DNA from: a bacterium 210917-SL.2.15 | Lineage (GTDB): Bacteria > Bacillota > Clostridia > Oscillospirales > Oscillospiraceae | Direction of reading: 5' to 3' | Assembly (NCBI GenBank): GCA_020555605.1 | Contig: JAJCJC010000007.1 | Coordinates: 1 to 64,000 of the forward strand | DNA length: 64,000 bases | In this document: piece by piece, positions 1 to 64,000 of the stretch | Layout of the letters: every line of letters begins with the position of its first letter | Position numbering within the stretch: position 1 is the first letter of the stretch | The notes under the pieces: model-generated | What the model saw: the letters and a program-made list of their open reading frames with translations, nothing else | Told to the model about the DNA's origin: nothing | Databases searched by the model: none | Program-made: the position numbers and the translations under genes

Positions 1-120
1 CTTAAGGGGCCGCCATGAGTCAGCAATGCAGTTGGCCGACCCATTCGAGGCCCCTTGAGGGGCGTTGTCCGTATTATGCCCTTCTAGGGCTTACTCAAGC
101 CCCCCGGCTTTGCCGGGGGT
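1..120. other. Structured non-coding segment left of arcC
   Basis: No credible ORF is seen. The segment has several inverted repeats: AAGGGGCC near 4 with GGCCCCTT near 49, CTTGAG near 54 with CTCAAG near 94, GCCC-TTCTA-GGGC at 78-90, and the hairpin at 101-119. It could be the tail of an RNA or a mobile-element end running off the left edge. I cannot decide which. Confidence 0.35.
101..119 (-). terminator. Hairpin just downstream of arcC
   Basis: CCCCCGGC-TTT-GCCGGGGG forms an 8-bp GC-only stem six bases past the arcC stop codon. There is no clear T-run on either side, so it may be an RNA 3'-end stabiliser rather than a standard intrinsic terminator. Confidence 0.45.
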
Positions 121-125
121 CCTGA

Positions 126-1064
126 CTACATGTGGATCACTGTGCCGCTTTTCCCTTCAATGGCCTCAGGGGCCTTTTCCAGGGAAGCGATGATGGCCTT
201 GCGGCCCTTTCCGCTTTTCACAAAGTTCATGGCAGCCTGTACCTTGGGCAGCATGCTGCCGGGGGCGAACTGGCCCTCGGCACAGTAGCGCTCCGCTTCA
301 GCCAGAGTCATTTCTTGCAGTTCTTTCTGGTTGGGCTTGCCATAGTTGATCGCCACATGGTCTACGGCGGTGAGGATGAACAGGTATTCCGCATCGACCA
401 ACTCGGCCAGCTTGGCGGCGGAAAAATCCTTGTCCACCACGGCGGATACGCCGTGGAAATCGCCGTGGCTGTCTTTCGTCACGGGCACGCCGCCGCCGCC
501 GCAGGCGATGACAATGAAATCATCATCCAGCAGGGAGCGGATCGAATCCTTCTCGACAATGTCGACCGGTTTGGGCGAGGCCACTACCTGCCGCCAGCCG
601 CGGCCCGCGTCCTCGACGAAAGTGACGCCCGGATTTTCCTTCATCAGCTTGGCGGCGGTTTTGCCGTCATAAAATCCGCCGATGGGTTTGGTGGGCTTGG
701 AGAACGCTGGGTCCTTTTCGTCTACAATTACCTGCGTCACTACCGTGGCGGTTTTCCACGGTTTTCCTTCTTTGCGCACTTCCTTGGTAATGCCTTTTTG
801 CAGGTGGTAGCCGATATAGCCCTGGCTCATGGCCGTGCATTCGGGCAGATCCATGCGCGCCACCCGGTTGTCGTTTTTGGCAGCTTCGTCAAAGGCCAGG
901 TTGATCATACCCACCTGAGGACCGTTGCCGTGGCTGACGAGGATTTCATTGCCCTGCTTGATCAGTCCGATCAGGGAGGGCGCAGCCTGCTCAATTCTTT
1001 CCTGCTGTTCCTGCGCGGTGTTGCCCAATGCGTTGCCGCCCAGCGCAATCACAATGCGTGACAT
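126..1064 (-). CDS. arcC: Carbamate kinase
   Basis: Carbamate kinase converts carbamoyl phosphate and ADP to carbamate and ATP, usually the last step of arginine, citrulline or purine fermentation. The 312-residue product has the expected family length. It opens with IALGGNALG, followed by SHGNGPQVG and, further on, VIACGGGGVPV, all typical of the amino-acid kinase fold. Two starts are possible. The ATG at 1064 has AGGCGGA about 9 bases upstream; the ATG at 1073 directly abuts that site and would add three residues. No arginine deiminase or ornithine carbamoyltransferase lies next to it here, so its partner genes are elsewhere or it serves another carbamoyl-phosphate-producing pathway. The opposite-strand ORF of similar size is a codon-bias shadow. 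Confidence 0.95.
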   Translation of the reverse strand: MSRIVIALGGNALGNTAQEQQERIEQAAPSLIGLIKQGNEILVSHGNGPQVGMINLAFDEAAKNDNRVARMDLPECTAMSQGYIGYHLQKGITKEVRKEGKPWKTATVVTQVIVDEKDPAFSKPTKPIGGFYDGKTAAKLMKENPGVTFVEDAGRGWRQVVASPKPVDIVEKDSIRSLLDDDFIVIACGGGGVPVTKDSHGDFHGVSAVVDKDFSAAKLAELVDAEYLFILTAVDHVAINYGKPNQKELQEMTLAEAERYCAEGQFAPGSMLPKVQAAMNFVKSGKGRKAIIASLEKAPEAIEGKSGTVIHM

Positions 1065-1305
1065 AGTATTCATTCCGCCTTTCTGTGTCGTCTGTTTTTT
1101 GCTTGTTTTGGTCGTTCGCTCATAGTATTTGTCGAAGGGCGGAATTTCATAAATTTTTGTGACAAGAAGGTTTTTCTATGGTAAAATAACCGAGAGGCGG
1201 CTGTTTTTGCCGATACCGATGAAAAAACAACTTCCGAAGCGGCGCGGGAAAATCAAACGCGTATTTTTTCGGCTGGAAAATTTTTGCAATGAGGAGCATT
1301 CGGAA

Positions 1306-2043
1306 ATGAAAGCGATCGTTTTGGCGGCGGGAAAGGGCACCCGCCTGCAGTCGGAAGGCTGCGATCTGCCCAAGGTGCTGCGCACGGCGCTGGGAAAGCC
1401 CCTGCTGGGCTATGTGTTGGACGGCCTGCGGTTTTTGGACAGGGAGGATATCATTATCGTGGCGGGCTATCAGCGCGAGAAGGTGGAGCAGGCTTTTGCC
1501 GGCTATCCCTTTGCCGTGCAGGCCGAACAGCTGGGCACGGGGCATGCCGTGGCCTGCGCCAGGAAAGCCGTGGGCGATTATGACGGTCCGATGCTGGTGT
1601 GCTGCGGCGATATGCCGCTGATGCGCGAGCAGACGTACCGCGCCATGTTTGAGGCGCAGGAGAAAGAGGGCAACGTATGCACCATTCTGGCGGCCGTCTG
1701 CACGGAGGATCTGCCCTATGGCCGCATTCTGCGCCGCGACGACGGTACCTTTGACCGGGTGGTGGAGGACAAGGACTGCACGAGCGAGCAGAAAAAAATC
1801 CGCGAACTGAACGCGGGCGTGTACGTGTTTGACTGCAAAAAACTGTTTGCCGCACTGGGGCAGCTGAACAACAACAACGCCCAGGGGGAATACTACCTGA
1901 CGGACGTGCCGAAGCTGCTGCAGGACGCGGGCGGCCGGGTCGGCGTGTGCGCGGCATGCACTGCAGAGGAAATGCTGGGGGTGAACACCCCGGCCCAGCT
2001 TCAGGCGGTGGAGGATTATCTGAGAGAGGAGCAGCAGGCATGA
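1306..2043 (+). CDS. NTP transferase (GlmU N-terminal-like nucleotidyltransferase)
   Basis: The N-terminal MKAIVLAAGKGTRLQS is the nucleotide-binding signature of NTP_transferase enzymes (GlmU/HddC type). Further on are GTGHAVACA, CCGDMPL (metal-binding aspartate) and ELNAGVYVFD, the order seen in UDP-GlcNAc pyrophosphorylases. At 245 residues it has only the pyrophosphorylase half and lacks the left-handed beta-helix acetyltransferase domain of full GlmU. The ATG at 1306 is chosen because GAGGAG precedes it at 1291; the frame is open further upstream but that stretch is not family-like. Its stop overlaps the next start (ATGA at 2040), so it is translationally coupled to the pantothenate kinase. 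The sugar or alcohol phosphate substrate cannot be deduced. Confidence 0.85.
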   Translation: MKAIVLAAGKGTRLQSEGCDLPKVLRTALGKPLLGYVLDGLRFLDREDIIIVAGYQREKVEQAFAGYPFAVQAEQLGTGHAVACARKAVGDYDGPMLVCCGDMPLMREQTYRAMFEAQEKEGNVCTILAAVCTEDLPYGRILRRDDGTFDRVVEDKDCTSEQKKIRELNAGVYVFDCKKLFAALGQLNNNNAQGEYYLTDVPKLLQDAGGRVGVCAACTAEEMLGVNTPAQLQAVEDYLREEQQA

Positions 2044-2879
2044 AACTGATTTTGGGACTGGACGCGGGCACCTCGTCCACAAAGCTGATGGCTATGACGG
2101 AGGACGGAAAACGCTTTATCACGCCCATGCGCATGGGACCGATGAACAGCCATAAATCCTTCTGCGCGGCGCTGAGCCGGTTTGCCGCGGACAACGCCAT
2201 GACTGAAGAAGATTTTGCCTGGATCGCCGCTACCGGTGGGCGGGCGACCCATGTGGGGGAGGAGATTCTGGGCGTCCCCGTGCGCCGCATGAATGAAATT
2301 GAAGCCATGGCGGCGGGCGCGCTGCGCTTCAGCCAGCAGAAAAAAGGCGTGGTGGTCAATATGGGCACGGGTACCACGCTGGTGTATGCCGAGGAGGGCA
2401 AACAGCCGGAGCACATATTCGGCAGCGCCGTGGGCGGCGGGACACTGCTGGGCCTCGGCTCCCGTCTGGCGGGCACAAGCAACTACACGGAACTGCTGTT
2501 CCTGGCCGGGAAGGGCGATCGCCGGCGGGCGGATCTTTCCATTGCAGACATGGATTTTGCGGATGTGGAAAGCCTGGATGAGCGCCTGACGCTGTCCAAT
2601 TTCGGCAAACTCCGCCCCGAGGACGGCGTGGAGGACAAGGACGCGGCGGCAGCGCTGGTGAATCTCATTTTGGAGGTCATTGGCACCGAGGCTATGCTGG
2701 CCTGCCGCGCCAAAAACTGCGATACGGCCATCGTGGTGGGCACACTGGCGGACCTGCCCGGCTCGGATGCGGTGTTTGCACTGTTTGAACAGCTCTGCGG
2801 TGTGAAATTTGTCAAGGCGGGGATGCCGTCCTTTGTCACCGCGGCGGGAGCGCTGCTGCGGGCCATGGAGCAGGAATAA
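2040..2879 (+). CDS. coaW: Type II pantothenate kinase-like protein
   Basis: The product is an ASKHA-fold kinase: an N-terminal phosphate-binding loop (LILGLDAGTSSTKLMA), then VVNMGTGTTLVYA and GSAVGGGTLLGLG, the pattern I associate with CoaW/fumble-type pantothenate kinases that phosphorylate pantothenate in coenzyme A synthesis. The 279-residue length fits. A C-terminal AAGALLRAME resembles the closing helix of the fold. It starts inside the stop codon of the nucleotidyltransferase and is followed at once by a strong terminator, so the two form a bicistronic unit. BadF/BadG-type ATPases share the fold and are the main alternative. Confidence 0.8.
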   Translation: MKLILGLDAGTSSTKLMAMTEDGKRFITPMRMGPMNSHKSFCAALSRFAADNAMTEEDFAWIAATGGRATHVGEEILGVPVRRMNEIEAMAAGALRFSQQKKGVVVNMGTGTTLVYAEEGKQPEHIFGSAVGGGTLLGLGSRLAGTSNYTELLFLAGKGDRRRADLSIADMDFADVESLDERLTLSNFGKLRPEDGVEDKDAAAALVNLILEVIGTEAMLACRAKNCDTAIVVGTLADLPGSDAVFALFEQLCGVKFVKAGMPSFVTAAGALLRAMEQE

Positions 2880-2882
2880 AGG

Positions 2883-2910
2883 AAAAGCCGGCGCGCAGGC
2901 GCCGGCTTTT
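2883..2910 (+). terminator. Intrinsic terminator after coaW
   Basis: AAAAGCCGGCGC and GCGCCGGCTTTT pair perfectly around a GCAG loop, followed by further T residues. It begins three bases after the coaW stop. Confidence 0.9.
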
Positions 2911-2916
2911 TAGGTT

Positions 2917-3128
2917 TCCTTCTTGGAAGAAGGGGGAACGGTTGCGCCCCACATTTCTTTTTCTCTCGCGAGAGAAAAAGAAACGTGCCGCGCCCGGTAC
3001 AAAGAAAAAGAGAGCTTGGAGCGGCTTTCGTGACGAAAGCTGCTCCTGTTTCCTTTGTGCTCTACATCCTGAAAACGGGTTCCCTGGTGCTGTGCGGACT
3101 GGTTTTACCGCTTGCGCCGCTGACGCTA
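2917..3128 (+). repeat. ~210-bp repeat, copy A (inverted partner at 4741-4952)
   Basis: The segment contains GCGCCCCACATTTCTTTTTC, an internal hairpin (TTTTTCTCTCGCGAGAGAAAAA), then GTGCCGCGCCCGGTACAAAG, GGAGCGGCTTTCGTG and GCGGACTGGTTTTACC. The reverse complement of 4741-4952 carries the same blocks in the same order with scattered substitutions. An open frame through each copy exists only because of composition; I do not call it a gene. Confidence 0.85.
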
Positions 3129-3203
3129 AGTAGTACAAAATAATTGTCTCTTTCAAAAAAATGCGCCAGAGATAGGTTCTCTGACGCTTTTCCTTTCTGT
3201 ATT

Positions 3204-3452
3204 TTAAGCAAAATCATGGCGGTTTCCGCCATCACTGCCCAATTCTTCAAAAACACATACAATTTCTTCAATTTTTTGAAAACATTCCTGATCTTGCAAC
3301 GTATCATCTTCAAGAATATGTTTGATTTTAACTAATGCCTGATAAGATACAGAATCCACAATTTCATTCGCATCCAAATGCAAATTTGGAAACGTAACCT
3401 GTATTTCCGTATTTGACAAAATTTGCTTTAATAGTTCTGTGTAAAGTTCCAT
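3204..3452 (-). CDS. Small acidic protein with C-terminal EELGSDGG-RHDF motif (copy 1)
   Basis: An 82-residue acidic protein of unknown function. It has a helical N-terminal part, a central ALVKIKHILEDDTLQDQECF stretch and a C-terminal IVCVFEELGSDGGNRHDF. Roughly half its residues are identical by eye to the protein at 15363-15629, especially the last 25. Both are divergently transcribed from a small XRE regulator, with a palindrome between. Start ATG at 3452 follows GGTGATGAT. No enzyme motif is seen. A role as partner or antirepressor of the XRE protein is an inference from the repeated pairing only. Confidence 0.75.
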   Translation of the reverse strand: MELYTELLKQILSNTEIQVTFPNLHLDANEIVDSVSYQALVKIKHILEDDTLQDQECFQKIEEIVCVFEELGSDGGNRHDFA

Positions 3453-3469
3453 ATCATCACCGTATAGTT

Positions 3470-3495
3470 ATTTTAGGTCAATATCACCCTAAAAT
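3470..3495. promoter_or_regulatory. Palindromic operator between divergent genes
   Basis: ATTTTAGG and CCTAAAAT form a perfect 8-bp inverted repeat with a 10-bp spacer. A wider pair, ATATCACC or ATCATCACC against GGTGATAT at 3525-3532, lies around it. The position midway between the two divergent starts suggests autoregulation by the XRE protein. Confidence 0.6.
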
Positions 3496-3533
3496 CAATA
3501 GGTATATTTGCCATAATTTGAGTGGTGATATCT

Positions 3534-3764
3534 ATGAATCGATTAAAAGCTTTACGCAAGGCAAAAGGATACACACAAACAAAGATGCAAATGCTAACTG
3601 GTATCGAACAAAGCGATTATTCAAAAATCGAAACCGGAAAACGCTATTATACTTTCGACCAATGTCGCCGCATAGCATTAGCTTTGGGCACCAGTATGGA
3701 TTATTTGGCAGGATTGACCGACGCCCCCCGCCCCTATCCTCGCAAAATGGATGACTCTCTTTAA
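3534..3764 (+). CDS. XRE-family HTH regulator (module copy 1)
   Basis: A 76-residue DNA-binding protein consisting of one Cro/C1-type helix-turn-helix: LRKAKGYTQTKMQMLTGIEQ, then YSKIETGKRYYTFDQC and LALGTSMDYLAGLTD, the usual XRE ending. The ATG at 3534 with GGTGAT upstream is preferred over an in-frame GTG at 3522. It is divergent from the EELGSDGG gene, and the pair recurs at 15363-15946. It presumably represses both promoters through the palindrome at 3470-3495. Confidence 0.85.
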   Translation: MNRLKALRKAKGYTQTKMQMLTGIEQSDYSKIETGKRYYTFDQCRRIALALGTSMDYLAGLTDAPRPYPRKMDDSL

Positions 3765-3805
3765 GCACAGACGCTTCTATTTATATGAAACGTCTGTGCT
3801 TTTTT
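3764..3805 (+). terminator. Intrinsic terminator after XRE gene
   Basis: AGCACAGACG and CGTCTGTGCT form a perfect stem with a 17-base loop, followed by a run of T. It overlaps the final base of the gene. Confidence 0.85.
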
Positions 3806-3894
3806 GTCCTGGTTTGAAAAAAGGAAACTTGACATAGTTTTGGCCAAGAAGGCAGACTAATGGTCCTTTCTTTTCTGTTTCCGGAATGAATATG

Positions 3895-4248
3895 TTATTC
3901 TTCCACCATAAGATAGAATAGGGAAAGTCGAATACCTTGCTTCTGTGTCAAAAAACCAAAAGCATTTGCTCTTTCGATTACTGTTTTAAGGTCTATGCAG
4001 TCTTGTGGATAGATTGATTCATCTGCCCCAAAATGCTCAAATAGAAATTCAATGATACCAACTTTCATTTTATAGTGAATATCAATTTTCGCATCTACTC
4101 GCCTTGCCAACAATAACGTAAGTGTTGCGGTATTATAAAATACACGTTCTTTTTCGGTATTATATACGGTGTTCATTAAAAATTTTGCCCGTTCTTCTTC
4201 AAATTCTTCTGCCACTTCCTCTGTCTTATAAAATCTCCGCCCAGCCAT
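3895..4248 (-). CDS. Hypothetical protein, 117 residues
   Basis: Start MAGRRFYKTEEVAEEFEEER at 4248 follows GAGGTGT on the minus strand, and the base composition is AT-rich like the rest of the island. The protein is mainly alpha-helical with charged N-terminal residues and a hydrophobic C-terminal half (IRLSLFYLMVEE). I do not recognise a family. It lies divergently from the XRE gene at 4392 across a very AT-rich promoter region. Confidence 0.6.
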   Translation of the reverse strand: MAGRRFYKTEEVAEEFEEERAKFLMNTVYNTEKERVFYNTATLTLLLARRVDAKIDIHYKMKVGIIEFLFEHFGADESIYPQDCIDLKTVIERANAFGFLTQKQGIRLSLFYLMVEE

Positions 4249-4391
4249 TTTTTACACCTCATTACAAAGCATATTTTCATATTATTATACTATTACTCAA
4301 TATTTTAGTCAATCGCACAATAATTAATACAGTAAACCAAGGTAAGAATTTATATACTGTTTGTAACCTGATGAATGAGGGGCTTTCCAGA

Positions 4392-4658
4392 ATGAGCAGA
4401 GACATTTCACCAGAAAATCGAGACCGTTTTATTGAACTTGGTATCACCATCAGTATGTTGCGAAAACTGCAGGGTGATTCTCAGGAAAGTTTTGCTGAAA
4501 AAGCAAAAATCAGTCGTTCTCATCTGAGTTCCATTGAAGCCCCCAATTCCGTATATCCCTTCTCTTTAGAAGTGCTGTTTAATATTGCAAACGCACTTGG
4601 CATGGAACCCGGCGATTTACTCAATACTCATTTGACATCAAAAAAGAAAACCAAATGA
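4392..4658 (+). CDS. XRE-family HTH protein
   Basis: An 88-residue protein with one helix-turn-helix: FIELGITISMLRKLQGDSQE, then FAEKAKISRSHLSSIEAPN and SLEVLFNIANALGMEPGDLL, a standard Cro/C1 domain. The ATG at 4392 has GAGGGG about 9 bases upstream; an in-frame ATG at 4371 lacks a site. No enzymatic domain is fused. It probably controls itself and the divergent 117-residue gene. Confidence 0.8.
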   Translation: MSRDISPENRDRFIELGITISMLRKLQGDSQESFAEKAKISRSHLSSIEAPNSVYPFSLEVLFNIANALGMEPGDLLNTHLTSKKKTK

Positions 4659-4664
4659 TAACAC

Positions 4665-4703
4665 AAGCGCGCTGTAAAAGATCCGTTTTACAGCGTGCTT
4701 TTA
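4665..4703 (+). terminator. Intrinsic terminator after XRE gene
   Basis: AAGCGCGCTGTAAAA pairs with TTTTACAGCGTGCTT (one G-T pair) around a short loop, ending in TTTTATT. Confidence 0.85.
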
Positions 4704-4740
4704 TTATAAATCAACATAAATCCAGTCGTTTGTCCGTTCG

Positions 4741-4952
4741 TTAGCGGCAGCGGCGCAAGTGGTAAAACCAGTCCGCATAGCACCAAGCCACTACCGTCAG
4801 GACGCAGAGCACGAACGAAAAAGGAGCAGCTTTCGCCACGAAAGCCGCTCCGCGTTCTCTTTTTCTTTGTACCGGGCGCGGCACGTTTCTTTTTCTCTTC
4901 CAAGAGAAAAAGAAATGTGGGGCGCAGCCGTTCCCCCTCTTTCAAGAGGAGC
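4741..4952 (-). repeat. ~210-bp repeat, copy B (inverted)
   Basis: This is the inverted counterpart of 2917-3128. It closes an AT-rich island of about 1.6 kb with three or four small genes. The gap to the aldehyde dehydrogenase stop at 4979 contains nothing else recognisable. Confidence 0.85.
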
Positions 4953-4978
4953 AAAACCCCCGCTGCGGGGCGCAGCTG

Positions 4979-6349
4979 TCATTTCATAAACAGGCGGATC
5001 AGCTTGTTCCCCAGCTCGCTGTAAGGCGCATAGCGCATCGGCAGATCCATCCAGGTGGATTTGTCCACAATGCTCTTCTCATGGGAGAAGGTGTCAAAGC
5101 TCCGCTTGCCGTGGTAGGCCCCCATGCCGCTCTGGCCCACGCCGCCAAAGCCCATGGCGCTGGTGGCCAGGTGGATGATCGTGTCGTTGATGCAGCCGCC
5201 GCCGAATGCGACGCGCTGCAAAAAGCGCTCTTTGACGGCCTTGTTTTCCGTGAACAGATACAGCGCCAGGGGATGGGGGCGGTCGCGGACGAAATCCTCG
5301 GCTTCGTCAATGGTGTCGAAGGTCAGCACCGGGAGCACGGGGCCAAAGATCTCTTCCTGCATCACCGCATCGTCCGGCGTCACGTTGTCCAGAACCGTGG
5401 GCTGGATTTTCAGGGTTGCCGGGTCGCTGCCGCCGCCGATGACCACCTTTTTCGGGTCGATCAGGCCGCACACGCGCTCGAAATGCTTCTGGTTGATCAT
5501 TTTCACATAACCGTCGTTGCTCAGGGCATTCTCGCCGTACATTTTGGCGATCCATTTGCGCACATGGGCCAAAAAGGCGTCTTTCACCGTCCGGTCGATG
5601 AGCAGGTAGTCCGGCGCCACGCAGGTTTGTCCGCAGTTGAGGAGTTTGCCGAATACCAGCCGTTTGGCGGCCAGATCCAGTTTGGCGCTGCGCTCCACGA
5701 TGCAGGGGCTTTTGCCGCCCAGTTCCAGCGTCACCGGGGTCAGGTTCCGGGCCGCTTTTTCCATCACTTCTTTGCCCACCGTCACGCCCCCGGTGAAAAA
5801 GATGTAGTCAAACACCTGATCCAGCAGGGCGTTGTTTTCCGCGCGGCCGCCTTCCACCACGGTGACATATTCCGGCGGGAAGCATTCGCTCACAATGGTG
5901 CGGATCACAGCGGATACGGCGGGAGAGTATGCCGAGGGCTTGACGACGCAGCAGTTGCCCGCGGCGATGGCGCCGATCAGCGGGTCCATGGTCAGCATGA
6001 AAGGATAATTCCAGGGGGACATGATCAGCACGACGCCGTAGGGGTTGGCGACAGTAAAGCTTTTGGCATGGAATTGGGCCAGCGGCGTGGGAGCACGGCG
6101 CTTTTTCATCCAGTGGGACAGGTGCTTCTGGATATGGCTCAGTTCGGAGAGAGTCATGCCGATCTCGCACATGTAGCCTTCGGCGGGAGATTTGTTCAGG
6201 TCCGCGTGCAGCGCTGCATTGATGTCCTCTTCGTGAGCAAGGATCGACAGGCGCAGACGGGCCAGCGCGTCCCGGCGACAGGCATAAGGCAGGGTCTTGC
6301 CCGTGCAAAAAAAGGCCCGTTCCCGGGTGACGGTGTCTTCAATGGTCAT
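4979..6349 (-). CDS. NAD(P)-dependent aldehyde dehydrogenase
   Basis: This enzyme oxidises aldehydes to acids, or reduces activated acids, with NAD(P). The 456 residues match the class 3 ALDH family without extra domains. Visible are MSPWNYPF (substrate/cofactor entry), FFTGGVTVGKEV (nucleotide loop), VTLELGGKSP with the general-base Glu, LNCGQTC with the catalytic Cys, and EEIFGPVLPV near the C-terminus. The start at 6349 overlaps the ADH stop as ATGA, so translation is coupled; a longer upstream reading in this frame is an artefact. The neighbouring alcohol dehydrogenase suggests that the pair interconverts an alcohol, its aldehyde and the acid. The substrate is unknown. Confidence 0.95.
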   Translation of the reverse strand: MTIEDTVTRERAFFCTGKTLPYACRRDALARLRLSILAHEEDINAALHADLNKSPAEGYMCEIGMTLSELSHIQKHLSHWMKKRRAPTPLAQFHAKSFTVANPYGVVLIMSPWNYPFMLTMDPLIGAIAAGNCCVVKPSAYSPAVSAVIRTIVSECFPPEYVTVVEGGRAENNALLDQVFDYIFFTGGVTVGKEVMEKAARNLTPVTLELGGKSPCIVERSAKLDLAAKRLVFGKLLNCGQTCVAPDYLLIDRTVKDAFLAHVRKWIAKMYGENALSNDGYVKMINQKHFERVCGLIDPKKVVIGGGSDPATLKIQPTVLDNVTPDDAVMQEEIFGPVLPVLTFDTIDEAEDFVRDRPHPLALYLFTENKAVKERFLQRVAFGGGCINDTIIHLATSAMGFGGVGQSGMGAYHGKRSFDTFSHEKSIVDKSTWMDLPMRYAPYSELGNKLIRLFMK

Positions 6350-7560
6350 GGCGTGTCCTCCTTCGGCATCAGCTTGTAATACATGGTTTCCAGTTCCCGC
6401 GCGTTCATCAGTTTGGGCACGGGGTAGAGGGGATTGGACTCTTTTGCGGCGTGGGCGGCCAGGGTGGGAATGTCTGCGGTGCGGATCTCCGGGATGCAGG
6501 AAGGGATCTCCATGGCCCGGTTCATCTCCCACACCCAGGCGATGAAGGCTTTGGCCGCAGGTTCGTCCGCGGCGGTTTCCTCTGCGATGCCGGCTTTGCG
6601 GGCCAGACGCGCCAGTGCTTTGTGGCAGCTTGGACCGTATTCCTCCAGAAAATAGGGCAGGATCACCGCGTTGGCCAGGCCGTGGGGCACGCCGTATTGT
6701 CCGCCCAGGGAGTGGGCCACGCCGTGGACATAGCCCACATAGGAACGGGTAAAAGCGATACCGGCGTCGTGGGCGGCGCGGAGCATCTGGGTGCGTGCTT
6801 CGGAATCCTGGCCGTCGCGATAGGCCCGGAGAAGATACTTTGCAATCAGCGTTACGGCCTCCTCCGCCATAGCGCGGGTCAGCTTGGTGGTGGAGCGGCC
6901 GATATAGGCTTCCACTGCGTGGGTCAGGGCATCCATGCCGGTGGTGGCGGTGATCTGCTTCGGAAGGCCCAGCGTCACATGGTAATCCAGCACCGCTGCG
7001 TCCGGAATCAGCGCAAAATCGTTGATGGGGTATTTGTAATGGGTGGCGGGATCGGTGATTACAGCGGCCAGGGTGGTTTCGCTGCCTGTGCCCGCGGTGG
7101 TGGGAACAGCGATCAGCAGCGGCGTTTTGCGCAGAACCTTCAGCAGGCCGCCCATGGCCTGTACCGGTTTTTGCGGACGGGCGATGCGCGCGCCGGCGGC
7201 TTTGGCGCAGTCCACGGGGCTGCCGCCGCCGAAGGCGATCATGGCCTGCGCGCCGCTCTCCAGATACAGTGCGCGGCACTGCTCCACGTTGTCCACGGTG
7301 GGGTTAGGCACTACGCCGACGTAAACGGCACAGACAATCCCAGCTTCGGCAAGGGCTTTTTCCAGGCTCTGCGTGAGGCCCAGAGTATGCAGTGGGGCGT
7401 CGGTGATGAGCAGCACATGGGTGACGTGCTCCCGCTGCAGCAGGGAGGGGATATCCGTCACTGCCGCCAGCAGTTCCGGTTGCCGGTATGGCAGGATGGG
7501 CAGCGTCAGACGCAAGCAGAGCTGATAGCCGCGGCAGAAAAGACGGGAGAGGGGATTCAT
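6346..7560 (-). CDS. Iron-containing alcohol dehydrogenase
   Basis: A group III, Fe-dependent NAD(P)H alcohol dehydrogenase of 404 residues. The Rossmann part shows FGGGSPVDCAKA; PTTAGTGSE follows. The metal ligands are expected in PDAAVLDY (Asp), GMDALTHAVEAY (His) and GVAHSLGGQYGVPHG (two His). The ATG at 7560 is chosen because GGAGGTG precedes it; an upstream in-frame ATG at 7587 lacks a site. It is first in a two-gene operon with the aldehyde dehydrogenase. Confidence 0.95.
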   Translation of the reverse strand: MNPLSRLFCRGYQLCLRLTLPILPYRQPELLAAVTDIPSLLQREHVTHVLLITDAPLHTLGLTQSLEKALAEAGIVCAVYVGVVPNPTVDNVEQCRALYLESGAQAMIAFGGGSPVDCAKAAGARIARPQKPVQAMGGLLKVLRKTPLLIAVPTTAGTGSETTLAAVITDPATHYKYPINDFALIPDAAVLDYHVTLGLPKQITATTGMDALTHAVEAYIGRSTTKLTRAMAEEAVTLIAKYLLRAYRDGQDSEARTQMLRAAHDAGIAFTRSYVGYVHGVAHSLGGQYGVPHGLANAVILPYFLEEYGPSCHKALARLARKAGIAEETAADEPAAKAFIAWVWEMNRAMEIPSCIPEIRTADIPTLAAHAAKESNPLYPVPKLMNARELETMYYKLMPKEDTP

Positions 7561-7651
7561 AAAAAAACACCTCCGCAATGAAGCCATTTTCAGAAACTGA
7601 AAAAACTATAGCACCGGGGCGGGGAACTTGTCAACTGAGCGTGGGCGAAAG

Positions 7652-7696
7652 GAAAAAGCAGCTCCGGCAATGCTTTTTACACTGCCGGAGCTGCTT
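7652..7696 (-). terminator. Intrinsic terminator after htrA
   Basis: AAGCAGCTCCGGCA and TGCCGGAGCTGCTT form a 14-bp perfect stem. On the minus strand it is followed by TTTTCC. It lies 15 bases beyond the protease stop codon and separates it from the ADH operon. Confidence 0.9.
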
Positions 7697-7711
7697 ATGA
7701 AAAGGGAGAGA

Positions 7712-9229
7712 TCAGCCGTTGTAGCTTTCACCGAAGGGGTTGCCGTAATAATAATAAGGAATGGAAGCGCCCGAACTGCTGGAACTTTGGGAGGCATCCT
7801 GGCTCTGCTGGGGCTGGGTGCCGAAGGTGAAGTCCAGCGTGACTTCCTCTCCGCTGCGGTTGACGGTCATCTTCGCGGTGTCACCGGCCTTATAGCTCTT
7901 CTTGGCCGTCATCAGATCGGTCATGGAGGTGATGTCGGCGTCGCCCAGTTTGACAATGATGTCGCCGGCGTGCAGATCGCTTTTGGCTGCCGCGCCGTTC
8001 TGCTCGACGCTGTACACATAAACGCCGCTGGAGGTAGGGAGGTTGTACTGCATCTGCATCTGCTGCGTTACAGTGCCGCCGGTGATGCCGAGATAGGCTT
8101 TGTCGGTGACATAGCCGTTCTGCATGATGTCCTGCACCATGGCGTACACATCATTGATGGGAATGGCGAAGCCCAGACCCTCCACCGTGGTGTTGGAATA
8201 AGTGGAATATTTCGCCGAGACAATGCCGATTACTTCGCCGTAGCTGTTGAGCAGGGGACCGCCGGAGTTGCCGGGATTGATGGCGCAGTCCACCTGAATC
8301 ATGTTGAAGGGCGTGCCGTCTACGGTAATGGCGCGGTTGGCCGAGGACACGGAGCCGGAGGACAGCGAGAAAGTCAGCTCGCCCAGGGGGTTGCCGATGG
8401 CGATGACATTGTCGCCTACGTTGACCTTGTCGGAATCACCGATAGTAACGGGGGACAGGCCGGTCACGTCCACTTTGATCACGGCGATATCATAGTCCTG
8501 ATCGCCACCGATGTACGCTGCGTCGTAAGTATCGCCGCTGTATGTGGTCACCTTGATGCTGTCGGCATTTTCCACCACGTGGTAATTGGTCAGGATGTAG
8601 CCGTCCTGGGTCAATACGAATCCAGAGCCGGAAGAAGCCTGCTCCACGGTTTGACCAAAGTAGTTGGTCTGGGTGCCCACGTTGATGCTGACGACGGAAT
8701 CGACGTTGGCGGCGTAATTTTCGGCATTGGTCATTTCCGTTTTGCCGTCCACTTTCATTTTCTTCACTTCGTTCACCGTGCGGTTGCTGACCTGCACCGT
8801 AGTGGAGGGGCGCAAAAAGCTGTTTCCTGCGGCGCTGCCGGCCACGCCGCCCACCAGGCCGCCGCCCAAGGCGCACACCAGCGCCAGGGCTACGATCTTG
8901 CCTGCACCGTTTTTCTTCGCGCCGCCGCCGCCGCTGCCGCCATGGAACCCGGAGCCGAAACGCTTGTGCTCCCGCTCGTAAAGGGGGGTTCCGTGCTCGG
9001 GCGTATGCATCGGATCGGCATGTACGTATTGAGCCTGCTGGGTGTTTTGGGTGTCCTGGCTGGGCTGCTGCGGGCCGTTCTGGGGGAAGGTTTCCCGTGT
9101 GCCGGCGCCGCTGTGGTACGCGCCGCTTTCCGGCGCGGGGGTATTCCAATGGTAAGCCTCGTTTGTATTCCGGCTGCCGCTTGTTTCGTTGTTTTGCGCT
9201 TTGCTCTCATTGTTATGTTCATCGTACAT
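7712..9229 (-). CDS. htrA: Membrane-anchored HtrA/DegP-type serine protease with PDZ domain
   Basis: A quality-control protease of the cell surface, 505 residues. The layout is a Gln/Asn/Ser-rich cytoplasmic N-terminus (about 1-105), one membrane helix (KIVALALVCALGGGLVGGV, about 110-130), a trypsin-like domain with His in NYHVVENA, Asp in DYDIAVIKVD and Ser in NPGNSGGPLL, then one PDZ domain (GVYVYSVEQNGAAAKSDLHA) and a Ser/Gln-rich tail ending in a Tyr repeat. The start at 9229 has AAGGAGG upstream. This is the usual Firmicutes HtrA design, with a longer than usual disordered N-terminus. It stands alone, terminated at 7652-7696. Confidence 0.95.
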   Translation of the reverse strand: MYDEHNNESKAQNNETSGSRNTNEAYHWNTPAPESGAYHSGAGTRETFPQNGPQQPSQDTQNTQQAQYVHADPMHTPEHGTPLYEREHKRFGSGFHGGSGGGGAKKNGAGKIVALALVCALGGGLVGGVAGSAAGNSFLRPSTTVQVSNRTVNEVKKMKVDGKTEMTNAENYAANVDSVVSINVGTQTNYFGQTVEQASSGSGFVLTQDGYILTNYHVVENADSIKVTTYSGDTYDAAYIGGDQDYDIAVIKVDVTGLSPVTIGDSDKVNVGDNVIAIGNPLGELTFSLSSGSVSSANRAITVDGTPFNMIQVDCAINPGNSGGPLLNSYGEVIGIVSAKYSTYSNTTVEGLGFAIPINDVYAMVQDIMQNGYVTDKAYLGITGGTVTQQMQMQYNLPTSSGVYVYSVEQNGAAAKSDLHAGDIIVKLGDADITSMTDLMTAKKSYKAGDTAKMTVNRSGEEVTLDFTFGTQPQQSQDASQSSSSSGASIPYYYYGNPFGESYNG

Positions 9230-9380
9230 GATCCGGGCCTCCTTCAAATTCCGTTCGATGCAGGGGGGGCGGCGCAAGTGCTGCGCGCTGCGTTTCTTAC
9301 CGCCCTGCGATGATGGTATTGTATCGCGCATTTGTGTCTAAAGTGTGAAGAATTTATGCATATTTTACAAACAAATTTTG

Positions 9381-9422
9381 AAAAGAAACACAGCGGAGGC
9401 ATCCAATCCATGCCTCCGCTGT
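9381..9422 (-). terminator. Intrinsic terminator after the ThrE-type exporter genes
   Basis: ACAGCGGAGGCAT and ATGCCTCCGCTGT form a perfect 13-bp stem around CCAATCC. The minus-strand tail reads GTTTCTTTTC, so it ends the rightward-lying minus-strand operon. Confidence 0.9.
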
Positions 9423-9456
9423 ATTGTGTGGAACAACCGTGTGCAGGCGATCCCGA

Positions 9457-9900
9457 TCAATTCCGCTTTTGTATCAGGCGGATCATGCGCCAGGTGGAGT
9501 CGATCACCAAAATGCCGATGGCGAGAGCGCCCGCCATGGCCAGGGTGTGCAGGCCCTCGGTGATGAAAGCCCCGGTGTTGCCCTGGATGCAGTATTCCAT
9601 CGTGTGATAGATGCCAGCGCCGGGCACCATGGGGATGATGCCGATGAGGAGGTATGTGGTCACGGTGCGCTTTTGCATCCGGGCCAGCACTTCGGCATAG
9701 GCGGCCACCACAGCAGCGCTGACAAAGCCGGCAAACACGTCCGGGAACGCCAGCAGGGTAATCAGATAGGCAAGCCAGCCCAGCGCGCCGCCCACGGCGG
9801 CCCAGAACAGGGGTGCGCGCCCGTGGAGGTTGTAGAGTCCTCCGAAGCCGAGGCTGGCAATAAAGGCGTACAGCACCGGCAGGAAATAAGTCAAATCCAT
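9457..9900 (-). CDS. Threonine/serine exporter family, small subunit (ThrE_2 type)
   Basis: A 147-residue membrane protein with about five hydrophobic segments. The motif IGIIPMVPGAGIYHTMEYCI is characteristic of the C-terminal half of ThrE (the DUF3815/ThrE_2 family). In this arrangement ThrE is split into two genes, and this is the second half. The start at 9900 follows AAGGAGGGTGG and lies 13 bases after the first half. The two probably form one exporter of small amino acids or related metabolites; the substrate is inferred from the family only. Confidence 0.85.
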   Translation of the reverse strand: MDLTYFLPVLYAFIASLGFGGLYNLHGRAPLFWAAVGGALGWLAYLITLLAFPDVFAGFVSAAVVAAYAEVLARMQKRTVTTYLLIGIIPMVPGAGIYHTMEYCIQGNTGAFITEGLHTLAMAGALAIGILVIDSTWRMIRLIQKRN

Positions 9901-9913
9901 CGCCCCACCCTCC

Positions 9914-10663
9914 TTAAATCAGCGCCAGCACGATGCCGGTGCCCAGGGCGATGCCCGTGGCAATCAGCAGCGCTTCCACCAGTTTCGTGATACCTGTCAG
10001 CCAGTCGCCCACAATGATTTCGCGCATGAAATTGGTGATCATTACGCCGGGCAGCAGCGTCATGAACACGCCGATGATGATCTCGCTGCGGTGCACGCCA
10101 AAGCCGAGAAAGACGAAAAAGCATGCCAGCAGCGCGCTCAATGCGCTGGCCAGGATACTTTTATAAAAGAGGTTCGTATCCAACCTGCCCATGCCGTACA
10201 TGGCTACGGCCACCGCGCAGCCGATGACGGCTGCGGCGGCGCTGTCCAGCGCGTTTCCACCCCAGAACAAGGCAAAACCCGCCGAACCTACCGCATAGGA
10301 AAGCATCTGGAAGGGGAGGGAATACTGCGGGGCGCTTTCGATCTCATCGAGCTGGCGCAGGATTTCCTCTGCCGTGGGGCATTCCTGCGAAATAGAGCGG
10401 CACAGGGCATTGAGGGCGTTGAGTTTTTCGAGATCGACGCTTTTCATGCTGGAGGCGCGGGACATACAGGAATGGGTTCTGCCGTCCCGGTCCGTCAGGT
10501 CGATATGCAGGTAATTTGGAATCGAGAATACTTGGCAGCTGCCCAGGTCGTAGGCTTCAATTACATAGTGTATGGAATTTTCCACCCGGTACGCTTCCGC
10601 GCCGGATTCCAGCAGGCCGCAGCCGATGCGTGAGGCGATTTGCAGAAGTTCTTCACTGGTCAT
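9914..10663 (-). CDS. Threonine/serine exporter family, large subunit (ThrE/DUF1212)
   Basis: A 249-residue protein with a soluble N-terminal part (IASRIGCGLLESGAEAYRVE, the ThrE signature region) followed by four to five membrane helices ending GIALGTGIVLALI. The motif LLPGVMITNFMREIIVGD is typical. Its start overlaps the end of the DMT transporter by 11 bases, and the small subunit follows closely, so it belongs to the same operon. Confidence 0.87.
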   Translation of the reverse strand: MTSEELLQIASRIGCGLLESGAEAYRVENSIHYVIEAYDLGSCQVFSIPNYLHIDLTDRDGRTHSCMSRASSMKSVDLEKLNALNALCRSISQECPTAEEILRQLDEIESAPQYSLPFQMLSYAVGSAGFALFWGGNALDSAAAAVIGCAVAVAMYGMGRLDTNLFYKSILASALSALLACFFVFLGFGVHRSEIIIGVFMTLLPGVMITNFMREIIVGDWLTGITKLVEALLIATGIALGTGIVLALI

Positions 10664-11633
10664 GCTCGTTTCCCCCGGAGGACAGATTTTCTTTGGGCGC
10701 GGTGTTGACGGCCCAGATCCCTGCGCATACCAGCGCCAGGGCGGCCAGTGTGCTCCGGCCCAGAAGCTGTGCGCCTTCCCGTAGCAGCAGCGCCGAAAGC
10801 GCCGCGCCGAACACCGGTGTCATAAAGCTGAACACGGTGACACGGGACACGGGATTGTATTTCAGTAACACGCCCCACAACGAGTAGGCCACGGCGCTGA
10901 TACAGGCCAGATACAGCAGCATCAGTCCCGCTGCGGGCGCGGGGGGGCCGACTCGTCCGCCCCAGGCAAAGCCGACGGCCATCATCACCACGCCGCCCAA
11001 CAGGAACTGCCAGCCGGAAAGCAGTACCGGATCGTCCTCGGCACTATAGCGTTTCAGAAAAACAGAAGAAAAGGCGTAAGAGACGCTGGAGAGGAATACA
11101 AAGCCTTCTCCTGTGATCTGAAAGGCGCCGCCCAGACCGCCCTGACCCAGATTAACCAGCACCACGCCGGCAAAGCCCAGCACGCAGCCCAGGAGCTTGC
11201 GTCCCGTCAGCGTTTCCTGCCGGAAAAGGAGCGCGGCAATCAGCAGTGCTGCAAAGGCGTTGGAAGCGCCGATGATGGAACCTTTCACACCGGTGGTATG
11301 GGCCAGGCCGATATAAAAGAAGATGTATTGTAGGATGGTCTGCAGCAGGCTCAGATGTGCGATGTGGCGCCAGGTGCGTCGGCTGCGGGGCAGCAGGGGC
11401 CGCCGCGCGGCTGCGGAGCCGATGAGCACGGCCAGAACGCCCGCCAGAAAAAAGCGCATGCCGGCGAACAGCAATATGGAGGGGACATGGGCCGTATCCA
11501 CGGAAAAAAGCATATAGCCGATTTTGACGCAGGGAAAGGCGCTGCCCCACAGGGCGCAGCAGATACCGGCCAGCAGGCATACTATAGGAAGCTTTGTCAG
11601 AGAAAAAGAAGGGGGCGTACTTTGTGTGCTCAT
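10653..11633 (-). CDS. EamA/DMT-superfamily permease
   Basis: A 326-residue integral membrane protein with ten predicted helices in two EamA repeats. Landmarks are CCALWGSAFPCVKIGY in helix 1, GASNAFAALLIAALLF before the second repeat, and FSFMTPVFGAALSALLL near the end, the classic RhaT/YdcZ-like pattern. It probably exports a metabolite. It overlaps the radical SAM gene upstream (ATGA) and the ThrE gene downstream, so several exporters are co-transcribed. Confidence 0.9.
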   Translation of the reverse strand: MSTQSTPPSFSLTKLPIVCLLAGICCALWGSAFPCVKIGYMLFSVDTAHVPSILLFAGMRFFLAGVLAVLIGSAAARRPLLPRSRRTWRHIAHLSLLQTILQYIFFYIGLAHTTGVKGSIIGASNAFAALLIAALLFRQETLTGRKLLGCVLGFAGVVLVNLGQGGLGGAFQITGEGFVFLSSVSYAFSSVFLKRYSAEDDPVLLSGWQFLLGGVVMMAVGFAWGGRVGPPAPAAGLMLLYLACISAVAYSLWGVLLKYNPVSRVTVFSFMTPVFGAALSALLLREGAQLLGRSTLAALALVCAGIWAVNTAPKENLSSGGNEHDQ

Positions 11634-12619
11634 ACGCTGCCTCGTTTCTCGCGGTTGAGAAAATCGCGGATGCGGGTTTCACGGCCGGCAAAATAGCGGC
11701 CCTGCCAAGTTTCCCAACGGTCCAGCGTCTGGTCGATACCACCGAGAACACGCAGTTTGTCCGCTGTCCACAGCGGGGCGACAAGATCCTCTTTTTTCCC
11801 GTCTCCGGTGAGCCGTTCGATTACGGTTTCCGGCGGAAGCACTTCCAATTGGCAGCATACCAGCCGGATATATTCATCGCGGGACAGGGGACGGTACTTT
11901 TTTTCCCGGTACAGCGTTTCCATGGGGGTGCCCCGGAGCACATGGAGCATGTGGATCTTCACAGCCTCAGGCCTCAGCTGGCCGATATAGGCGGCGGATT
12001 CCAGCATCATCTGTTTTGTTTCCCCGGGCAGTCCGTTGATCAGATGGACGCAGATGCGGATGCCCCGGATTTTCAGGGCCTTATATGCCTCCATAAATTC
12101 CTGCAGATTGTAGCCGCGATTGATAATGCGGGCCGTGCGTTCGTGGATCGTCTGCAGGCCAAGCTCCACGGTGAGCAGCGTGCACTCTTTTAATTCCTTT
12201 AAATAGTCCATCGTTTCCGCGTTTAGCGCATCGGGGCGGGTGCCGATCGCCAGACCACAGATGCCTTCACACCGCAGTGCCCGCTCGTAGAGTTCCTGCA
12301 GGCGGGGCAGAGGAGCATAGGTGTTGGTGTGAGCCTGAAAATAGGCCACGGCTCTAGCCTCCGGATCTTTTTGACGCAGCCGGGCCATTTCCGTGGCAAG
12401 CTGATTCTCCAGCGGCACCTCCGGCGCGGCGGTGAAATAGCCGCTGCCGCTGCTGCAGAAAATGCAGCCGCCGGTGCCCTTGCTCCCATCGAGATTGGGG
12501 CAGGTGAAACCGGCGTCCAAAGAGGCTTTATAGAGCTTGTATCCCCGAGCCTGGTTTTCGAAGGCCAGGGTGTGGTAAAGTTTGTTTTCATAGGCGTAGG
12601 GAAAGTCGTAATTGATCAT
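11630..12619 (-). CDS. Radical SAM protein of the TIGR01212/YhcC type
   Basis: A 329-residue radical SAM enzyme. The cluster-binding region reads GFTCPNLDGSKGTGGCIFCS: the first Cys is separated from the CxxC pair by a longer insert than in the common CxxxCxxC form, as in the TIGR01212 family. Later RGIRICVHLINGLPGET and MLHVLRGTP match that family. The start at 12619 is preceded by GAGGGG; a longer frame upstream is rejected. Family function is not established to my knowledge. It leads an operon with two transporters. Confidence 0.88.
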   Translation of the reverse strand: MINYDFPYAYENKLYHTLAFENQARGYKLYKASLDAGFTCPNLDGSKGTGGCIFCSSGSGYFTAAPEVPLENQLATEMARLRQKDPEARAVAYFQAHTNTYAPLPRLQELYERALRCEGICGLAIGTRPDALNAETMDYLKELKECTLLTVELGLQTIHERTARIINRGYNLQEFMEAYKALKIRGIRICVHLINGLPGETKQMMLESAAYIGQLRPEAVKIHMLHVLRGTPMETLYREKKYRPLSRDEYIRLVCCQLEVLPPETVIERLTGDGKKEDLVAPLWTADKLRVLGGIDQTLDRWETWQGRYFAGRETRIRDFLNREKRGSV

Positions 12620-12691
12620 GGCGATCCCCTCTTTTCCATTGGTTTCTCTTCTCGTTTGATAATTTGGCAGATGCACTTCCGCCCTGTTTGC

Positions 12692-13084
12692 TCAGGCCTT
12701 TTTGGTGATCTTCCGGCCGCACTTGGGGCAGGTGATCTCAATTTTGCCCGCGCCTCTGGGCACACGCATGATGGCGCCACAGCCCCGGCAGCGGTAGTAG
12801 CGGTGTTCCCGGTCCTGACGGCGGCTGCGCCGGGCCTGGCGCGCCGCGCTGCACTTGGAAAGGAAGCGGCGATAGGCGGCGTTTTCTGCTTGCCGGGCCG
12901 GAATATTGCGCGAAAGGATGCGGAAAAAGGCCCACAAAATGATAGCCAGGCCCAGCAGCTGCACCAGAGGCAGATCACAGAAAATGCCGAAGATACAGAT
13001 GCCGAGATAGATCAGCAGCAGGGTAAAGCCGAGTTCGTCGCTGCCGTAGCGGCCGGCCATAATGTTTTGCAGCCATTTTTTCAT
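12692..13084 (-). CDS. Small membrane protein with C-terminal zinc ribbon
   Basis: A 130-residue protein with two adjacent membrane helices (about 19-36 and 40-57), a basic linker rich in Arg and Gln, and a C-terminal CRGCG...CPKCG pair of knuckles typical of a zinc ribbon. The ATG at 13084 is the first start after a run of non-family sequence, with GAGGT upstream. The family is common in Clostridia but unnamed to me. It may be the first gene of the radical SAM operon, 72 bases ahead of it. Confidence 0.75.
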   Translation of the reverse strand: MKKWLQNIMAGRYGSDELGFTLLLIYLGICIFGIFCDLPLVQLLGLAIILWAFFRILSRNIPARQAENAAYRRFLSKCSAARQARRSRRQDREHRYYRCRGCGAIMRVPRGAGKIEITCPKCGRKITKKA

Positions 13085-13160
13085 AGGGACATACCTCGCA
13101 GAACAGAAATCCTTCCATGTAAAATTCAAAGTTTGTTTACATTTTTTACCCCTTTGTCCA

Positions 13161-13189
13161 TTGCATGGACATTTCAATTGTGCTATGAT
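13161..13189 (+). promoter_or_regulatory. Sigma-A promoter of htpG
   Basis: TTGCAT, a 17-base spacer and TATGAT, the latter with an extended TGC in front. The transcription start should fall in the CIRCE element that begins three bases later. Confidence 0.75.
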
Positions 13190-13191
13190 AA

Positions 13192-13218
13192 TTAGCAATC
13201 GAAGGGCGAGAGTGCTAA
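13192..13218 (+). promoter_or_regulatory. CIRCE operator (HrcA site) upstream of htpG
   Basis: TTAGCAATC, a 9-base spacer and GAGTGCTAA. This matches the CIRCE consensus TTAGCACTC-N9-GAGTGCTAA with one mismatch. Its position over the expected start of transcription predicts HrcA repression that is relieved by heat. Confidence 0.9.
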
Positions 13219-13360
13219 AACGCGTTCTTATCGTTCCTATTATAATCACAATGCACGCAAAGTTCAAATTTTTCCTGCATTGTTCAAAATTTATTTACAT
13301 TATAAACGCGCCGCCTGCCCTTTCGGCATACGGGCGCGGTCGTGTGGAGGTTGAAACGCA

Positions 13361-15256
13361 ATGGCAAAGAAACAATTCAAGGCCGAATCCAAGCGCCTGC
13401 TGGACCTGATGATCAACTCGATCTACACCCACAAGGAAATTTTTCTGCGGGAACTGATCTCCAATGCCAGCGACGCCGAGGACAAGCTGTGCTATCTGGC
13501 GCTGACCGATGATCAGGTGGGACTGAGCCGGGGAGATTTCAAGATCGAGATCAAGGCTGATCCCGAGGCGCGGACACTGACTATCACCGACAACGGTATC
13601 GGCATGAGCAAGGAGGACCTGGAAAACAATCTGGGCGTGATTGCATCTTCCGGTTCTTACCGTTTCCGTCAGGAAATGGCCGAAAAGGATGAAAAGACCG
13701 AGGATGTGGACATTATTGGCCAGTTCGGCGTGGGCTTTTATTCGGCGTTCATGGTGGCGGACACCATTACTGTAACCACAAAAAAATACGGCGAAGAACA
13801 GGCCTGGCAGTGGAAATCCTCCGGTGTGGACGGTTACACCATCACCGAGGCCGAGCGCGATGGTGTGGGTACCGATATTGTCATGCACATCAAGGAAGAC
13901 GCCGAGGGCGAGGATTATTCTGTGTTTTTGAAGGAGTATAAGCTCACGGAACTGATCCGCAAATACTCCGACTATATCCGCTACCCCATTCGGATGGCAG
14001 TGACCAAGCATCAGCGCAAGGAAGGCTCCCCCGACGACAAGCCCGAATACGAGGATGTAAAAGAGGTTGAAACCATCAACAGCATGGTGCCCTTGTGGCA
14101 GCGCCGCAAAGGTGAGGTGACGGACGAAGAATACAACAAATTCTATCAGGAAAAATTCTTCGACTATGTGGCGCCCCAGCGCACCATCCCTGTCTCTGTG
14201 GAGGGCACCGTGACCTACAAGGCCTTGCTGTTCATTCCCGGCAAGACCCCCTACGATTTCTACACCAAAGACTATAAGAAGGGACTGCAGCTCTATTCCG
14301 GCGGTGTGCTCATCATGGAGAACTGCGCCGATCTGCTGCCGGATTACCTGCGTTTTGTCAAGGGCGTGGTGGATACGCCGGATGTGTCGCTGAACATTTC
14401 CCGTGAAATGCTCCAGCATGACCGGCAGCTGAAGGTCATCGCCGCCAATCTGAAAAAGAAGATCCTGGCGGAGCTGGCCAAAATGCTGCGCGAGGACCGG
14501 GAGGGATACGAAACCTTCTTCAAGAACTTCGGCCTCGATCTGAAGTACGGCGTGCTTCAGAACTACGGCGCCAATAAGGACGAGCTGCAGGATCTGCTGC
14601 TGTTCCATTCCTCCACCGAGGAAAAACTGACCACGCTGTCCGAATATACTTCCCGCATGCCGGAAAGCCAGAAATATATTTATTACGCGGCCGGCGCCAG
14701 CCTGACCGCGATCGATTCCCTGCCCCAGACGGAGTTGGTAAAAGCCAACCACATGGAGATTCTGTATTTTACCGAGCAGGCTGACGAATTTTTGACTGAG
14801 GCGCTGCGCACCTATGGCGAAAAGCCTTTCCGCAGCGTGCTCAACGACGATCTGGGCCTGGAGAACAAGGAGGCCGAGGAGAGCGGCGAGAGCGACCACA
14901 GCGCTGTGCTGGACTTTGTCAAGGAAACCCTGGGCGATCAGATCAAAGAGGCGCGGCTGTCCAAGAAGCTGGTCAACCACCCCGTGTGCCTGACGGCTGA
15001 GGGCGGCGTCAGCTTTGAAATGGAGAAATACATGCAGGCCGTTCAGCCGGAAATGGGCGTCAAGGCTGAGCGCGTGCTGGAACTGAACGCGTCCCACAGT
15101 GCCTTCAAGGCGCTGGAAGCGGCTCTGGATGCCGGCGACAAGGACAAGGCGGCTGACTATGTCCGCATCTTTTTCGCCCAGGCTCAGCTGATTGCGGGAC
15201 TGCCGCTGGAAAACCCGTCGGAGTATGCCGACCTGGTGTGCAAGCTGATGAAGTGA
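13361..15256 (+). CDS. htpG: Molecular chaperone HtpG (Hsp90)
   Basis: An ATP-dependent chaperone of 631 residues, the usual full length. The N-terminal GHKL ATPase shows ELISNASDA, ITDNGIGMSKEDL, IASSGSYRF and GQFGVGFYSAF; the middle domain has the expected NISREMLQ and the C-terminal dimerisation region is intact. GTGGAGG precedes the ATG at 13361. The long leader holds a sigma-A promoter and a CIRCE element, so this copy appears to be in the HrcA regulon. It is followed by its own terminator. Confidence 0.97.
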   Translation: MAKKQFKAESKRLLDLMINSIYTHKEIFLRELISNASDAEDKLCYLALTDDQVGLSRGDFKIEIKADPEARTLTITDNGIGMSKEDLENNLGVIASSGSYRFRQEMAEKDEKTEDVDIIGQFGVGFYSAFMVADTITVTTKKYGEEQAWQWKSSGVDGYTITEAERDGVGTDIVMHIKEDAEGEDYSVFLKEYKLTELIRKYSDYIRYPIRMAVTKHQRKEGSPDDKPEYEDVKEVETINSMVPLWQRRKGEVTDEEYNKFYQEKFFDYVAPQRTIPVSVEGTVTYKALLFIPGKTPYDFYTKDYKKGLQLYSGGVLIMENCADLLPDYLRFVKGVVDTPDVSLNISREMLQHDRQLKVIAANLKKKILAELAKMLREDREGYETFFKNFGLDLKYGVLQNYGANKDELQDLLLFHSSTEEKLTTLSEYTSRMPESQKYIYYAAGASLTAIDSLPQTELVKANHMEILYFTEQADEFLTEALRTYGEKPFRSVLNDDLGLENKEAEESGESDHSAVLDFVKETLGDQIKEARLSKKLVNHPVCLTAEGGVSFEMEKYMQAVQPEMGVKAERVLELNASHSAFKALEAALDAGDKDKAADYVRIFFAQAQLIAGLPLENPSEYADLVCKLMK

Positions 15257-15310
15257 TGCAGGAGCGGGACTTGCAGCGCGGAAGCTGCGGACTGCTTTGG
15301 ATGAAATGAA

Positions 15311-15345
15311 AAGAAGGGGGCCAAAGCCCCCTTCTTTGTTTTTTT
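15311..15345 (+). terminator. Intrinsic terminator after htpG
   Basis: AAGAAGGGGGC and GCCCCCTTCTT pair around CAAA, followed by TGTTTTTTT. Confidence 0.92.
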
Positions 15346-15362
15346 GGAATGGTGCGGCGGAC

Positions 15363-15629
15363 TTATAAAAAATCGTGCCGCGCCCCGCCGTCGCTGCCCA
15401 GCTCTTCCAGTACACAGACGATGGCTTCGATGCGCTGAAAACACTCTGTATCGGAGAGAGTGGGATCGGATATCATTTCTTTGATCTGCCGGAGCGCCTG
15501 AAAACAGCGCAGCTCCACCAGCTGTGCGGGATTTTGCTGCAGCGTGGGAAAGGAAATCTGCATGGGATATTGCGAAAGAAGTTTCATAAGAAGTTCCTGA
15601 TAAAATGATCCATCGCTGTGTGGCGGCAT
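15363..15629 (-). CDS. Small acidic protein with C-terminal EELGSDGG-RHDF motif (copy 2)
   Basis: An 88-residue homologue of the protein at 3204-3452, with the same ALRQIKEMISDPTLSDTECF and IVCVLEELGSDGGARHDF blocks. The start is placed at 15629 because TTGGAG lies 9 bases before it; ATG at 15638 is too close to that site. It is divergent from the XRE gene at 15725 with two operators between. The function is unknown. The strict conservation of the last 12 residues suggests that they are a binding or cleavage determinant. Confidence 0.75.
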   Translation of the reverse strand: MPPHSDGSFYQELLMKLLSQYPMQISFPTLQQNPAQLVELRCFQALRQIKEMISDPTLSDTECFQRIEAIVCVLEELGSDGGARHDFL

Positions 15630-15650
15630 ATTATACATCTCCAATCCAAG

Positions 15651-15710
15651 TTTTATGCAACAATATTGTAGCATAAAAGGGGTCTTGGTGCAACAAAATA
15701 GTAGCATCAA
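15651..15710. promoter_or_regulatory. Two tandem operators of the XRE/EELGSDGG module
   Basis: Site 1 (15651-15678) is TTTTATGC-N12-GCATAAAA, a perfect palindrome. Site 2 (15685-15710) is TTGGTGC-N12-GCATCAA. Both share the core TGCAACAA-N2-A/T-N-GTAGCAT, and their centres are 33 bp apart, about three helical turns, so two dimers could bind the same face cooperatively. Confidence 0.75.
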
Positions 15711-15724
15711 ATCAAGGTGATGCT

Positions 15725-15946
15725 ATGTATTTTCGAAGGCTGGAAGATTTGAGAATTGATGCAGACAAAACACAGCAGGAAGTGGCGGACTACTTGAACT
15801 GCAAACGCGAAGTTTACCGTAGATACGAGAAGGGGATTTATGAGCTTCCTGTATGGGCTTTGATCAAATTAGCAGAATACTACCACACCAGTACGGACTA
15901 TATTCTGGGGCTGACGGACGATCCATACACAGAGCGCTCCAAATAA
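15725..15946 (+). CDS. XRE-family HTH regulator (module copy 2)
   Basis: A 73-residue single-domain regulator: LRIDADKTQQEVADYLNCKR, YRRYEKGIYELPVWALIKL and YYHTSTDYILGLTDDP form a complete Cro/C1 fold. AAGGTGAT precedes the ATG. Divergent from the EELGSDGG gene, and expected to bind the two palindromes at 15651-15710. It sits between htpG and the Trp T-box operon without obvious link to either. Confidence 0.85.
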   Translation: MYFRRLEDLRIDADKTQQEVADYLNCKREVYRRYEKGIYELPVWALIKLAEYYHTSTDYILGLTDDPYTERSK

Positions 15947-15982
15947 GGCTGGGTTCTTTTTTGAAAAAAGTGAAAAAGCCTC

Positions 15983-16011
15983 TTGACAAACGACAAGTGG
16001 TTTAGTATACT
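15983..16011 (+). promoter_or_regulatory. Sigma-A promoter of the Trp T-box operon, with palindrome over the -10
   Basis: TTGACA, a 17-base spacer and TATACT. The -10 box lies inside the 14-bp perfect palindrome TTTAGTATACTAAA (16001-16014), which could be a repressor site in addition to the T-box. Confidence 0.85.
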
Positions 16012-16017
16012 AAAGCA

Positions 16018-16312
16018 CACAAAGCAACAAACCAAACCTTTGAGAAAGAGAAGTAAGCAGAGCCATGGGATGCAAAGCGAGCCTTGGGCGGTGGAAGCAA
16101 GGCCTGAACATTCTGCTGAATGGACTTTTGAGGGCGGCTTGAACCGGGACTGTTCCCGCAGTAGATGCCGACGGGTTCCCACCCGTTATCCATCGGGACA
16201 CATATGATGGTATGTGGTGCGAGCGGACGCCGCGAGGCGTCAATTTGGGTGGTATCGCAGAAGCGAAGCGGCTTTTGTCCCATGGTTGGGGCGGAGGCTG
16301 TTTTTCTTTTAT
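16018..16312 (+). ncRNA. T-box riboswitch, tryptophan-specific
   Basis: The Stem I loop-E AGTA motif is at 16052, and AGCAGA (16056-16061) pairs with TCTGCT (16112-16117). The bulge that follows reads GAATGGA, giving specifier codon TGG (Trp) at 16121-16123. The conserved T-box TTTGGGTGGTATCGCAG is at 16244-16260. A GC-rich terminator arm and TTTTTCTTTT end the leader at about 16311. Uncharged tRNA-Trp should pair with the T-box, favour the antiterminator and switch on the transporter. Confidence 0.9.
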
Positions 16313-16383
16313 CCGAAAGGGCTGCCGGCAACAGCATTTCTCCATCTGCCATCCCAAATTTCTATTTTAAGGAGAAAAAAACC

Positions 16384-17421
16384 ATGAAAAAGAACACGAT
16401 GAAAAAGCTGACAGCTCTGGCCTGCGCCGGCGTAATGTCCCTGTCCCTGGCGGCCTGCGGAAACGGCGGCGATCCGGTCCCCTCTTCTTCCGGCGAAAAC
16501 GGCGGTGCAGAAGGCGTTAAGATCGGTATTTTGCAGTATGCCCAGCATCCTTCGCTGGATAACTGTTATGAAGGCGTTCTGCAGGGGCTGGCCGAGGCCG
16601 GTTACACGGATGGCGAAAACGGTGTGAGTATTGAGTTCCAGAATGCCAACGGCAGTACTTCCGACGCCGACCTGATGGCGAAAACCATGGTGTCCACCGG
16701 TTGTGATATGATTATCGCCGTCGCCACGCCTGCTGCCATGAGCGCCTATGCCGCAGCCAAAGATGCGGGCGTACCCGTAATTTACACTGCTGCTTCCGAT
16801 CCTATCGGTTCCGGTCTTGCCAAAGATCTCAACGATCCGGAAACCGGCGCTTCCGGTACCAAGGATGCGCTGAATCTGGAGGGACAGATGAAAATGATCC
16901 GCGCGTTTTTACCCGAGGCGGACACCATCGGCATCCTGTATACCACCAGCGAACCCAATTCCGTGGCGCATCTGAAAACCTTCCAGGAGCTGGCTCCGGA
17001 ATATGGTTTCACCATCGAAGCGGTGGGCATTACCAATGAATCTGAAGTGGCCTCCGGTGCGGCGACCTTGGTGGCCAAAGGTGTGGACTGTGTGAATAAT
17101 TTCACCGACAACAATGTAGTCAACAACCTCTCCACGCTGCTCCATGCCACCGACGAGGCCGGCATCCCCGTGTTTGGCTCGGAGGAGGAGCAGGTGCGCA
17201 ACGGCTGCGTGGCCTCGGAATCGCTGGATTATGTGGCCCTGGGCGCGGAAACCGGTGCCATGGCCGCCGCTGTCCTCAACGGCGAGGCGGATATTATGAC
17301 GCTGCCCGTTTCCGTGGTGGCCGATTCTACTCCGGTCTATTCTGCGGCCAACTGTGCCAAGTTCGGCATCACGCTGCCCGAGGAATACAGCTCCGCTATA
17401 AATCTCGACGAAGCCGAATAA
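16384..17421 (+). CDS. trpX: ABC transporter substrate-binding lipoprotein (TrpX type)
   Basis: A 345-residue lipoprotein: a basic N-terminus and hydrophobic stretch end in LSLAACGN, a lipobox, followed by a Ser/Gly-rich linker. The body (VKIGILQYAQHPSLDNCYEG, then MIIAVATPAAMSAYAA) is the ABC_sub_bind family (PF04392). AGGAG precedes the ATG at 16384. Members of this family controlled by Trp T-boxes are known as tryptophan importers; the TGG specifier upstream makes tryptophan or a precursor such as indole/anthranilate the likely ligand. Confidence 0.92.
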   Translation: MKKNTMKKLTALACAGVMSLSLAACGNGGDPVPSSSGENGGAEGVKIGILQYAQHPSLDNCYEGVLQGLAEAGYTDGENGVSIEFQNANGSTSDADLMAKTMVSTGCDMIIAVATPAAMSAYAAAKDAGVPVIYTAASDPIGSGLAKDLNDPETGASGTKDALNLEGQMKMIRAFLPEADTIGILYTTSEPNSVAHLKTFQELAPEYGFTIEAVGITNESEVASGAATLVAKGVDCVNNFTDNNVVNNLSTLLHATDEAGIPVFGSEEEQVRNGCVASESLDYVALGAETGAMAAAVLNGEADIMTLPVSVVADSTPVYSAANCAKFGITLPEEYSSAINLDEAE

Positions 17422-17442
17422 ACCGAAAAACCGCACATTTGT

Positions 17443-17470
17443 CTGCCGGGAAAGGCTCCTTTCCCGGCAG
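17443..17470 (+). terminator. Intercistronic hairpin between trpX and trpY
   Basis: CTGCCGGGAAAGG and CCTTTCCCGGCAG are perfect complements over almost no loop, then TTCTCCCTTTTCTCC. Such hairpins after binding-protein genes often act as partial terminators or 3'-end stabilisers, giving more binding protein than permease. Confidence 0.75.
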
Positions 17471-17522
17471 TTCTCCCTTTTCTCCGCAAGGGCGGAAAAA
17501 GGAAAACAGGAGGTAGAACGAT

Positions 17523-18443
17523 ATGGACGTCATCCTTTCTCTGCTCCAAAACGTCCTGGAGGAGGGCCTCATCTACGGCATCGTGGCCATGGGTGTGTAT
17601 ATTACATATAAGATTCTGGATTTCCCGGATCTGTCGGTGGACGGTACCTTCCCGCTGGGCTGTGCCGTCACGGCGGCGATGATCGTGGCCGGCGTCAATC
17701 CCTGGCTGGCCTGCATTGCTTCTTTTGTGGCCGGCGCGCTGGCCGGCTGCGTCACGGGGCTGCTCCATGTGCGGCTGCGCGTCACCGATTTGCTCTCGGG
17801 CATTATTGTGATGACGGCCTGCTGGTCCGTGAATCTGATTATTTTGGGTGCCAACCAGCCTAATCCTCTCGCAGGCAACTCTCTGCTGCAGTTTTACAAT
17901 CAGCCCACTATTTTTACGTCGTTCCCCATGACGCTGCTGCCCGAAGGGCTGTACCGCTGCCGGGTGCTGATCCTGGCCGCTGTGCTGGCCATTGTGGTCA
18001 AAATGCTGATGGATGCGTTTTTGCGCACCAAGAGCGGCATGCTGTTGCGGGCGGCGGGGGATAATCCCCAGTTCGTCACGTCTCTGGGCCGTGATCAGGG
18101 GAATATGAAAATTCTAGGCCTTGCCATTGGCAACGGCTGCACGGCTTTGGCCGGCTCCGTTCTGGCCCAGCAGGCCGAAAGTGCCACGGTGTCCATCGGC
18201 ACCGGCATGGTGGTGCAGGCGCTGGCCTCGGTCATTATCGGCGCCAGCGTCTTTGGACGCATCCGCCGCCTCAAGCCCACTTCGGCGGTGCTGTTGGGCA
18301 CAATCCTCTACAAGGCGGTGCTGCTGATCGCCATGCTGTGGCTGCCGGCGGTGTTCCTGAAGCTGACTATGGCGGCGCTGTTTGTGGCGGCGCTGCTGAC
18401 CGACCGCATTGGGAAAAAGAAGGGGGGCGTTGTTCGTGGCTGA
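17523..18443 (+). CDS. trpY: ABC transporter permease (TrpY type)
   Basis: A 306-residue permease of the branched-chain/ribose family (PF02653) with eight to nine membrane helices. Markers are YKILDFPDLSVDGTFPLG near the N-terminus and RAAGDNPQFVTSLGRD in the cytoplasmic loop that contacts the ATPase. AGGAGG lies before the ATG. The last eight bases overlap the ATPase gene, consistent with coupled assembly. Confidence 0.92.
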   Translation: MDVILSLLQNVLEEGLIYGIVAMGVYITYKILDFPDLSVDGTFPLGCAVTAAMIVAGVNPWLACIASFVAGALAGCVTGLLHVRLRVTDLLSGIIVMTACWSVNLIILGANQPNPLAGNSLLQFYNQPTIFTSFPMTLLPEGLYRCRVLILAAVLAIVVKMLMDAFLRTKSGMLLRAAGDNPQFVTSLGRDQGNMKILGLAIGNGCTALAGSVLAQQAESATVSIGTGMVVQALASVIIGASVFGRIRRLKPTSAVLLGTILYKAVLLIAMLWLPAVFLKLTMAALFVAALLTDRIGKKKGGVVRG

Positions 18444-19251
18444 GGAAACCAAACGCGGCGGTGTGCCGCAGGAAAAGCTGCTGGAGCTGCGCCATATCCG
18501 CAAGGTGTTCAACGCCGGCACCGTCAGCGAAATGGAAGTCTTTCATGATTTTTCCCTGACCATTCACAAGGGTGAATTTATTTCCGTGGTGGGTTCCAAC
18601 GGATCGGGCAAAACCACCACACTGAACCTGCTCTGCGGCTCCCTGACGCCGGATGCGGGGCAGATTCTGCTCCATGGAAAAGACATCACCAAAATGCTGG
18701 AATACAAACGCGCGGCCTTTTTTGGCCGGGTGTTTCAGGATCCGGCCAAGGGCACTTGTCCGACCATGACCATTCTGGAGAACATGTCCCTGGCGGATAA
18801 TAAAGGAAAGCCCTTTGGCCTGGGTCGCGGCGTGAACCGGAAAAAGCTGGACGAGTACAAACAGCAGCTGGAGCTGCTGCACCTGGGTCTGGAGGATAAG
18901 ATCGACCTGCCTGTGGGGGTGCTCTCCGGCGGCCAGCGCCAGGCTTTGGCGCTGCTGATCTCCACCATGACGCCTATAGAACTGCTGGTGCTCGACGAGC
19001 ACACTGCTGCCCTGGACCCCAAAAGCAGCGAAAACGTCATGGAACTGACGGATCGCATCGTGCGCGAAAAGCAGCTCTCGGCCATTATGGTTACTCACAA
19101 TCTGCGCTTTGCCGTGGAATACGGCACCCGCCTGTTGATGATGGACAAAGGTGCCTGCGTTATTGATTCCGGACCCGACGGAAAAGCAGACTACAAGATC
19201 GAAGATCTGCTGCATACGTTCAACCAGATTTCCATTGAATGCGGAAATTGA
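18436..19251 (+). CDS. trpZ: ABC transporter ATP-binding protein (TrpZ type)
   Basis: The 271-residue ATPase has a Walker A VVGSNGSGKTTT, the signature LSGGQRQALA, Walker B LLVLDEHTAALD and the switch His in MVTHN. A GTG at 18436 is preferred because AAGGGGGG lies 9 bases upstream; an ATG at 18409 gives a longer form without a site. It completes the importer with trpX and trpY and is followed by a strong terminator. Confidence 0.92.
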   Translation: MAEETKRGGVPQEKLLELRHIRKVFNAGTVSEMEVFHDFSLTIHKGEFISVVGSNGSGKTTTLNLLCGSLTPDAGQILLHGKDITKMLEYKRAAFFGRVFQDPAKGTCPTMTILENMSLADNKGKPFGLGRGVNRKKLDEYKQQLELLHLGLEDKIDLPVGVLSGGQRQALALLISTMTPIELLVLDEHTAALDPKSSENVMELTDRIVREKQLSAIMVTHNLRFAVEYGTRLLMMDKGACVIDSGPDGKADYKIEDLLHTFNQISIECGN

Positions 19252-19270
19252 ATTGTTGTTCCCAGAAAAA

Positions 19271-19310
19271 ATGCTCCCTTCCGGCCAAAACGCCGGAAGG
19301 GAGCATTTTT
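19271..19310. terminator. Bidirectional terminator after trpZ
   Basis: ATGCTCCCTTCCGGC and GCCGGAAGGGAGCAT form a perfect 15-bp stem flanked by A-runs on the left and T-runs on the right, so it can stop transcription from both sides. Confidence 0.9.
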
Positions 19311-19837
19311 AATACAGTTCCGTGATCAGATACGCACAGCGATCGATGCCGATGGTGCCGCTGTTGAGGCACAGGTCATGCCGTTCCGCTGCGCTCCAGC
19401 GGCGCTCGGTGTGGAGACGATAGTAGGCGGCGCGGCGTTTGTCCTTGTCCCGCGCGCTTTTCCGGGCTGTCATCACGCTCGCCGTAGAGTGCCACGATGC
19501 GCTCGGCCCGCATGGCAAGAGGTGCATGCACGAACACGCGCAGAAGATCGCTGCGTTCGCGCAGCACAAAGTCGGCGCAGCGGCCTACGATCACACAGGG
19601 TCCCTTGTCTGCCAGTTTCAGGGTCACCTATTTCTGGATATCCCACAAAATATCTTGGGCCATATATTCGGCCTGGCTGGTCAGGGCATCGGCCAGCCAG
19701 TGGCCGCCGCCGGGCAGCTCTTCGCTTTTACGCGCAATGTAATCGCTGCCAAAGCCGCTTTCCCTGGCGATCTGGTCGATCAGCTCCTGGTCATAGCAGG
19801 GAATGTGCAGCGCCTGGGCAGCCTGCCGCCCGATGGT
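19309..19837 (-). pseudogene. Cytidylate kinase-like protein remnant (frameshifted)
   Basis: Pieces of the cytidylate kinase-like family (PF13189) are spread over three frames: TIGRQAAQALHIPCYDQELI with SEELPGGGHWLADAL, then a stop and frame change to KGPCVIVGRCADFVLRE and VFVHAPLAMRAERIV, then another change to KRRAAYYRLHTERRW and HDLCLNSGTIGIDRCAYLI. The glycine-rich part of the P-loop is missing after TIGRQ. With at least two frame changes and that deletion it cannot make an active kinase. Confidence 0.85.
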
Positions 19838-20077
19838 CCGTGCCGCACACCGCCGTAACGGCGCCCAGCAGCACCAGCGCGCGGACGTTGAGCAGCCGGC
19901 ACAGCCGGGGAAAAATAAATTGGTGATCACGATCAGCAGCGCCGGCGTGCTGATGATCATCTGCACCAGCCTCTGGCTACTGGCAGAAAAATACGCCTGA
20001 ATGACACCCAGGGCCGGGGCCACTGCCGCGCAGGCCATTACGGTGAGCAATGACAGGGAAAGGATGCTCCCTGTCAA
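19838..20077 (-). pseudogene. MFS transporter N-terminal remnant
   Basis: The segment starting near 20077 encodes LSLLTVMACAAVAPALGVI and QMIISTPALLIVITNLFFP, the first two helices of a major facilitator transporter. A one-base shift after FFP is needed to continue with RLCRLLNVRALVLLGAVTAV. The rest of the transporter is missing; the sequence runs directly into the kinase remnant near 19838. This marks a deletion junction. Confidence 0.7.
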
Positions 20078-20180
20078 GCGCTTTTTGTGTGTTTTTTTGC
20101 CGTCAAAAAACCGATTCCTTTCTGGATAAAACCTGTGCCCGGCGGGAGAAAACAGCCGGGCTCACTGTGCATGGCATAAA

Positions 20181-20214
20181 AAATGCGTAAGTCCATGTTT
20201 GGACTTACGCATTT
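20181..20214 (-). terminator. Terminator after the met operon
   Basis: AAATGCGTAAGTCC and GGACTTACGCATTT form a perfect 14-bp stem, followed on the minus strand by T residues. It lies about 70 bases beyond the GNAT stop codon. Confidence 0.85.
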
Positions 20215-20284
20215 TCTGCTACGCAACAAAATTATTTTAACACATTCTTTTTTCAAAAATTAAAGCTTTTTCAGTTGCATTCCG

Positions 20285-20863
20285 CTAAATTTTTTGCTGT
20301 GCCGGTCGAAGAAGGCGTTCTGTGCAACCGTTTACTTCATAGCCGTATTCGTGCAGCATAAGGGTGTCGTCAATTATTTCGTCGTAAACACCGGGCCTGC
20401 GCAGAAAGCCACTTTTTTCATAAAGACGCAGGGCCGGCGTATTGCTGTCCACCACGAAAAGCCGCAGGTATTCTGCACCGCGGCACCGAGCCGTCCGGCG
20501 TGCCTGTGCGAGCATATAGCCGCCGACCCCCTTGCCCATATATCGGGCATTCACGGCGAAACGATCCAGATACAAGGCCTTTGCTCCGGGATGCTCCCAA
20601 TCGATGCTCGTTTCACCTGCGTTCTCGCCGCACAGGGCAAAGGCGGATATTATCTCAGATCGGTGCAGCAGAAGGTACAGCCGGCCCGTTTGGATGTCTT
20701 CTTCCAGAAAATCAAAGGGATAGTGCTCGTCCCATATCCCGATGTGATGGGCGTTCATGTGGCGTACGATCTTCTGGTAAACCGTTTTGATCTGCGGCAG
20801 ATCCTGCAAAGCGGCTGTCCGGAACGTTATGGGGGCCTTTGCCGCTGCCCATTCGCTCAGCAT
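20285..20863 (-). CDS. GNAT-family N-acetyltransferase
   Basis: A 192-residue acetyltransferase using acetyl-CoA. The fold is visible as LYLDRFAVNARYMGKGVGGY (motif A with the pyrophosphate-binding loop), then LRLFVVDSNTPALRLYEKSGF (motif B). Its start overlaps the metH stop by 7 bases, so it is co-translated with metH. The substrate is unknown; small-molecule or protein N-termini are possible. A role in methionine metabolism is suggested by position alone. Confidence 0.88.
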   Translation of the reverse strand: MLSEWAAAKAPITFRTAALQDLPQIKTVYQKIVRHMNAHHIGIWDEHYPFDFLEEDIQTGRLYLLLHRSEIISAFALCGENAGETSIDWEHPGAKALYLDRFAVNARYMGKGVGGYMLAQARRTARCRGAEYLRLFVVDSNTPALRLYEKSGFLRRPGVYDEIIDDTLMLHEYGYEVNGCTERLLRPAQQKI

Positions 20864-23268
20864 TGCGTTTCCCCGCCGGCTCCCTTCTGGGAAAAGAACT
20901 CTTCGGCATAGCGCACTGTGCTCATAGCATCCCGGCCGTAAAAATCTGCGCCGATCTGGCGGGCATAGCTGGCCGTGAGCACTGCACCGCCCACGGCCAC
21001 GCGGCAGCCGGGCCGCTCTTGCCGCAGCAGGTGGATGGTCTCTTCCATGTAAGGCACTGTGGTGGTCATCAAAGCGCTTAGCCCTACGAAATCAATGCTT
21101 TCCCGCTGGGCGGTTTCCACAATGGTTTCCGGGGCTACGTCCTTGCCCAGATCCAGCACGTCAAAGCCGTAGTTCTCCAACAGTGTTTTCACGATATTCT
21201 TGCCGATGTCGTGCACGTCGCCTTTCACGGTGGCCAGAATCAACCGCCCCTTGGTTTCCTGGGCTGTGCCGGAGGCGCTCAGATGTGCTTTGAGCACGTC
21301 AAAGGAGGCTTTGGCCGCATCGGCGCTCATCAGCAATTGGGGGAGGAATACGGTTTTTGCCTCGAACCCCGCGCCCACCTTGTCCAGAGCGGGGATCAGT
21401 TCGTCGTCAATGATCGAAAGGGGTACGCCGCCAGCGGCAAGCAGAGCTTTGGTTTCCTCTTCCGCCTCGTGGGCCAGGCCTTTCAAAACGGCCTGGCGCA
21501 GCGATCGCTCTGCTCCTGCGCAGGTGCTCGGCAGTGCGGCATCCTCCGCTGCGGCACTGTAGTGGGCCACATAGGCTGCGCAGCGGTCATCAAAGCCCAT
21601 CAGGGCGCAATAGGAGCGGTAGGCATCCATGATGGCGGCCTCGCCGGGGTTGACGATGCCGGCGGACAGACCCCGGCCCATAGCCAGCGTGAAAAACGCC
21701 GCGGTGATCTTTTCCCGGCGGGGCAGGCCAAAAGAGATATTGGACACGCCCAGCACCGTCTGTATGCCGAGCCGGTGGCGCACATACTCCAGTGTTTCCA
21801 GCGCCACAGCGGCATTGTCCGGCCCGGTGCTGACGGTCATAGCCAGTGCGTCCACAATCAGATCCTGCTCAGAAAGGCCGTAGGTTCTGGCGGTGGCCAG
21901 TATTTTTTCGGCGATGGCAATGCGCCCTGCGGCAGTGGGAGGGATGCCGCCCTCATCCAGCGTCAGGGCCACCACGGCTGCGCCGTATTTTCTGGCCAGC
22001 GGAAACACGGCGGACATGCTCTCTTTGCCGCCGTTGACGGAGTTGATCAGGGGACGGCCGTTGTAGATGCGCAGCGCGCGCTCCAGGGCCGCGGGATCCG
22101 AGGTGTCCAGCTGCAGCGGCAGGTCGCACACAGCCTGCACGGCCTGCACGGCCTGGCAGAGCATGTCCGGCTCGTCGATCTCGGGCAGGCCCACGTTGAG
22201 GTCCAGGATCTGCGCCCCGGCATCGGCCTGGGCCAGGGCTTCGCGGCACAAATAATCCATATCGCTCCGGCGCAGCGCTTCTTTCAGCGCTTTTTTGCCG
22301 GTGGGGTTCAGCCGTTCGCCGATGATGAGCGGCGCATGGCCCAGTTCTGCGGTATGGGTGTAAGAGGCGGCCAGGGTGCGCCGGTGCGCGGGCGGTGGTG
22401 CGACAGTGCAGCCGCGGCAGGTGCGCACCATGGCGGCAATGTGCTCCGGCGTGGTGCCGCAGCAGCCGCCCACGATGGCTGCGCCGGCCTCCAGCAGGGC
22501 GCGGCAGTCCGCGGCGAATTCCTCCGGCTTCACCAAATAACAGGTTTGCCCTTCCACCACCACAGGCAGCCCGGCATTGGCGCTGACTGCAATGGGCAGG
22601 GAGCACGCCGCGCGCAGCTGTGGCAGAAGGGCGAGCATCTGCTTGGGGCCCAGGCCGCAGTTCAGGCCGATCACGTCGGCTCCCAGTCCTTCCACTACGG
22701 CTGCTGCGGCGGGAATATCCGCGCCGGTAAGCAGCTTTCCACTCTCGTCGAACGTCAACGACACCAATACCGGCAGCGTGGAATGCTCTTTGGCCGCCAG
22801 TAGCGCCGCTTTGGTTTCGTAAATATCGCTCATGGTTTCGATGACGATCAGGTCAGCCCCGGCAGCCGTGCCGGCCTCGATCTGTTCGGCATAGGCGGTA
22901 TAGGCGTCCTCAAAGTCCAAATCACCGTAGGGTTTCAGAAGTTTTCCCGTGGAGCCGACGTCCAGTGCCACCCAGGCGCGACTTTCCGCCGCCTCTTTGG
23001 CCAGACGCACACCGGCGGTGATCAGCTCGGCAGAGCGGGCCGCCCAACCTTCCAGCTTGTAGCGGTTGGCACCGAAGGTGTTGGACAGGAGAATGTCGGC
23101 TCCGGCGGCGCAATAGGCGCGGTGGATGTCAAGAAGTACTTCCGGATGGGTGACATTCCAACTTTCCGGTAATTCGCCCGGACTGAGGCCCCGGCTTTGC
23201 AGCAGCGTGCCCATAGCGCCGTCGATGAATACAGGGCGCGTGCCCAGCGCTTCCAAAAATGACTGCAT
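20857..23268 (-). CDS. metH: Cobalamin-dependent methionine synthase lacking the activation domain
   Basis: Transfers methyl from 5-methyl-THF via cob(I)alamin to homocysteine. At 803 residues it has the homocysteine domain (FIDGAMGTLLQSRG; zinc cysteines in GLNCGLG and GGCCGTT), the pterin-binding domain (LIIGERLNPTGKKALKEAL; LDLNVGLPEID), the cap and the B12 domain with the lower-ligand motif DVHDIGKNIV. It stops there: the C-terminal reactivation domain of E. coli MetH is absent and is supplied by the next gene upstream. AAGGAT precedes the ATG. Confidence 0.95.
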   Translation of the reverse strand: MQSFLEALGTRPVFIDGAMGTLLQSRGLSPGELPESWNVTHPEVLLDIHRAYCAAGADILLSNTFGANRYKLEGWAARSAELITAGVRLAKEAAESRAWVALDVGSTGKLLKPYGDLDFEDAYTAYAEQIEAGTAAGADLIVIETMSDIYETKAALLAAKEHSTLPVLVSLTFDESGKLLTGADIPAAAAVVEGLGADVIGLNCGLGPKQMLALLPQLRAACSLPIAVSANAGLPVVVEGQTCYLVKPEEFAADCRALLEAGAAIVGGCCGTTPEHIAAMVRTCRGCTVAPPPAHRRTLAASYTHTAELGHAPLIIGERLNPTGKKALKEALRRSDMDYLCREALAQADAGAQILDLNVGLPEIDEPDMLCQAVQAVQAVCDLPLQLDTSDPAALERALRIYNGRPLINSVNGGKESMSAVFPLARKYGAAVVALTLDEGGIPPTAAGRIAIAEKILATARTYGLSEQDLIVDALAMTVSTGPDNAAVALETLEYVRHRLGIQTVLGVSNISFGLPRREKITAAFFTLAMGRGLSAGIVNPGEAAIMDAYRSYCALMGFDDRCAAYVAHYSAAAEDAALPSTCAGAERSLRQAVLKGLAHEAEEETKALLAAGGVPLSIIDDELIPALDKVGAGFEAKTVFLPQLLMSADAAKASFDVLKAHLSASGTAQETKGRLILATVKGDVHDIGKNIVKTLLENYGFDVLDLGKDVAPETIVETAQRESIDFVGLSALMTTTVPYMEETIHLLRQERPGCRVAVGGAVLTASYARQIGADFYGRDAMSTVRYAEEFFSQKGAGGETQC

Positions 23269-23272
23269 GGCG

Positions 23273-23911
23273 TTATCCTTCCCGCCGGAAGGGGCAGTCC
23301 GTCCTGCCGCAGTTCCGGCACTTGCGAAAACTTTTCGTTGGTTCGGCGGAGATTCCGATCACCGCGGTGACGGATTTGCTGGGGGTCATGATGAAATGCT
23401 CATTCAAACTCAGCCCCAGCCGTTTGGACAGTTCCAGCAGGCGGAAAAAATCCGCCTGCCGGGAAAGGGGCAGGTCGCCGTAGCCCGGCGAATAACGGGG
23501 GCGCAGATACAACCCCCGCGCTTCGTACTCTGTGCCGAGGGTCTCCTGCACATCATCGCAGTATTGTTCGATCATGGCCGCACCGGCGGCGTGCACCATA
23601 GAACTGCGGGCCATGGAGCGCAGGCTTTCCGTACGGGCCATGCGGTCGGCCTCTACGCCCAGCGTGGCGGCGAACAGCAGCAACGCCGAGCACCCCTTCA
23701 GATGCCGGGCAAGGTCTGCGCCGTCGAACGTTATGCCGCCGAAGGAAACGGAGGCGTCCGTCACAGAGCAGGGATATTCCTGCCATACGGACCGCGGTGT
23801 CACGCGCTGCTCCATGCTCCGGCATACACCGCGCACTTCGGCGCGCAGGGACTCGTCTGCCTGGGGCGCGCTCAGATAGCGCAGGGCTTCGTTCTCCGGA
23901 ATGGCGGTCAT
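23273..23911 (-). CDS. Methionine synthase activation domain as a separate protein
   Basis: A 212-residue protein corresponding to the MetH reactivation (AdoMet-binding) domain. The conserved RPRYSPGYGDLPLSRQ equals the AdoMet-binding RxxPGYG region, and PSKSVTAVIGIS closes the domain. It carries an extra C-terminal CRNCGRTDCPFR that might bind metal. It is translated with metF (ATGA overlap at 23908) and ends 4 bases before metH, so a split MetH is assembled from two polypeptides. Confidence 0.9.
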   Translation of the reverse strand: MTAIPENEALRYLSAPQADESLRAEVRGVCRSMEQRVTPRSVWQEYPCSVTDASVSFGGITFDGADLARHLKGCSALLLFAATLGVEADRMARTESLRSMARSSMVHAAGAAMIEQYCDDVQETLGTEYEARGLYLRPRYSPGYGDLPLSRQADFFRLLELSKRLGLSLNEHFIMTPSKSVTAVIGISAEPTKSFRKCRNCGRTDCPFRREG

Positions 23912-24780
23912 TGCAGGATCTCCGAAAGGTTGGCCATGATGCTCCCGGCAATCTCGGGCTTGTTCATGGTGTAAATGTGCACATGGTCCACGCCGTTGGC
24001 CAGCAGGTCGATGATCTGCTCGGTGGCATAGGCGATGCCTGCCTGCTTCACGGCGGCAGGGTTGTCCGCAAAGCGGTCGATGATGGCGCGGAAACGGGCC
24101 GGCAGTTGGCTGCCCGACAGGCTCATGATGCGCTTGATCTGGGAGGCGTTGGTCACGGGCATGATGCCAGCTGTTACCGGCAGGTTGATGCCGGCGCGAC
24201 GGAGCTTGTAGAGGTAGCTGTACAGCTCGTTGTTGTCGAAAAACATTTGGGTGGTCAAAAATTCGCAGCCGGCGTCCATTTTGTATTTCAGGTTTTCGAT
24301 GTCCTCATATAACGTAGCCGATTCCGGATGTCCCTCCGGGTAGCAGGCGCCGCCGATGCAGAAGCCGCCGAAAGCGCGGATTTCCTCCATCAGTTCGCTG
24401 GCATGGCGGTATCCGTCCGGGTGCGGAAAGGTGCCGTTCCTGGGTAAATCACCCCGCAGGGCCAGGATGTTTTCGATGCCCAGCTTTTTCAAATCCTCCA
24501 GCGATGCGCGCACCTCATCCCGGGTGGCGGCCACACAGGTCAGGTGGGCCAGAGCCGTGATGCCGTTGATGTTCTGCACCTCGTTCGCCATGTCGGCGGT
24601 AGTGGCGCGGCCGTTGCCGCTGCCGCCGGCGCTGCAGGTGACGGACATATAGGCCGGGTGCAGCGCCGCCATGCGGCGCACTACGCTGGAAGCATCCAGC
24701 AGAGCGGTACCAGGTTTGGGCGGGAACAGTTCGCAGGACACCGTGGGCCGGTTGGACTGCAGCAGTTCGGTCAGTTTCAT
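23908..24780 (-). CDS. metF: 5,10-methylenetetrahydrofolate reductase
   Basis: A flavoprotein that reduces methylene-THF to methyl-THF, the methyl donor for MetH. The 290-residue length is normal. Conserved regions include VSCELFPPKPG near the N-terminus, MSVTCSAGGSG, ILALRGDLP and CEFLTTQMFFDN. GAGGGGG precedes the ATG. The order metF, activation domain, metH supports a methyl-transfer operon. Confidence 0.95.
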   Translation of the reverse strand: MKLTELLQSNRPTVSCELFPPKPGTALLDASSVVRRMAALHPAYMSVTCSAGGSGNGRATTADMANEVQNINGITALAHLTCVAATRDEVRASLEDLKKLGIENILALRGDLPRNGTFPHPDGYRHASELMEEIRAFGGFCIGGACYPEGHPESATLYEDIENLKYKMDAGCEFLTTQMFFDNNELYSYLYKLRRAGINLPVTAGIMPVTNASQIKRIMSLSGSQLPARFRAIIDRFADNPAAVKQAGIAYATEQIIDLLANGVDHVHIYTMNKPEIAGSIMANLSEILQ

Positions 24781-24791
24781 GCTGCGCCCCC

Positions 24792-25052
24792 TCAGTTCAG
24801 TTTGGCCAGTTCGGCGAGCACATCCACCTCCGGATGCTTTTCGCCCGGCTGCTCGCCGATGGCGGCGCTGTTTAACAACTGGTTGAGCGTAAAGGTACTT
24901 GTCAGCTGGTTGTAGGTTTCTGCCGACAGGATAACCGTGTCGCCTACGCCGTTTTCGTCGGCGATATACACCGGCTCGTTGTGTTCATGAACATATGCGG
25001 AAATTTCTTCGTAGTGTTCCAGTAATTCCTGTTTGCTTCGCAGCAGGGACAT
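24792..25052 (-). CDS. Phd/YefM-type antitoxin-like protein
   Basis: An 86-residue protein resembling prevent-host-death antitoxins: an N-terminal region with PVYIADENGVGDTVILSAETYNQL and a C-terminal disordered acidic tail. No Doc or YoeB-type toxin gene is next to it. The stop is only nine bases from the metF start, so it is likely the first gene of the met operon. It could be an orphan antitoxin or a transcription factor reused for this operon; the latter is inference. Confidence 0.75.
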   Translation of the reverse strand: MSLLRSKQELLEHYEEISAYVHEHNEPVYIADENGVGDTVILSAETYNQLTSTFTLNQLLNSAAIGEQPGEKHPEVDVLAELAKLN

Positions 25053-25144
25053 TTACATCAGCCTCCTTGGCTTGAATAGAATGAAACATAGTGTTATTAT
25101 AGGGATTGTGGGAGCATTGCGCAAGACCTTTCCCGCGAAAATTG

Positions 25145-25171
25145 AAAAAACTCCCGGCCCACGGCCGGGAG
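25145..25171 (-). terminator. Terminator after SGNH hydrolase
   Basis: CTCCCGGCC and GGCCGGGAG pair around a short loop, and the minus-strand tail is TTTTTTCAATTTT. Confidence 0.9.
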
Positions 25172-25177
25172 GCGCGG

Positions 25178-25867
25178 TCAGTGTGTTTTACGCATGGCGT
25201 TCAGCCAAAGGTCGGCGATGGTTTTCATGCCGTCAGCATGGGGATGCGCTACGTCGATGGCGGCGTATTCCATACCGCTTTTGGCCAGATCGGCCACATG
25301 GCAGCCTTCGGCTTTTGCTGCGGCGCGGATGATCTCATTGTATCCGTCCAGAGGGGCGCTGACTTCTGCGTTATAGTAGGTGATTTCCTCGTCCTTCACG
25401 CAATAGCTCCACAGTAGCGTGCCGCACCAGATTGCAGCGCCGGGATAATTGCGCCGCAGCTTTTGCAGCATCAGGCGATAATCTCGGTCAAATTCGTGCA
25501 GGGGGATGCCGTAGCCGGCGTCGTTGGTGCCCATATAAATGAGGATCATGTCCGGATTGCCCAAGTGGGAGGTGCGCTGATCGCTGCAGCCGCTCAAATA
25601 GTTCGGGGAGCGGTGAAAGCGGTCGGTGATGGCTGCAGCGGTGCCGTCGGGAGTGTACAGGTCGCTGTCCGACACTGTTGTGCTGGAAAAGGAATCGTTG
25701 ACTTCCAGCACGCCGTCCAGCCCCCGGATGACCCGCATCCACCAAGTGTCTTCCACGCCGCGCATTTCTGCCATAGCCATGGCGAACAGGTCATAAAATA
25801 CGCCGTCGGGAGTGGTGTAACCGGAAAAGGTGCTGATGGAATCCCCCAGCACGGAAATTTTTTTCAT
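25178..25867 (-). CDS. SGNH/GDSL-family hydrolase
   Basis: A 229-residue esterase/lipase-like enzyme without a signal peptide. Block I is ISVLGDSIST (catalytic Ser), block III is IYMGTNDAG, and the C-terminal DVAHPHADG gives the Asp-His pair. The ATG at 25867 is preceded by AAAGGGG; the frame upstream is open but not family-like. It stands alone. The acyl substrate cannot be predicted; carbohydrate esters are common for cytoplasmic members. Confidence 0.9.
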   Translation of the reverse strand: MKKISVLGDSISTFSGYTTPDGVFYDLFAMAMAEMRGVEDTWWMRVIRGLDGVLEVNDSFSSTTVSDSDLYTPDGTAAAITDRFHRSPNYLSGCSDQRTSHLGNPDMILIYMGTNDAGYGIPLHEFDRDYRLMLQKLRRNYPGAAIWCGTLLWSYCVKDEEITYYNAEVSAPLDGYNEIIRAAAKAEGCHVADLAKSGMEYAAIDVAHPHADGMKTIADLWLNAMRKTH

Positions 25868-26093
25868 TGCAAAGTTGCCCCTTTCTGCGTTGACAAAGAT
25901 TGCTGCATTGGGTACAATGATCCATATGCTGCGGCGCAAAAGCGCGGTCGGGTTTGTCTGTGTCCTGTATTATAGCAGGACTTCCTGGTGAGCACAAGGC
26001 GCAGATTTTTCATTTTGCCGGAAGGGATGTGCCATGATCTTCCGACGGAAGCTAACCGATCACGGCGTCTGCGGCCGGGCAGAATTTGAATAT

Positions 26094-26160
26094 GCCTCCG
26101 TAGCTCAGTTGGATAGAGCGGTCGCCTCCTAACAATCCAACCGTTCGAATCCCGGAGCCC
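26094..26160 (+). pseudogene. Decayed tRNA-Arg(CCT) copy 1
   Basis: GCCTCCGTAGCTCAGTTGG, ATAGAGCGGTCGCCTCCTAA and TTCGAATCCCGGAG retain the acceptor, D arm, anticodon loop and T loop of a tRNA-Arg(CCT). The 3' half of the anticodon stem and the variable region are replaced by AACAATCCAACC, and the acceptor no longer closes. It is unlikely to fold as a tRNA. Confidence 0.75.
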
Positions 26161-26186
26161 TTCAAAATTGAATATTTTCTGTATAA

Positions 26187-26246
26187 GCCCCCGTACCTCA
26201 CCAGGATAGAGGGTCCGCCTCCTAAGGTTATGCTCTACCAGCCGCC
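26187..26246 (+). pseudogene. Decayed tRNA-Arg(CCT) copy 2
   Basis: The segment GCCCCCGTACCTCACCAGGA, then TAGAGGGTCCGCCTCCTAAG keeps the D arm and anticodon loop, but the T arm is lost. A leader similar to AATTGAATA precedes each of the three copies, so they arose by tandem duplication. Confidence 0.65.
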
Positions 26247-26288
26247 TTACGATGAAAAGTGACTGTTACCATTTTTAATTGAATAGAT

Positions 26289-26365
26289 GTCTCTGTAGCT
26301 CAGCAGGATAGAGCGTTCGCCTCCTAAGCGAAAGGCCGTGGGTTCGAATCCCGCCAGGGACGCCA
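26289..26365 (+). tRNA. tRNA-Arg (anticodon CCT)
   Basis: Acceptor GTCTCTG pairs with CAGGGAC (one G-T). The D arm has GCTCAGCAGGATAGAGC, the anticodon stem TTCGC/GCGAA encloses CTCCTAA with anticodon CCT, the T arm is GTGGGTTCGAATCCCGC, and CCA is encoded at 26363-26365. A mobile element begins immediately after it, so its 3' end is the likely attachment site. Confidence 0.93.
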
Positions 26366-26373
26366 GCAAACAC

Positions 26374-26412
26374 GCCGAAAACCTTTGATTTATCAGGGTT
26401 TTCGGCTTTTCT
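26374..26412 (+). terminator. Terminator after tRNA-Arg
   Basis: GCCGAAAACC and GGTTTTCGGC form a perfect 10-bp stem followed by TTTTCTT. Confidence 0.85.
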
Positions 26413-26453
26413 TATTTCTGCGGCTTTTGTGGCTTTTTTGCAAAAAACCTTGG

Positions 26454-26627
26454 TTTGCTAACATTTGCTAACGAGATTTGGCCTTTTGCTAAGAAAGGCG
26501 GTAAGTCAGAGGTTCGATTTTTACCAAAGGAACTTGCAAACATTTGTTAGCAGAAATTAGAGGAAGTTGCAAACAAAATCGCGAATTTGCTAACATCGCT
26601 CAAAAATGCTTTCAGAACCTTGCTAAC
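26454..26627. repeat. Repeated TTTGCTAAC sites, putative integrase arm-binding sites
   Basis: TTTGCTAAC occurs at 26454, 26464 and 26586. TTTGCTAAG is at 26485, TTGCTAAC at 26620, and an inverted copy TTTGTTAGC at 26543. They lie between the tRNA end and the integrase gene, where tyrosine recombinases of this type normally have arm sites. The rest of 26413-26713 shows no gene. Confidence 0.65.
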
Positions 26628-26673
26628 AAAAAAAGTGTTTGGTCACTGTGCAAAGTGGTTCAAACGAAGAAAA

Positions 26674-26692
26674 CCTCTCACAAAGTGAGAGG
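26674..26692 (-). terminator. Terminator after integrase
   Basis: CCTCTCAC and GTGAGAGG pair around AAA. The minus-strand tail is TTTTCTTCG. Confidence 0.85.
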
Positions 26693-26713
26693 CGTTCTTC
26701 TGTGGGAGGGACT

Positions 26714-28105
26714 TTATAAAGCTTTTGCCAGCTGCTTGAGCAGTGCGGCAGTTTCGGGATTTTTAAGCAGTTCCAGTATCTTCGCTGCATCGCTTTCATC
26801 ACTTTCAGTGACGGCAGTATCCGCAGTTTCTGGCTCTGTATCTTCAACGGGATCAGGAGTCTTAGAGGAATAAAATGCTTCCTCCAATCGCTGAGCGTTT
26901 ATGCAGCGATCCTCGTCGATGATGTGAGAATAGACATCTGCAACCATTTTTACCTGAGCATGACCGGAGTCGCCCTGGACGGATTTCATATCGCCGCCAT
27001 TGAGTTTCAGCTTGTAGGTGATGCTGGAGTGGCGGAGAGAATGGAATACAACATGAGGCAGTCCGTTTTCTTTGATAAGTTTATTGAAAGCACGGTTAAT
27101 CACCTGGCTTTCCATCGGACGGCCATTGCTGGAGCAAAAGACCAGGTTATTGTCGATGTATTCGTCTCCAAACAGATCCATCAGCTCGTCGATTTCTTTT
27201 TTTCTCTCTACCAGCATATAGGCAACTGTTTTCGGCAGGTACACACGGCGAATACTGGTTTTGGTTTTAGGCTCTTTCAGGACCAGAGCAGTATGGGTAC
27301 TGGCTATGCAAGGTGGAAACTTCTTAATAACACCTTTGTCGCTCAAATCGTCTAATGCACCTCGTGTAACCCGTTGCAGCTCTTTGTTGACGAATATATA
27401 AGCTGAACCATTTTCTATGCTCTGTGGTGCAATATCAATACAGTCCCAGGTAAGGCCCAGCATTTCGCCAATGCGTAAGGAGCAGGAGAACGCCAGATTT
27501 AAGGCAAGGGAGAGGATAGGATCATCACAGACTTCCATAGCCTTGCTCAGAGTTTCGGCAGTCCATATATCCCGTTCTTTATGTTCTTCTTTGGGAAGTG
27601 TCGCATTCAGGACAGGGTTACGGCTGATTAGTTCCCAACGCACCGCCTGATTAAAGGCACTGCGAAGTAGCTTGTGAATTTCTCTTACTGTATGCGGGGT
27701 CAGATATTCGCTTGTGGGTTTGCGGTTGTTGACGCTTACCGTTTTCACAGAGAGCAGATCGCGGTAATACTTATCCATCATCCTTGGAGTGATGTCGGAT
27801 AGTAACATATCTCCGATAATAGGAGTTATGTAGTTTCTCGCCAGGCCACGGCGGCTTTCATATGTTGACATTGCCCAGGTATTTACACCATAGATGGACA
27901 TATATTCATCGAGCAGATCGTTCAGGGTCTTTGCCGTAGGAATAAAGAAGGTTCCAGAGTCCTGCTCATACTCAATTTGCTTTTTTCGTTTTTTTGCTTC
28001 TGCATTTGTGCTGAAGGTTTCCCAACGCTGTCTGCGTTTTCCGTTTTCATCTGTGTAATCATACACCACAGAATATTTGCTTTTACGCTTCACGATAGAT
28101 GCCAT
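26714..28105 (-). CDS. int: Tyrosine-type site-specific integrase
   Basis: Recombines attP with attB, here presumably the tRNA-Arg end. The 463-residue protein has an N-terminal arm-binding part (MASIVKRKSKYSVVYDY, as in Tn916-like Int), a SAM-like core domain and the catalytic domain: Arg in CSLRIGEMLGL, HSLRHSS (His-x-x-Arg) and the nucleophile Tyr in ADVYSHI. A long acidic tail (about 425-463) is unusual. The ATG at 28105 has AAGGAG 8 bases upstream. It overlaps the excisionase-like gene by 23 bases. Confidence 0.95.
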   Translation of the reverse strand: MASIVKRKSKYSVVYDYTDENGKRRQRWETFSTNAEAKKRKKQIEYEQDSGTFFIPTAKTLNDLLDEYMSIYGVNTWAMSTYESRRGLARNYITPIIGDMLLSDITPRMMDKYYRDLLSVKTVSVNNRKPTSEYLTPHTVREIHKLLRSAFNQAVRWELISRNPVLNATLPKEEHKERDIWTAETLSKAMEVCDDPILSLALNLAFSCSLRIGEMLGLTWDCIDIAPQSIENGSAYIFVNKELQRVTRGALDDLSDKGVIKKFPPCIASTHTALVLKEPKTKTSIRRVYLPKTVAYMLVERKKEIDELMDLFGDEYIDNNLVFCSSNGRPMESQVINRAFNKLIKENGLPHVVFHSLRHSSITYKLKLNGGDMKSVQGDSGHAQVKMVADVYSHIIDEDRCINAQRLEEAFYSSKTPDPVEDTEPETADTAVTESDESDAAKILELLKNPETAALLKQLAKAL

Positions 28106-28520
28106 TTTCATTGCTCCTTTCTGAGATTTTCACATAATGAGTTTGCTTTTGATACCAGGCTTCAAAACTGCTGGTAATGATACGAATTCTTCGATCAATC
28201 AAGGTCGTCTCAAAATAGCCCCTTTTAACAAGGTCATAAGCTGTGCCAGATTTCAGCCCCAAAAGATCCGCCATTTCCGGTACTGACATCGTAGTATGCC
28301 GCCATTTCTCTCCGGGCGGTGTACCATCCACTTTTTTATAGTGGAACTGGCCGGCATACCAATCTTCAAAGCTATCCAGCATAACTCTCATTCGTCCGGC
28401 CACTTGAATTGTTTTGAAATAGTTCTTTTTAACCAACCAGTAGGATTCTACTTTACCAAGCCCAAGCATTTTGCCCATCTCTGGTACAGACATACTGGTC
28501 TTTACTCTTTGTTTCTGCAT
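28083..28520 (-). CDS. Tandem excisionase-like HTH protein
   Basis: A 145-residue protein with two copies of an excisionase/MerR-like (HTH_17) winged helix: SVPEMGKMLGLGKVESYWLV with FEDWYAGQFHYKK, then SVPEMADLLGLKSGTAYDLV with FEAWYQKQTHYVK. The duplication suggests binding to adjacent sites as a fused dimer. GAGGAGG precedes the ATG at 28520, and its end overlaps the integrase start, so the two are co-expressed. It probably sets the direction of recombination. Confidence 0.8.
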   Translation of the reverse strand: MQKQRVKTSMSVPEMGKMLGLGKVESYWLVKKNYFKTIQVAGRMRVMLDSFEDWYAGQFHYKKVDGTPPGEKWRHTTMSVPEMADLLGLKSGTAYDLVKRGYFETTLIDRRIRIITSSFEAWYQKQTHYVKISERSNENGIYREA

Positions 28521-28624
28521 GGCTTTTGCCTCCTCTATAAAGTTTTTCTTGCTATGGCCTCATTGTAAGAGAAAGCAGAAAAAAAGTTAAGGATGTCGAT
28601 TTGGAGATCGGCATCCTTGACAAA

Positions 28625-28852
28625 TCATTCATCTGTGTGATCCAGCCAGTCATCAAAGCTCTTTTTGGAAATGCGGATATGACCGCCGACTCTGACGCTG
28701 TGGAATACACCTTGTTTTACCAGATTATATGCTGTGGGACGACTGATACCCAGAATGTCCTGAATCTCATCGACCGTATAGGTCCTTTTGTCATAGCTGA
28801 CAGGATTTTGTTCATTAAAGCGGTTCAATTCCGCAATTCTTGCTTCAAACAT
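28625..28852 (-). CDS. Excisionase-like HTH protein (single domain)
   Basis: A 75-residue protein: YTVDEIQDILGISRPTAYNL, then VKQGVFHSVRVGGHIRISKK and FDDWL are the helix-turn-helix and wing of the HTH_17/excisionase family. AAGGAGG precedes the ATG. It lies between the PemK toxin and the tandem excisionase. A role as Xis is likely. Confidence 0.82.
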   Translation of the reverse strand: MFEARIAELNRFNEQNPVSYDKRTYTVDEIQDILGISRPTAYNLVKQGVFHSVRVGGHIRISKKSFDDWLDHTDE

Positions 28853-28882
28853 AAAAACGCCTCCTTTATCCGGTAAGTGGCC

Positions 28883-29263
28883 TTACGGAGCCTCCATTTC
28901 CTCCGGAATATGAATATCTAAACTAACTTGCAGGGCATCATCAATCGCTCTCATTTCTTCGCGAGATACGCGCCCAATGTACGATAAAACACGCCTTTTA
29001 TCAATCGTTTTAATTTGCTCCAGCAGAACAACAGATTTCAGTCCAAGCTCTGGAACGCTCTCCAGTGCATAGTGTGTGGGCAGCTCCTTTTTCTTGATCC
29101 ATTTACTGGTGAGCGGAGCTACGATCAAAGTGGGGCAGAAAAAATTCCCCACATTGTTTTGAAGAACCAGGACAGGACGGGTGCCGCCTTGCTCTGATCC
29201 AAAATAAGGGTTCAAATTGGCATAATATAAATCCCCACGCTTATAAATCCAATCTTCTTTCAT
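28883..29263 (-). CDS. PemK/MazF-family endoribonuclease toxin-like protein
   Basis: A 126-residue protein with YKRGDLYYANLNPYFGSEQG, then TRPVLVLQNNVGNFF, APLTSK and VLLEQIKTIDKRRV, the full set of MazF-fold motifs. The ATG at 29263 is used because AGGAGG lies 6 bases upstream; the ATG at 29269 overlaps that site. No MazE-type antitoxin is visible. The only neighbour upstream is a 33-codon ORF. It may stabilise the element, and the antitoxin may be unrecognised or elsewhere. Confidence 0.85.
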   Translation of the reverse strand: MKEDWIYKRGDLYYANLNPYFGSEQGGTRPVLVLQNNVGNFFCPTLIVAPLTSKWIKKKELPTHYALESVPELGLKSVVLLEQIKTIDKRRVLSYIGRVSREEMRAIDDALQVSLDIHIPEEMEAP

Positions 29264-29300
29264 GTTCATCCTCCTATGTTTTGAGATTTGATTATGTAAG

Positions 29301-29342
29301 AAGGAGGCTCTGCAAATTACAGAGTCTCCTTCAATTTAGCGC
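29301..29342 (-). terminator. Hairpin upstream of pemK preceded by 13-mer GCGCTAAATTGAA
   Basis: On the minus strand GCGCTAAATTGAA (29342-29330) leads into AAGGAG-A-CTCTG, loop, CAGAG-C-CTCCTT, a long stem with one mismatch, ending CTTACATAA. The same 13-mer stands at 30523-30511 before another hairpin. It may be an attenuator for the toxin gene. Confidence 0.5.
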
Positions 29343-29354
29343 CTGTTTTATCCC

Positions 29355-29456
29355 TTACTTGTCCACGACACCCCAGGGATTTGGGTAATCATTAAGCCGC
29401 AGGTGGCTGGCCTGCTTCTCAGGAATTTCACCTCCACTTCGTTTGGTCTTACCCAT
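29355..29456 (-). CDS. 33-residue ORF upstream of pemK
   Basis: The ATG at 29456 opens MGKTKRSGGEIPEKQ, with ASHLRLNDYPNPWGVVDK after it, and then TAA. An in-frame stop lies shortly upstream, so this is the only possible start. The ribosome site (GCAGG) is weak. The peptide is basic in its first half. It could be an antitoxin-like or regulatory peptide for PemK; I have no family to offer. Coding is supported only by position and unbroken frame. Confidence 0.4.
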   Translation of the reverse strand: MGKTKRSGGEIPEKQASHLRLNDYPNPWGVVDK

Positions 29457-29514
29457 GGCCTGCGACGGTTGTTATCACGCTCGGACTATGGCTGTAAGAG
29501 AGCTTTCCTCCTTG

Positions 29515-29733
29515 TTATGCCATGACCGGATGCCATCCGATGTATTCCAGCCTGATATATTTCTGATAAACCGCAAACTCATCTATACAGCAAAAATGGG
29601 TTGGCCTGTTATGTGAGTGGCAGCTCTCAGAAAATATACCGCTGATGTAGCGGCAATTACGCCCAAAGAGGATCAAACTTAATGATTCGTATATGAGGTT
29701 GTCAAGGTGCAAGTGAAAGGATTTCCCTCTCAC
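29515..29733 (-). CDS. Doubtful ORF between sigma-like gene and 33-codon ORF
   Basis: The frame from a GTG at 29733 gives 72 residues with FCCIDEFAVYQKYIRLEYIG and no known motif. No good ribosome site precedes it. If not coding, 29457-29750 holds only an AAGGAGG at about 29505 that is too far from the next start. Confidence 0.25.
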   Translation of the reverse strand: MRGKSFHLHLDNLIYESLSLILFGRNCRYISGIFSESCHSHNRPTHFCCIDEFAVYQKYIRLEYIGWHPVMA

Positions 29734-29750
29734 TTGCTACTGCCACTTTT

Positions 29751-30299
29751 TTAGAAAATCGCAACCAACTTTTTTATTTTTTCTTCAATTTTTTTCAATC
29801 GCTTATCTGCGGCTTGCCGAGTAATACCATATCGTTGGGCTAAACAAGTTGCATTTGGTATCTTCATTTCATAATAGGACAATATAAAATCTCGTTCTGC
29901 TGGACTCAGTTTCAATAGAGCTTGGTGTAAATCCTCAAGAAGTAAATTCTGAATAGCTTGTTCCGCAGTATCAACAGATTCATCCACAAACAAATCTGTA
30001 TCCTGATAACCTTCCTCTGTGCCGTCACGATCTCCCACATGGGAAACTGGGAATATAGAGCGACTTTTCTCATGTTCCTGGAGATAGCGGCTGTGGCGGT
30101 CCTCCTGTTGGTATTTTTCAAAATCTTTGCGAGAACATTCCATGATAATGCGGTCATCTTCATCACGGAACATTTTGACTGTTTCAACAAAAAAGCGCCC
30201 AGTAAAGCAACCATTGCGGCGTGCCTTACTGAACGCTGAAAAACTGATTTCCTCCCATTCCTGTGGGCTGTTATTTTTCCAAATGAATACTCTCGTCAT
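29751..30299 (-). CDS. Sigma-70 region 4-like protein of the element
   Basis: A 182-residue protein. The C-terminal part (LLKLSPAERDFILSYYEMKI, then CLAQRYGITRQAADKRLKKI) is a sigma region 4-type helix-turn-helix. No clear region 2 is present, so it may be a truncated or anti-terminator-like sigma. GGAGGAAAGG precedes the ATG at 30299. It is expected to drive late element genes. Short coupled ORFs and a terminator precede it. Confidence 0.75.
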   Translation of the reverse strand: MTRVFIWKNNSPQEWEEISFSAFSKARRNGCFTGRFFVETVKMFRDEDDRIIMECSRKDFEKYQQEDRHSRYLQEHEKSRSIFPVSHVGDRDGTEEGYQDTDLFVDESVDTAEQAIQNLLLEDLHQALLKLSPAERDFILSYYEMKIPNATCLAQRYGITRQAADKRLKKIEEKIKKLVAIF

Positions 30300-30351
30300 A
30301 TCCTTTCCTCCGTTCAAATTCTTGGTAGTCAGCGAATTTGAACGGTGTCAT
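30271..30351 (-). CDS. 26-residue leader ORF overlapping the sigma-like gene
   Basis: The frame MTPFKFADYQEFERRKGYDE ends 28 bases inside the sigma-like gene, and its coding sequence contains that gene's ribosome site. It starts in the stop codon (CATGA) of an 11-codon ORF. A longer in-frame version beginning at 30441 is also possible (56 residues). This arrangement could couple translation of the sigma-like gene to the leader. Confidence 0.45.
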   Translation of the reverse strand: MTPFKFADYQEFERRKGYDESIHLEK

Positions 30352-30383
30352 GGATATTTTGCTATGTACGCCTCCCAGCGCAT
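30348..30383 (-). CDS. 11-residue leader ORF with strong ribosome site
   Basis: AGGAGG lies five bases before the ATG at 30383. The ORF is MRWEAYIAKYP followed by TGA, which overlaps the next ATG. The very good ribosome site on such a short ORF suggests a leader peptide. Confidence 0.45.
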   Translation of the reverse strand: MRWEAYIAKYP

Positions 30384-30470
30384 ACCGGCCTCCTAATACC
30401 GGGCAAAGAAAAAGGCCGGAAGTGTTTTCACCTCCAGCCATGTTCCTGCCGCCATATTGCAGCAGGAATG

Positions 30471-30494
30471 AAAAAAGCCCGGTTAATGCCGGGC
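30471..30494 (-). terminator. Intrinsic terminator/attenuator upstream of sigma-like gene
   Basis: GCCCGG and CCGGGC pair around CATTAA, followed on the minus strand by TTTTTT. The 13-mer GCGCTAAATTGAA lies about 16 bases before it. It either ends the ArpU-like gene or attenuates the sigma-like gene. Confidence 0.8.
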
Positions 30495-30533
30495 CTTATG
30501 TAGAAAAGTATTCAATTTAGCGCATTCCTGCCA

Positions 30534-30548
30534 CTATACCAAGTATAG
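30534..30548. promoter_or_regulatory. Palindrome CTATAC-CAA-GTATAG
   Basis: A perfect 6-bp inverted repeat with a 3-base centre, between the tandem repeats and the terminator. It could be an operator or a promoter -10 region on either strand. Confidence 0.4.
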
Positions 30549-30580
30549 CAGGTCGGAAGTCGGAAGGGAGTAGGGATTAG

Positions 30581-30631
30581 GTCGGGGATTTGTCGGGATT
30601 TAGTCGGGATTTAGTCGGGATTTAGTCGGGG
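30581..30631. repeat. Tandem 11-bp repeat GTCGGGATTTA
   Basis: Three exact units at 30592, 30603 and 30614, flanked by near-units at 30581 and 30625. The array covers the stop codon of the ArpU-like gene, whose last residues (LPRLNPD) are encoded by it. An 11-bp spacing places units on one helix face. Confidence 0.8.
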
Positions 30632-31147
30632 CAGCTCCTCCAGGACTTCTGGAATAGAATATCCAAACAAGCAAACAGAAAATAAATAGATGGCTTCTCG
30701 TTTTCGGTCATAAAAGACACTGCGCTCTATATTTAGTTCTTCCAGCAATTCTTTCTCTGTACTGTTGAACCGATAGATGAATTGCTTAGTCAAAATTTCA
30801 TAGTAAAGTTCTCCTCGATCTGGATACCGTTTCAGACGAAGGAGTGCACGGTCAATAATATTGACCAGCATTTGATTTTGAACAAGGCAGCAAACTTTTT
30901 CTTCAAAGGATTGCAGTTCAATATCTGGTGCAAAATTTTCAAGATAGCAGAGGCCAGACTCTATATCTTGTTCTCCCATAATCCAAGCAGTTTCTTGTAA
31001 TTCTTCTGCCCGTTCACTCAGAACCCAGACTACATCACGGTAAATCTTTAGAATCAGCTTACTTCTATGAAACGCAGCGTCGCTGTTAAGCCCCAAAGCT
31101 GTTAGCCTGCTGTTACATTTTTGGATTGTTGTACTTTCTTTTCTCAT
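30611..31147 (-). CDS. ArpU/sigma-like regulator, tentative
   Basis: A 178-residue helical protein whose last third (TEKELLEELNIERSVFYDRK, then REAIYLFSVCLFGYSIPEVL) resembles the C-terminal HTH of phage ArpU or sigma-like late regulators. No full family match can be claimed. It starts at 31147 directly behind a perfect operator palindrome (31162-31181), so it is probably repressed by the element's XRE protein. Confidence 0.6.
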   Translation of the reverse strand: MRKESTTIQKCNSRLTALGLNSDAAFHRSKLILKIYRDVVWVLSERAEELQETAWIMGEQDIESGLCYLENFAPDIELQSFEEKVCCLVQNQMLVNIIDRALLRLKRYPDRGELYYEILTKQFIYRFNSTEKELLEELNIERSVFYDRKREAIYLFSVCLFGYSIPEVLEELPRLNPD

Positions 31148-31161
31148 AGAACATCCCTCCT

Positions 31162-31181
31162 TGTTCGCAATATTGCGAACA
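31162..31181. promoter_or_regulatory. Operator palindrome, element master regulator
   Basis: TGTTCGCAATATTGCGAACA is a perfect 20-bp palindrome with the form TGTTCG-N8-CGAACA. The same half-sites and spacing recur at 32265-32284 before the XRE gene. Confidence 0.8.
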
Positions 31182-31251
31182 TATTAGGTACAAAATAGCA
31201 TAGCAGAGGAGAGTGAGAGAGGGCAGTGCCTCCCTCTATTCCCCCCTTTGG

Positions 31252-31866
31252 TTATATCAGGTTCCTGGATTTTAGACGAATCTGCATTGCTTGCTTGGAA
31301 ACCTCAAAAATATTTGCCATTTCTGCAATGAGCTGTTCATCTGTCCGGCCTATTCTAATCCGGTAAAAACATTTTTTGATCTGCGGTAAAGGCATCAGCA
31401 GAGCAGAGGCCAGAGTATCCGCCTGACGCTCAATTATGCCATGACTTTCGTCGGAAGAAACATTTCCGTTATACGCAGCAACATCTCCTGTACCGGAGTA
31501 TAACTTCTTATGCAGTACCCAATGAGCCAACTCATGGGCACAGGTAAAACGGAGCCGTCCCAATTTTGACGGATCACAAAGCCGTTCATCAATTAAGATT
31601 GTACCGGCTCTTACTGCAATCATTCGATACTGTCTCTGTATCTGGTCATATAAGACAACAGCACCGTCATCGAAAATGGTTTCCCCTAATATATTTGGTT
31701 TTTTTCTTAGTGTATGAAACTCCAGGATTAGGTCAAACTTTGTCTCGATGATGGTTTCGATTGGCACAGGACATGGTTGCCCGGATAGCAGAGAGGGATC
31801 ATATTCCATCAAGATTTTTCGCCCTACCGCTTCGATTGCTTCTGTACGGATTTGTGGAATTGACAA
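31252..31866 (-). CDS. ImmA/IrrE-family metallopeptidase
   Basis: A 204-residue COG2856 peptidase with the zinc motif HELAHW (HExxH) and downstream Glu in IIERQADTLASALLMP. ImmA-type proteases cleave a paired XRE repressor to derepress an integrative element, as in ICEBs1. It lies 12 bases after the XRE gene, which matches that scheme. Confidence 0.9.
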   Translation of the reverse strand: MSIPQIRTEAIEAVGRKILMEYDPSLLSGQPCPVPIETIIETKFDLILEFHTLRKKPNILGETIFDDGAVVLYDQIQRQYRMIAVRAGTILIDERLCDPSKLGRLRFTCAHELAHWVLHKKLYSGTGDVAAYNGNVSSDESHGIIERQADTLASALLMPLPQIKKCFYRIRIGRTDEQLIAEMANIFEVSKQAMQIRLKSRNLI

Positions 31867-31878
31867 AGCTCTCCCCCC

Positions 31879-32247
31879 CTATCGTTTACGCTCCTTTAGC
31901 ATTTTCATAAATGTCTGCCATTCTTCATCGGTAGCGTCTACTTCTTTTGCCACACGCAAGGCTGCCCGAACAATATCTTTTTCCATGATATAGTCTGGCA
32001 AATCAGCAGATACTGTATTGCGTGATTTTGCGGCCAGATCCAAAAGCAACTCATGTTCTGATTTATCCAAATTCAGAAAGGCGGAGATGCGTTCCACAAA
32101 ATCTCCATTGGGTGCAGGACGGCGGCTTTGTTCAATATCACACAGATAACCGTAAGCAATATTCAAATGCTTGGCTGTATCGCGTAAATTGAATTTGTGC
32201 GCCTTGCGTTTCTCGGCTATAAATGATCCAAAAGTTATATTGCCCAC
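31879..32247 (-). CDS. XRE-family repressor paired with ImmA (ImmR-like)
   Basis: A 122-residue repressor with HTH FGSFIAEKRKAHKFNLRDTA, HLNIAYGYLCDIEQSRR and a C-terminal helical segment (YIMEKDIVRAALRVAKEVDA), the likely cleavage or dimerisation part. The GTG at 32247 follows GAGGTG and is preferred over the GTG at 32256, which lies inside that site. It probably binds TGTTCG-N8-CGAACA sites upstream of itself and of the ArpU-like gene. Confidence 0.85.
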   Translation of the reverse strand: MGNITFGSFIAEKRKAHKFNLRDTAKHLNIAYGYLCDIEQSRRPAPNGDFVERISAFLNLDKSEHELLLDLAAKSRNTVSADLPDYIMEKDIVRAALRVAKEVDATDEEWQTFMKMLKERKR

Positions 32248-32264
32248 AGCATTCACCTCTCATT

Positions 32265-32284
32265 TGTTCGACGAACTGCGAACA
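32265..32284. promoter_or_regulatory. Operator TGTTCG-N8-CGAACA upstream of the XRE gene
   Basis: The half-sites and 8-base spacing equal the palindrome at 31162. The site overlaps the region just upstream of the ribosome site, which fits autorepression. Confidence 0.7.
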
Positions 32285-32303
32285 TCTTGCTTATATTGTA
32301 TAT

Positions 32304-32317
32304 CGAACAACTGTTCA
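32304..32317. promoter_or_regulatory. LexA (SOS)-box-like site
   Basis: CGAACAACTGTTCA fits the Gram-positive SOS box CGAAC-N4-GTTCG except for the final base. It could instead be a third, differently spaced XRE site, because CGAACA is also the XRE half-site. Confidence 0.45.
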
Positions 32318-32378
32318 GTTCAAGGGTAAAAATTGAATTTGAAAAGAGGTGTTAAAAATCAATAACACCTCTTTTGCG

Positions 32379-33341
32379 CTATATAAATTCCTGAGCGATT
32401 TGCTGCATTTCTGTAATGCACTCTTTGGGGGATAGAATCTTTATTTTCCCCTTGAATTTGAATATCCAGCCATAAAAGGTTCCACTGGGGTTTACTTCAA
32501 TTCTTGCTGTGAAGTGTGCGTCATCATATTTCTCAACAGGTACATCTTCTCCATAATGATCTATGATTACACGCATCAGTTCGTTTTCACATACCAGGGT
32601 TACTTCTTTCGATGACTCTGAGGTAAACATATCCACCATTGTGTTTGTATAGGAGGCTACATCAAATCCCTCTATCGGTATAAAGCAAGTTTCAAGGGTT
32701 TCTACGCCTGTTAGCCGATCTACACGGAAGTGAGCAATCTTCTGATGCTTCAGAGAAAATCCAATCAAATAGTAATGGTCATTTTTCCATTCAAGCGCAT
32801 AGGGATTTACGACATAATAATATCCATCATGCTTCAAGATTTTCTTTTTTTCCTGAGTATATTCATAGTATTGGAACCGAATTTGCTGATGGTTTCCAAT
32901 CGCTGTTTGGATATTATCAATGATATAGTAAACCTTTTCATTATGCGGTTTGACACGGCTGGATAAAGCAGCAAATTTTTGAAGCTGCTCTGCCTGATGT
33001 GTGCTGGTCAGACGGCATAATTTCTGTACCAGTTCCTCGGATTTCTTGGCAGAAATGATCTTCGAGGATGCTACTGCGTCTGTCAGCATTTTCAGTTCTG
33101 GATACTCAAACAGGCGGCTTCCCATAAAATATTGGTTTTGGGTACTCTTGACCACCACAATATCAATTCCTGCATCGATCAGAGTATTGGTATCCGCGTA
33201 AACAGTCTGCCGCACTGCCTGAATTCCTTTTCCATTCAGATGGGAAATGATTTCAGATACTGTGGCGGGATGGTTTTCATCGGTCCGCGCATAGAGAAAC
33301 CGGAGTAATTCCAGTATCCGCATATTTGTTGAATTCTGCAT
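32379..33341 (-). CDS. WYL-domain transcriptional regulator
   Basis: A 320-residue protein: N-terminal winged HTH (ILELLRFLYARTDENHPATV), central linker, WYL domain (YYVVNPYALEWKNDHYYLIG with the W-Y/H-Y signature) and a WCX C-terminal extension. Such regulators sense ligands, often nucleic acid, and accompany defence genes. GGAGGTG precedes the ATG at 33341. The IS110 insertion begins just behind this start and may have altered its promoter. Confidence 0.88.
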   Translation of the reverse strand: MQNSTNMRILELLRFLYARTDENHPATVSEIISHLNGKGIQAVRQTVYADTNTLIDAGIDIVVVKSTQNQYFMGSRLFEYPELKMLTDAVASSKIISAKKSEELVQKLCRLTSTHQAEQLQKFAALSSRVKPHNEKVYYIIDNIQTAIGNHQQIRFQYYEYTQEKKKILKHDGYYYVVNPYALEWKNDHYYLIGFSLKHQKIAHFRVDRLTGVETLETCFIPIEGFDVASYTNTMVDMFTSESSKEVTLVCENELMRVIIDHYGEDVPVEKYDDAHFTARIEVNPSGTFYGWIFKFKGKIKILSPKECITEMQQIAQEFI

Positions 33342-33374
33342 ACTTCACCTCCTACAATAATAATTGCGGTTAAA

Positions 33375-33402
33375 GGCGCGGCAGCCAGCCGCGTCTTTTT
33401 CC
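33375..33402 (+). terminator. Hairpin with T-run at the IS110 left end
   Basis: GGCGCGGC and GCCGCGTC pair around AGCCA, followed by TTTTT. It may block read-in transcription or belong to the element's structured RNA. Confidence 0.6.
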
Positions 33403-33404
33403 AT

Positions 33405-33605
33405 CTCAAAGCCGAAGCTGTTAGAATGGGAGAGTAAATGGCCTGACCCATATCACCTTGGGCCAACCCGCCCGTCGAGGAGTCCGTCAGCCGCCTCTCT
33501 CATTCGCAGCATTCGATTTGCGCAGGTAGAGCCACCTTGTGCGCTCGCGTCACTCAGGAGATTGAACAGGCAATGAGGAAAGAGCGGAAAGCCATATCCA
33601 ATCAG
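33405..33605 (+). ncRNA. Candidate IS110 bridge RNA region
   Basis: IS110-group elements encode a bridge RNA in the long end upstream of the transposase. This interval is non-coding, lies in that position and is rich in local pairings (GGCCTGACCC against TTGGGCC; GGGAGAG against CTCTCTC). I cannot define the loops without the exact ends. Confidence 0.4.
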
Positions 33606-33618
33606 AAGGAGGAACAAA

Positions 33619-34845
33619 ATGAACGCAGTTGGGATCGATGTTTCCAAAGGGAAAAGCATGGTGGCTGCCCTGCGGCCAATGGGTGAAGTGGCGTTGCTGC
33701 CACAGGAATTTCTCCACACCGAGGTCGGTCTGGAGCAGATGGCCTACGCCATCATTGCGCTGGGGGAAGATACCCGCGTCATCATGGAGGCCACCGGACG
33801 CTACCACGAGCCGGTCGCGGCGGCGTTGCATGAGTACGGCATTTATGTCTGCGTCCTGAATCCGCTGTTCATCAAGCAGAGCGGGGGCGGTTCCATTCGC
33901 AAGGTCAAAACCGATAAGGCAGACGCCATGAAAATCGCCAAGTACGGTCTTGACAACTGGGTGGATCTGCGGGAATATACTCCCATGGACACGGTAAGGC
34001 AACAACTGAAGCTGTGCAGCCGCCAGTATAACCTCTACATGAAAACGGTGGTATCGCTGCAAAACAATCTCATTTCATTGACCGACAAGACCTTTCCCGG
34101 TGTGAACGAACTGTTCTCCAGCCCAGAACGCGCCGACGGTCACCAGAAATGGGTGGACTTTGTCATGACCTTCTATCACTGCGACTGCATCTGCCGCGTC
34201 AGTGAGAATGCGTTTGCCGAGCGCTACCAGAAGTGGTGCAAGCGCAAGGGCTACCATTTCAGCGCGGAAAAGGCGCAGGATGTTTATCTCGGGAGCTGCG
34301 GTCATTTCACCACGCTGCCGAAGAACGACAACACGAAATTGCTCATTACGACTGCTGCCCAGCAACTGCTTGCAGGCAAGATGACGCTGGCCGCCTTGCG
34401 CACTGAAATGACACGCCTTGCCAAGCAATTGCCGGAGTATGATATCGTGCGTGCCATGTACGGTGTGGGCGAGACGACTGCCGTGCAGCTCATGGCGGAG
34501 ATCGGCGACGTGCGCCGTTTTCCGCGCCGCAGCTCCATCGTCGGTTTCGCGGGTGTTGATCCGGCTGTAGACCAGTCCGGCAAGCACAGCGCCAAGAGCG
34601 TCCCTACGACCAAGCGCGGCTCTCCGCATCTTCGGAAAACGCTGTACCAAATCGTCTGCACTTACCTAAAGAAGTCTCCTGTAGATGAGCCTGTGTACCA
34701 GTTCCTCGACAAGAAACGCAGCGAGGGCAAGCCTTATTTTGTCTACATGACAGCCGCGCAGAACAAGTTCCTGCGCATCTACTATGCCCGTGTGAAAGAG
34801 TGCCTGGAGGCTTTTGACGCACAGCAGGACACCTCACAAAGATAA
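33619..34845 (+). CDS. IS110-family transposase (DEDD recombinase)
   Basis: A 408-residue protein. The RuvC-like DEDD part begins VGIDVSKGKSMVAALRP and continues IIMEATGRYHEP-type and KVKTDKADAMKIAKY segments holding the acidic residues. The C-terminal Tnp domain has YGVGETTAVQLMAEIGDV, FAGVDPAVDQSG and KRGSPHLRKTL with the conserved Ser. AAGGAGG precedes the ATG at 33619. The protein is full length and looks functional. Confidence 0.95.
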   Translation: MNAVGIDVSKGKSMVAALRPMGEVALLPQEFLHTEVGLEQMAYAIIALGEDTRVIMEATGRYHEPVAAALHEYGIYVCVLNPLFIKQSGGGSIRKVKTDKADAMKIAKYGLDNWVDLREYTPMDTVRQQLKLCSRQYNLYMKTVVSLQNNLISLTDKTFPGVNELFSSPERADGHQKWVDFVMTFYHCDCICRVSENAFAERYQKWCKRKGYHFSAEKAQDVYLGSCGHFTTLPKNDNTKLLITTAAQQLLAGKMTLAALRTEMTRLAKQLPEYDIVRAMYGVGETTAVQLMAEIGDVRRFPRRSSIVGFAGVDPAVDQSGKHSAKSVPTTKRGSPHLRKTLYQIVCTYLKKSPVDEPVYQFLDKKRSEGKPYFVYMTAAQNKFLRIYYARVKECLEAFDAQQDTSQR

Positions 34846-34866
34846 ATCAGATTGCTACTTTATCCC

Positions 34867-34897
34867 GGCTGGCGAAGCTTTTTCTCCAGCCTGTTTT
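34867..34897 (+). terminator. Terminator after IS110 transposase
   Basis: GGCTGG-C-GA pairs with TC-T-CCAGCC around AGCTTTT, followed by TGTTTTG. Confidence 0.7.
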
Positions 34898-34991
34898 GTC
34901 ATGCCCTTTTTCAGCTGTGCAAATTTTGCGGGACTTTTTTCATTTCAGCTATTGACTTTTGTTTGCAGGACTCCTCGATTCTTAAAATGGC

Positions 34992-35132
34992 CTATTTTGT
35001 GTGGTGTCCAGCTCCAAAGACCAGAAGCAGGGCGACAGCACAGAGAAGTAGGCCAGTCCAATTTCGATCCATAATCAGCTTGATTACCGCCACAAGCAGC
35101 AGTCCGCCCACCAGGAGCACAACGCCGTTCAT
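34992..35132 (-). CDS. Small membrane protein, last gene of the immunity array
   Basis: A 46-residue hydrophobic protein: VVLLVGGLLLVAVIKLIMD, then WTGLLLCAVALLLVFGA, two membrane helices with a short turn, ending GHHTK. GGGAGG lies 7 bases before the ATG, which directly follows the stop of the DUF4261 gene. Tiny two-helix proteins are one known form of immunity protein. It lies at the IS110 edge but has its own stop codon, so it seems complete. Confidence 0.6.
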   Translation of the reverse strand: MNGVVLLVGGLLLVAVIKLIMDRNWTGLLLCAVALLLVFGAGHHTK

Positions 35133-36011
35133 TCAGCGTCCTCCCGAGGCATAGTTCCCCATGTGGATGTCCAGCACCTCTCTGGGCGGCTGGATCAGGG
35201 CGTCCTCATACTGGCACTTCCACTGAATCTCCCGGCACATCTGGCCATCCGCCACGCCGCCTATGGTTTCCCCATCCTGAATGGGGTTATCATGCTCCAA
35301 TATGTACGATGCCACATTGTAGGCGTGGTTTACCACCCAGTTGGGGTCCATGCCGTGGAAGTGGTACTGGAGGTCGGGCAGGAGCAGGGTGCTCATACCC
35401 ACCGTGTCGATGAGCATATCCTCCGTACCCTCAATGTTGAAGAAACGGACATTGACGCCAAAGCGGATAAACCGATCTGGCCCCTCAATCTGATGGGAGC
35501 GCACATCCTCTGCCAGAAACAGCTTGCCGCAGTTCTGGAAATAGAATGCCTCACAGGTGGGGTACAGCTCCGCCAGAGCCTCCAGAAAGTCGGCGTCCAG
35601 GTTGGCCCGTTCCAGCGCCGGAAGTGCCGCAGCCAGCATATCGGTGGCTACCACCTGATATTTACACTCCCGGAAGATCCGCTCCCGGTCCTCCTGGCAG
35701 TCCCACATCTGGCTCATCAGGAAGGCATCAAAGCCTTTGCCCTTGAACTTGTCGCATTTCATCACCATCAGCTGCACCGGGCATTTTCCGTCCTTGAACT
35801 CTGCAATATGCTCCTGTGCGGCAAAGCCAGCCATTTTCTTATCATAACAGAAGCACTCTGTTGATCCGATGTGCTTCTCCATTACGGCAGTCATTTTTTC
35901 TTTATCCGGCATTTCTACCGGCTCTTTGAACAGCATCTGAATGAGATAGGGGCCACCGGGCTGGGGGCCTTTTTTGTCGTCCAGATTTTGCTGGAAAGCT
36001 TTATTGCTCAT
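35133..36011 (-). CDS. DUF4261-like immunity-type protein
   Basis: A 292-residue cytoplasmic protein. The C-terminal half (DTVGMSTLLLPDLQYHFHGM, then VVNHAYNVASYILEHDNPIQ and DGETIGG) matches the DUF4261 pattern that also occurs inside the giant protein of this array (VLACDVTLQDGETIG). DUF4261 is found with SUKH and other immunity genes. The toxin it might neutralise is unknown. It is 12 bases downstream of the next gene. Confidence 0.7.
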   Translation of the reverse strand: MSNKAFQQNLDDKKGPQPGGPYLIQMLFKEPVEMPDKEKMTAVMEKHIGSTECFCYDKKMAGFAAQEHIAEFKDGKCPVQLMVMKCDKFKGKGFDAFLMSQMWDCQEDRERIFRECKYQVVATDMLAAALPALERANLDADFLEALAELYPTCEAFYFQNCGKLFLAEDVRSHQIEGPDRFIRFGVNVRFFNIEGTEDMLIDTVGMSTLLLPDLQYHFHGMDPNWVVNHAYNVASYILEHDNPIQDGETIGGVADGQMCREIQWKCQYEDALIQPPREVLDIHMGNYASGGR

Positions 36012-36023
36012 TTGGTTTCCTCC

Positions 36024-36803
36024 TTAGTAATCAAGCAAGATGGGCACCTGCTGTTCCTCGGCAAACCGCATGGCACGCCAGAACATGGAGAAGGCAAACT
36101 TGGCAAGGGATTGGGTGTCATACTGGGTGTGTTCCGGGATGTCCGCCTTGCTGTACTGTCCATCCGGGCCCAGGGTCCCGTCTACCGGGTATCCCTCGGT
36201 GTCTGCCCAGCCAAGGATGGTATCCTCATCGGCCTGCCACGCCAGCTGGTTCAGCTTTTCCAGCTCCTTCCGCAGTCCGCCCAAGGTGGCGATCATCGTC
36301 TGATCATCGGTGGGCAGAGGGCCTTGGAATAGAAAGCTGTCGGTGAGGGGAAACCACCAAGTCGCGCCCCGAAGCAGGGACCACACCCGCTCCTCGTCCG
36401 ATGCAAGGCGGGCAATCAGGGGATGCTCCCCGAAGTCCCAGTCCTTCTCCACGGTGAGAGGCACCGGTTCCTCGTATGTATGACAGGCGGCCACCAGCAG
36501 CATAGCGCCAAAGGCATCCCAATCTGGCTTATCGGTGTAATAGGGCCGCTCGTTGTCCTCCGGCCATGGAGTGTAGGGCGGTTGGTTCGGCTGGGAAATG
36601 GCGGCTAAGATCTGATCCCGCCAGTCCTCCACTGCCGCCTGGATCTCAGCCGGGGACAGCTCCTCCTCGTTGTCGGCGGGTTCTCCATCCGGGGTGATCC
36701 GGCTAAAGGTGTATCCGTTTTCCTCCGCCCACTGCTGAACAACAGTTTTCCAGTTGTGAGAATAGTACCGGGTCAGCGTCCCGGCGTAAATGTCAAGTCC
36801 CAT
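36024..36803 (-). CDS. Hypothetical immunity-cluster protein, 259 residues
   Basis: Begins MGLDIYAGTLTRYYSHNWKT, a start common to a family of unknown cytoplasmic proteins in Firmicutes and Actinobacteria immunity loci. It is rich in Trp and acidic residues, with WWFPLTDSFLFQGPLPTDDQ in the centre and KFAFSMFWRAMRFAEEQQVP near the end. AGGAG is 8 bases before the ATG at 36803; the earlier GTG lies inside that site. I cannot name the target. Confidence 0.6.
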   Translation of the reverse strand: MGLDIYAGTLTRYYSHNWKTVVQQWAEENGYTFSRITPDGEPADNEEELSPAEIQAAVEDWRDQILAAISQPNQPPYTPWPEDNERPYYTDKPDWDAFGAMLLVAACHTYEEPVPLTVEKDWDFGEHPLIARLASDEERVWSLLRGATWWFPLTDSFLFQGPLPTDDQTMIATLGGLRKELEKLNQLAWQADEDTILGWADTEGYPVDGTLGPDGQYSKADIPEHTQYDTQSLAKFAFSMFWRAMRFAEEQQVPILLDY

Positions 36804-36823
36804 AAGTTTCACTCCTTTTTTGT

Positions 36824-37150
36824 CTATATCATTTCATACAGCAGGGCAGCGTCGCCCTGCACCAGTTCCAGATGGGAGCGCAGCGTTTCAAGCCCGCTTT
36901 GCACCGCCTCGGTGGGCAGATCCCAGTCTGGGGCAATTTCAGCGGCCAGCAGATGAGTCGCCAGCTCTCCCTTCAGCAGCGCGCAGTCCAGGGTGTCCTC
37001 CGTCTGGGGCGCTGAAAAACGGACATCCAGATCCAGCTCGCTCTCGCACCAGTCCCAGATGGCCATGTAGACCGCGCCGGGGCGGCCGCCGTCGGACAGC
37101 TCCTGCCGCCGGCCGTCTTTGAGTAGATAAAAGGATGCGATCTGCGACAT
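36824..37150 (-). CDS. Hypothetical immunity-cluster protein, 108 residues
   Basis: Acidic, single-domain protein beginning MSQIASFYLLKDGRRQELSD, with the middle YMAIWDWCESELDLDVRFS. AGGAGG precedes its start and it is embedded in the array with short gaps. No family recognised; size and pI fit an immunity protein. Confidence 0.6.
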   Translation of the reverse strand: MSQIASFYLLKDGRRQELSDGGRPGAVYMAIWDWCESELDLDVRFSAPQTEDTLDCALLKGELATHLLAAEIAPDWDLPTEAVQSGLETLRSHLELVQGDAALLYEMI

Positions 37151-37161
37151 GGCAATTCCTC

Positions 37162-37698
37162 CTAAATGTTATTCGCTTCCATCAGTCCTTCGGCCTGCAT
37201 CCGAATCACATAGAAAGCCCGCACCCAGTCCAGTTCCTGCTCCATGGATTCCTCCAAAGCCAGCAGGCGGCGCTTTCCCAGCCTGCGGTCCAGGAGGGCA
37301 AAGATACGAACAAGAGGATTCTCGCTGACAAGGCTTTTCTCAATGCTCTGGTTGTTAAAGATCTCAAACGCCTCATAGAACACCTTTTGGTCAAAGGTGC
37401 CCTGCTCCAGCGCAAAGGCATGGGCCTGGTTGATGGCCTCTTTTGCGGAGTCACAATCTTTCAGCGTTGTAGACCGCAAATGATGAAATTTCGTCCACAC
37501 ATTCTCAAAATAGGTGTAGTAGTTGCTCCGGAGCACTTCCACACCGTCCATGCGGATGGCTGCACGCCCCTCATGGTCGGCGCTTTTGCTGTAACTGGTG
37601 GCAAAATACTGGATGTGGCCCCGGAGTGCCGGGCACAGGTAGTCATTCTCCAATTTGTTCCGGATTCCACTCCAAGTGGATACTCTACTGTTTGACAT
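37162..37698 (-). CDS. SF0329-type protein
   Basis: A 178-residue protein whose first part (WSGIRNKLENDYLCPALRGH, then IQYFATSYSKSADHEGRAAI) matches what is annotated as the SF0329 family, frequent in polymorphic-toxin immunity clusters. It is mostly helical in the C-terminal half with RIFALLDRRLGKRRL. The ATG at 37698 is chosen over a longer frame without a ribosome site. The biochemical role is unknown. Confidence 0.7.
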   Translation of the reverse strand: MSNSRVSTWSGIRNKLENDYLCPALRGHIQYFATSYSKSADHEGRAAIRMDGVEVLRSNYYTYFENVWTKFHHLRSTTLKDCDSAKEAINQAHAFALEQGTFDQKVFYEAFEIFNNQSIEKSLVSENPLVRIFALLDRRLGKRRLLALEESMEQELDWVRAFYVIRMQAEGLMEANNI

Positions 37699-37724
37699 AG
37701 GTGTTGTTTCCTTTCTGCTGATTC

Positions 37725-38276
37725 CTACTGCTTTTGGAGATACTCCCGGAAGCATTCGATGAACTCCCGATTCCGCTTAGGGACATCGAACCCCTTCCGA
37801 TGGGGGAAGAACCCCTCCTGTTCCACATCGTCCAGCAGCTTGGGCAGATTGGAAAACCGGGCAAAGAATGGTAGTGCATAGTCCTGGATCTGCCCGGAAA
37901 TTTCCTGGATAGAGCGTTCCCGCTCCAGCAGAGTAGATACCTCATAGCGGGGGAAGTCATCATACCGGTGGGTCAGCCGGGCGATGGAGGTACCCACGAT
38001 ACCATCATAGGTTTCCTCCGTCCCTTCCTGCTCACTGCGCCACTGGGCAATCACCTGGGAACTCACATCGAAGAAGGCAGTAAAAGTGGTGGAGCCAAAG
38101 CGGATGGAGGGGGAAAAGTAAAAGGAGAACACAAAGATGCCGTCTTTTTTGTAGATGTCATTTTTGCTCTTGCGGTATTTGTAGCCCAGCGGGATCAAAG
38201 GCTCCGCGATCCGCTCACAGGTATAGACGAAGATCTCACGGGGCTTGGTTCCCTTGGGAAAATCCTTCTTCTCCAT
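37725..38276 (-). CDS. DUF4304-like immunity-type protein, tentative
   Basis: A 183-residue protein with GYKYRKSKNDIYKKDGIFVF and SFYFSPSIRFGSTTFTAFFD, an alpha/beta pattern like DUF4304/DUF4268 immunity proteins that bind their toxin through a beta-sheet. The assignment is by eye. It starts 10 bases after the CbrC gene. Confidence 0.5.
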   Translation of the reverse strand: MEKKDFPKGTKPREIFVYTCERIAEPLIPLGYKYRKSKNDIYKKDGIFVFSFYFSPSIRFGSTTFTAFFDVSSQVIAQWRSEQEGTEETYDGIVGTSIARLTHRYDDFPRYEVSTLLERERSIQEISGQIQDYALPFFARFSNLPKLLDDVEQEGFFPHRKGFDVPKRNREFIECFREYLQKQ

Positions 38277-38285
38277 GTTGCCACC

Positions 38286-39149
38286 TCAATCAAAATCCAT
38301 CCAGACCAGGTGCTTTCCACAGTGGAGGCACTGGAACAGATAGCATTGCAGATGCCCGCCATTGACGGATTCCCGGATCATTCCCTTCTGCTCCTCGTCC
38401 CACATGGGGTCGTCCAGCACCTCCTCCAGCACACCCAGTGCCCGCAGTTCTCTGGCTCCCACATTACCCAAATAGGCGCAATAGTCACCACAATGGGCGC
38501 GCCAGTATTCCTGCTGCCAGCCGGAGTAGCCGGGGGTGCGGTGGATCAGCTCGTCCAGCTTCTCCGGATCGTCTACACCATCGTCCACAGAGAAATCATC
38601 TTGAAAACTACCGTCATATTTCCGGGCTGCTTCGCCGTTGGCGATGCACTCTGGGCACAGATATGCAATATCCTCCACTGAAAAGAACGGATTGGTATAG
38701 AAAATATGGGTCGTCTTGCCACAGCAGTCGCAGACAACGCCGTCTGCGGATTCCTCAAAAGCCCCAGTTTCCAGAGGGTTTGGGTGATACCGGAAGGCGG
38801 GCAGGCCCAGCTGGGCCTGCCGTTCCTTCTCTTTCTGCTTTTCCTCCGGCGTTTTGGGCTTGCGGAGAGCATAATGATTGCCCCAGTTTTCCGCATAGTC
38901 CTTCAGCGTGCCCAGCCGCTTGAGGGTCTTTTTATCGGAACGATTTCCGATTTGGCAGAGCAGTTCATAGGCATCCTTCTTGAAGTCCAGCAGATCATAC
39001 ACATCCACCAGCACTTCCTTGGCCTGCTGATCCTCACTCTGCTCAAGTTCTTCCTTGAAGGTATATAGAGCGCGGACACTGTCCGGACCTTCATTGGTCG
39101 CAACAAACTGTTTTTTTAGTTCGATATAGGTTTTTTGATATTCTGTCAT
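38286..39149 (-). CDS. CbrC (UPF0167)-type protein with N-terminal helical extension
   Basis: The C-terminal two thirds (LPAFRYHPNPLETGAFEESA, VCDCCGKTTHIFYTNPFFSV, YLCPECIANGEAARKYDGSF) is the CbrC/colicin E2 tolerance family. Two CxxC pairs suggest a zinc site, and HLQCYLFQCLHCGKHLVWMD closes it with another pair. About 100 helical residues precede it. CbrC is linked to tolerance of colicin E2 in E. coli; here it is likely an immunity or tolerance factor. GGGAGGTG precedes the ATG at 39149. Confidence 0.85.
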   Translation of the reverse strand: MTEYQKTYIELKKQFVATNEGPDSVRALYTFKEELEQSEDQQAKEVLVDVYDLLDFKKDAYELLCQIGNRSDKKTLKRLGTLKDYAENWGNHYALRKPKTPEEKQKEKERQAQLGLPAFRYHPNPLETGAFEESADGVVCDCCGKTTHIFYTNPFFSVEDIAYLCPECIANGEAARKYDGSFQDDFSVDDGVDDPEKLDELIHRTPGYSGWQQEYWRAHCGDYCAYLGNVGARELRALGVLEEVLDDPMWDEEQKGMIRESVNGGHLQCYLFQCLHCGKHLVWMDFD

Positions 39150-39164
39150 TGGTCGCACCTCCCA

Positions 39165-42100
39165 TCAATCCCACCAGAAATACCAGACGGTGGACTGCCA
39201 CAGAACATCTGCCAAGGAGCCAATGCTTCCATCCTCATTCTGATCCAGATCTGGGCAGAAACCATATTGCTCCACAGCCACCTCCATAGCTCTTTCCTTG
39301 GAGATCGGAGTTGGAAGTTCAAACTCCAATTCATCGTGGCTCATGGCGGCAGGGATGGCACCATGTTGCTCGAACCAGTATTTCGCCACTGCCATCAGGT
39401 CCGGTGTGTCGGGACACTCATTCCAATTTCCAAAGGGCAGGTAGGCGAAGATCTCCCAGGGGTTCTTTACCGGAATTTTAGCCAGAATGAGCGGATATGT
39501 CATTCCGGTATCATCGTTCCAATAGTTTGCGAAGCGGTCGTTGGGTTCTCCGCCCTCCATCTCGCCCAGGACTTCCTCATCCCAGTCCAGATCATCGTCC
39601 TCGGCTTCTTCCTTGCGCTGGCCAGTCAATTCCTCCAAAATCGCCTTTCCGTCCTTGACGGGAGCGGAGAGCGCCTTCTTCCGGTACTCCGTTACGGTTT
39701 TGAGGTCAAATTCATAGAAGTCCGCATCATGCTCCGAATCGGCGTTCATTACCAGACACTCCAACAGCGTTTCATCATCCGCCTGGATAAGCACGGGAAC
39801 AAAGCCCTCCCGTACCCCCAGCCGCTGGGCGTAGCTGTATGCCGACATGATGGGGTCATCATCTGCCATGGATGGGAAATAGGTACACTCGCAGTCCAAA
39901 TACTCCATGATGGCATGAGCCACCTCGGAAGGTTCCAGCGTGTCCTCGTCGAAGTCCTGTCCCTGCCAGTTGGCAAAGCGTTCTTCGATCACCTCTGCCA
40001 TAGCCTGATAGTAGTCCTCGTCAAAGGGGATGAACAGGTAGGCTTCATCTTGGAACTCATCGGAGTGATACCGCTCCGGGCCGAAGAAGCGGAGGGCGTT
40101 GTCGTCAACATCGGCAGGATAGTAGGGGCTGTCGCCCTCTCCGTAGTAATAGCCTGCAAAGGCACGGCCTTGCTGATTGAATAGCACAGAGAACAGACAG
40201 CCGTCCAGCTCATCCCGGATAAACTCCCGCAGATCCACGCTGGCAGGATCAGCCTTGACCTTTTCTACGACCTCTCCGTACTCCACGAGGAATTCTTCAC
40301 CCATCAGGTCGTGTTCCATGCACCAGCGCAGGTAGATGGCCATGTGGTTATAAGCATTGATGGGGTCAATAGGCAGTTCCTTCTCCTCAATGCTCTCAAG
40401 GTGATAGGAAGCGTCGTCCATCTCGCCGTCAAAATCATCATTGGAAAGAGTGCCACGGGTGATAGCATCCTGACGGGTGGGGGTTACGACAAAGCTGATG
40501 CCGTTCATTTTGTCCAACAGAGCATCTGCATCATGCTCCATTTTATAGTCCAATTCATCCCGGTAGAGGGGGATCACCTGATAGAAGTTGACCTCCTCGC
40601 CGCCCGGCAGGGTGCAGACCTCGCCGCCCTCCTCTGTACTTTGGGGGCCGGTGAGAATGGCGGCACACAGCTTCGTATTTTCCGCAAAGTCTTCCTCATT
40701 GTTCATGGTATGACCGAAGCCCAGCCAGGTGTCGCTGGCAATGGGCAGGCGGGCCAGAACCTTCAGCAGGCGGATGGGCCAGTACCACTTTTCGTCTTTC
40801 ATGGACTCCTGATCCAGCTTCCAGTCCGCAGGCAGCGCGATAGCCAGCTCCGCCCGCTCCAGCTTGTATTCCGCCAGTTCCTCCGGCACATTCATCCGGT
40901 GAGCACCCATACCCATGGTGACCAGGGTGTAATAGTCCCGCTCCTCAGTGGGCGGCACCATGCAGATGTCCACATGGATGTCTGGAGAAACCAGCTCGTG
41001 GAACACATTCTCAATCTCGCCGAAATACTGCTGGATGTGCCCCTCGACGGCCTCCATCTCCTTCTCGGTGTAGACTTCGGGATTACTGAATTCTTCCTCA
41101 TCCTGCTTGTCATCATTGTCCGAGTGGTCGCAGCTGTCATCCTCTGGATCTCCCTTTATAGGCTCGTAACCAATCTTCAGGGTCATCTGTTCCTCTGGCA
41201 GAGAGACACCGGGGCTGCGGGTGATGGTGTGTTTATCGTCCGCAGAAAAACCGATGGTCTCGCCGTCTTGCAGCGTCACATCACACGCCAGCACATAGGA
41301 GGCAAGGCTTGCCAAAAAGTCCCGTAGTTCCTCCGGCTCAGCGTCGGTGTTCAACACCTCCATTTCCTCCTTGCCAAACACATCCATGCCGTAGGTGTAG
41401 CCGTTTAGGCCCCCCTCGCTCCGGTACAGTCCGAACCAAACCCAGTTGAAGATGGGCAGTTCGTCCTTTTTGAGCATATCGGCAAGGCCCTCATAGAAAC
41501 GAGGCTCAAATACCACGCCGCTGGTGTAGACACCGGTGGCGTATTTCTGCTTGCAGCACACTGCCATCGCCTTGGTGAACAGCTTACCCCGTTCCAGCAG
41601 TTTTTCCTCCTCGCTCAACACAGCCACCACGATATGGGCCTTGTGTGCTTTGGCCACTTCTACGGCCTCTGGCCACATATAGTTGTTTTCGGCGTTGATC
41701 TCTGCTTCATTGTCCGGGATGTGACCGTGGAATAGTGTCACAATCAGCATCATATTGCCGACCCGCATTACCACAGCGTCATCGCTGTTCTCAACATCTT
41801 CGTCGCCCTCATCCGGCTCCTCATCTACGATGCCCCATTCTTCCCGCAGATCTCGAATCAACTGCTCCTTGTCCCACTCTGCTTTGGAGAGGAGCACAGA
41901 TCCGGCAAAGGAACCCTTATGGTCGGTTTCCTCCTCGTCGGCGTCATCCTCAAGATCCTCTGCATCTTCATCCGGATCATAGAGGGATTCATGCTCCAGT
42001 CCGCGGATAAATTCCTCAAAGCTGTCTGCCAGATGGGTAATTTTATAGTCATTTTCCTGATCCACATGGACTACCGCAGGCTCTCCCTGAGGGCCGCAAG

Positions 42101-45100
42101 CCCGGTAGTCCAGGAAAATCATATCGTGTCCGGCGCTTGGACAGTCGCAGATGGCCACACCGATGGCAGGATACTCCCACTCATCGATCATAAACTGACT
42201 GCCCAGCTCTCCACAGAGGGAGCAGCTCTTTTCCCGTCCGATTCCGAAAATGCCGGTGATGGCCACATGATCATCTGACCAACAGGTAGGCTCATCGCAG
42301 GGATAGCAGGTGTTCACCGGAATGCCGCCGTTGTGCTGCTTCATCAGCCAGATGTAAGCGGCAGGCAGCTTGTAGCCCAGTTCCTCCTCCACGCTGGCAA
42401 TCAGCTCATCGGAAGGCGGATCACTGACATATTCTTTCAGTGCATACCAATTATCATCCCAGAAGTTGGTGAGGTCGAAACCCTCAAATGGGGTATCACC
42501 GGGCACGAATTTTGCCTTCTTCTTCCGGCTGCGCTGGCGTTTCCGAATCTCCGCCTTACACTCCCGAATTACCGACGGGGCATTTTCGTCTTCTGGGTCC
42601 AGTTCTGCCCAACGCTGGGCGTAGGGAATGGCCTTTTCCTCCTGGCCGTAGAGATACTGATAGCCATAGGCCATCCGCATATTCCACTCCGCCTTGTCCT
42701 GGCCTTCCTCCCGGACGGACTCCAGCACCTCAATGGCCCTCAGAAGGGCTTTGTCTCCCTTGGATTTCAAAGTACCTTCGTCATGGTCCCCGATGATGGC
42801 GTAGTTCTCTAGTGCACGGGCCAGGGCGTAGGCGGTGCGGTAGTTCCTCCAGTTCTCCGGGATGGCATTCAGTGCCTGGATACAGCGGGTGTACTCGTCT
42901 TCGTCGTTCCACTGCTCCAGCTGAGCGAAGAATGCTTCGGCGTTCTGTTGGGTGTAAGGAATATAGTCCATGCCCGTCAGCGTTTCGTCCAACTCGTCAT
43001 CCTGATTCTCAGTTTCTGTCCCATCATCTTGTTGCTTTAGGGATACAGAACCGGCTTCACGGCGGAAGGTGTGGAAGATGGCCCATGGGATGTCCGTGCC
43101 TTCAAAGAACTCTTTCGCCATGTTCAGCGCCTCTTGGATGTCCCAGGCGATGAAGTCCACATAGCCACAGTAGAGGCCGGTAGCCCCGCCGGTGAGAGTG
43201 AGCACTTCCGAACCATCCCCGCCGGTGAGCACTTCCTCCAGTTTGTCCCGGAAGTCGAAAATTTTCTGACTGCCTTCCTCCTCCCGCAGGGTATCCAGGG
43301 GATAGCAGAAGAAGCCCGCCACCGCGCCGTCGGCATGGAGATCGTCCATAAAATCATTGTCGGCATTCAGATAGCCGTTGATGAGCGGCACACAGCAGGT
43401 GGAACCGGCCATTACATCCAGCCGCCAATCGGCGTCCGGGTCCTGTTTGGGTTCCATTTTGTAACCAAGGTAGCTCTCCAGATAGGCTTCCGGGTCGGTG
43501 GAGAGCTCCAGGCCCTGCTCCCGCAGTTTGTCGGGCAGCTGGGACAGGAGGAAGGACGGCTCTGCCTTGGGTTCCTCCAGCACATCAAAGCTGTCTATGC
43601 ATCTCATGTGGGAGATCTCGCCCAGCACTTGGTCGGTGAGGGTGGTGAGCATCCACCAGGCCCGGCCTTCCTCATCCCGGAGCATAGGCAGCAGCTTTTC
43701 ACAGTAGGCGGAGATGGCGAAGCTGTTTTCACCCTGCTCCTCCAGCCAGATCTGCACATCATCCCCGGAGATGTCCCAGCCGTCCTCGGTGCGCAGGCCG
43801 ATGTTCTGGAGGGGCTGACGGCCCACCAGGATGTTCCAGTGCTCCAGCACCTCCTTGGGGGCGTGCTTCTGGAAGTAGACCAGCTCAAACAGCTTGACCT
43901 TGTCACCCTCCGGGGTGAGGATCAGCTCATGCTTTTTGCCGTTGAAGCCCATCTCGAAAGAGATCTCATCAAAGACCAGATTCAGGGTTTCCTCCATTTG
44001 GGCCACGAGTTCGGCACCGCGGGTGTGATCTTTGTCCTCATCCATCATCTGGCGCAATTCTGCTTCCATTTCCGCAAAGGTTTCCCACCAGTCCTCTGTC
44101 CGCTCCCGGAAGCACTCCCAGAACTGCGGCAGAGAAATACCCTTCTTGCACCGTTCGATAAACTCTTTGGTGTCATCGTCACCAGGGCGGACTTCCAATG
44201 CCTTTTCAAAATATCGCAGAGCCCGGCCCTCCTGATCCAGATAAAAGTAGGAGTAACCCATGCGGAAGTTCCAGTAATAATCGTCCTCGAAGTATTCCTC
44301 ATGGGGCTTTAGCAGAGCGAGGGCCTTTTTGAGCATTTCTTTGCAAGTTGGCTTATGTGGGTCTGCCAGATTGTTATAGGCACGGGCTAACTCACTGTCC
44401 ATCTCAGGGGTACGCTCCTCGGCGGGGATGGCCTCCAGCGCATCAATAATTTTATGTTGTTTGCTCTCCTCATGCCACTTCTGGCACTGCTTCAAAATGT
44501 CCATATCAGGGTCCTCCTCGTCCTCATCCGGTTTCCAGTCTTTGATCTGCTGGAACACACCGTTCTCATCCCGCTCAAAGGCGCAGGGGGCGGGTGTGTT
44601 CAGCAGCGGGATAATGTCGGGATCGTCGTTGCAAATTGTGTTCAGCTTGTAAATCCCGGCGTTGTTGGGGTCGTCCATGTACGCCTCGCTCTCGTCACCA
44701 GCGGTGAAGCGCCAGCCACTGTCCCAGCCGCCGTCCGGCTCCTCCCTGTAGCAGTAGCCCACCTTGTAGCCCTCCACCGTGATACGGTTGGTGGCAATGC
44801 AGCCATCGGCACCCTTCCAGTCAGAGAGTAGAGGTTTCACATCCGCCGCTTTCACATGGTAGTCCCGGTTGCGGCCAGCGGCCTCGTACAGTTCCTTCCG
44901 CAGCGCCTCCACATCCCGAGCCATTTCGTGGATCTCCTCGTCGTCCATCATCTCACTGAGGTCATATTCCATCGGGTTCTGGGCAAAATCCGCGAGGGCC
45001 TTGTTCATGGCGTCGTGCTCCTCTGGCGTGGCAGTGATGCGGATACGGCGGGCGGGGGTGTTGTACTCGTCCAGATCCTGAAGGTTTACACTGCCACTGA

Positions 45101-45836
45101 CGCTGCACTCCAGCAGGATGGCGGCCAGGTCGGTGACCACATCAATGGCGAAGTGAAAGTCCATCTCAACACCATCGGAATGTGTAAACTCCAGGTACTC
45201 CACGGTTTGGCGAAAGTCCCAGTTCTGCTTGTCCAGACCAATCTTGGCAAATATCTCGCTGAGGGGGATCTCCTCTTTCTTCTGGTCTTCCAAAAATGCC
45301 ACAAGGTTCAGACTGTCATCGGAACCGCCAATAAAGTTGCCCCAGTATTTTTTGATATACATTTGTCGTGCCTCCTGTTCTGAATCCAGTCGATCAATGA
45401 GCTGATTCAAGTGTTCCAACCACGCAGGAGCGATCTCACCGCTGTCCTCGTTCTTCCAAAGATCCACAATCTCACGGATGCCGTCCTCGTCCGGCACCTC
45501 GTTTTTGATGTCGGTGAGCTGCCGCAGCAGGAAAGCAAGGGCTTCTTTGGATGCTGTGAAACCGGTGACTTTATCCCATATAGCTTCTTCATGATCGTAG
45601 TCCAGTTTGCTGTTATCCTTCCATTGGAAATACAGCTCCGCCAGAGCCATCGCAGTATTGTCAAAGAGGAAGTCGATTTGTGAGAAGTCAGATCCCAGCA
45701 TGACTTCCTCTTTCATCAGTTCGATCATCTCGCCCAGATCCATTACCGGATGCTCCGGTACATATTCATTTTTGAGGATGTCCAGTACATCCAACCCTTC
45801 GTCACGCTCTAATGCTTTTATGCCCCATGCTCCCAT
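39165..45836 (-). CDS. Giant polyimmunity protein (DUF4259-DUF2185-TPR-TPR-SUKH-DUF4261-SUFU-DUF4253)
   Basis: A 2223-residue, strongly acidic cytoplasmic protein without signal or membrane segments. Modules by eye: DUF4259-like (1-140, start MGAWGIKALERDEGLDVLD), an unnamed domain (160-320), DUF2185 (326-430, CIATNRITVEGYKVGYCYRE), TPR helices (445-570), an unnamed domain (575-935), second TPR (965-1100, QWNDEDEYTRCIQALNAIPE), SMI1/KNR4-SUKH (1140-1280), DUF4261 (1310-1560), SUFU (1590-1780), a helical linker and DUF4253 (about 1930-2223, ending STVWYFWWD). Several modules are single genes elsewhere in immunity loci. It may neutralise several toxins at once. It could also be a scaffold. The open frame of 6.7 kb is free of stops. 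Confidence 0.9.
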   Translation of the reverse strand: MGAWGIKALERDEGLDVLDILKNEYVPEHPVMDLGEMIELMKEEVMLGSDFSQIDFLFDNTAMALAELYFQWKDNSKLDYDHEEAIWDKVTGFTASKEALAFLLRQLTDIKNEVPDEDGIREIVDLWKNEDSGEIAPAWLEHLNQLIDRLDSEQEARQMYIKKYWGNFIGGSDDSLNLVAFLEDQKKEEIPLSEIFAKIGLDKQNWDFRQTVEYLEFTHSDGVEMDFHFAIDVVTDLAAILLECSVSGSVNLQDLDEYNTPARRIRITATPEEHDAMNKALADFAQNPMEYDLSEMMDDEEIHEMARDVEALRKELYEAAGRNRDYHVKAADVKPLLSDWKGADGCIATNRITVEGYKVGYCYREEPDGGWDSGWRFTAGDESEAYMDDPNNAGIYKLNTICNDDPDIIPLLNTPAPCAFERDENGVFQQIKDWKPDEDEEDPDMDILKQCQKWHEESKQHKIIDALEAIPAEERTPEMDSELARAYNNLADPHKPTCKEMLKKALALLKPHEEYFEDDYYWNFRMGYSYFYLDQEGRALRYFEKALEVRPGDDDTKEFIERCKKGISLPQFWECFRERTEDWWETFAEMEAELRQMMDEDKDHTRGAELVAQMEETLNLVFDEISFEMGFNGKKHELILTPEGDKVKLFELVYFQKHAPKEVLEHWNILVGRQPLQNIGLRTEDGWDISGDDVQIWLEEQGENSFAISAYCEKLLPMLRDEEGRAWWMLTTLTDQVLGEISHMRCIDSFDVLEEPKAEPSFLLSQLPDKLREQGLELSTDPEAYLESYLGYKMEPKQDPDADWRLDVMAGSTCCVPLINGYLNADNDFMDDLHADGAVAGFFCYPLDTLREEEGSQKIFDFRDKLEEVLTGGDGSEVLTLTGGATGLYCGYVDFIAWDIQEALNMAKEFFEGTDIPWAIFHTFRREAGSVSLKQQDDGTETENQDDELDETLTGMDYIPYTQQNAEAFFAQLEQWNDEDEYTRCIQALNAIPENWRNYRTAYALARALENYAIIGDHDEGTLKSKGDKALLRAIEVLESVREEGQDKAEWNMRMAYGYQYLYGQEEKAIPYAQRWAELDPEDENAPSVIRECKAEIRKRQRSRKKKAKFVPGDTPFEGFDLTNFWDDNWYALKEYVSDPPSDELIASVEEELGYKLPAAYIWLMKQHNGGIPVNTCYPCDEPTCWSDDHVAITGIFGIGREKSCSLCGELGSQFMIDEWEYPAIGVAICDCPSAGHDMIFLDYRACGPQGEPAVVHVDQENDYKITHLADSFEEFIRGLEHESLYDPDEDAEDLEDDADEEETDHKGSFAGSVLLSKAEWDKEQLIRDLREEWGIVDEEPDEGDEDVENSDDAVVMRVGNMMLIVTLFHGHIPDNEAEINAENNYMWPEAVEVAKAHKAHIVVAVLSEEEKLLERGKLFTKAMAVCCKQKYATGVYTSGVVFEPRFYEGLADMLKKDELPIFNWVWFGLYRSEGGLNGYTYGMDVFGKEEMEVLNTDAEPEELRDFLASLASYVLACDVTLQDGETIGFSADDKHTITRSPGVSLPEEQMTLKIGYEPIKGDPEDDSCDHSDNDDKQDEEEFSNPEVYTEKEMEAVEGHIQQYFGEIENVFHELVSPDIHVDICMVPPTEERDYYTLVTMGMGAHRMNVPEELAEYKLERAELAIALPADWKLDQESMKDEKWYWPIRLLKVLARLPIASDTWLGFGHTMNNEEDFAENTKLCAAILTGPQSTEEGGEVCTLPGGEEVNFYQVIPLYRDELDYKMEHDADALLDKMNGISFVVTPTRQDAITRGTLSNDDFDGEMDDASYHLESIEEKELPIDPINAYNHMAIYLRWCMEHDLMGEEFLVEYGEVVEKVKADPASVDLREFIRDELDGCLFSVLFNQQGRAFAGYYYGEGDSPYYPADVDDNALRFFGPERYHSDEFQDEAYLFIPFDEDYYQAMAEVIEERFANWQGQDFDEDTLEPSEVAHAIMEYLDCECTYFPSMADDDPIMSAYSYAQRLGVREGFVPVLIQADDETLLECLVMNADSEHDADFYEFDLKTVTEYRKKALSAPVKDGKAILEELTGQRKEEAEDDDLDWDEEVLGEMEGGEPNDRFANYWNDDTGMTYPLILAKIPVKNPWEIFAYLPFGNWNECPDTPDLMAVAKYWFEQHGAIPAAMSHDELEFELPTPISKERAMEVAVEQYGFCPDLDQNEDGSIGSLADVLWQSTVWYFWWD

Positions 45837-45878
45837 GTCGGCACCTCTCTTTCTTTATTTCGTATCAAGCTTCTATTG

Positions 45879-47516
45879 TCAATCATAGTTCTCCAACCGA
45901 ATGATAGGCCGATAAAAGTCATAATCTCCGTTTAGTTCATTGTCCTCCTGCACTTCTGGCTTACAGTGGGGCGAAAAGGGTAGGAAACCGAGAAATGGGC
46001 CCAGCCCACCGCAGATATTGCATCCGCCGTCACCGCCGCAGGTGGTAAGCCTATCAGCCCACACCACTTCCCGCATATAGGGATCGTAGGCGATGGACAG
46101 GCCGAAGAAGTTGGGCTCCTCCATGTCATAGGGCCGGTTCTCATCCTCATCCATGTTCTCAAACCAGTGCAGACGCATGGAGTAGTCTAACCCATCTCCC
46201 CATGGAAACAGGGTCCGACACCCGCCGCCACACAGGTAGGCCCACTCGTCCGCCGTGGGCAGGGAGAAGCCCCTGTTTTCCAGCATGGCAAGAAGCGCAT
46301 CGTAGTCTGTGTGGTTATAGATACAGATCTGAAAGCCCTTTTCCGTCCGCTCAATGCGGGCCGACTGATGCAAGGTAAGACTGCTGCTGTCACTCCAGGC
46401 AAAATCACGGAATTCCTTCAGCCAGTCAGGGTGGACAGTCAGTCTGGGATCATCCATTTTGACTGGCTCCCAGTTAATTTCCTCCAGCTCCCGGCCCACC
46501 AGCATGGGTTCAATGGCCGCCTGCCGAACAGGAGCCATGCTTTCCCGAATCATCTCCTCCGGGTCCCGCTCCATTTCCCATTCTCGGAACAGATACTCCA
46601 ATTCCTCCCGGCTCTCCTGATTCAATCCCACGGCAAACTGCTCCCAGCCCAGGGTGACGGTATCGCCGGGGACAAAGACGAACTCCCGACCATCTTTCTT
46701 GAAGATGCCGGTGGTGCAGCTCTGGCCCCAGCGGTCAAAAGTATGTAGACCGAGAAAGGTCATATCATAACGGGCAGCCAGGCTTTCCATCAGTGTCTGC
46801 TTCTCGGTTGTATCCATTTGATTGAATTGGGGACGGGACAGTTTTTCGTTCATAGTAAGTTCTCCTTCAATCCTTTTTGCGTGTTCCAGCAGATAGCGCC
46901 GGCCATCCTGCTTGGCCTGCTCCAAGTATTGAGGAAGCAGGTCGGAATGGATGGCATCCAGTGAGACCAGAACGGCGATCCGCTGGTATTCCTGTAATTC
47001 GAGGGAATAACAGTTCCGCTCCCAGAACAGCGGAGCGAACTGCTCCACACAGTCAGGACGCAGAGCGGGCATCGCCAAAAGCGCCCGACGGCTCACATAT
47101 TCATTGGTGTCCTTTGCGAAGTCCAGGATCATGTCTTTGACTTCCTGGCTGCATGGACATTCCGGCAGATAGGCGGCAAACTGCCACTTGGCCTCATTCT
47201 CATTGGAGGCTGCGGCCCTGCGGCAGAGGCACTCAAACCATTTGGGATGGGAAGTGGTTTCCTGTATAAATCCCTCCGCTTCGTTGGCCCTGGCAATTAA
47301 ATAGACCATCTCATCCAGCAGAATGCTGTCTGCCATTTCTGCATTCATTTGGGTCAACACATGGCAAAAGGCATCAAATATATCATTCCACGCAGGGTAA
47401 TCGATCTCCCACGCACCGCCAATCTCCTCGGTGGTTTTTCCGGGATAAGTGATTTCCTGCCACTGATGAAATTTTCCTGCCTGCTCCAGCAGGCACTCCC
47501 TGATGGCCTTTGCCAT
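45879..47516 (-). CDS. HEAT-like / FGE-sulfatase-like fusion protein
   Basis: The 545-residue frame has two parts. Residues 1-221 are HEAT-like helices (YVSRRALLAMPALRPDCVEQ, then FAPLFWERN). Residues 222-545 contain a formylglycine-generating-enzyme-like fold: GFSLPTADEWAYLCGGGCRT with LFPWGDG and a C-terminal PIIRLENYD. An ATG at 46853 (residue 222) has AAGGAG upstream, so the second half may also be made alone, or two genes have fused by loss of a stop. Catalytic Cys residues of true FGE are not evident, so a non-enzymatic binding role is more likely. Confidence 0.75.
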   Translation of the reverse strand: MAKAIRECLLEQAGKFHQWQEITYPGKTTEEIGGAWEIDYPAWNDIFDAFCHVLTQMNAEMADSILLDEMVYLIARANEAEGFIQETTSHPKWFECLCRRAAASNENEAKWQFAAYLPECPCSQEVKDMILDFAKDTNEYVSRRALLAMPALRPDCVEQFAPLFWERNCYSLELQEYQRIAVLVSLDAIHSDLLPQYLEQAKQDGRRYLLEHAKRIEGELTMNEKLSRPQFNQMDTTEKQTLMESLAARYDMTFLGLHTFDRWGQSCTTGIFKKDGREFVFVPGDTVTLGWEQFAVGLNQESREELEYLFREWEMERDPEEMIRESMAPVRQAAIEPMLVGRELEEINWEPVKMDDPRLTVHPDWLKEFRDFAWSDSSSLTLHQSARIERTEKGFQICIYNHTDYDALLAMLENRGFSLPTADEWAYLCGGGCRTLFPWGDGLDYSMRLHWFENMDEDENRPYDMEEPNFFGLSIAYDPYMREVVWADRLTTCGGDGGCNICGGLGPFLGFLPFSPHCKPEVQEDNELNGDYDFYRPIIRLENYD

Positions 47517-47525
47517 ACGCTTACC

Positions 47526-47987
47526 TCACAATTCTTTGCACAGGTTTCCCAGTTCCAATGCCTGTTCCACAAGGTCCAGGAGCAGGCTGGAAAAATTCTC
47601 GGCAATCTCCTCCAGATCGGCATAGTCACAGTTATAGCCCCGGACTCTGCCGCTTTCCAAGTCGATAAATACGATACTCCCGTCACCCAATCCTCCGATT
47701 GGAAAGGCGGGGCCGTGGTCATATTCGCTCATGTAATCCTCATAAGCCTCTTGAAAAATCGGGTAGGCTTCTTCCAACTCTTTCAGTGTGAAGATCCACG
47801 GCTCCGCCAAATAGCAGCCGCCGAAGTTCAAAAGTAGCCAGCGGTACTCTGCGGGGATGGGAGTATACCTGTTTTCAAATCGTTTCACAGCATCCTCCGG
47901 TTCTGGGCAGGTACCCTTTGTGAAGGGGCTTACTTTATAAGCAGTTTGAATTTTACTGCGGTTTTTTTCCAAATTCATGTCATGCAT
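47526..47987 (-). CDS. SMI1/KNR4 (SUKH) immunity protein
   Basis: A 153-residue SUKH-fold protein: RFENRYTPIPAEYRWLLLNF (helix pair), GGCYLAEPWIFTLKELEEAY, then AFPIGGLGDGSIVFIDLESG, the beta core with the typical FPIG...GD...D pattern. SUKH proteins neutralise diverse nuclease and other toxins. The start at 47987 has GAGGG upstream. Confidence 0.85.
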   Translation of the reverse strand: MHDMNLEKNRSKIQTAYKVSPFTKGTCPEPEDAVKRFENRYTPIPAEYRWLLLNFGGCYLAEPWIFTLKELEEAYPIFQEAYEDYMSEYDHGPAFPIGGLGDGSIVFIDLESGRVRGYNCDYADLEEIAENFSSLLLDLVEQALELGNLCKEL

Positions 47988-47997
47988 TGTATTTCCC

Positions 47998-48408
47998 TCA
48001 CAGAGCATCCAGGTTTTCCTGTAAATCGCCCTGCATCAAGTGCTGGGCAATGGCTTGGTTCAGTGGCTTATGGGGGTGATAGGCTGCCTGCTCTACATCG
48101 TGCAGGCACTCCTCCATCAATGCCTCCGGAGAAATGCCCTCCCGTTTGCCATAAAGATGGCCGAAGGCATAGCACACGGACTTGAGAAAGCCGAAAATAT
48201 AGTCATGATTTCCACGCATACCGGGTAGGTCGTTGAAGGAACCCATGCCTCCGTATGCCCGAAGGTGGTGGGCGACCTCACGGCGCTGGGTCCAATCCTC
48301 AATATCCCGTTCCAGCCAGTCGATCCAGTTTTGGAATTCTGGATGGTCTGCCAGAAGGATGGAGCGCAGACAGGTCAGAGCTTCGGTATAAATATCTGTC
48401 TGTTTCAT
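47998..48408 (-). CDS. Hypothetical immunity-cluster protein, 136 residues
   Basis: Helical protein beginning MKQTDIYTEALTCLRSILLA, with HHLRAYGGMGSFNDLPGMRG and CLHDVEQAAYHPHKPLNQAI. The start overlaps the stop of the DUF6881-like gene. I have no confident family; similar small helical proteins occur beside SUKH genes. Confidence 0.6.
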   Translation of the reverse strand: MKQTDIYTEALTCLRSILLADHPEFQNWIDWLERDIEDWTQRREVAHHLRAYGGMGSFNDLPGMRGNHDYIFGFLKSVCYAFGHLYGKREGISPEALMEECLHDVEQAAYHPHKPLNQAIAQHLMQGDLQENLDAL

Positions 48409-48722
48409 CAGAACCCTCCTGATTCTTTTAATGCTCCATCATAAGTGTGGTTTTCCCAGATGGCCTCAAATTCCGCTTTCTCTATGACGCAGGCGTGGAA
48501 TTCCTCGCCCCAGACATGGGTATTCAATTCCTCCATGGTGGGGATGGGCGCGATTTCAATAGCTCCATCGTAAAGGTCGGGTATGTTGTGGGTGCGGCCA
48601 TCTGCAAAGATGTCAATGGAGCGGAGAGCCAGCCGCTCATTTCCTGTATCCACTTCATAGAGGATCACCGACGGTTCTCCCTCCGGTGCGCCCTCCCAAA
48701 AGAGTTTGATGTACTCGATCAT
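48408..48722 (-). CDS. DUF6881-like protein
   Basis: A 104-residue protein: MIEYIKLFWEGAPEGEPSVI, then LYEVDTGNERLALRSIDIFA and DGAIEIAPIPTMEELN fit the DUF6881 pattern (short, acidic, E-[IV] strands). It overlaps the preceding gene's start by one base, so the pair is coupled. Confidence 0.65.
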   Translation of the reverse strand: MIEYIKLFWEGAPEGEPSVILYEVDTGNERLALRSIDIFADGRTHNIPDLYDGAIEIAPIPTMEELNTHVWGEEFHACVIEKAEFEAIWENHTYDGALKESGGF

Positions 48723-48732
48723 TCCATTTCCC

Positions 48733-48996
48733 TCATTTGAACCAATGCCACCCCGTCATGGTGCCGGTTACTTCATCTATCTGTACCGCAATATCATAAT
48801 TGCCGCGACAGCCCAGCAAAGCTGTAGGATGGTCGTTTTCCAGAATCAAATCATAAAACTCAACCGCTATGTCTTGGAATTCCTTCGGAATCTCCAGTGC
48901 AGAGAAGAAATCCACTGATTGAGCATTTTGGAAAAATTCAATGGCTGTTTTCTTGCATTTTACTATAATCCCTGTTTGAGCGGTCAACTCTTTCAT
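48733..48996 (-). CDS. Hypothetical immunity-cluster protein, 87 residues
   Basis: Begins MKELTAQTGIIVKCKKTAIE and ends DEVTGTMTGWHWFK. An alpha/beta pattern with ALLGCRGNYDIAVQI. Overlaps the next gene by ATGA at 48993. No family is recognised. Confidence 0.6.
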   Translation of the reverse strand: MKELTAQTGIIVKCKKTAIEFFQNAQSVDFFSALEIPKEFQDIAVEFYDLILENDHPTALLGCRGNYDIAVQIDEVTGTMTGWHWFK

Positions 48997-49433
48997 GCTT
49001 TCGCAACCTCGCTCATGTTCAGATACATCCCCATCGTTTTTTCATTGTCACAGGCCGCCCGGATCATTTTGGACAGCAGCATCAAATCATCGATGTATTG
49101 GGAGTACACGCAGAACACATCTTCGTCGGAGTCGAAGTGAAACAGATCCACGCCGCTGTTGTTTTCCTCGAACTCCTGGATCACGCCCCGGGCAAGCCGC
49201 TCCCAGTCCTCGCTGCTGCCGATCAGTCCCAGCCGTCGGAATTCCTCTGTCCGGAATCCGTCACTGATTTTCAGCAGAAGGGAGATCGCATAGGGGTGGT
49301 GGGGAATGAGAAAGAATGGCGCGATCTGCTCCGGCTTCTCCCAAATTTTGAAGGGCGGGCGCGGGTCAGGTATCCAGGGCAAGATTTCCCATTCGTCCTC
49401 CGGTCGGTTTCCGTATTGGCAAAGGTCTTTCAT
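48993..49433 (-). CDS. Hypothetical immunity-cluster protein, 146 residues
   Basis: Acidic protein with IAPFFLIPHHPYAISLLLKI, then WERLARGVIQEFEENNSGVD and FHFDSDEDVFCVYSQYIDDL. The last element resembles Imm51-type immunity proteins, but I am not sure. Start at 49433; coupled to the 87-residue gene. Confidence 0.6.
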   Translation of the reverse strand: MKDLCQYGNRPEDEWEILPWIPDPRPPFKIWEKPEQIAPFFLIPHHPYAISLLLKISDGFRTEEFRRLGLIGSSEDWERLARGVIQEFEENNSGVDLFHFDSDEDVFCVYSQYIDDLMLLSKMIRAACDNEKTMGMYLNMSEVAKA

Positions 49434-49460
49434 AGTGTTCTCCTTTGTTCTGTCATATTT

Positions 49461-50408
49461 TTAATCCTGCTCTCGATAACTGGCTTCAATGTCAATGAAC
49501 CGCACATACACGGCGCAGACTTCGCCCTTTGCATCATAGCCTAAGTAGACGGGATAGTAACCGTCACCCCAGCCAGAGGAGAAGATGGGCAGGTTGCAGT
49601 CCGTGTCCGGCACTGTCCAGTTGAGCCAGTCGCCGCAGTCTCCCTGATATTTGGGGTGGGCTTTGGCGTTTTCCTCCAGGAGATCGCAGAACAGGTCGTT
49701 GTAGGGGTCGATGTCCGGGTCTTCTTCCAAACGCTTGGCCCAGTAGGTCCTGAAGGCCGCCTGGGTCTGGATGTCCGCAATACAGCCCATTCCGGCGTCT
49801 ACGCCGAAACCGAAGTAGTCGTCATCTCCCAGCGCCGCGTCCAGATTCTCGTTGCCCACCATGCCCAGTTCATAGCGGACAGGCTTTTCCCGGCTGACCT
49901 CCACCTTGACGCAGGCGTAGCGGTCGCCGTATTGTTCGCTGGGCACCACGCAGATTTTCACGGGATAAGTTCCGGCGGGGATCGTTTGAAGGAAGGGCAG
50001 AGTGTCCTCCAGCTCCACCAGCGGATCACAGGCGAAGATCTGCCCGGTAGGGAAATGGACGGCACCGATGTCCAGTACATCCACCGCCATGTTCCCAATC
50101 ACTTTCTCTGTGAAATGGGCCTCTAAGTCATCTTTACAGGTCAGTCTATCCTTGATTGCTTCGTATTTGTTCAGCCATTCAGTTGTAGGCATATCAGTTT
50201 CCTCCTGTTGATTCAGTTTCTTGATGTACACACTCTTTGAGCCGTCCCAGTAGCAGTTCACACACCGGCCATCCTGAAAATGATGGTCACAATTCGGGTA
50301 GCCATAGAGAATATGGGCACATTCCGGGCACAGCCCCATCATCTGTGAGGAGCCTTTGAAAAACAGGCTGCCGCACTCATCACAAAGGGCCAGTTCTTTT
50401 TCTGCCAT
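49461..50408 (-). CDS. DUF4241 protein with N-terminal zinc-ribbon segment
   Basis: The main part (about 75-315) is DUF4241: VDVLDIGAVHFPTGQIFACD, YPVKICVVPSEQYGDRYACV and FGFGVDAGMGCIADIQTQAA are its landmarks. The first 60 residues hold three Cys pairs (CDECG, CPECAHILYGYPNC, CVNCYW) of a zinc-ribbon type. Most DUF4241 proteins start near MPTTEWLNKY, so the ribbon is an added piece. ATG at 50408 used. Confidence 0.8.
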   Translation of the reverse strand: MAEKELALCDECGSLFFKGSSQMMGLCPECAHILYGYPNCDHHFQDGRCVNCYWDGSKSVYIKKLNQQEETDMPTTEWLNKYEAIKDRLTCKDDLEAHFTEKVIGNMAVDVLDIGAVHFPTGQIFACDPLVELEDTLPFLQTIPAGTYPVKICVVPSEQYGDRYACVKVEVSREKPVRYELGMVGNENLDAALGDDDYFGFGVDAGMGCIADIQTQAAFRTYWAKRLEEDPDIDPYNDLFCDLLEENAKAHPKYQGDCGDWLNWTVPDTDCNLPIFSSGWGDGYYPVYLGYDAKGEVCAVYVRFIDIEASYREQD

Positions 50409-50413
50409 AGGGC

Positions 50414-50740
50414 TCACCAGTCCCGTTCCCGGATGGCCTCCTCGGTGTCAATAGGAATGTTGAACCACTCCAGAATGTAGGCCACGGTTGCCGCGATACA
50501 TTCCCGTGCCACCGTTTCGATCTCGCTGTCGTGCTCGTCAAACTCCTCCTGGAGATCATTGATGCCGCAGACCGCCTCGTCCAGCGTTTCCTGCACCACT
50601 TCGGTATCGGTTTCGCCGTTCTCCAGCAGGTCGATGACCTTCTGAAGCTCGTCCTTTACCTTGTCCACCAGAAAAGTGGGATAGTAATTGTCCTGATACA
50701 TCTCGTCCAGCAGTTTGTAATTCGGGTCAAATGCTTTCAT
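50414..50740 (-). CDS. DUF5713-like protein
   Basis: A 108-residue acidic helical protein: KLLDEMYQDNYYPTFLVDKV, then KDELQKVIDLLENGE and EFDEHDSEIETVARECIAAT. This matches DUF5713 as I recall it, a common neighbour of immunity genes. It overlaps the upstream gene by 14 bases. Confidence 0.7.
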   Translation of the reverse strand: MKAFDPNYKLLDEMYQDNYYPTFLVDKVKDELQKVIDLLENGETDTEVVQETLDEAVCGINDLQEEFDEHDSEIETVARECIAATVAYILEWFNIPIDTEEAIRERDW

Positions 50741-51020
50741 AGGGATTGCTCCTTTCTTCGTGCTTGGCAGTCATGCTCAACTCGATCTCGTCGTCGCTGT
50801 AAACTAAGTAGAGGCCATGAGGGGCCTTTCTATCGAAATGCAGTTCAATGTCATGATATTTGAGGATCAAAGGTTTCCCGTCGCTTCTCATGGTGGAAAC
50901 GGCATCAGGATTCCCGAAGATTTCTATGACCTCATCCTGCGATATTCCGAATTTCAGCGGTGAAATGTCCCACGGATTCTGCAATATTTGATTGCGCCAA
51001 ATCGTAAAGTCCTGTTTCAT
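50727..51020 (-). CDS. Hypothetical immunity-cluster protein, 97 residues
   Basis: Starts MKQDFTIWRNQILQNPWDIS, with LKFGISQDEVIEIFGNPDAV and KPLILKYHDIELHFDRKAPH, an alpha/beta arrangement reminiscent of small SmpA/PASTA-like immunity domains. It overlaps the DUF5713 gene and is 4 bases from the YwqG gene. The family is not certain. Confidence 0.6.
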   Translation of the reverse strand: MKQDFTIWRNQILQNPWDISPLKFGISQDEVIEIFGNPDAVSTMRSDGKPLILKYHDIELHFDRKAPHGLYLVYSDDEIELSMTAKHEERSNPYESI

Positions 51021-51024
51021 ATTT

Positions 51025-51879
51025 TTAATAGCACTGGAGGATCAGCCAGATCCGGTCAAAGCGGCGGGCTGCCAGATCCTCTTTGGTGATATAGAAATAG
51101 ATGTGCCCGCAGTCTCCGAACATCAACTCGAAGTCACCCTGCTCCACGGTATCCAGCTGGAACAGCAGCATCCAGCGGTCACGGGCCGTTTCTTCCGCCT
51201 GTTGGCGGATATCCTTCGGGATTCTATTCCAGTTTTCGGGATTCCCCAGGCGATAGCCCTGGGATACCAGGTCGCACTCGTCGAACATACTGGTCTGGAT
51301 CACATCGGGCCAGCCCAGCAGCTGGGAGCGATCATCTGGGTTCTCGGGGTCCTCGCCAGTCAGTTCATCCAAAGCATCGTTGAAAGCGTCGTCATCCTTT
51401 TCATCCGGGAACACCTCGCTGAAGTCCTCCCAGGAAGGATAGGAACATTTCGATTCCATCCTGATCTTGACCATTGGGAACTTGAAGTCTTCCGCTATAT
51501 CTGCCGGAAAGTCAGCGGCGGACAGCGCGGACATGTCCTCGAACCAGTAGACGCGGGCACAGCCCTGATCCTTGGGGTCATAGCCCCAGCACTGGGTGTC
51601 CGTTTCATAGAAGAAGGAGAGCAGGCCGTGATCGGGCAGAAGATGCTCTTTGTCAAACTGGGCCAGCTCCTCACAGTTGAACTGCGCCAGGAAAGTGAGG
51701 GGACGATCCTTCACCACATGGTCATAGCTCTCGCCCTCATAGGTGGGCCAAACGAAGTCCGGCGGCACATCCGGCTTTCCGCCGAAGCGGGTGGCGCCCA
51801 GCTTATATTTTTCTTTCTTAGCAATTTTCAACACAATGCTGTTTTTGCCCAACAACTCCAGTTTTTCTTTCATATTCAT
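51025..51879 (-). CDS. YwqG (DUF1963) protein
   Basis: A 284-residue cytoplasmic protein. GGKPDVPPDFVWPTYEGESY, LTFLAQFNCEELAQFDKEHL, LPDHGLLSFFYE and LLGWPDVIQ mark DUF1963/YwqG. YwqG of B. subtilis lies in a toxin-immunity neighbourhood. The family has a double beta-barrel-like fold. The C-terminus with LMFGDCGHIYFYI is complete. Confidence 0.88.
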   Translation of the reverse strand: MNMKEKLELLGKNSIVLKIAKKEKYKLGATRFGGKPDVPPDFVWPTYEGESYDHVVKDRPLTFLAQFNCEELAQFDKEHLLPDHGLLSFFYETDTQCWGYDPKDQGCARVYWFEDMSALSAADFPADIAEDFKFPMVKIRMESKCSYPSWEDFSEVFPDEKDDDAFNDALDELTGEDPENPDDRSQLLGWPDVIQTSMFDECDLVSQGYRLGNPENWNRIPKDIRQQAEETARDRWMLLFQLDTVEQGDFELMFGDCGHIYFYITKEDLAARRFDRIWLILQCY

Positions 51880-51902
51880 AACATTTTCTCCTTATTGTTT
51901 CG

Positions 51903-52457
51903 TCATATCTTCCCATCCAGTGCCTCAACCGTTTTCATGGCAGCGGAATCAAATTTACACTGCCGCAGTTCCCGTTCGATCAGGGCAAACACATCGGGGA
52001 AGCACTCGATCTCGTCCTGATACTCATATTTCGCATACAATTTCCCGTACTCGGAGATCCAAACCTCCGCCGGGTAGTAGTAGCCGATATGACCGATGGG
52101 CTGGCATTTTTCGCCGGCAGCCTGTTCGATCTCTGCCAGTTCACAGCCGGACATATCCCGAAAATAGGCTTCTTCCAAATGGTTTTTGATCCCATTGACC
52201 AGGTAAGGAAACAGAGCAAACTCAAAGTCAGCCGCCCAGTTCAGTTTTTTCTGCTCCAGGTACCACTCACAGCACAGGCCGAAATACTTGCGGTAAAACC
52301 GCTGGGTGGTCTTCATCATCGGGACGCCATGGTCGGCGTAATACTGCTCCGCAATGGAAATATCCACACTGCGGCCTTCGTACCATCCGGCGTACTCCAT
52401 CAGCTGCTTGACCTTGCTTTTCAGGTCGCCAGAGATAGGGATGCGTTCTTTGATCAT
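51903..52457 (-). CDS. SUKH-3 family immunity protein
   Basis: A 184-residue protein with AGWYEGRSVDISIAEQYYAD near the start, FYRKYFGLCCEWY, then AGEKCQPIGHIGYYYPAEVW, a layout typical of SUKH-3. GGAGG lies before the ATG at 52457. Expected to bind and block a toxin domain. Confidence 0.8.
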   Translation of the reverse strand: MIKERIPISGDLKSKVKQLMEYAGWYEGRSVDISIAEQYYADHGVPMMKTTQRFYRKYFGLCCEWYLEQKKLNWAADFEFALFPYLVNGIKNHLEEAYFRDMSGCELAEIEQAAGEKCQPIGHIGYYYPAEVWISEYGKLYAKYEYQDEIECFPDVFALIERELRQCKFDSAAMKTVEALDGKI

Positions 52458-52489
52458 GTTGGTTACCTCCATTACAAGATTTCAGACAT

Positions 52490-52906
52490 TTACAACTCTG
52501 CTGCAAATTCATAAGAAACCGCAATGATGTTATAAACATCATCGTATGTAAACAGCCGGTAGTGTTGATAGATGCCTTTGTTAAAGTCCTCCCGCACCGG
52601 CAAAGACTTCAGCCAGGTGCTGTCCTCGATCAAATCAAAGGAGCTACGGTTCAGATGCCCCGTTTCAGCCAGATTTTCATAGGTGTCCAATTCACAGGCA
52701 AAATAGGCCAGTACCCGCCGGAAGGTGAGTGTGTAGGGAAACCAGTCTTTTTCGTCCCTGTGCTGAGAAATCAGATGGCCATTGATGTCCCCTATAAAGG
52801 TCAGATTGTTCAGATCATCCTGTTTCACCTGATCCAGATAGATGCAGTCCCGTCCCTTCAAAACACCTAAACAGGTATTAACAGCAGTCGCTTTTTCCAT
52901 AGACAA
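52490..52906 (-). CDS. Hypothetical immunity-cluster protein, 138 residues
   Basis: Contains TFRRVLAYFACELDTYENLA, STWLKSLPVREDFNKGIY and HYRLFTYDDVYNIIAVSYEF. A TTG start at 52906 fits the GGGGG ribosome site better than ATG at 52900. No family recognised; an alpha/beta immunity fold is plausible. Confidence 0.6.
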   Translation of the reverse strand: MSMEKATAVNTCLGVLKGRDCIYLDQVKQDDLNNLTFIGDINGHLISQHRDEKDWFPYTLTFRRVLAYFACELDTYENLAETGHLNRSSFDLIEDSTWLKSLPVREDFNKGIYQHYRLFTYDDVYNIIAVSYEFAAEL

Positions 52907-52981
52907 CTCTTACCCCCTCAATGTTGGCAGCTTTGAGATGGGTGATGTAAGTTCTGTTTTCTTCTGTCATAGCTTTACTCC

Positions 52982-54061
52982 TTATTCCTCAAACTCGCCC
53001 TCGATCATTCCGTTCAAATACCGGCCAGGGTCTGCGATGAAGTCGTCCCATTTAGCCAGAGGGTGGAACTCCTCGTGCTCGATGTCCAGATACCACAGCT
53101 TTTTGTCCCTGGGGCTCCACAGCAGCAGATAGTCGCTGTAGTTGTCCATCTGCACCATCAGGGAGAGCAGCTTCTTCCGTTTCCAGGTCATCTCCTGCAC
53201 ATCCATGAAGGAGTAGAGCTCCGCCCACTTCACCCATTCCTGATCCGGGAACTCCAGCCGCAGGGGGCCGGTCTTCAAGTATTCCACCAGCTTGGCAGGC
53301 AGCTTGTAGGGCATAAGCTGCCGGAGCTTCTCCTGCTCGTTGTGCCATTCCGCCGGTTCCAAGGCTTTCAGGTAGTCGGCCAGCTCCTGATTCTTGTTCT
53401 GCACCGCCACGGTGTAAGGCCGGTCGCCGTATTTGTCAGCAATGGTGATGTCGGCTCCTTGCTCAATGAGCCAGCGCACCATGGGGAGATTCTTATGCCG
53501 AGCCGCTTCGGTGACAGCGGTGGGGGCGTTCGGAAACACCATGTCTGGCTTGTGGTAATTGATGTCTGCCCCTTTTTCCAGAAGCAGTCGGGCAAGTTTG
53601 GTGTTGCCCTCGGACACAGCGGCCCGGAATGCCTCGCCGCCAAACTTGTCCACTGTGATCCCAGCTTGCTCCAGCACCTGGATATTCTCCGGGCGCTTGC
53701 CCCAGCGTACTTCCTGGATGGCCCGCTCTTTCTGCTTCGGGGAGAGTATTGCGGTCTGTTCAGCAAAGAGCGCCACCACCTCCGGCCCACAACAGCGGGC
53801 GGCGGTGAGCAGCAGGGGCTGTTCCTCTGCCCGACCGGGATCAGCTCCATGCTCCAGCAGGAAGTGAATCATGGGCACATCGTTCCGAAAAACTGCGATC
53901 TCCAGCGGCATCAGCTTGATGTATTCGCTGAGTTGGATGGGAGCACCCAGATCCAGACCGCCTTGGAGCAGCGCCTCCAGTTTGGGAATATCGTGTTCAT
54001 AAATAGCGACAGCCGTCTCTGGGAGGGTCTCCCAGCGGCCAATATATGCAATTTGGTACAT
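52982..54061 (-). CDS. Ankyrin-repeat protein with C-terminal unassigned domain
   Basis: A 359-residue protein. Ankyrin repeats are visible: MIHFLLEHGADPGRAEEQPL, KLARLLLEKGADINYHK and MVRWLIEQGADITIADKYGD. The C-terminal 130 residues (LVEYLKTGPLRLEFPDQEWV, then LLLWSPRDKKLWYLDIEHEE) resemble the SMI1/KNR4-associated type seen at the end of such proteins. Ankyrin proteins are frequent immunity proteins. Confidence 0.8.
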   Translation of the reverse strand: MYQIAYIGRWETLPETAVAIYEHDIPKLEALLQGGLDLGAPIQLSEYIKLMPLEIAVFRNDVPMIHFLLEHGADPGRAEEQPLLLTAARCCGPEVVALFAEQTAILSPKQKERAIQEVRWGKRPENIQVLEQAGITVDKFGGEAFRAAVSEGNTKLARLLLEKGADINYHKPDMVFPNAPTAVTEAARHKNLPMVRWLIEQGADITIADKYGDRPYTVAVQNKNQELADYLKALEPAEWHNEQEKLRQLMPYKLPAKLVEYLKTGPLRLEFPDQEWVKWAELYSFMDVQEMTWKRKKLLSLMVQMDNYSDYLLLWSPRDKKLWYLDIEHEEFHPLAKWDDFIADPGRYLNGMIEGEFEE

Positions 54062-54068
54062 AAGGCAC

Positions 54069-54413
54069 CTACTTTCGTTGTGGCTTTACTTTATATGGTA
54101 TCGTCCGGCCCAGCACCCGGCCCTTACCAACGGCATTAGCTCCCTCATAGATCAAAAATTCCGCATTGTTTTCCAGCGGAGCATAGTCAATGGTATCTGG
54201 ATAGAGGGGCTGGGCATTTCCAAAAGCCGGTTCACCAAATGCACAACGCTCCGTTCCATCCAGAAAGCACACACCCAGATATTCCGTGGTTCCGGTGACC
54301 GCAAAATGGGGACAATATTTTCCACTGACCAGGCTGGGAGGTGTTTTTCGTTTGCCACTCCAGAAAATGACCTCCACATGGAGAACCGCCCAGTTTTCAT
54401 CTGTTCCAATCAT
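54069..54413 (-). CDS. EF-Tu C-terminal-domain-like barrel protein
   Basis: A 114-residue protein: HVEVIFWSGKRKTPPSLVSG, then KYCPHFAVTGTTEYLGVCFL and FLIYEGANAVGKGRVLGRTI follow the strand order of the EF-Tu domain 3 barrel (SGYRP.F...; EG...GxGxV). It lacks the GTPase. It could act as a decoy for EF-Tu-directed toxins, which is inference. Confidence 0.6.
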   Translation of the reverse strand: MIGTDENWAVLHVEVIFWSGKRKTPPSLVSGKYCPHFAVTGTTEYLGVCFLDGTERCAFGEPAFGNAQPLYPDTIDYAPLENNAEFLIYEGANAVGKGRVLGRTIPYKVKPQRK

Positions 54414-54425
54414 GCTGTATCACCT

Positions 54426-55014
54426 CTATCCCACAATGGTAGTCTCCTTGATGGCCAGATTGTCGTAATCCATGACGATCAGCTTCCCGGCGGCCTCTGG
54501 GGTACACATGAACCAGGTGCTCACGCCCCAGGCGTCCGTCCTTGTAACGGTGAAAAAGTCGGTTTGGACGGGAGTCGGATTTCTTGCGTCAAGATAGTGG
54601 TCGGAGTAGAGATACACCAGATCCACCTCCCGCTCCGGCAGCCACTTGGCCCGGCGCGCACGCGGTTTACCATTTTTCAGAGTCTTTTCCCTGGGGTTCT
54701 CAAACCACGCCAGTTCCTTGATCTTCAGACCGGTGAAGGTATCCATCAGCCGCTGGGCAATCTCCCGGTGGGTAAATACTCCACAGTCCCAGGAGCCCAT
54801 CAGCCATGTCTGTATAAAGTCGCCCACCTTGCTGCCAGGAGCAGGGCGGCCCGTAGACGCTCTCATCCGCCCACATGACCTCCATCTTTTCACATTGATC
54901 TGGCCGAGGACAGGACTGCTTGTTGCCATAGCGGTACATAATATTTACATAGCCATAGTCTTCGCCGGTTCGGTCATGACCGATGGCTTCTATTTTATAA
55001 GCAGTGATTGACAT
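54426..55014 (-). pseudogene. Immunity-cluster gene broken by a frameshift
   Basis: The first part from ATG 55014 (MSITAYKIEAIGHDRTGEDY, up to WADESVYGPPCSWQQ) is in one frame. The second (KVGDFIQTWLMGSWDCGVFT, then WFENPREKTLKNGKPRARRA) is in another. The switch lies near 54840 in a G/C-rich stretch. Both halves have normal codon use, so the break is recent or a sequencing error. An intact form would be about 195 residues. The family is unknown. Confidence 0.75.
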
Positions 55015-55045
55015 TGCAGTTCCACCTCCTGAGCCAGCACAAAAC

Positions 55046-55588
55046 TCATGCCAATTCCGCGTCCAAAATCTGGACTTGTATTCCTTTCTCATTCACATAG
55101 TAAAGCGCAATGTAGTCGATACCGTCCCGCTTGACCTGTTCCCACAGCATCCGTTCACCGTTGAGCAGTTCCACGGTATCCGCTTCATCCGGTTCGAAGT
55201 CCTCTTTTTCGTCCTCATAGTCGATACTGTAACCCAGCTCCAGCACCAGCTTGGAAGCAGGGATTTCGTACCGTTTGAGGGGACGATCCTCCAGTTCGGC
55301 TGGATTATATTCATCGCAGAACATATTGTCATAGCCATGTCGCCCGCCGTCGAAGATGACGAACTCCTCGCCGCTCTCCGGGTCACGGGCTGCCACCAGT
55401 CCGGGAGCCGCATCGCCATCTACAATATAGGATTGGGGTTCTCCCTTTACTGTGAGCAGATCTCCGTAATACCAAACCTCCAGCAGTTCATTGCCAGTGG
55501 TAGAACACAATGTCACGGTGGACAGGCGTTTCTGCGCCCACTCCTTCACATGGCCGGTGAGCCAGGTGGGATATTTCTCAGTCATCAT
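55046..55588 (-). CDS. Hypothetical immunity-cluster protein, 180 residues
   Basis: Begins MMTEKYPTWLTGHVKEWAQK, with LVAARDPESGEEFVIFDGGR and RYEIPASKLVLELGYSIDYE. Acidic, alpha/beta. AAGGAG lies before the ATG. The family is not recognised; the DGGxHGYDN core resembles proteins next to SUKH genes. Confidence 0.6.
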   Translation of the reverse strand: MMTEKYPTWLTGHVKEWAQKRLSTVTLCSTTGNELLEVWYYGDLLTVKGEPQSYIVDGDAAPGLVAARDPESGEEFVIFDGGRHGYDNMFCDEYNPAELEDRPLKRYEIPASKLVLELGYSIDYEDEKEDFEPDEADTVELLNGERMLWEQVKRDGIDYIALYYVNEKGIQVQILDAELA

Positions 55589-55601
55589 AATCTTTCTCCT
55601 T

Positions 55602-55835
55602 CTATTTCAATTTCAGCACAAATCCCCAGATACTCACTACAATCAGAAGAACGCCCAGCAGGAAGAAAACCACACGCCGGTATCCTCTGCTGTGGCGGTG
55701 GGCATCCCGCGTACCAGTGGGGTCGCAGAGCCAGTTCCAGTTGCGGATCGCCCCAATTAAAATCACGGCTCCGATGAGCACCGAAGCAATGTACCAATGC
55801 TCTTGCAAAAATGCTGTGATCTGTTCGCTGTTCAT
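55602..55835 (-). CDS. Imm17-like small membrane protein
   Basis: A 77-residue protein with two helices, YIASVLIGAVILIGAI and VVFFLLGVLLIVVSIWGFVL, and the intervening WNWLCDPTGTRDAHRHSRGY. This matches the Imm17 type as I recall. As a membrane immunity protein it may guard against an envelope-targeting toxin. It begins right after the stop of the SUFU gene. Confidence 0.7.
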   Translation of the reverse strand: MNSEQITAFLQEHWYIASVLIGAVILIGAIRNWNWLCDPTGTRDAHRHSRGYRRVVFFLLGVLLIVVSIWGFVLKLK

Positions 55836-57851
55836 TTAGGTTTCCTCCTCGCCTTCGTCGTCGCGTATCACCTCATACCACGCTCCATCTTCTCCACGCA
55901 TCTGCATGGTACCATAGGGCAGGTTCAGGAGCGGGATAATGTCTGGATCGATGCGGCAGATGTCCCGAATATCATAGAAGCCGCAGTGTGACTCGTAGTA
56001 TTCATCCCCTTCACCGTACACATCGCCCTCGTCCCCGGAGTAGAAGGCCCAACCGCTCTCCCAACCCATATCCTCACGCTCAGGGAACAGCCGGTCCATA
56101 ATCTGCACCTTGCACCCATCCTGGGCGACGCGGTCGGAAGCGTAGCAGAACAGGGGACCGTCCCAGTCAGGAATGACAGCCGGTTTTCCTTCCGCTGCCC
56201 GCGCCACCCGCTCCTCGGGGTCATCTACAAATTCCGCTTCCAGATACTGCTGAAACCGCTCATCCAGCAGATGCTCCACACTCTGACGGTTCTTTTCGGT
56301 ATATGGAAGAAGCAGGTAGGCCGCTTCTTCTTCCGTAGAGCTGTTCCAGACGCGGTCTTTGAGCCCAGCCAAGACGATATTCCGGCAGTCCCGGCGGTAG
56401 ATATAGGGGTTAGAGCGGTTGTCCTGGGCGTACCACTGGGCAAAGCCTGAGCCTCTCCGGTCAAAGAACTGAGTAGACATTTTCCCATCCAGCTTGTCCA
56501 GGATGAACACCCGCAGATCCGGCCCCTTTCCGGCCCGGACCGCCTCCACTATCTCCCGATACTGGGAGAGGAACGGGTTACTCATCTGGCCCCGTTTGAT
56601 AGCCCACCCCAGATAGAAAGCCATCAGATTGCAGGCGTCCAATTCGTCCACTGGCAGGTGAAGCTCCTGGATCTTCTTGATCTGGTCTGCGGCGTTGTCC
56701 ATCTCCGCTGGGTCGTAGCTGATTTTCTCTCGGTCGGTGACCACATTCAGCCGGTGTGGATTGATGACCTCCAGGCTCTCGTCTGGGCAGAGGTCCAGCA
56801 GGGAATCCGAGCCGTGCTCCAACTTGTATTGGATCTCCTCCCGATAGAGGGGGATCACCTGATAGAAGTTGACTTCGTCCCCGTCCGGTAGGCGGCAGAA
56901 AAAGGAGTCCGTCCCAAACACACCGGGATAGAGCAGGATCTCACCCCGCAGCTCCGTGTTCTCCGCGAAGGGGATGCCATCCTCACCCTCATCCAGTGTA
57001 GTCCTGGATTCCAGCCCTACCTCCGGGTCCTCCATGGCGAAGTGGGCGGTGGCCAGCATCATCCGGATGGGCCAGCTCCACCGCTCCTCCCGGCAGTCCG
57101 CCTTTGTCAGCTTCCAGTCTCGGGGCAGATTGATGAGTAGCTCCGCCCGTTCCAGTTTTTCCTCCCGACGCTCCTCCGAGAAATCCATCCGATGCCGGCT
57201 CAGACCCACAGTGACCAGGGTGTAGTAGTCATGTTCCGGTCGAGGCAGGATGACGGCGATCTCCAGAGGGTGATCCGGATCGCTGTCGTCCGTGAGGAGT
57301 TGGGTATAGACACCGAAATACTGGTCGATATGTACTTTCACATGGCCGAGGATGTCATCGTCGGCAGGGGGGATGGTCTCCCACCGGATGATCTCCTCCC
57401 GCTCTTTCCAATCCAGTTCCAAGGAATTTTCCTCCTCCAGATATTTCTCACAATCCCGCACCAGCTCTTGGGCATCCGGGTCATCCGGGGCCAGGGACAG
57501 CCAGCATTTTGCGTATTCATAAGCGGTGGTTGCGGAGCCGTATGCCATCAGGCAGGAGTAGCCCATCCGGGCGTTCCAGTAGGGATCGTTCTCACCCTGG
57601 GTGCGGACGGACTCCAGCAGCTCAATGGCGTGTCGGATGAGATCCCCGTCCACTTCACCGTCGGTCCCATGCTCTCCATGATCTCCCAGAGCCGCCAGAT
57701 TGCTGTAAGCCCGACTCAGCTTGACGGTCAGCAAATAGCCCCGCTCCTGTTCCGGGATAGCCTCGATGGCCTCAATACATCGTGAGAACTCGTCCGCATC
57801 ATTCCACTTCTCAATCTGCTCCAGCAGTTTTGTTTCTTCTGTCTGATTCAT
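55836..57851 (-). CDS. TPR-SUFU-DUF2185 polyimmunity protein
   Basis: A 671-residue acidic protein. TPR-like helices (1-150) start LEQIEKWNDADEFSRCIEAI. SUFU (about 165-350) shows HDYYTLVTVGLSRHRMDF and EVNFYQVIPLYREEIQYKLE. A helical piece (400-470) with FYLGWAIKRG and FILDKLDG follows, then DUF2185 (562-660, LFCYASDRVAQDGCKVQIMD, IDPDIIPLLNLPYG). The same modules in partly different order occur in the giant protein at 39165-45836, so the two are recombining paralogues. Confidence 0.88.
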   Translation of the reverse strand: MNQTEETKLLEQIEKWNDADEFSRCIEAIEAIPEQERGYLLTVKLSRAYSNLAALGDHGEHGTDGEVDGDLIRHAIELLESVRTQGENDPYWNARMGYSCLMAYGSATTAYEYAKCWLSLAPDDPDAQELVRDCEKYLEEENSLELDWKEREEIIRWETIPPADDDILGHVKVHIDQYFGVYTQLLTDDSDPDHPLEIAVILPRPEHDYYTLVTVGLSRHRMDFSEERREEKLERAELLINLPRDWKLTKADCREERWSWPIRMMLATAHFAMEDPEVGLESRTTLDEGEDGIPFAENTELRGEILLYPGVFGTDSFFCRLPDGDEVNFYQVIPLYREEIQYKLEHGSDSLLDLCPDESLEVINPHRLNVVTDREKISYDPAEMDNAADQIKKIQELHLPVDELDACNLMAFYLGWAIKRGQMSNPFLSQYREIVEAVRAGKGPDLRVFILDKLDGKMSTQFFDRRGSGFAQWYAQDNRSNPYIYRRDCRNIVLAGLKDRVWNSSTEEEAAYLLLPYTEKNRQSVEHLLDERFQQYLEAEFVDDPEERVARAAEGKPAVIPDWDGPLFCYASDRVAQDGCKVQIMDRLFPEREDMGWESGWAFYSGDEGDVYGEGDEYYESHCGFYDIRDICRIDPDIIPLLNLPYGTMQMRGEDGAWYEVIRDDEGEEET

Positions 57852-57872
57852 CGTTTCACCGCCTTTTCTGTG

Positions 57873-58151
57873 TCATCCTTTGCCTTTTTTGAAGTGTCCG
57901 CTGCCTCGCCAGGTGTTGACCACACAGGTGAAGATCTGACCACAGTGCTTGCACCGGATCATGTGGGCCATAATCTCATCCGCCCAGCCATCCTCTGTCT
58001 TTACCTTCTCCAGCGGGCAGGTGGATTCCTCTTGCATCAGTTCAAATTCCCCCTCCGACACCAACTGCTGAATGTAAGCAATACAGGCCAGATAGTCCTT
58101 TGGGGCGTCAAATTTTCTCCATGTTTGAATGTTTCGGCAGTGCTCGCACAT
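57873..58151 (-). CDS. Small zinc-binding-type protein
   Basis: A 92-residue protein with CEHC at the N-terminus and CKHCGQIFTC near the C-terminus, which could bind one zinc ion. The middle is helical (CIAYIQQLVSEGEFELMQEE). The family is not known to me. It lies between the SUFU and DUF6138-like genes. Confidence 0.65.
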   Translation of the reverse strand: MCEHCRNIQTWRKFDAPKDYLACIAYIQQLVSEGEFELMQEESTCPLEKVKTEDGWADEIMAHMIRCKHCGQIFTCVVNTWRGSGHFKKGKG

Positions 58152-58163
58152 ACAGAGCCCTCC

Positions 58164-59546
58164 TTACGCAAATACCTGCTGATATTTCTCTTTCAGTTCC
58201 TTCGGTGCTGTCTTGATGACCTTGCTACCACCATTTTCGGAATTCTTTCCCCAGATGGCCCAGAGCAGGCTCTGCCAAGCGATGGCACGGAATTTCGGGT
58301 CTTTGTTTTCTTCCGGCAGGAGATAAGCGGAAAAGCGGCGCTTGACTGTCAGCAGCGCATCCAGGCTTTCCGCATTGGCAATCAGGCTGCGAAATTCCTT
58401 GGCAGGCTCCAACCACTGCATAGACAATGCGCCCCGCACCAATACCCCCAGCGTCCATGGTTGAAAACCAAACTTCCGGATCAATGCATGAAGAAATTTT
58501 CCTTGCAGTGAGGAGTGCTCGTCGTCGCAGAAATCCAGATACTCCGTTACCAGCGGTGCCCATCGTTCTCCCTCCAGTCCCAGGGCGAACACAGCAAAGG
58601 TGCCGGGCATTGCACAGGCTTCATCCGCGAGGTTTTGGTACCACTCAAACTCCCGCATAGCCAGACGAGCGTATCGCTCCATAGCTGGATGCAGACTGGG
58701 GTACTGCACAGCGCAGGCAAAGAGCTGATTGATTCCCTTCTTGGGCAAGCCGGGAATGGGCAGATAGAGTTTTTCCTTCCCACGGAACTCGATGGAGTAG
58801 CTACGGGGAAACTCCGGCTGCTCCAGCACCGCACACAGGTAGTCCAGGATTTCAGCATAGCACTCCTCGGTGGAGTCCCTGGCGGTAATGCGGATGGTGG
58901 CGAAAGCATCGTTGGCCGATGCGGTAAAATGCTCCGTCTTACGCCGCTGGATGTCCTTTGGCAATTTGCCGCTGCCATTGGTTTTCAGTTCCTTCACCAT
59001 GTCGGGACGGAGCTGGGAAACCAGACCGAGGATGTGTTCGGTTTTAAGAGATTCAAAGCTCTGTCCATACATCGTGCAGCAGACAGCCACATAGCAGGCA
59101 AAGCGCAGCAGCCCTTCGTCCACATCCTCCGGCCGCAACTCCGGCCACACCGTACAGGGGGGAAAGACTGTAAACCCATCGTCCCGCTCTCCCACAAGGA
59201 AGAACCGCTCCTGCACCTGCTGTTCTATATACTTCTCCAATGTATAGCGGATCTCTTCCCAGCCAACCAGCTGCCGCATGGCATCGCAGACGGAAACAGC
59301 ATCCTCACAGGGAAATTTCTTCAGCAGCAGTCCGGCCAAATACCGCTCCAGCAGTTGATCGGGAAGAAACGGTGTCCCGTTGTGATTTCGCACCACGGTC
59401 GGGTAGGCGGAGTGATTTTCACGAGCGGTTCCGTTCAGCACATCCTGAATGCAGAGATCCGCCTCCGCCAGCACCTCCGGGGAAGTGTCCGGTTTATGAA
59501 TCAGATAGTAGCGGTCATGTACGCCGTCGCGTTTTGGCAAACTCAT
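58164..59546 (-). CDS. DUF6138-like protein
   Basis: A 460-residue, mainly helical protein: EQQVQERFFLVGERDDGFTV, LRFACYVAVCCTMYGQSFES and KGINQLFACAVQYPSLHPAM. The pattern recalls DUF6138, found near immunity genes in Firmicutes; the assignment is tentative. It is the first long gene of the array, 16 bases after the small peptide gene. Confidence 0.6.
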   Translation of the reverse strand: MSLPKRDGVHDRYYLIHKPDTSPEVLAEADLCIQDVLNGTARENHSAYPTVVRNHNGTPFLPDQLLERYLAGLLLKKFPCEDAVSVCDAMRQLVGWEEIRYTLEKYIEQQVQERFFLVGERDDGFTVFPPCTVWPELRPEDVDEGLLRFACYVAVCCTMYGQSFESLKTEHILGLVSQLRPDMVKELKTNGSGKLPKDIQRRKTEHFTASANDAFATIRITARDSTEECYAEILDYLCAVLEQPEFPRSYSIEFRGKEKLYLPIPGLPKKGINQLFACAVQYPSLHPAMERYARLAMREFEWYQNLADEACAMPGTFAVFALGLEGERWAPLVTEYLDFCDDEHSSLQGKFLHALIRKFGFQPWTLGVLVRGALSMQWLEPAKEFRSLIANAESLDALLTVKRRFSAYLLPEENKDPKFRAIAWQSLLWAIWGKNSENGGSKVIKTAPKELKEKYQQVFA

Positions 59547-59562
59547 GCTTGATCACCTCTTT

Positions 59563-59733
59563 TCAGACAATAAAAAAGCCCCACGCCGCACTGTCATAAA
59601 GACAGGCTGACGCAGGACATGAAGAAGCCGCGTTGAAGGAGCCGCATCCACCAGCGGATGTAGTTTCTTCAACAACCAAAATATTTTTTTCGTATCTTAA
59701 AGCAGCAAATTGCTGTCCAATATATTTGTTCAT
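59563..59733 (-). CDS. 56-residue Cys/Ala/Ser-rich peptide at the head of the array
   Basis: From ATG 59733 the peptide reads MNKYIGQQFAALRYEKNILV, followed by VEETTSAGG and a tail CGSFNAASSCPASACLYDSA with WGFFIV at the end. The leader-like first 29 residues end in Gly-Gly, and the last 27 residues carry three Cys and many Ser/Ala, which resembles a peptide precursor. No modification or export enzyme is near, so it could also be a plain small immunity gene or a regulatory leader. It lies under the only visible promoter of the array. Confidence 0.55.
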   Translation of the reverse strand: MNKYIGQQFAALRYEKNILVVEETTSAGGCGSFNAASSCPASACLYDSAAWGFFIV

Positions 59734-59770
59734 AGCGGCACCATTTGTTCTGAGCGTAGTTTTATATCTT

Positions 59771-59799
59771 ATTATATCACAGCACTCCTTCAATGAAAA
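59771..59799 (-). promoter_or_regulatory. Extended -10 promoter of the immunity array
   Basis: On the minus strand TTTTCA, a 17-base spacer and TATAAT with TGA directly in front (TGATATAAT). It points into the 56-residue gene and then the whole array. No other promoter of this quality was seen within the array. Confidence 0.65.
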
Positions 59800-59840
59800 T
59801 ATTTTGTTGGAAATGCCAATGAAAAATTTTTGTGAATTTG

Positions 59841-60383
59841 TTAAGGCGCAGGGGCTGTTATCTCCATAGTATCTGGATGGATCAGAGTGATTACTTTTCC
59901 CTTATGCAAGGCATAGTTGACTGTCTGTGCTGTGCCTGAGCGTAGTTTTTTCTGATTATCAAACACACCGATGATGTACTCTGCATGATCGACCATATAA
60001 TAATTTCTTTTTTTATAACTGGAAACATCCGCAGAATGTGAAATAACAATAGAATCGTTTGCGTTTTGGATCAGCTTTTTCAATCTATGTCTACTCTGAT
60101 CCCGCCATTTAGAGTCATAGCCGATGAAGGGAATTACAACGATAATTTTAATATCCTCGTATCCTGTTTGTGCTCTCAATGTTAGAAGCTGTTCTCCAGC
60201 CCACATATCCACACCAAGAGCACCGCCGACAAAAAAAGTACGGACAAATTTCTCGTCATGGAGTATGCGAAACTGCTCCAGGAGACATTCTTTCAGCTTT
60301 TGGCATAGAGGATCTTCCTCATTATATCCAAAGCAAAATCTTGTTGGTCTGTGGCCGGTAATGGCACAGGCATACTGATTCAT
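59841..60383 (-). CDS. SLOG/DUF1273 (YpsA-like) protein
   Basis: A 180-residue Rossmann-like protein: CAITGHRPTRFCFGYNEEDP, FFVGGALGVDMWAGEQLLTL and DHAEYIIGVFDNQKKLRSGT match the YpsA/DUF1273 family of SLOG nucleotide-binding proteins. Members often occur with defence or stress genes. It stands upstream of the array promoter, in the same direction and possibly on a separate transcript. The start is at 60383. Confidence 0.85.
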   Translation of the reverse strand: MNQYACAITGHRPTRFCFGYNEEDPLCQKLKECLLEQFRILHDEKFVRTFFVGGALGVDMWAGEQLLTLRAQTGYEDIKIIVVIPFIGYDSKWRDQSRHRLKKLIQNANDSIVISHSADVSSYKKRNYYMVDHAEYIIGVFDNQKKLRSGTAQTVNYALHKGKVITLIHPDTMEITAPAP

Positions 60384-60541
60384 ACAAATCACCCTTGATA
60401 ACTGCCTTGATTACGCATATAAAGCATAAAATAACGCAAATAATAATGCGTATAAAGGCTATATTACAAAATTATAACACAACACATACGAAGTATCAAG
60501 AATTGCTTTCTGCTATGCTAAAAGAGCAGAGAGGTGAGCGT

Positions 60542-60856
60542 ATGGACGAAGAATTTATCCGCAATCGAATCACAGAATTACGATTGAAAAAAGGCGTTTC
60601 AGAATATCAGATGAGCATGGAGTTAGGGCAGAACAGAAGCTATATTCAGGCAATTTCTTCCGGGCGTTCTATGCCGTCTATGAAGCAGTTTCTCAACATC
60701 TGTGAGTATTTTGAAATCACGCCGCTTCAATTTTTTGATGCACAGGAGAATAACCCTCAGCTTATCAAGAAGGCTTTGGACGGAATGAGAAAGATGTCAG
60801 ATGACGATCTGATTATGCTGATTGGTTTTATAAGTCGCTTAAACACAGAAAACTAA
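60542..60856 (+). CDS. XRE-family HTH protein
   Basis: A 104-residue regulator: ITELRLKKGVSEYQMSMELG, then QNRSYIQAISSGRSMPSMKQ and FLNICEYFEITPLQFF form the HTH. The C-terminal part (DDDLIMLIGFISRLNTEN) is a helical oligomerisation tail. GAGAGGTGAG precedes the ATG at 60542. It diverges from the SLOG gene and may control it or the array. Confidence 0.85.
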   Translation: MDEEFIRNRITELRLKKGVSEYQMSMELGQNRSYIQAISSGRSMPSMKQFLNICEYFEITPLQFFDAQENNPQLIKKALDGMRKMSDDDLIMLIGFISRLNTEN

Positions 60857-60893
60857 CGATAGGAGGCAGTAAGCGTCCCGTCGTTAGTTTTTT
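60851..60893 (+). terminator. Terminator overlapping the XRE stop codon
   Basis: AACTAACGA and TCGTTAGTT pair around a 21-base loop and are followed by TTTTTC. The stem contains the stop codon. Confidence 0.85.
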
Positions 60894-60910
60894 CATTTTA
60901 TGCGCAGCAT

Positions 60911-61012
60911 ATTGTGGCAAGCAATGCTTGTGGCTATCCATTTCGCCACAAGCTGCTTGTTGAGGGCAGCGCCCCCAAGCCCCTTTGAACACAGAATTTC
61001 ATTCTGTGGCTG
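60911..61012. repeat. Inverted repeats downstream of the relaxase
   Basis: TTGTGGC-AAGCAATGCTTGTGGC faces GCCACAAGCTGCTTGTTG, and CACAGAAT-TTC-ATTCTGTG forms a small hairpin near 60991. They could be a terminator region for the relaxase gene or part of a transfer site. Confidence 0.5.
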
Positions 61013-61045
61013 CGCGTTCTGCGAACGCTTTTGACCAGGACCAGC

Positions 61046-62458
61046 TTATCTCTGACCGTGGTCTTTTTCTTTTTCAACATCCTGTTCTACCTCCATTTTC
61101 AGCACTCGATCCACATTGGCCTTTGCCGTCAAAAGCTCCCGCATTTCCTCACGGGAACGCCGGTACTCGGCATAGGTCTTTTTCTTTTCTTCCAGCAATT
61201 TTGCGTACTCCGTCTGCAACTCTTTGACCTTGGGCAGTTTCTTGACGCCCATTTCATCAAAGGCATTCTTGGCAGCCTGGTGGAGCAGAATTTCTTCCTC
61301 ATGTTCTTCCCGGAATTTCTTAGAGTAGCCGGCCTTGCGGTATGCCACATAGACCTCACGGGTCTTGGCATAATTTACGATGTGAGTACGCAGAACAGCG
61401 ATCTCTGCCATGCGCTTTTCAGCTGCTTTGATCTGTGCCGAAAGCTCATTGTGATGTGCCGTGGCAGCCGCAGCCTTTTCTTCCAAAGCCGCATACTCCA
61501 GCAGGTTATGCTCTGATAGGTAGTTTATGGTCTGCGCCATCTGCTTGAGGTTGAACACCTTGGCCCATCGAGCATAGCCAGCACCTTTTCCAGCCTGCAA
61601 TTTTGCCTGAATGTCCACCAGCAGATTGACCTTCTGCGTCTCTGCCTGTGTAACTATTTTCTTTCGTGGGGTATGCGCTTTCTTCCCGGAGAGAACCGCC
61701 TGCAAATCATCTAATCCATATCCTTCGCCCAGGCTGTCCATTCGGGCGGCTTTCTCCCAACCGGGGAGCTTCAGGCGATATGATTTTCCGCGCTTTGATA
61801 CCTCACAGTCGGACTCTTGCAGCAGCCTCAGCAGCTCCTCAAAGTCAGCAGGACTTTGTGATAATGCATTGTCAATCGCCACACGAAGCAGCTCTCGGTG
61901 AGAGGGCTTTGCCTGATCGCCCAGCCATTTGTTATAGCTCTTTCCGTGAGGTTTCGGGTTCTCTACAATAGACAGTCCGTTTTCAATGCAGATGGTGTCG
62001 CTCAACTGACGGACCGCCTTGGTGCTGCCCCAAAAGTTTCGGAATTTCCGGTCATATTCTAAGCTGACCGATGACCAGATAATGTGATTGTGAATGTGCG
62101 ACTTGTCTATGTGGGTGCAGACCACAAAGGCATGATTGCCCTTGGTGAATCGCTTGGCAAATTCCACACCCAGCCGGTTAGCTTCTTCCGGGGTAATCTC
62201 GCCGGGGCGGAAGGACTGGCGCACATGATAGGCAATCACATCATCCGCGCCGCGCACTCGTCCTGTGGCGGCAATGTACTGCCGCTTTGCCAGAAGGAAC
62301 TCCGCATCCACAGTCCGGCTGTCACACGCATAGCCGGTAATGAGTCTGCCGTCATCTGTTTTCTTTGGGTTGGCCACATAGTCGATGATGTCACTGATCG
62401 CCCGACTTTCTGTGCGGCCCTTGCCGACATGAAGCGGCATGATTCTCGTGGTTGCCAT
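61046..62458 (-). CDS. Relaxase/mobilization nuclease (MOBP type)
   Basis: A 470-residue relaxase (PF03432): N-terminal LHVGKGRTESRAISDIIDYV, catalytic metal motif THIDKSHIHNHIIW (HxH...H), and the usual IENGLSIVENPKPHGKSYNK. The C-terminal half is a coiled-coil rich region (EEKAAAATAHHNELSAQIKA). It nicks oriT to start mobilisation. Because no transfer system is visible in this window, the element may be mobilised in trans or have its transfer genes beyond the right end. Confidence 0.93.
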   Translation of the reverse strand: MATTRIMPLHVGKGRTESRAISDIIDYVANPKKTDDGRLITGYACDSRTVDAEFLLAKRQYIAATGRVRGADDVIAYHVRQSFRPGEITPEEANRLGVEFAKRFTKGNHAFVVCTHIDKSHIHNHIIWSSVSLEYDRKFRNFWGSTKAVRQLSDTICIENGLSIVENPKPHGKSYNKWLGDQAKPSHRELLRVAIDNALSQSPADFEELLRLLQESDCEVSKRGKSYRLKLPGWEKAARMDSLGEGYGLDDLQAVLSGKKAHTPRKKIVTQAETQKVNLLVDIQAKLQAGKGAGYARWAKVFNLKQMAQTINYLSEHNLLEYAALEEKAAAATAHHNELSAQIKAAEKRMAEIAVLRTHIVNYAKTREVYVAYRKAGYSKKFREEHEEEILLHQAAKNAFDEMGVKKLPKVKELQTEYAKLLEEKKKTYAEYRRSREEMRELLTAKANVDRVLKMEVEQDVEKEKDHGQR

Positions 62459-62512
62459 AGGTCAGACCTCCTTCCCGAAAAGAAAACGGCCTGCCATAGC
62501 AGACCGCTTTCA

Positions 62513-62839
62513 CTATTCTATAAAACTTTCTTCATCGAAAAAATTGAACTCATCATCTTCTAAGTGTCTTGGTGGAAATCTCATTTCATATTGCTCTTGC
62601 GCCAATGCACGGACATCAGGCCGCCTATCCTTTAGTCGATTTTTCAGCCAGGGCAACTGTTCTTTCGATAGCCTCCATGGAAGATTCAAAAGACGATTCA
62701 GTGTCATCAGTTCAGCCTGCTTTTCTGCTGGTAGCGAAGCACAGGATTTACAAATGTGGGATGCATGACCTTTGCCTGAAAATTTTTCGTTGGCTTTGTA
62801 TTCACCACAAACTTTACAATAGTGTCCATGCTTTTTCAT
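62513..62839 (-). CDS. Zinc-finger protein coupled to AbiEii
   Basis: A 108-residue protein: CKVCGEYKANEKFSGKGHAS, then HICKSCASL, a treble-clef or zinc-ribbon pair, then a helical tail with LPWRLSKEQLPWLKNRLKDR. Its ATG overlaps the stop of the AbiEii gene (ATGA at 62836). It could be a third component or an RNA- or DNA-binding partner of the toxin. Confidence 0.7.
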   Translation of the reverse strand: MKKHGHYCKVCGEYKANEKFSGKGHASHICKSCASLPAEKQAELMTLNRLLNLPWRLSKEQLPWLKNRLKDRRPDVRALAQEQYEMRFPPRHLEDDEFNFFDEESFIE

Positions 62840-63690
62840 AAGCTGATGCCCTTCTCGCAAAGAACATATAACCTGCGAATTGCTTTCATAATCACATTCC
62901 ATTCCAAATCAGAAGCATAAGAAAACTTTTTGCGGTATGCCTCCCAAAGTTTTTGCATAACCGAATCATTTTCCACTTCGTCAAAAACTTCTTCAGCCCG
63001 GTTAAGATACTTCTCCGATCCCCGTTTATGAGCAGTTGCCAGAAGCGCATCATGTAAAATTTTCGGGTTCAGCGTGGTTCCATGCAGCTGTTCTAAAATG
63101 TAAATATCGTAGAAATCTCTCATGCGGGTATTGGTTGTGGTTCTGGTAATAATGGTTTCCAGTTTTTCTGCCAGCACAGTTTCTAAATTATAAGCCCAAA
63201 TATCAATGGAGCGATCTTCCAGCATAAGTTTGAATGAATACCGAACCTCTCTTGGAGTGATTGCATCTCCCGTAGAAATATCAATTTTCAAAGGGGTCAC
63301 TACACCATCGAATGTTGTACTCATGCTGACACGAATCCCCGGATACTCTGCTTCATCCATAATCTCCGAAATACTTTTCAGCTGAAATTTAACACCATCA
63401 TCAATCGGAACAGTTACGATTGATGAAATTAGATTCTCAATATCCTCCACATTAACATTAGCTCCTTTTATGGTTGCATCCAAATCCATCGTAGAGCGGG
63501 CATCCAATCCAACCATAGCCGCTACCAACATACCACCCTTCAAGATAAACTTATCACGATACTCAGAAAGAGAAATACGCTCCAAAAAACGCTCCATCAT
63601 GTAGTTCCTCATTAAAATCTGAGCATCTGCGGATTTTTCTCTGGAAAGGTTTCGTATTAAATCTTTAAGCTGCCTTGCTGTTTTTATCAT
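62836..63690 (-). CDS. AbiEii-type nucleotidyltransferase toxin
   Basis: A 284-residue protein of the AbiEii/AbiGii family (type IV toxin, tRNA nucleotidyltransferase-like). Conserved KFILKGGMLVAAMVGLDARS, then TMDLDATIKG (the GG...D-x-D core), VTPLKIDISTGDAITP and ETVLAEKLETIITR are visible. It is coupled to the antitoxin upstream (ATGA at 63687). Expected role: abortive infection against phage, or maintenance of the element. Confidence 0.9.
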   Translation of the reverse strand: MIKTARQLKDLIRNLSREKSADAQILMRNYMMERFLERISLSEYRDKFILKGGMLVAAMVGLDARSTMDLDATIKGANVNVEDIENLISSIVTVPIDDGVKFQLKSISEIMDEAEYPGIRVSMSTTFDGVVTPLKIDISTGDAITPREVRYSFKLMLEDRSIDIWAYNLETVLAEKLETIITRTTTNTRMRDFYDIYILEQLHGTTLNPKILHDALLATAHKRGSEKYLNRAEEVFDEVENDSVMQKLWEAYRKKFSYASDLEWNVIMKAIRRLYVLCEKGISL

Positions 63691-64000
63691 AAAAGTACCT
63701 CCAAATACTGTCGTAAAATTTTTTCCACCTTGAACATCCCAGCATATTGCATTAAAGCTCGCAGGTTCTTATCTTTTCTACGGGCATACGCTTTCAGTGC
63801 TCCCTGAAAGGTCTGAATTTCAATTCTGCTACGGCTTCTGAGCAAATCACAGATCGTTCGCTCCATATCATAAACCGGCACAGTATGCCCGAACGGAGTT
63901 TTCGCTGTTGTAAGTCCTACATCATGTAAGTCTGCTTTAATCGTAAAAACTTGAATGCCTTCTGCTTTCATTTTGCTTGGATTGCATCCAGTTTTGACCG
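63687..64000 (-). CDS. AbiEi-type antitoxin, C-terminal part (runs off the window)
   Basis: The frame is open to the right edge, so this is a partial gene. Visible are FTIKADLHDVGLTTAKTPFG, then PVYDMERTICDLLRSRSRIE and FQGALKAYARRKDKNLRALM, the C-terminal antitoxin_1 part of AbiEi. The DNA-binding N-terminal domain should lie beyond 64000. Confidence 0.85.
   Translation of the reverse strand, partial: VKTGCNPSKMKAEGIQVFTIKADLHDVGLTTAKTPFGHTVPVYDMERTICDLLRSRSRIEIQTFQGALKAYARRKDKNLRALMQYAGMFKVEKILRQYLEVLL

Follow-up and report, generated by a model that had tools for sequence, protein, structure and literature searches.

A probable polyimmunity locus on an integrative conjugative element of gut Firmicutes

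The window (the whole 64,000-nucleotide stretch that was analyzed) contained an array of 27 co-directional genes, all on the minus strand between positions 35133 and 59546. The array was 98% coding, with genes overlapping or separated by short gaps (median 10.5 bp), in agreement with the initial annotation of more than 25 tightly packed genes; 17 of the 27 were between 100 and 300 codons long, and the G+C content, taken in 2-kb steps, was 51–58%. All 12 families named in that annotation were recovered with Pfam, namely SUKH, SUKH-3, DUF4261, DUF4241, DUF2185 (= Imm33), SUFU, DUF1963, ankyrin, DUF5713, DUF6881, CbrC (found as UPF0167, which we take to be the same family), and Imm17 (22.9 bits, cut-off 25). 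The description of the content as almost entirely of immunity type was too strong: named immunity domains (SUKH three times, SUFU and Imm33 twice each, and Imm68, Imm51, Imm17, and Ank) occurred in 7 genes, in one of them below the cut-off, 10 genes had solely uncharacterized families above it, and the other 10 had no Pfam family and nothing near the NCBIfam cut-offs. The seven genes were not all adjacent, and those in between encoded DUFs or proteins without a family. The label “immunity-only” would draw on named domains for these 7 and on association for the remaining ones. No toxin, LXG, Rhs, WXG100, or secretion family exceeded its Pfam cut-off in any of the 27 genes, as had been claimed; LXG was matched weakly by the DUF5713 protein (E 0.061; 13.6 bits, cut-off 26.5), as one of several chance matches of coiled-coil–like character.

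Read from its first genes, one without family and one for DUF6138 (57873..59546; this and all further array coordinates on the minus strand), the array continues with a second polyimmunity protein (55836..57851; SUFU, DUF7832, Imm33, and an N-terminal part without family) and the Imm17-like gene (55602..55835), the DNA of which was found in 14 of 14 arrays, a count made at the DNA level and not by checking frames array by array. Three genes without Pfam or NCBIfam family (54069..55588) and an ankyrin-repeat protein (52982..54061) are followed by SUKH-3 and a 136-residue gene without family (51903..52900), DUF1963 and a 97-residue gene without family (50727..51879), DUF4241 and DUF5713 (49461..50740; each in all 14 arrays), Imm51 and an 87-residue gene without family (48733..49433), DUF6966 and DUF6881 (47998..48722), and a SUKH immunity protein (47526..48008) that, among the 14 arrays, was present in the window only (at a 60% identity threshold). 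Beyond a 545-residue protein without Pfam or NCBIfam family (45879..47516) and a giant polyimmunity protein (39165..45836) lie UPF0167 (CbrC-like, 38286..39149; in 14 of 14 arrays), DUF4304 (37725..38276), SF0329 (37162..37755), and a gene without family in either database (36824..37150). The DUF4304 gene had zero synonymous differences from its Hungatella copy, whereas the adjoining genes differed. Two core genes, each in 14 of 14 arrays, close the array: one without family (36024..36803), for which the predicted model (pLDDT 72) matched no PDB or viral fold at E ≤ 0.001, and DUF4261 as the last (35133..36011).

The giant protein of 2,223 residues was overlooked in the initial annotation. Its domain order was DUF4259 (below cut-off), Imm68, Imm33, a TPR-like region, residues 566–965 without family (the predicted model of which was poor, pLDDT 58), a second TPR-like region, SUKH, DUF4261, SUFU, DUF7832, and DUF4253. 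With SUFU, Imm68, Imm33, and SUKH above the cut-off, in addition to DUF4261, DUF4253, and DUF7832, several immunity domains are united in one polypeptide; because Pfam assigned immunity domains, a role as Rhs-type toxin was rejected. Homologs occurred in at least 12 domain sets, and domain order was kept in 120 of 120 among the matches listed, some of which are possibly cut by contig ends. The giant thus varies by whole domains, as the array does by whole genes. In Atopobium minutum (Actinomycetota), the giant alone had a match, over part of its length.

Upstream of the array lies a conserved backbone leader (59547..59799, minus strand), which is foldable and matches an extended −10 promoter (59799-59771); variable cargo starts at 59557. 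Between positions 44000 and 61100, 13 promoter matches were found where 13.5 were expected from shuffled sequence, that is, no excess, and inspection of the 26 spacers between array genes by eye revealed solely ribosome-binding sites. The whole array may well be expressed as a single operon.

The array is part of an element of 61–79 kb inserted in tRNA-Arg. Aligned left ends of carriers placed the attL core, CTCCTAAG, at 26219..26226 (plus strand), in what by eye is the anticodon region of the host tRNA-Arg(CCU) half; in six carriers, in which both ends were seen, the right end consisted of the same 8 bases followed by an apparent 3′ half of the tRNA. A complete tRNA-Arg (anticodon CCT; 26289..26365, plus strand; ARAGORN) is borne by the element itself; of 13 elements aligned (the window and 12 carriers), 9 have it at this position. 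It is followed by a tyrosine integrase (PF00589; 26714..28105, minus strand), an HTH_17 protein resembling an excisionase by position (28083..28520, minus strand), a PemK/MazF toxin (28883-29263), and a regulatory module of M78 peptidase, a weak HTH match, and a WYL regulator (31252..33341, minus strand). On the other side of the array are a backbone YpsA/SLOG protein (59841..60392), a MobA/VirD2-type relaxase (61046..62458), and AbiEii with the C-terminal part of AbiEi (62836..63971, profile match), all on the minus strand; PemK/MazF and AbiEi/AbiEii are intracellular toxin–antitoxin genes and lie outside the array. The arrangement proposed initially, an array between an integrase at a tRNA-Arg and a relaxase, was confirmed for all three landmarks, but it had missed an IS110-family transposase (33619..34845, plus strand) separating the integrase module from the array; in the CCNA10 copy, which lacks this transposase, window positions 33354-34970 are missing.

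Because the window ends short of the type IV secretion genes, these were read in the Neobittarella copy, where 10 of 15 open frames were tested and a TraG-type P-loop ATPase, a T4SS coupling protein, TrbL_2, CHAP, and a CD1107-like protein were found. Combining an integrase and a relaxase with a coupling protein, a T4SS ATPase, and att sites that delimit it, the element is, judged by gene content, conjugative, and it extends beyond the window end. In a 75.8-kb circular record from Subdoligranulum variabile (OY725843), the array is present, with 99.1% identity across window positions 49008-61204; the record was rejected as the excised element because it lacks the right end.

At the amino acid level, 12 of 25 carrier genomes had an integrase with 100% identity (a rounded value), and 11 of 25 had a relaxase with 97–99% identity. 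In contrast, the chromosomal MetH of the window was at most 56% identical in the 25 carriers, including those with 100% integrase identity. The left module of the element differed at 4 of 6,962 bases (99.94% identity) between Holdemania (Erysipelotrichia) and Hungatella (Clostridia). All five carrier species looked up belong to the Bacillota, and culture-collection strains are among the carriers (Hungatella hathewayi DSM 13479, Holdemania filiformis DSM 12042, and Eisenbergiella tayi DSM 26961). Such near-identity across classes suggests conjugation as the actual route of transfer between hosts.

The 14 arrays held 15 to 48 families apiece, and content differed between relatives. For these comparisons, gene calling simply took the longest frame, and the Imm17 family was entered by hand for all arrays in the family count. 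The order of shared genes was the same throughout the 14, with none of 8,738 gene-pair comparisons inverted. A second count on the element gave 19 conflicts in 4,386 comparisons, of two kinds: the one is probably a DUF4259 paralog of the giant's first domain, and the other proved, when checked, to be an over-called start hiding the Imm17 gene. In loci outside the element, 125 of 10,018 comparisons conflicted; 112 of these fell in four loci (L073, L077, L080, and L088) and are real or unresolved departures, and the other 13, occurring singly or in twos, were for the most part of the kinds just named. Indels were counted as insertions longer than 150 bp at which the partner had an almost closed junction. 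On this basis, the median distance of an indel end to a gene end was 6 bp (versus 234 for random positions), and 132 of 180 ends lay within 15 bp (5.4% at random), the other 48 farther away. Variation most often involved a single whole gene (57 of 90 indels), and dN/dS of 0.12–0.14 (about 0.13) indicated purifying selection on the array genes.

Single-gene variation and a tyrosine integrase at the element end are what an integron-like or rAID-like cassette array would display, in which the adjoining integrase captures immunity genes singly at a repeated intergenic site. We regard this as very unlikely because gene order on the element is fixed rather than shuffled. Moreover, no junction site recurred among the 12 families of direct repeats of at least 20 bp in the array, of which the longest connect homologous domains; the spacers offered nothing beyond the ribosome-binding sites seen by eye, and the site that belongs to the integrase itself, CTCCTAAG, lies at the ends of the element. 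Homologous recombination is the more plausible editing route of the arrays.

Type VII toxins, which had been proposed as a particular target, were not borne out. LXG exceeded the cut-off in none of the 25 carriers, where a single weak match turned up, and, at the level of the phylum, in 5 of 398 genomes. Of 26 LXG loci (18 above cut-off), one contained a DUF4241 relative, oriented divergently to the LXG gene, and another a weak partial match to DUF1963. The carriers were mostly devoid of the T7SS and Rhs markers searched. The presence of Rhs cores in 6 of 25, and of EssC above cut-off in 2 of 25, would fit a storage of self-immunity, in which carriers make, or until recently made, the cognate toxins and the array serves to protect kin. 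However, none of 88 array-family representatives matched the 11 stretches around these Rhs/T7SS genes, an ABC permease apart, and the same element resides in hosts of two classes, which makes this interpretation unlikely. When plasmid records were queried at the protein level with DUF4241, DUF1963, DUF4304, Imm51, and the giant, the matches listed were either unannotated or labeled solely with a family name (DUF4241, DUF4261, YwqG, SMI1/KNR4, suppressor of fused); the listing for the giant covered 15 of its 73 records, and the one neighborhood opened was that of the Subdoligranulum record. A cognate toxin did not emerge from any of these searches. Defense against phages or competing mobile elements, instead of neighbors' toxins, could be suspected from AbiE, PemK, and the WYL regulator on the same element. 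It appears highly improbable, as the named array domains are toxin-immunity families and PADLOC, applied to three array proteins, returned a weak match for the giant (E 0.0074) and none for the other two.

The locus is thus probably a large heterogeneous polyimmunity locus, consisting of orphan immunity genes and two fusion proteins; as the cargo of an integrative element of conjugative type, it would be spread among gut Firmicutes by conjugation and edited by whole-gene recombination. That 20 of the 27 genes lack a named immunity domain was counted against this explanation, as were the missing fold match of the core protein, the scarcity of T7SS and Rhs markers in carriers, the order conflicts outside the element, the 48 indel ends away from gene ends, and the number of promoter matches, which did not exceed that in shuffles. 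Transcription from the one conserved backbone promoter would proceed through all array genes, and a recipient would thereby gain many antidotes in one step, with none of their cognate toxins. The products, presumably cytoplasmic and toxin-binding, may neutralize incoming polymorphic toxins. The element would integrate at CTCCTAAG in tRNA-Arg(CCU), supply a replacement tRNA, and move by conjugation between families and classes. In the recipient, arrays could recombine with resident or incoming relatives, such that homologous recombination in shared neighbors and at gene boundaries would add, remove, or swap whole genes, and likewise whole domains of the giant, at fixed positions. The wider notion has slightly better than even chances in our estimation: an immunity library shared across classes by conjugation, with genes and domains in fixed, ordered slots switched mostly singly, which would be a Gram-positive analog of AID clusters, with homologous recombination in place of cassette capture as its mode of editing, and would imply a shared toxin arsenal.

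Polyimmunity loci and proteins were defined by Zhang et al (2012; PMC3482391), whose examples include Firmicutes and loci adjacent to recombinases. The same paper lists SUKH, SUFU, Imm33, Imm68, Imm51, Imm17, and Ank either alongside partner toxins or within such loci or proteins; toxin domains that it pairs with these families include HNH, URI1, and RES. The suggested likeness to Bacteroidales AID clusters holds in that orphan genes of immunity type, with no toxins among them, are arrayed on an integrative element, but the array is not a new kind of locus, since Firmicutes polyimmunity loci beside recombinases were already described in 2012 (PMC3482391). As in those loci, co-oriented genes of unrelated immunity families follow each other in tandem with tiny gaps and no interrupting toxin genes, content varies between relatives, and a recombinase is near (in several of the published cases). 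Nor is the size clearly larger, the Bacteroides D22 locus having 19 immunity proteins and the present one 27 genes, 7 of them with named domains. Strict conservation of order, as seen here, finds no mention in section 39 of that paper. Its polyimmunity proteins have up to 10 domains (Clostridium sp. L2-50) and likewise fuse SUKH, SUFU, Imm33, Imm68, and TPR; they are described as tending to small loci and possibly absent from extended ones, whereas here one of 2,223 residues lies within an extended array and differs between relatives by whole domains in fixed order. With rAID clusters, the array shares orphan SUKH-type immunity genes in co-oriented arrangement, a tyrosine recombinase, and gut bacteria as hosts. 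Of the 27 genes, 17 fall within the length range of rAID genes (100–300 codons); the integrase is on the same element, ∼7 kb from the array. In contrast, rAID genes have a G+C content below 41% (51–58% here), reside in Bacteroidales (here in Bacillota, for the five species looked up), and share a conserved intergenic motif, which was not seen here among repeats of at least 20 bp or, by eye, in the 26 spacers. The protection conferred by rAID is directed against T6SS effectors. A conjugative vehicle of a polyimmunity array, with its dynamics, was not found in the literature searched. Unlike rAID, the array is conjugative cargo, and in comparison with the polyimmunity loci of 2012 (PMC3482391), it belongs to a delimited element seen across classes. 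An inferred concept is thereby given a concrete element in culture-collection strains, in which one-gene differences among close copies amount to natural knock-outs and through which the toxins that gut Firmicutes use on one another become a testable question.

Between 35133 and 59546 on the reverse strand lie 27 co-directional genes, which code for 98% of the DNA and are separated by a median gap of 10.5 bp. The initial annotation had described an array that belongs almost entirely to immunity-type families; the observation was confirmed in that Pfam detected all families it had named (Imm17 with a score below the family cut-off). Families named as immunity were found in seven of the 27 genes (starts at 39165, 47526, 48993, 51903, 52982, 55602, and 55836), ten exceeded the cut-off with uncharacterised families alone (DUF4261, SF0329, DUF4304, UPF0167, DUF6966, DUF6881, DUF4241, DUF5713, DUF1963, and DUF6138), and in the other ten no Pfam family did. 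DUF2262 was found in the array of a relative. Because the names DUF1963, DUF4241, DUF4261, DUF4304, UPF0167, and DUF2262 do not occur in the 300,000 characters covered of Zhang et al, 2012 (PMC3482391), the immunity role of these families is by association. A single weak match to LXG (E 0.061; half of the cut-off score), in the DUF5713 protein, was read as chance. G+C content of the array was 51-58%, versus 43-46% in the flanking modules (26001-64000), which suggests that the cargo came from a different source than the latter.

Two of the genes encode fusion proteins. In the giant one (39165-45836; 2,223 residues), SUFU, Imm68, Imm33, SUKH, DUF4261, DUF7832, and DUF4253 exceeded the Pfam cut-off, beside two TPR-like linkers (∼33% alike) and an unassigned part of 400 residues; the second (55836-57851) contains SUFU, DUF7832, and Imm33. 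One indel (net 699 bp) deletes approximately residues 1567-1805 of the giant protein, including its SUFU domain. Of 3,654 relatives found, 120 were listed; because they were listed by their resemblance to residues 566-965, they form a biased sample, and some may be truncated where a contig stops. These 120 comprise 12 domain sets, and domain order was identical in all of them. An insertion interrupts the giant gene of Eisenbergiella tayi and of CE91-St56 and brings in ABC transporter genes; those tested encode a solute-binding protein and two permeases.

The array is carried by an element of which 26219-64000 lies inside the window. The nearest genome in the collection searched, Clostridiales bacterium CCNA10, has the same element, also at tRNA-Arg, with 97.6% identity over 26100-33353 and 97.4% over 59557-64000; between these flanks, pieces of its array are 89-95% identical and interrupted by whole-gene gaps. 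The element was fetched from 11 further carriers, and the right sides were extended for seven of them and CCNA10. It is inserted in the anticodon region of tRNA-Arg(CCU), splitting the host gene and bringing along a complete tRNA-Arg(CCT) (26219-26365). At the left end, the 5′ part of the tRNA is followed by CTCCTAAG and the element, whose own tRNA (26289-26365) begins ∼60 bp further inside; at the right end (six carriers), GGGTCCAT is followed by CTCCTAAG and a putative tRNA 3′ half, read by eye, in five versions in six hosts. The core-to-core distance is ∼61 to 79 kb. Neobittarella and GAM79 have an additional copy of the ∼102-bp end unit, and in strain 1_7_47 the end region of the element is absent. 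In Hungatella, CE91-St56, and Eisenbergiella, other DNA abuts the core within the element's own tRNA, which suggests insertion of a second element at this site.

Beyond the window, the Neobittarella copy contains 15 open frames of at least 120 residues, of which 10 were tested (one via identical Eisenbergiella DNA). As these included a TraG-type P-loop ATPase (VirB4-like), a T4SS coupling protein (VirD4-like), and a TrbL-like protein, the element looks conjugative by its gene content; a CHAP protein, a topoisomerase, and a ParA-like protein were also among them. The conjugative half of this copy further has a 2,947-residue open frame (34281-43124 in the joined coordinates of fetched loci L101-L103 and L128). 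A PemK/MazF-like toxin gene (28883-29263) and AbiEi/AbiEii toxin–antitoxin genes (62836-63971) flank the cargo. A 75.8-kb circular record from Subdoligranulum variabile (OY725843) contains a rearranged piece of the element that is 99.1% identical to 49008-61204, the match stopping inside the relaxase. The faecal “Bacteriophage sp.” records MT835765 and MT836354 match pieces of the element (26191-33353 and 35133-59546 compared) and may be fragments of it that were deposited under a phage name.

A scan of a genome collection with the giant protein yielded 101 relatives, the best 80 of which were kept (66 loci). Among these 80, best-segment identity was 91-97% in Faecalibacterium, Hungatella, Holdemania, Enterocloster, Eisenbergiella, Emergencia, and Anaerotruncus, among others; Atopobium minutum (Actinomycetota) matched with 84% over residues 1766-2223 only. 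Of 25 carrier genomes, which were our choice from the 66 loci, 12 share the integrase at 100% identity (rounded) and 11 the relaxase at 97-99%; in Holdemania massiliensis, the integrase occurs without the relaxase. The other 13, including Faecalibacterium, have a giant relative without the window's integrase. As a control, identity of the window's chromosomal MetH did not exceed 56% across these 25 genomes, five of which, both Holdemania included, gave no match. The window's left module shares 96.8-98.4% identity with its counterparts in ten compared carriers. Over 6,962 bp, this module differs by one base between Emergencia timonensis and Enterocloster alcoholdehydrogenati, and by only four between Holdemania filiformis (Erysipelotrichia) and Hungatella hathewayi (Clostridia). 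Therefore, transfer across classes was recent for the left module; as the relaxase genes of the latter pair are only 96.3% identical, the element itself is a mosaic.

Array content was compared in the window, 12 copies of the element, and a second CCNA10 array (365 called genes; 88 families at 60% identity). Six families were common to all 14 arrays by gene calls, as was Imm17 at the DNA level, and 19 were confined to the two identical copies of Eisenbergiella and CE91-St56. Shared gene pairs showed no inversion in 8,738 comparisons across 91 array pairs, comparisons that are not independent and include two pairs of near-duplicate arrays. In a wider protein-match test, 19 of 4,386 comparisons on the element conflicted, and two artefacts were held responsible. 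At 48 other loci, conflicts numbered 125 of 10,018, with 112 coming from four loci. With one of each duplicate pair omitted (12 arrays), 90 distinct insertions contained exactly one whole gene in 57 cases, more than one in 19, and none in 14. Of 180 indel ends, 132 were no more than 15 bp away from the end of a gene, versus 5.4% of random positions (median distance 6 bp versus 234 bp).

The fixed gene order on this element and the gene-sized indels are better explained by a larger ancestral array that was altered through homologous recombination and deletion than by integron-like capture. A search of the array for recurrent junction repeats of 20 bp or more found none. Between Holdemania filiformis and Hungatella, whose left modules are four bases apart, 10 array families differ and the aligned array DNA is 4.7% divergent. 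The window's gene at 37725 and its Hungatella counterpart show no synonymous change, whereas dS is 0.20 for its two neighbours. Thus, arrays were exchanged independently of the left module. The second CCNA10 array (2.08-2.12 Mb; 48 genes, this integrase module not adjoining) contains more families than any other of the 14 arrays and may be close to an ancestral superset.

Mean dN/dS of the array genes was 0.12-0.14 against five carriers (11 to 20 genes each), indicating that the proteins are kept by selection; mean dS was 0.23-0.32, versus 0.005-0.22 for backbone genes. A candidate array promoter with extended −10 (59799-59771) lies in conserved backbone at the border with the variable cargo, followed by a backbone-conserved 219-nt leader (59547-59765) 5′ of the first gene (fold z −2.3; 4 of 200 shuffles folded as well). 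Inspection by eye shows a short open frame in the leader, and attenuation is possible. As promoter matches in the scanned stretch did not exceed chance (13 versus 13.5), this reading is suggestive only.

The proposal that the array might be directed at type VII toxins in particular was not supported. LXG exceeded the cut-off in none of the 25 carriers (one weak match; the positive control, B. subtilis, was detected). Among 398 genomes from the phylum, 5 had LXG over the cut-off, and 13 had a match at E ≤ 0.001. Of 26 LXG loci (18 over the cut-off), one contained a relative of DUF4241 (E 1.4e-19) in divergent orientation to the LXG gene, and another a weak DUF1963 piece (E 0.004). EssC exceeded the cut-off in two carriers and Rhs core in six; when 88 array-family representatives were compared with 11 stretches around these Rhs and EssC genes, the only match was an ABC permease. 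With the array families, apart from this permease, absent from these stretches and LXG rare, the array looks orphan in its hosts as far as LXG, EssC, and Rhs core are concerned.

Orphan immunity arrays of Bacteroidales (AID) were reportedly first described by Ross et al in 2019. Their recombinase-associated form, rAID, is the nearest experimental parallel (PMC12247911), from which the window's array differs in host and G+C. Polyimmunity loci and polyimmunity proteins are defined in Zhang et al, 2012 (PMC3482391) by features that the array described here shares, XerC/D recombinases nearby in several cases and Firmicutes among the hosts included; a 10-domain protein occurs in Clostridium sp. L2-50. 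In contrast to the expectation in that text that polyimmunity proteins and extended loci might not share the same bacteria, this locus combines the two. No paper on the element was found in the literature searched, most subscription journals lying outside its coverage. The kind of locus is already known; what appears new is its vehicle, the spread of the latter across classes, and ordered turnover by genes and by domains, which make it worth testing.
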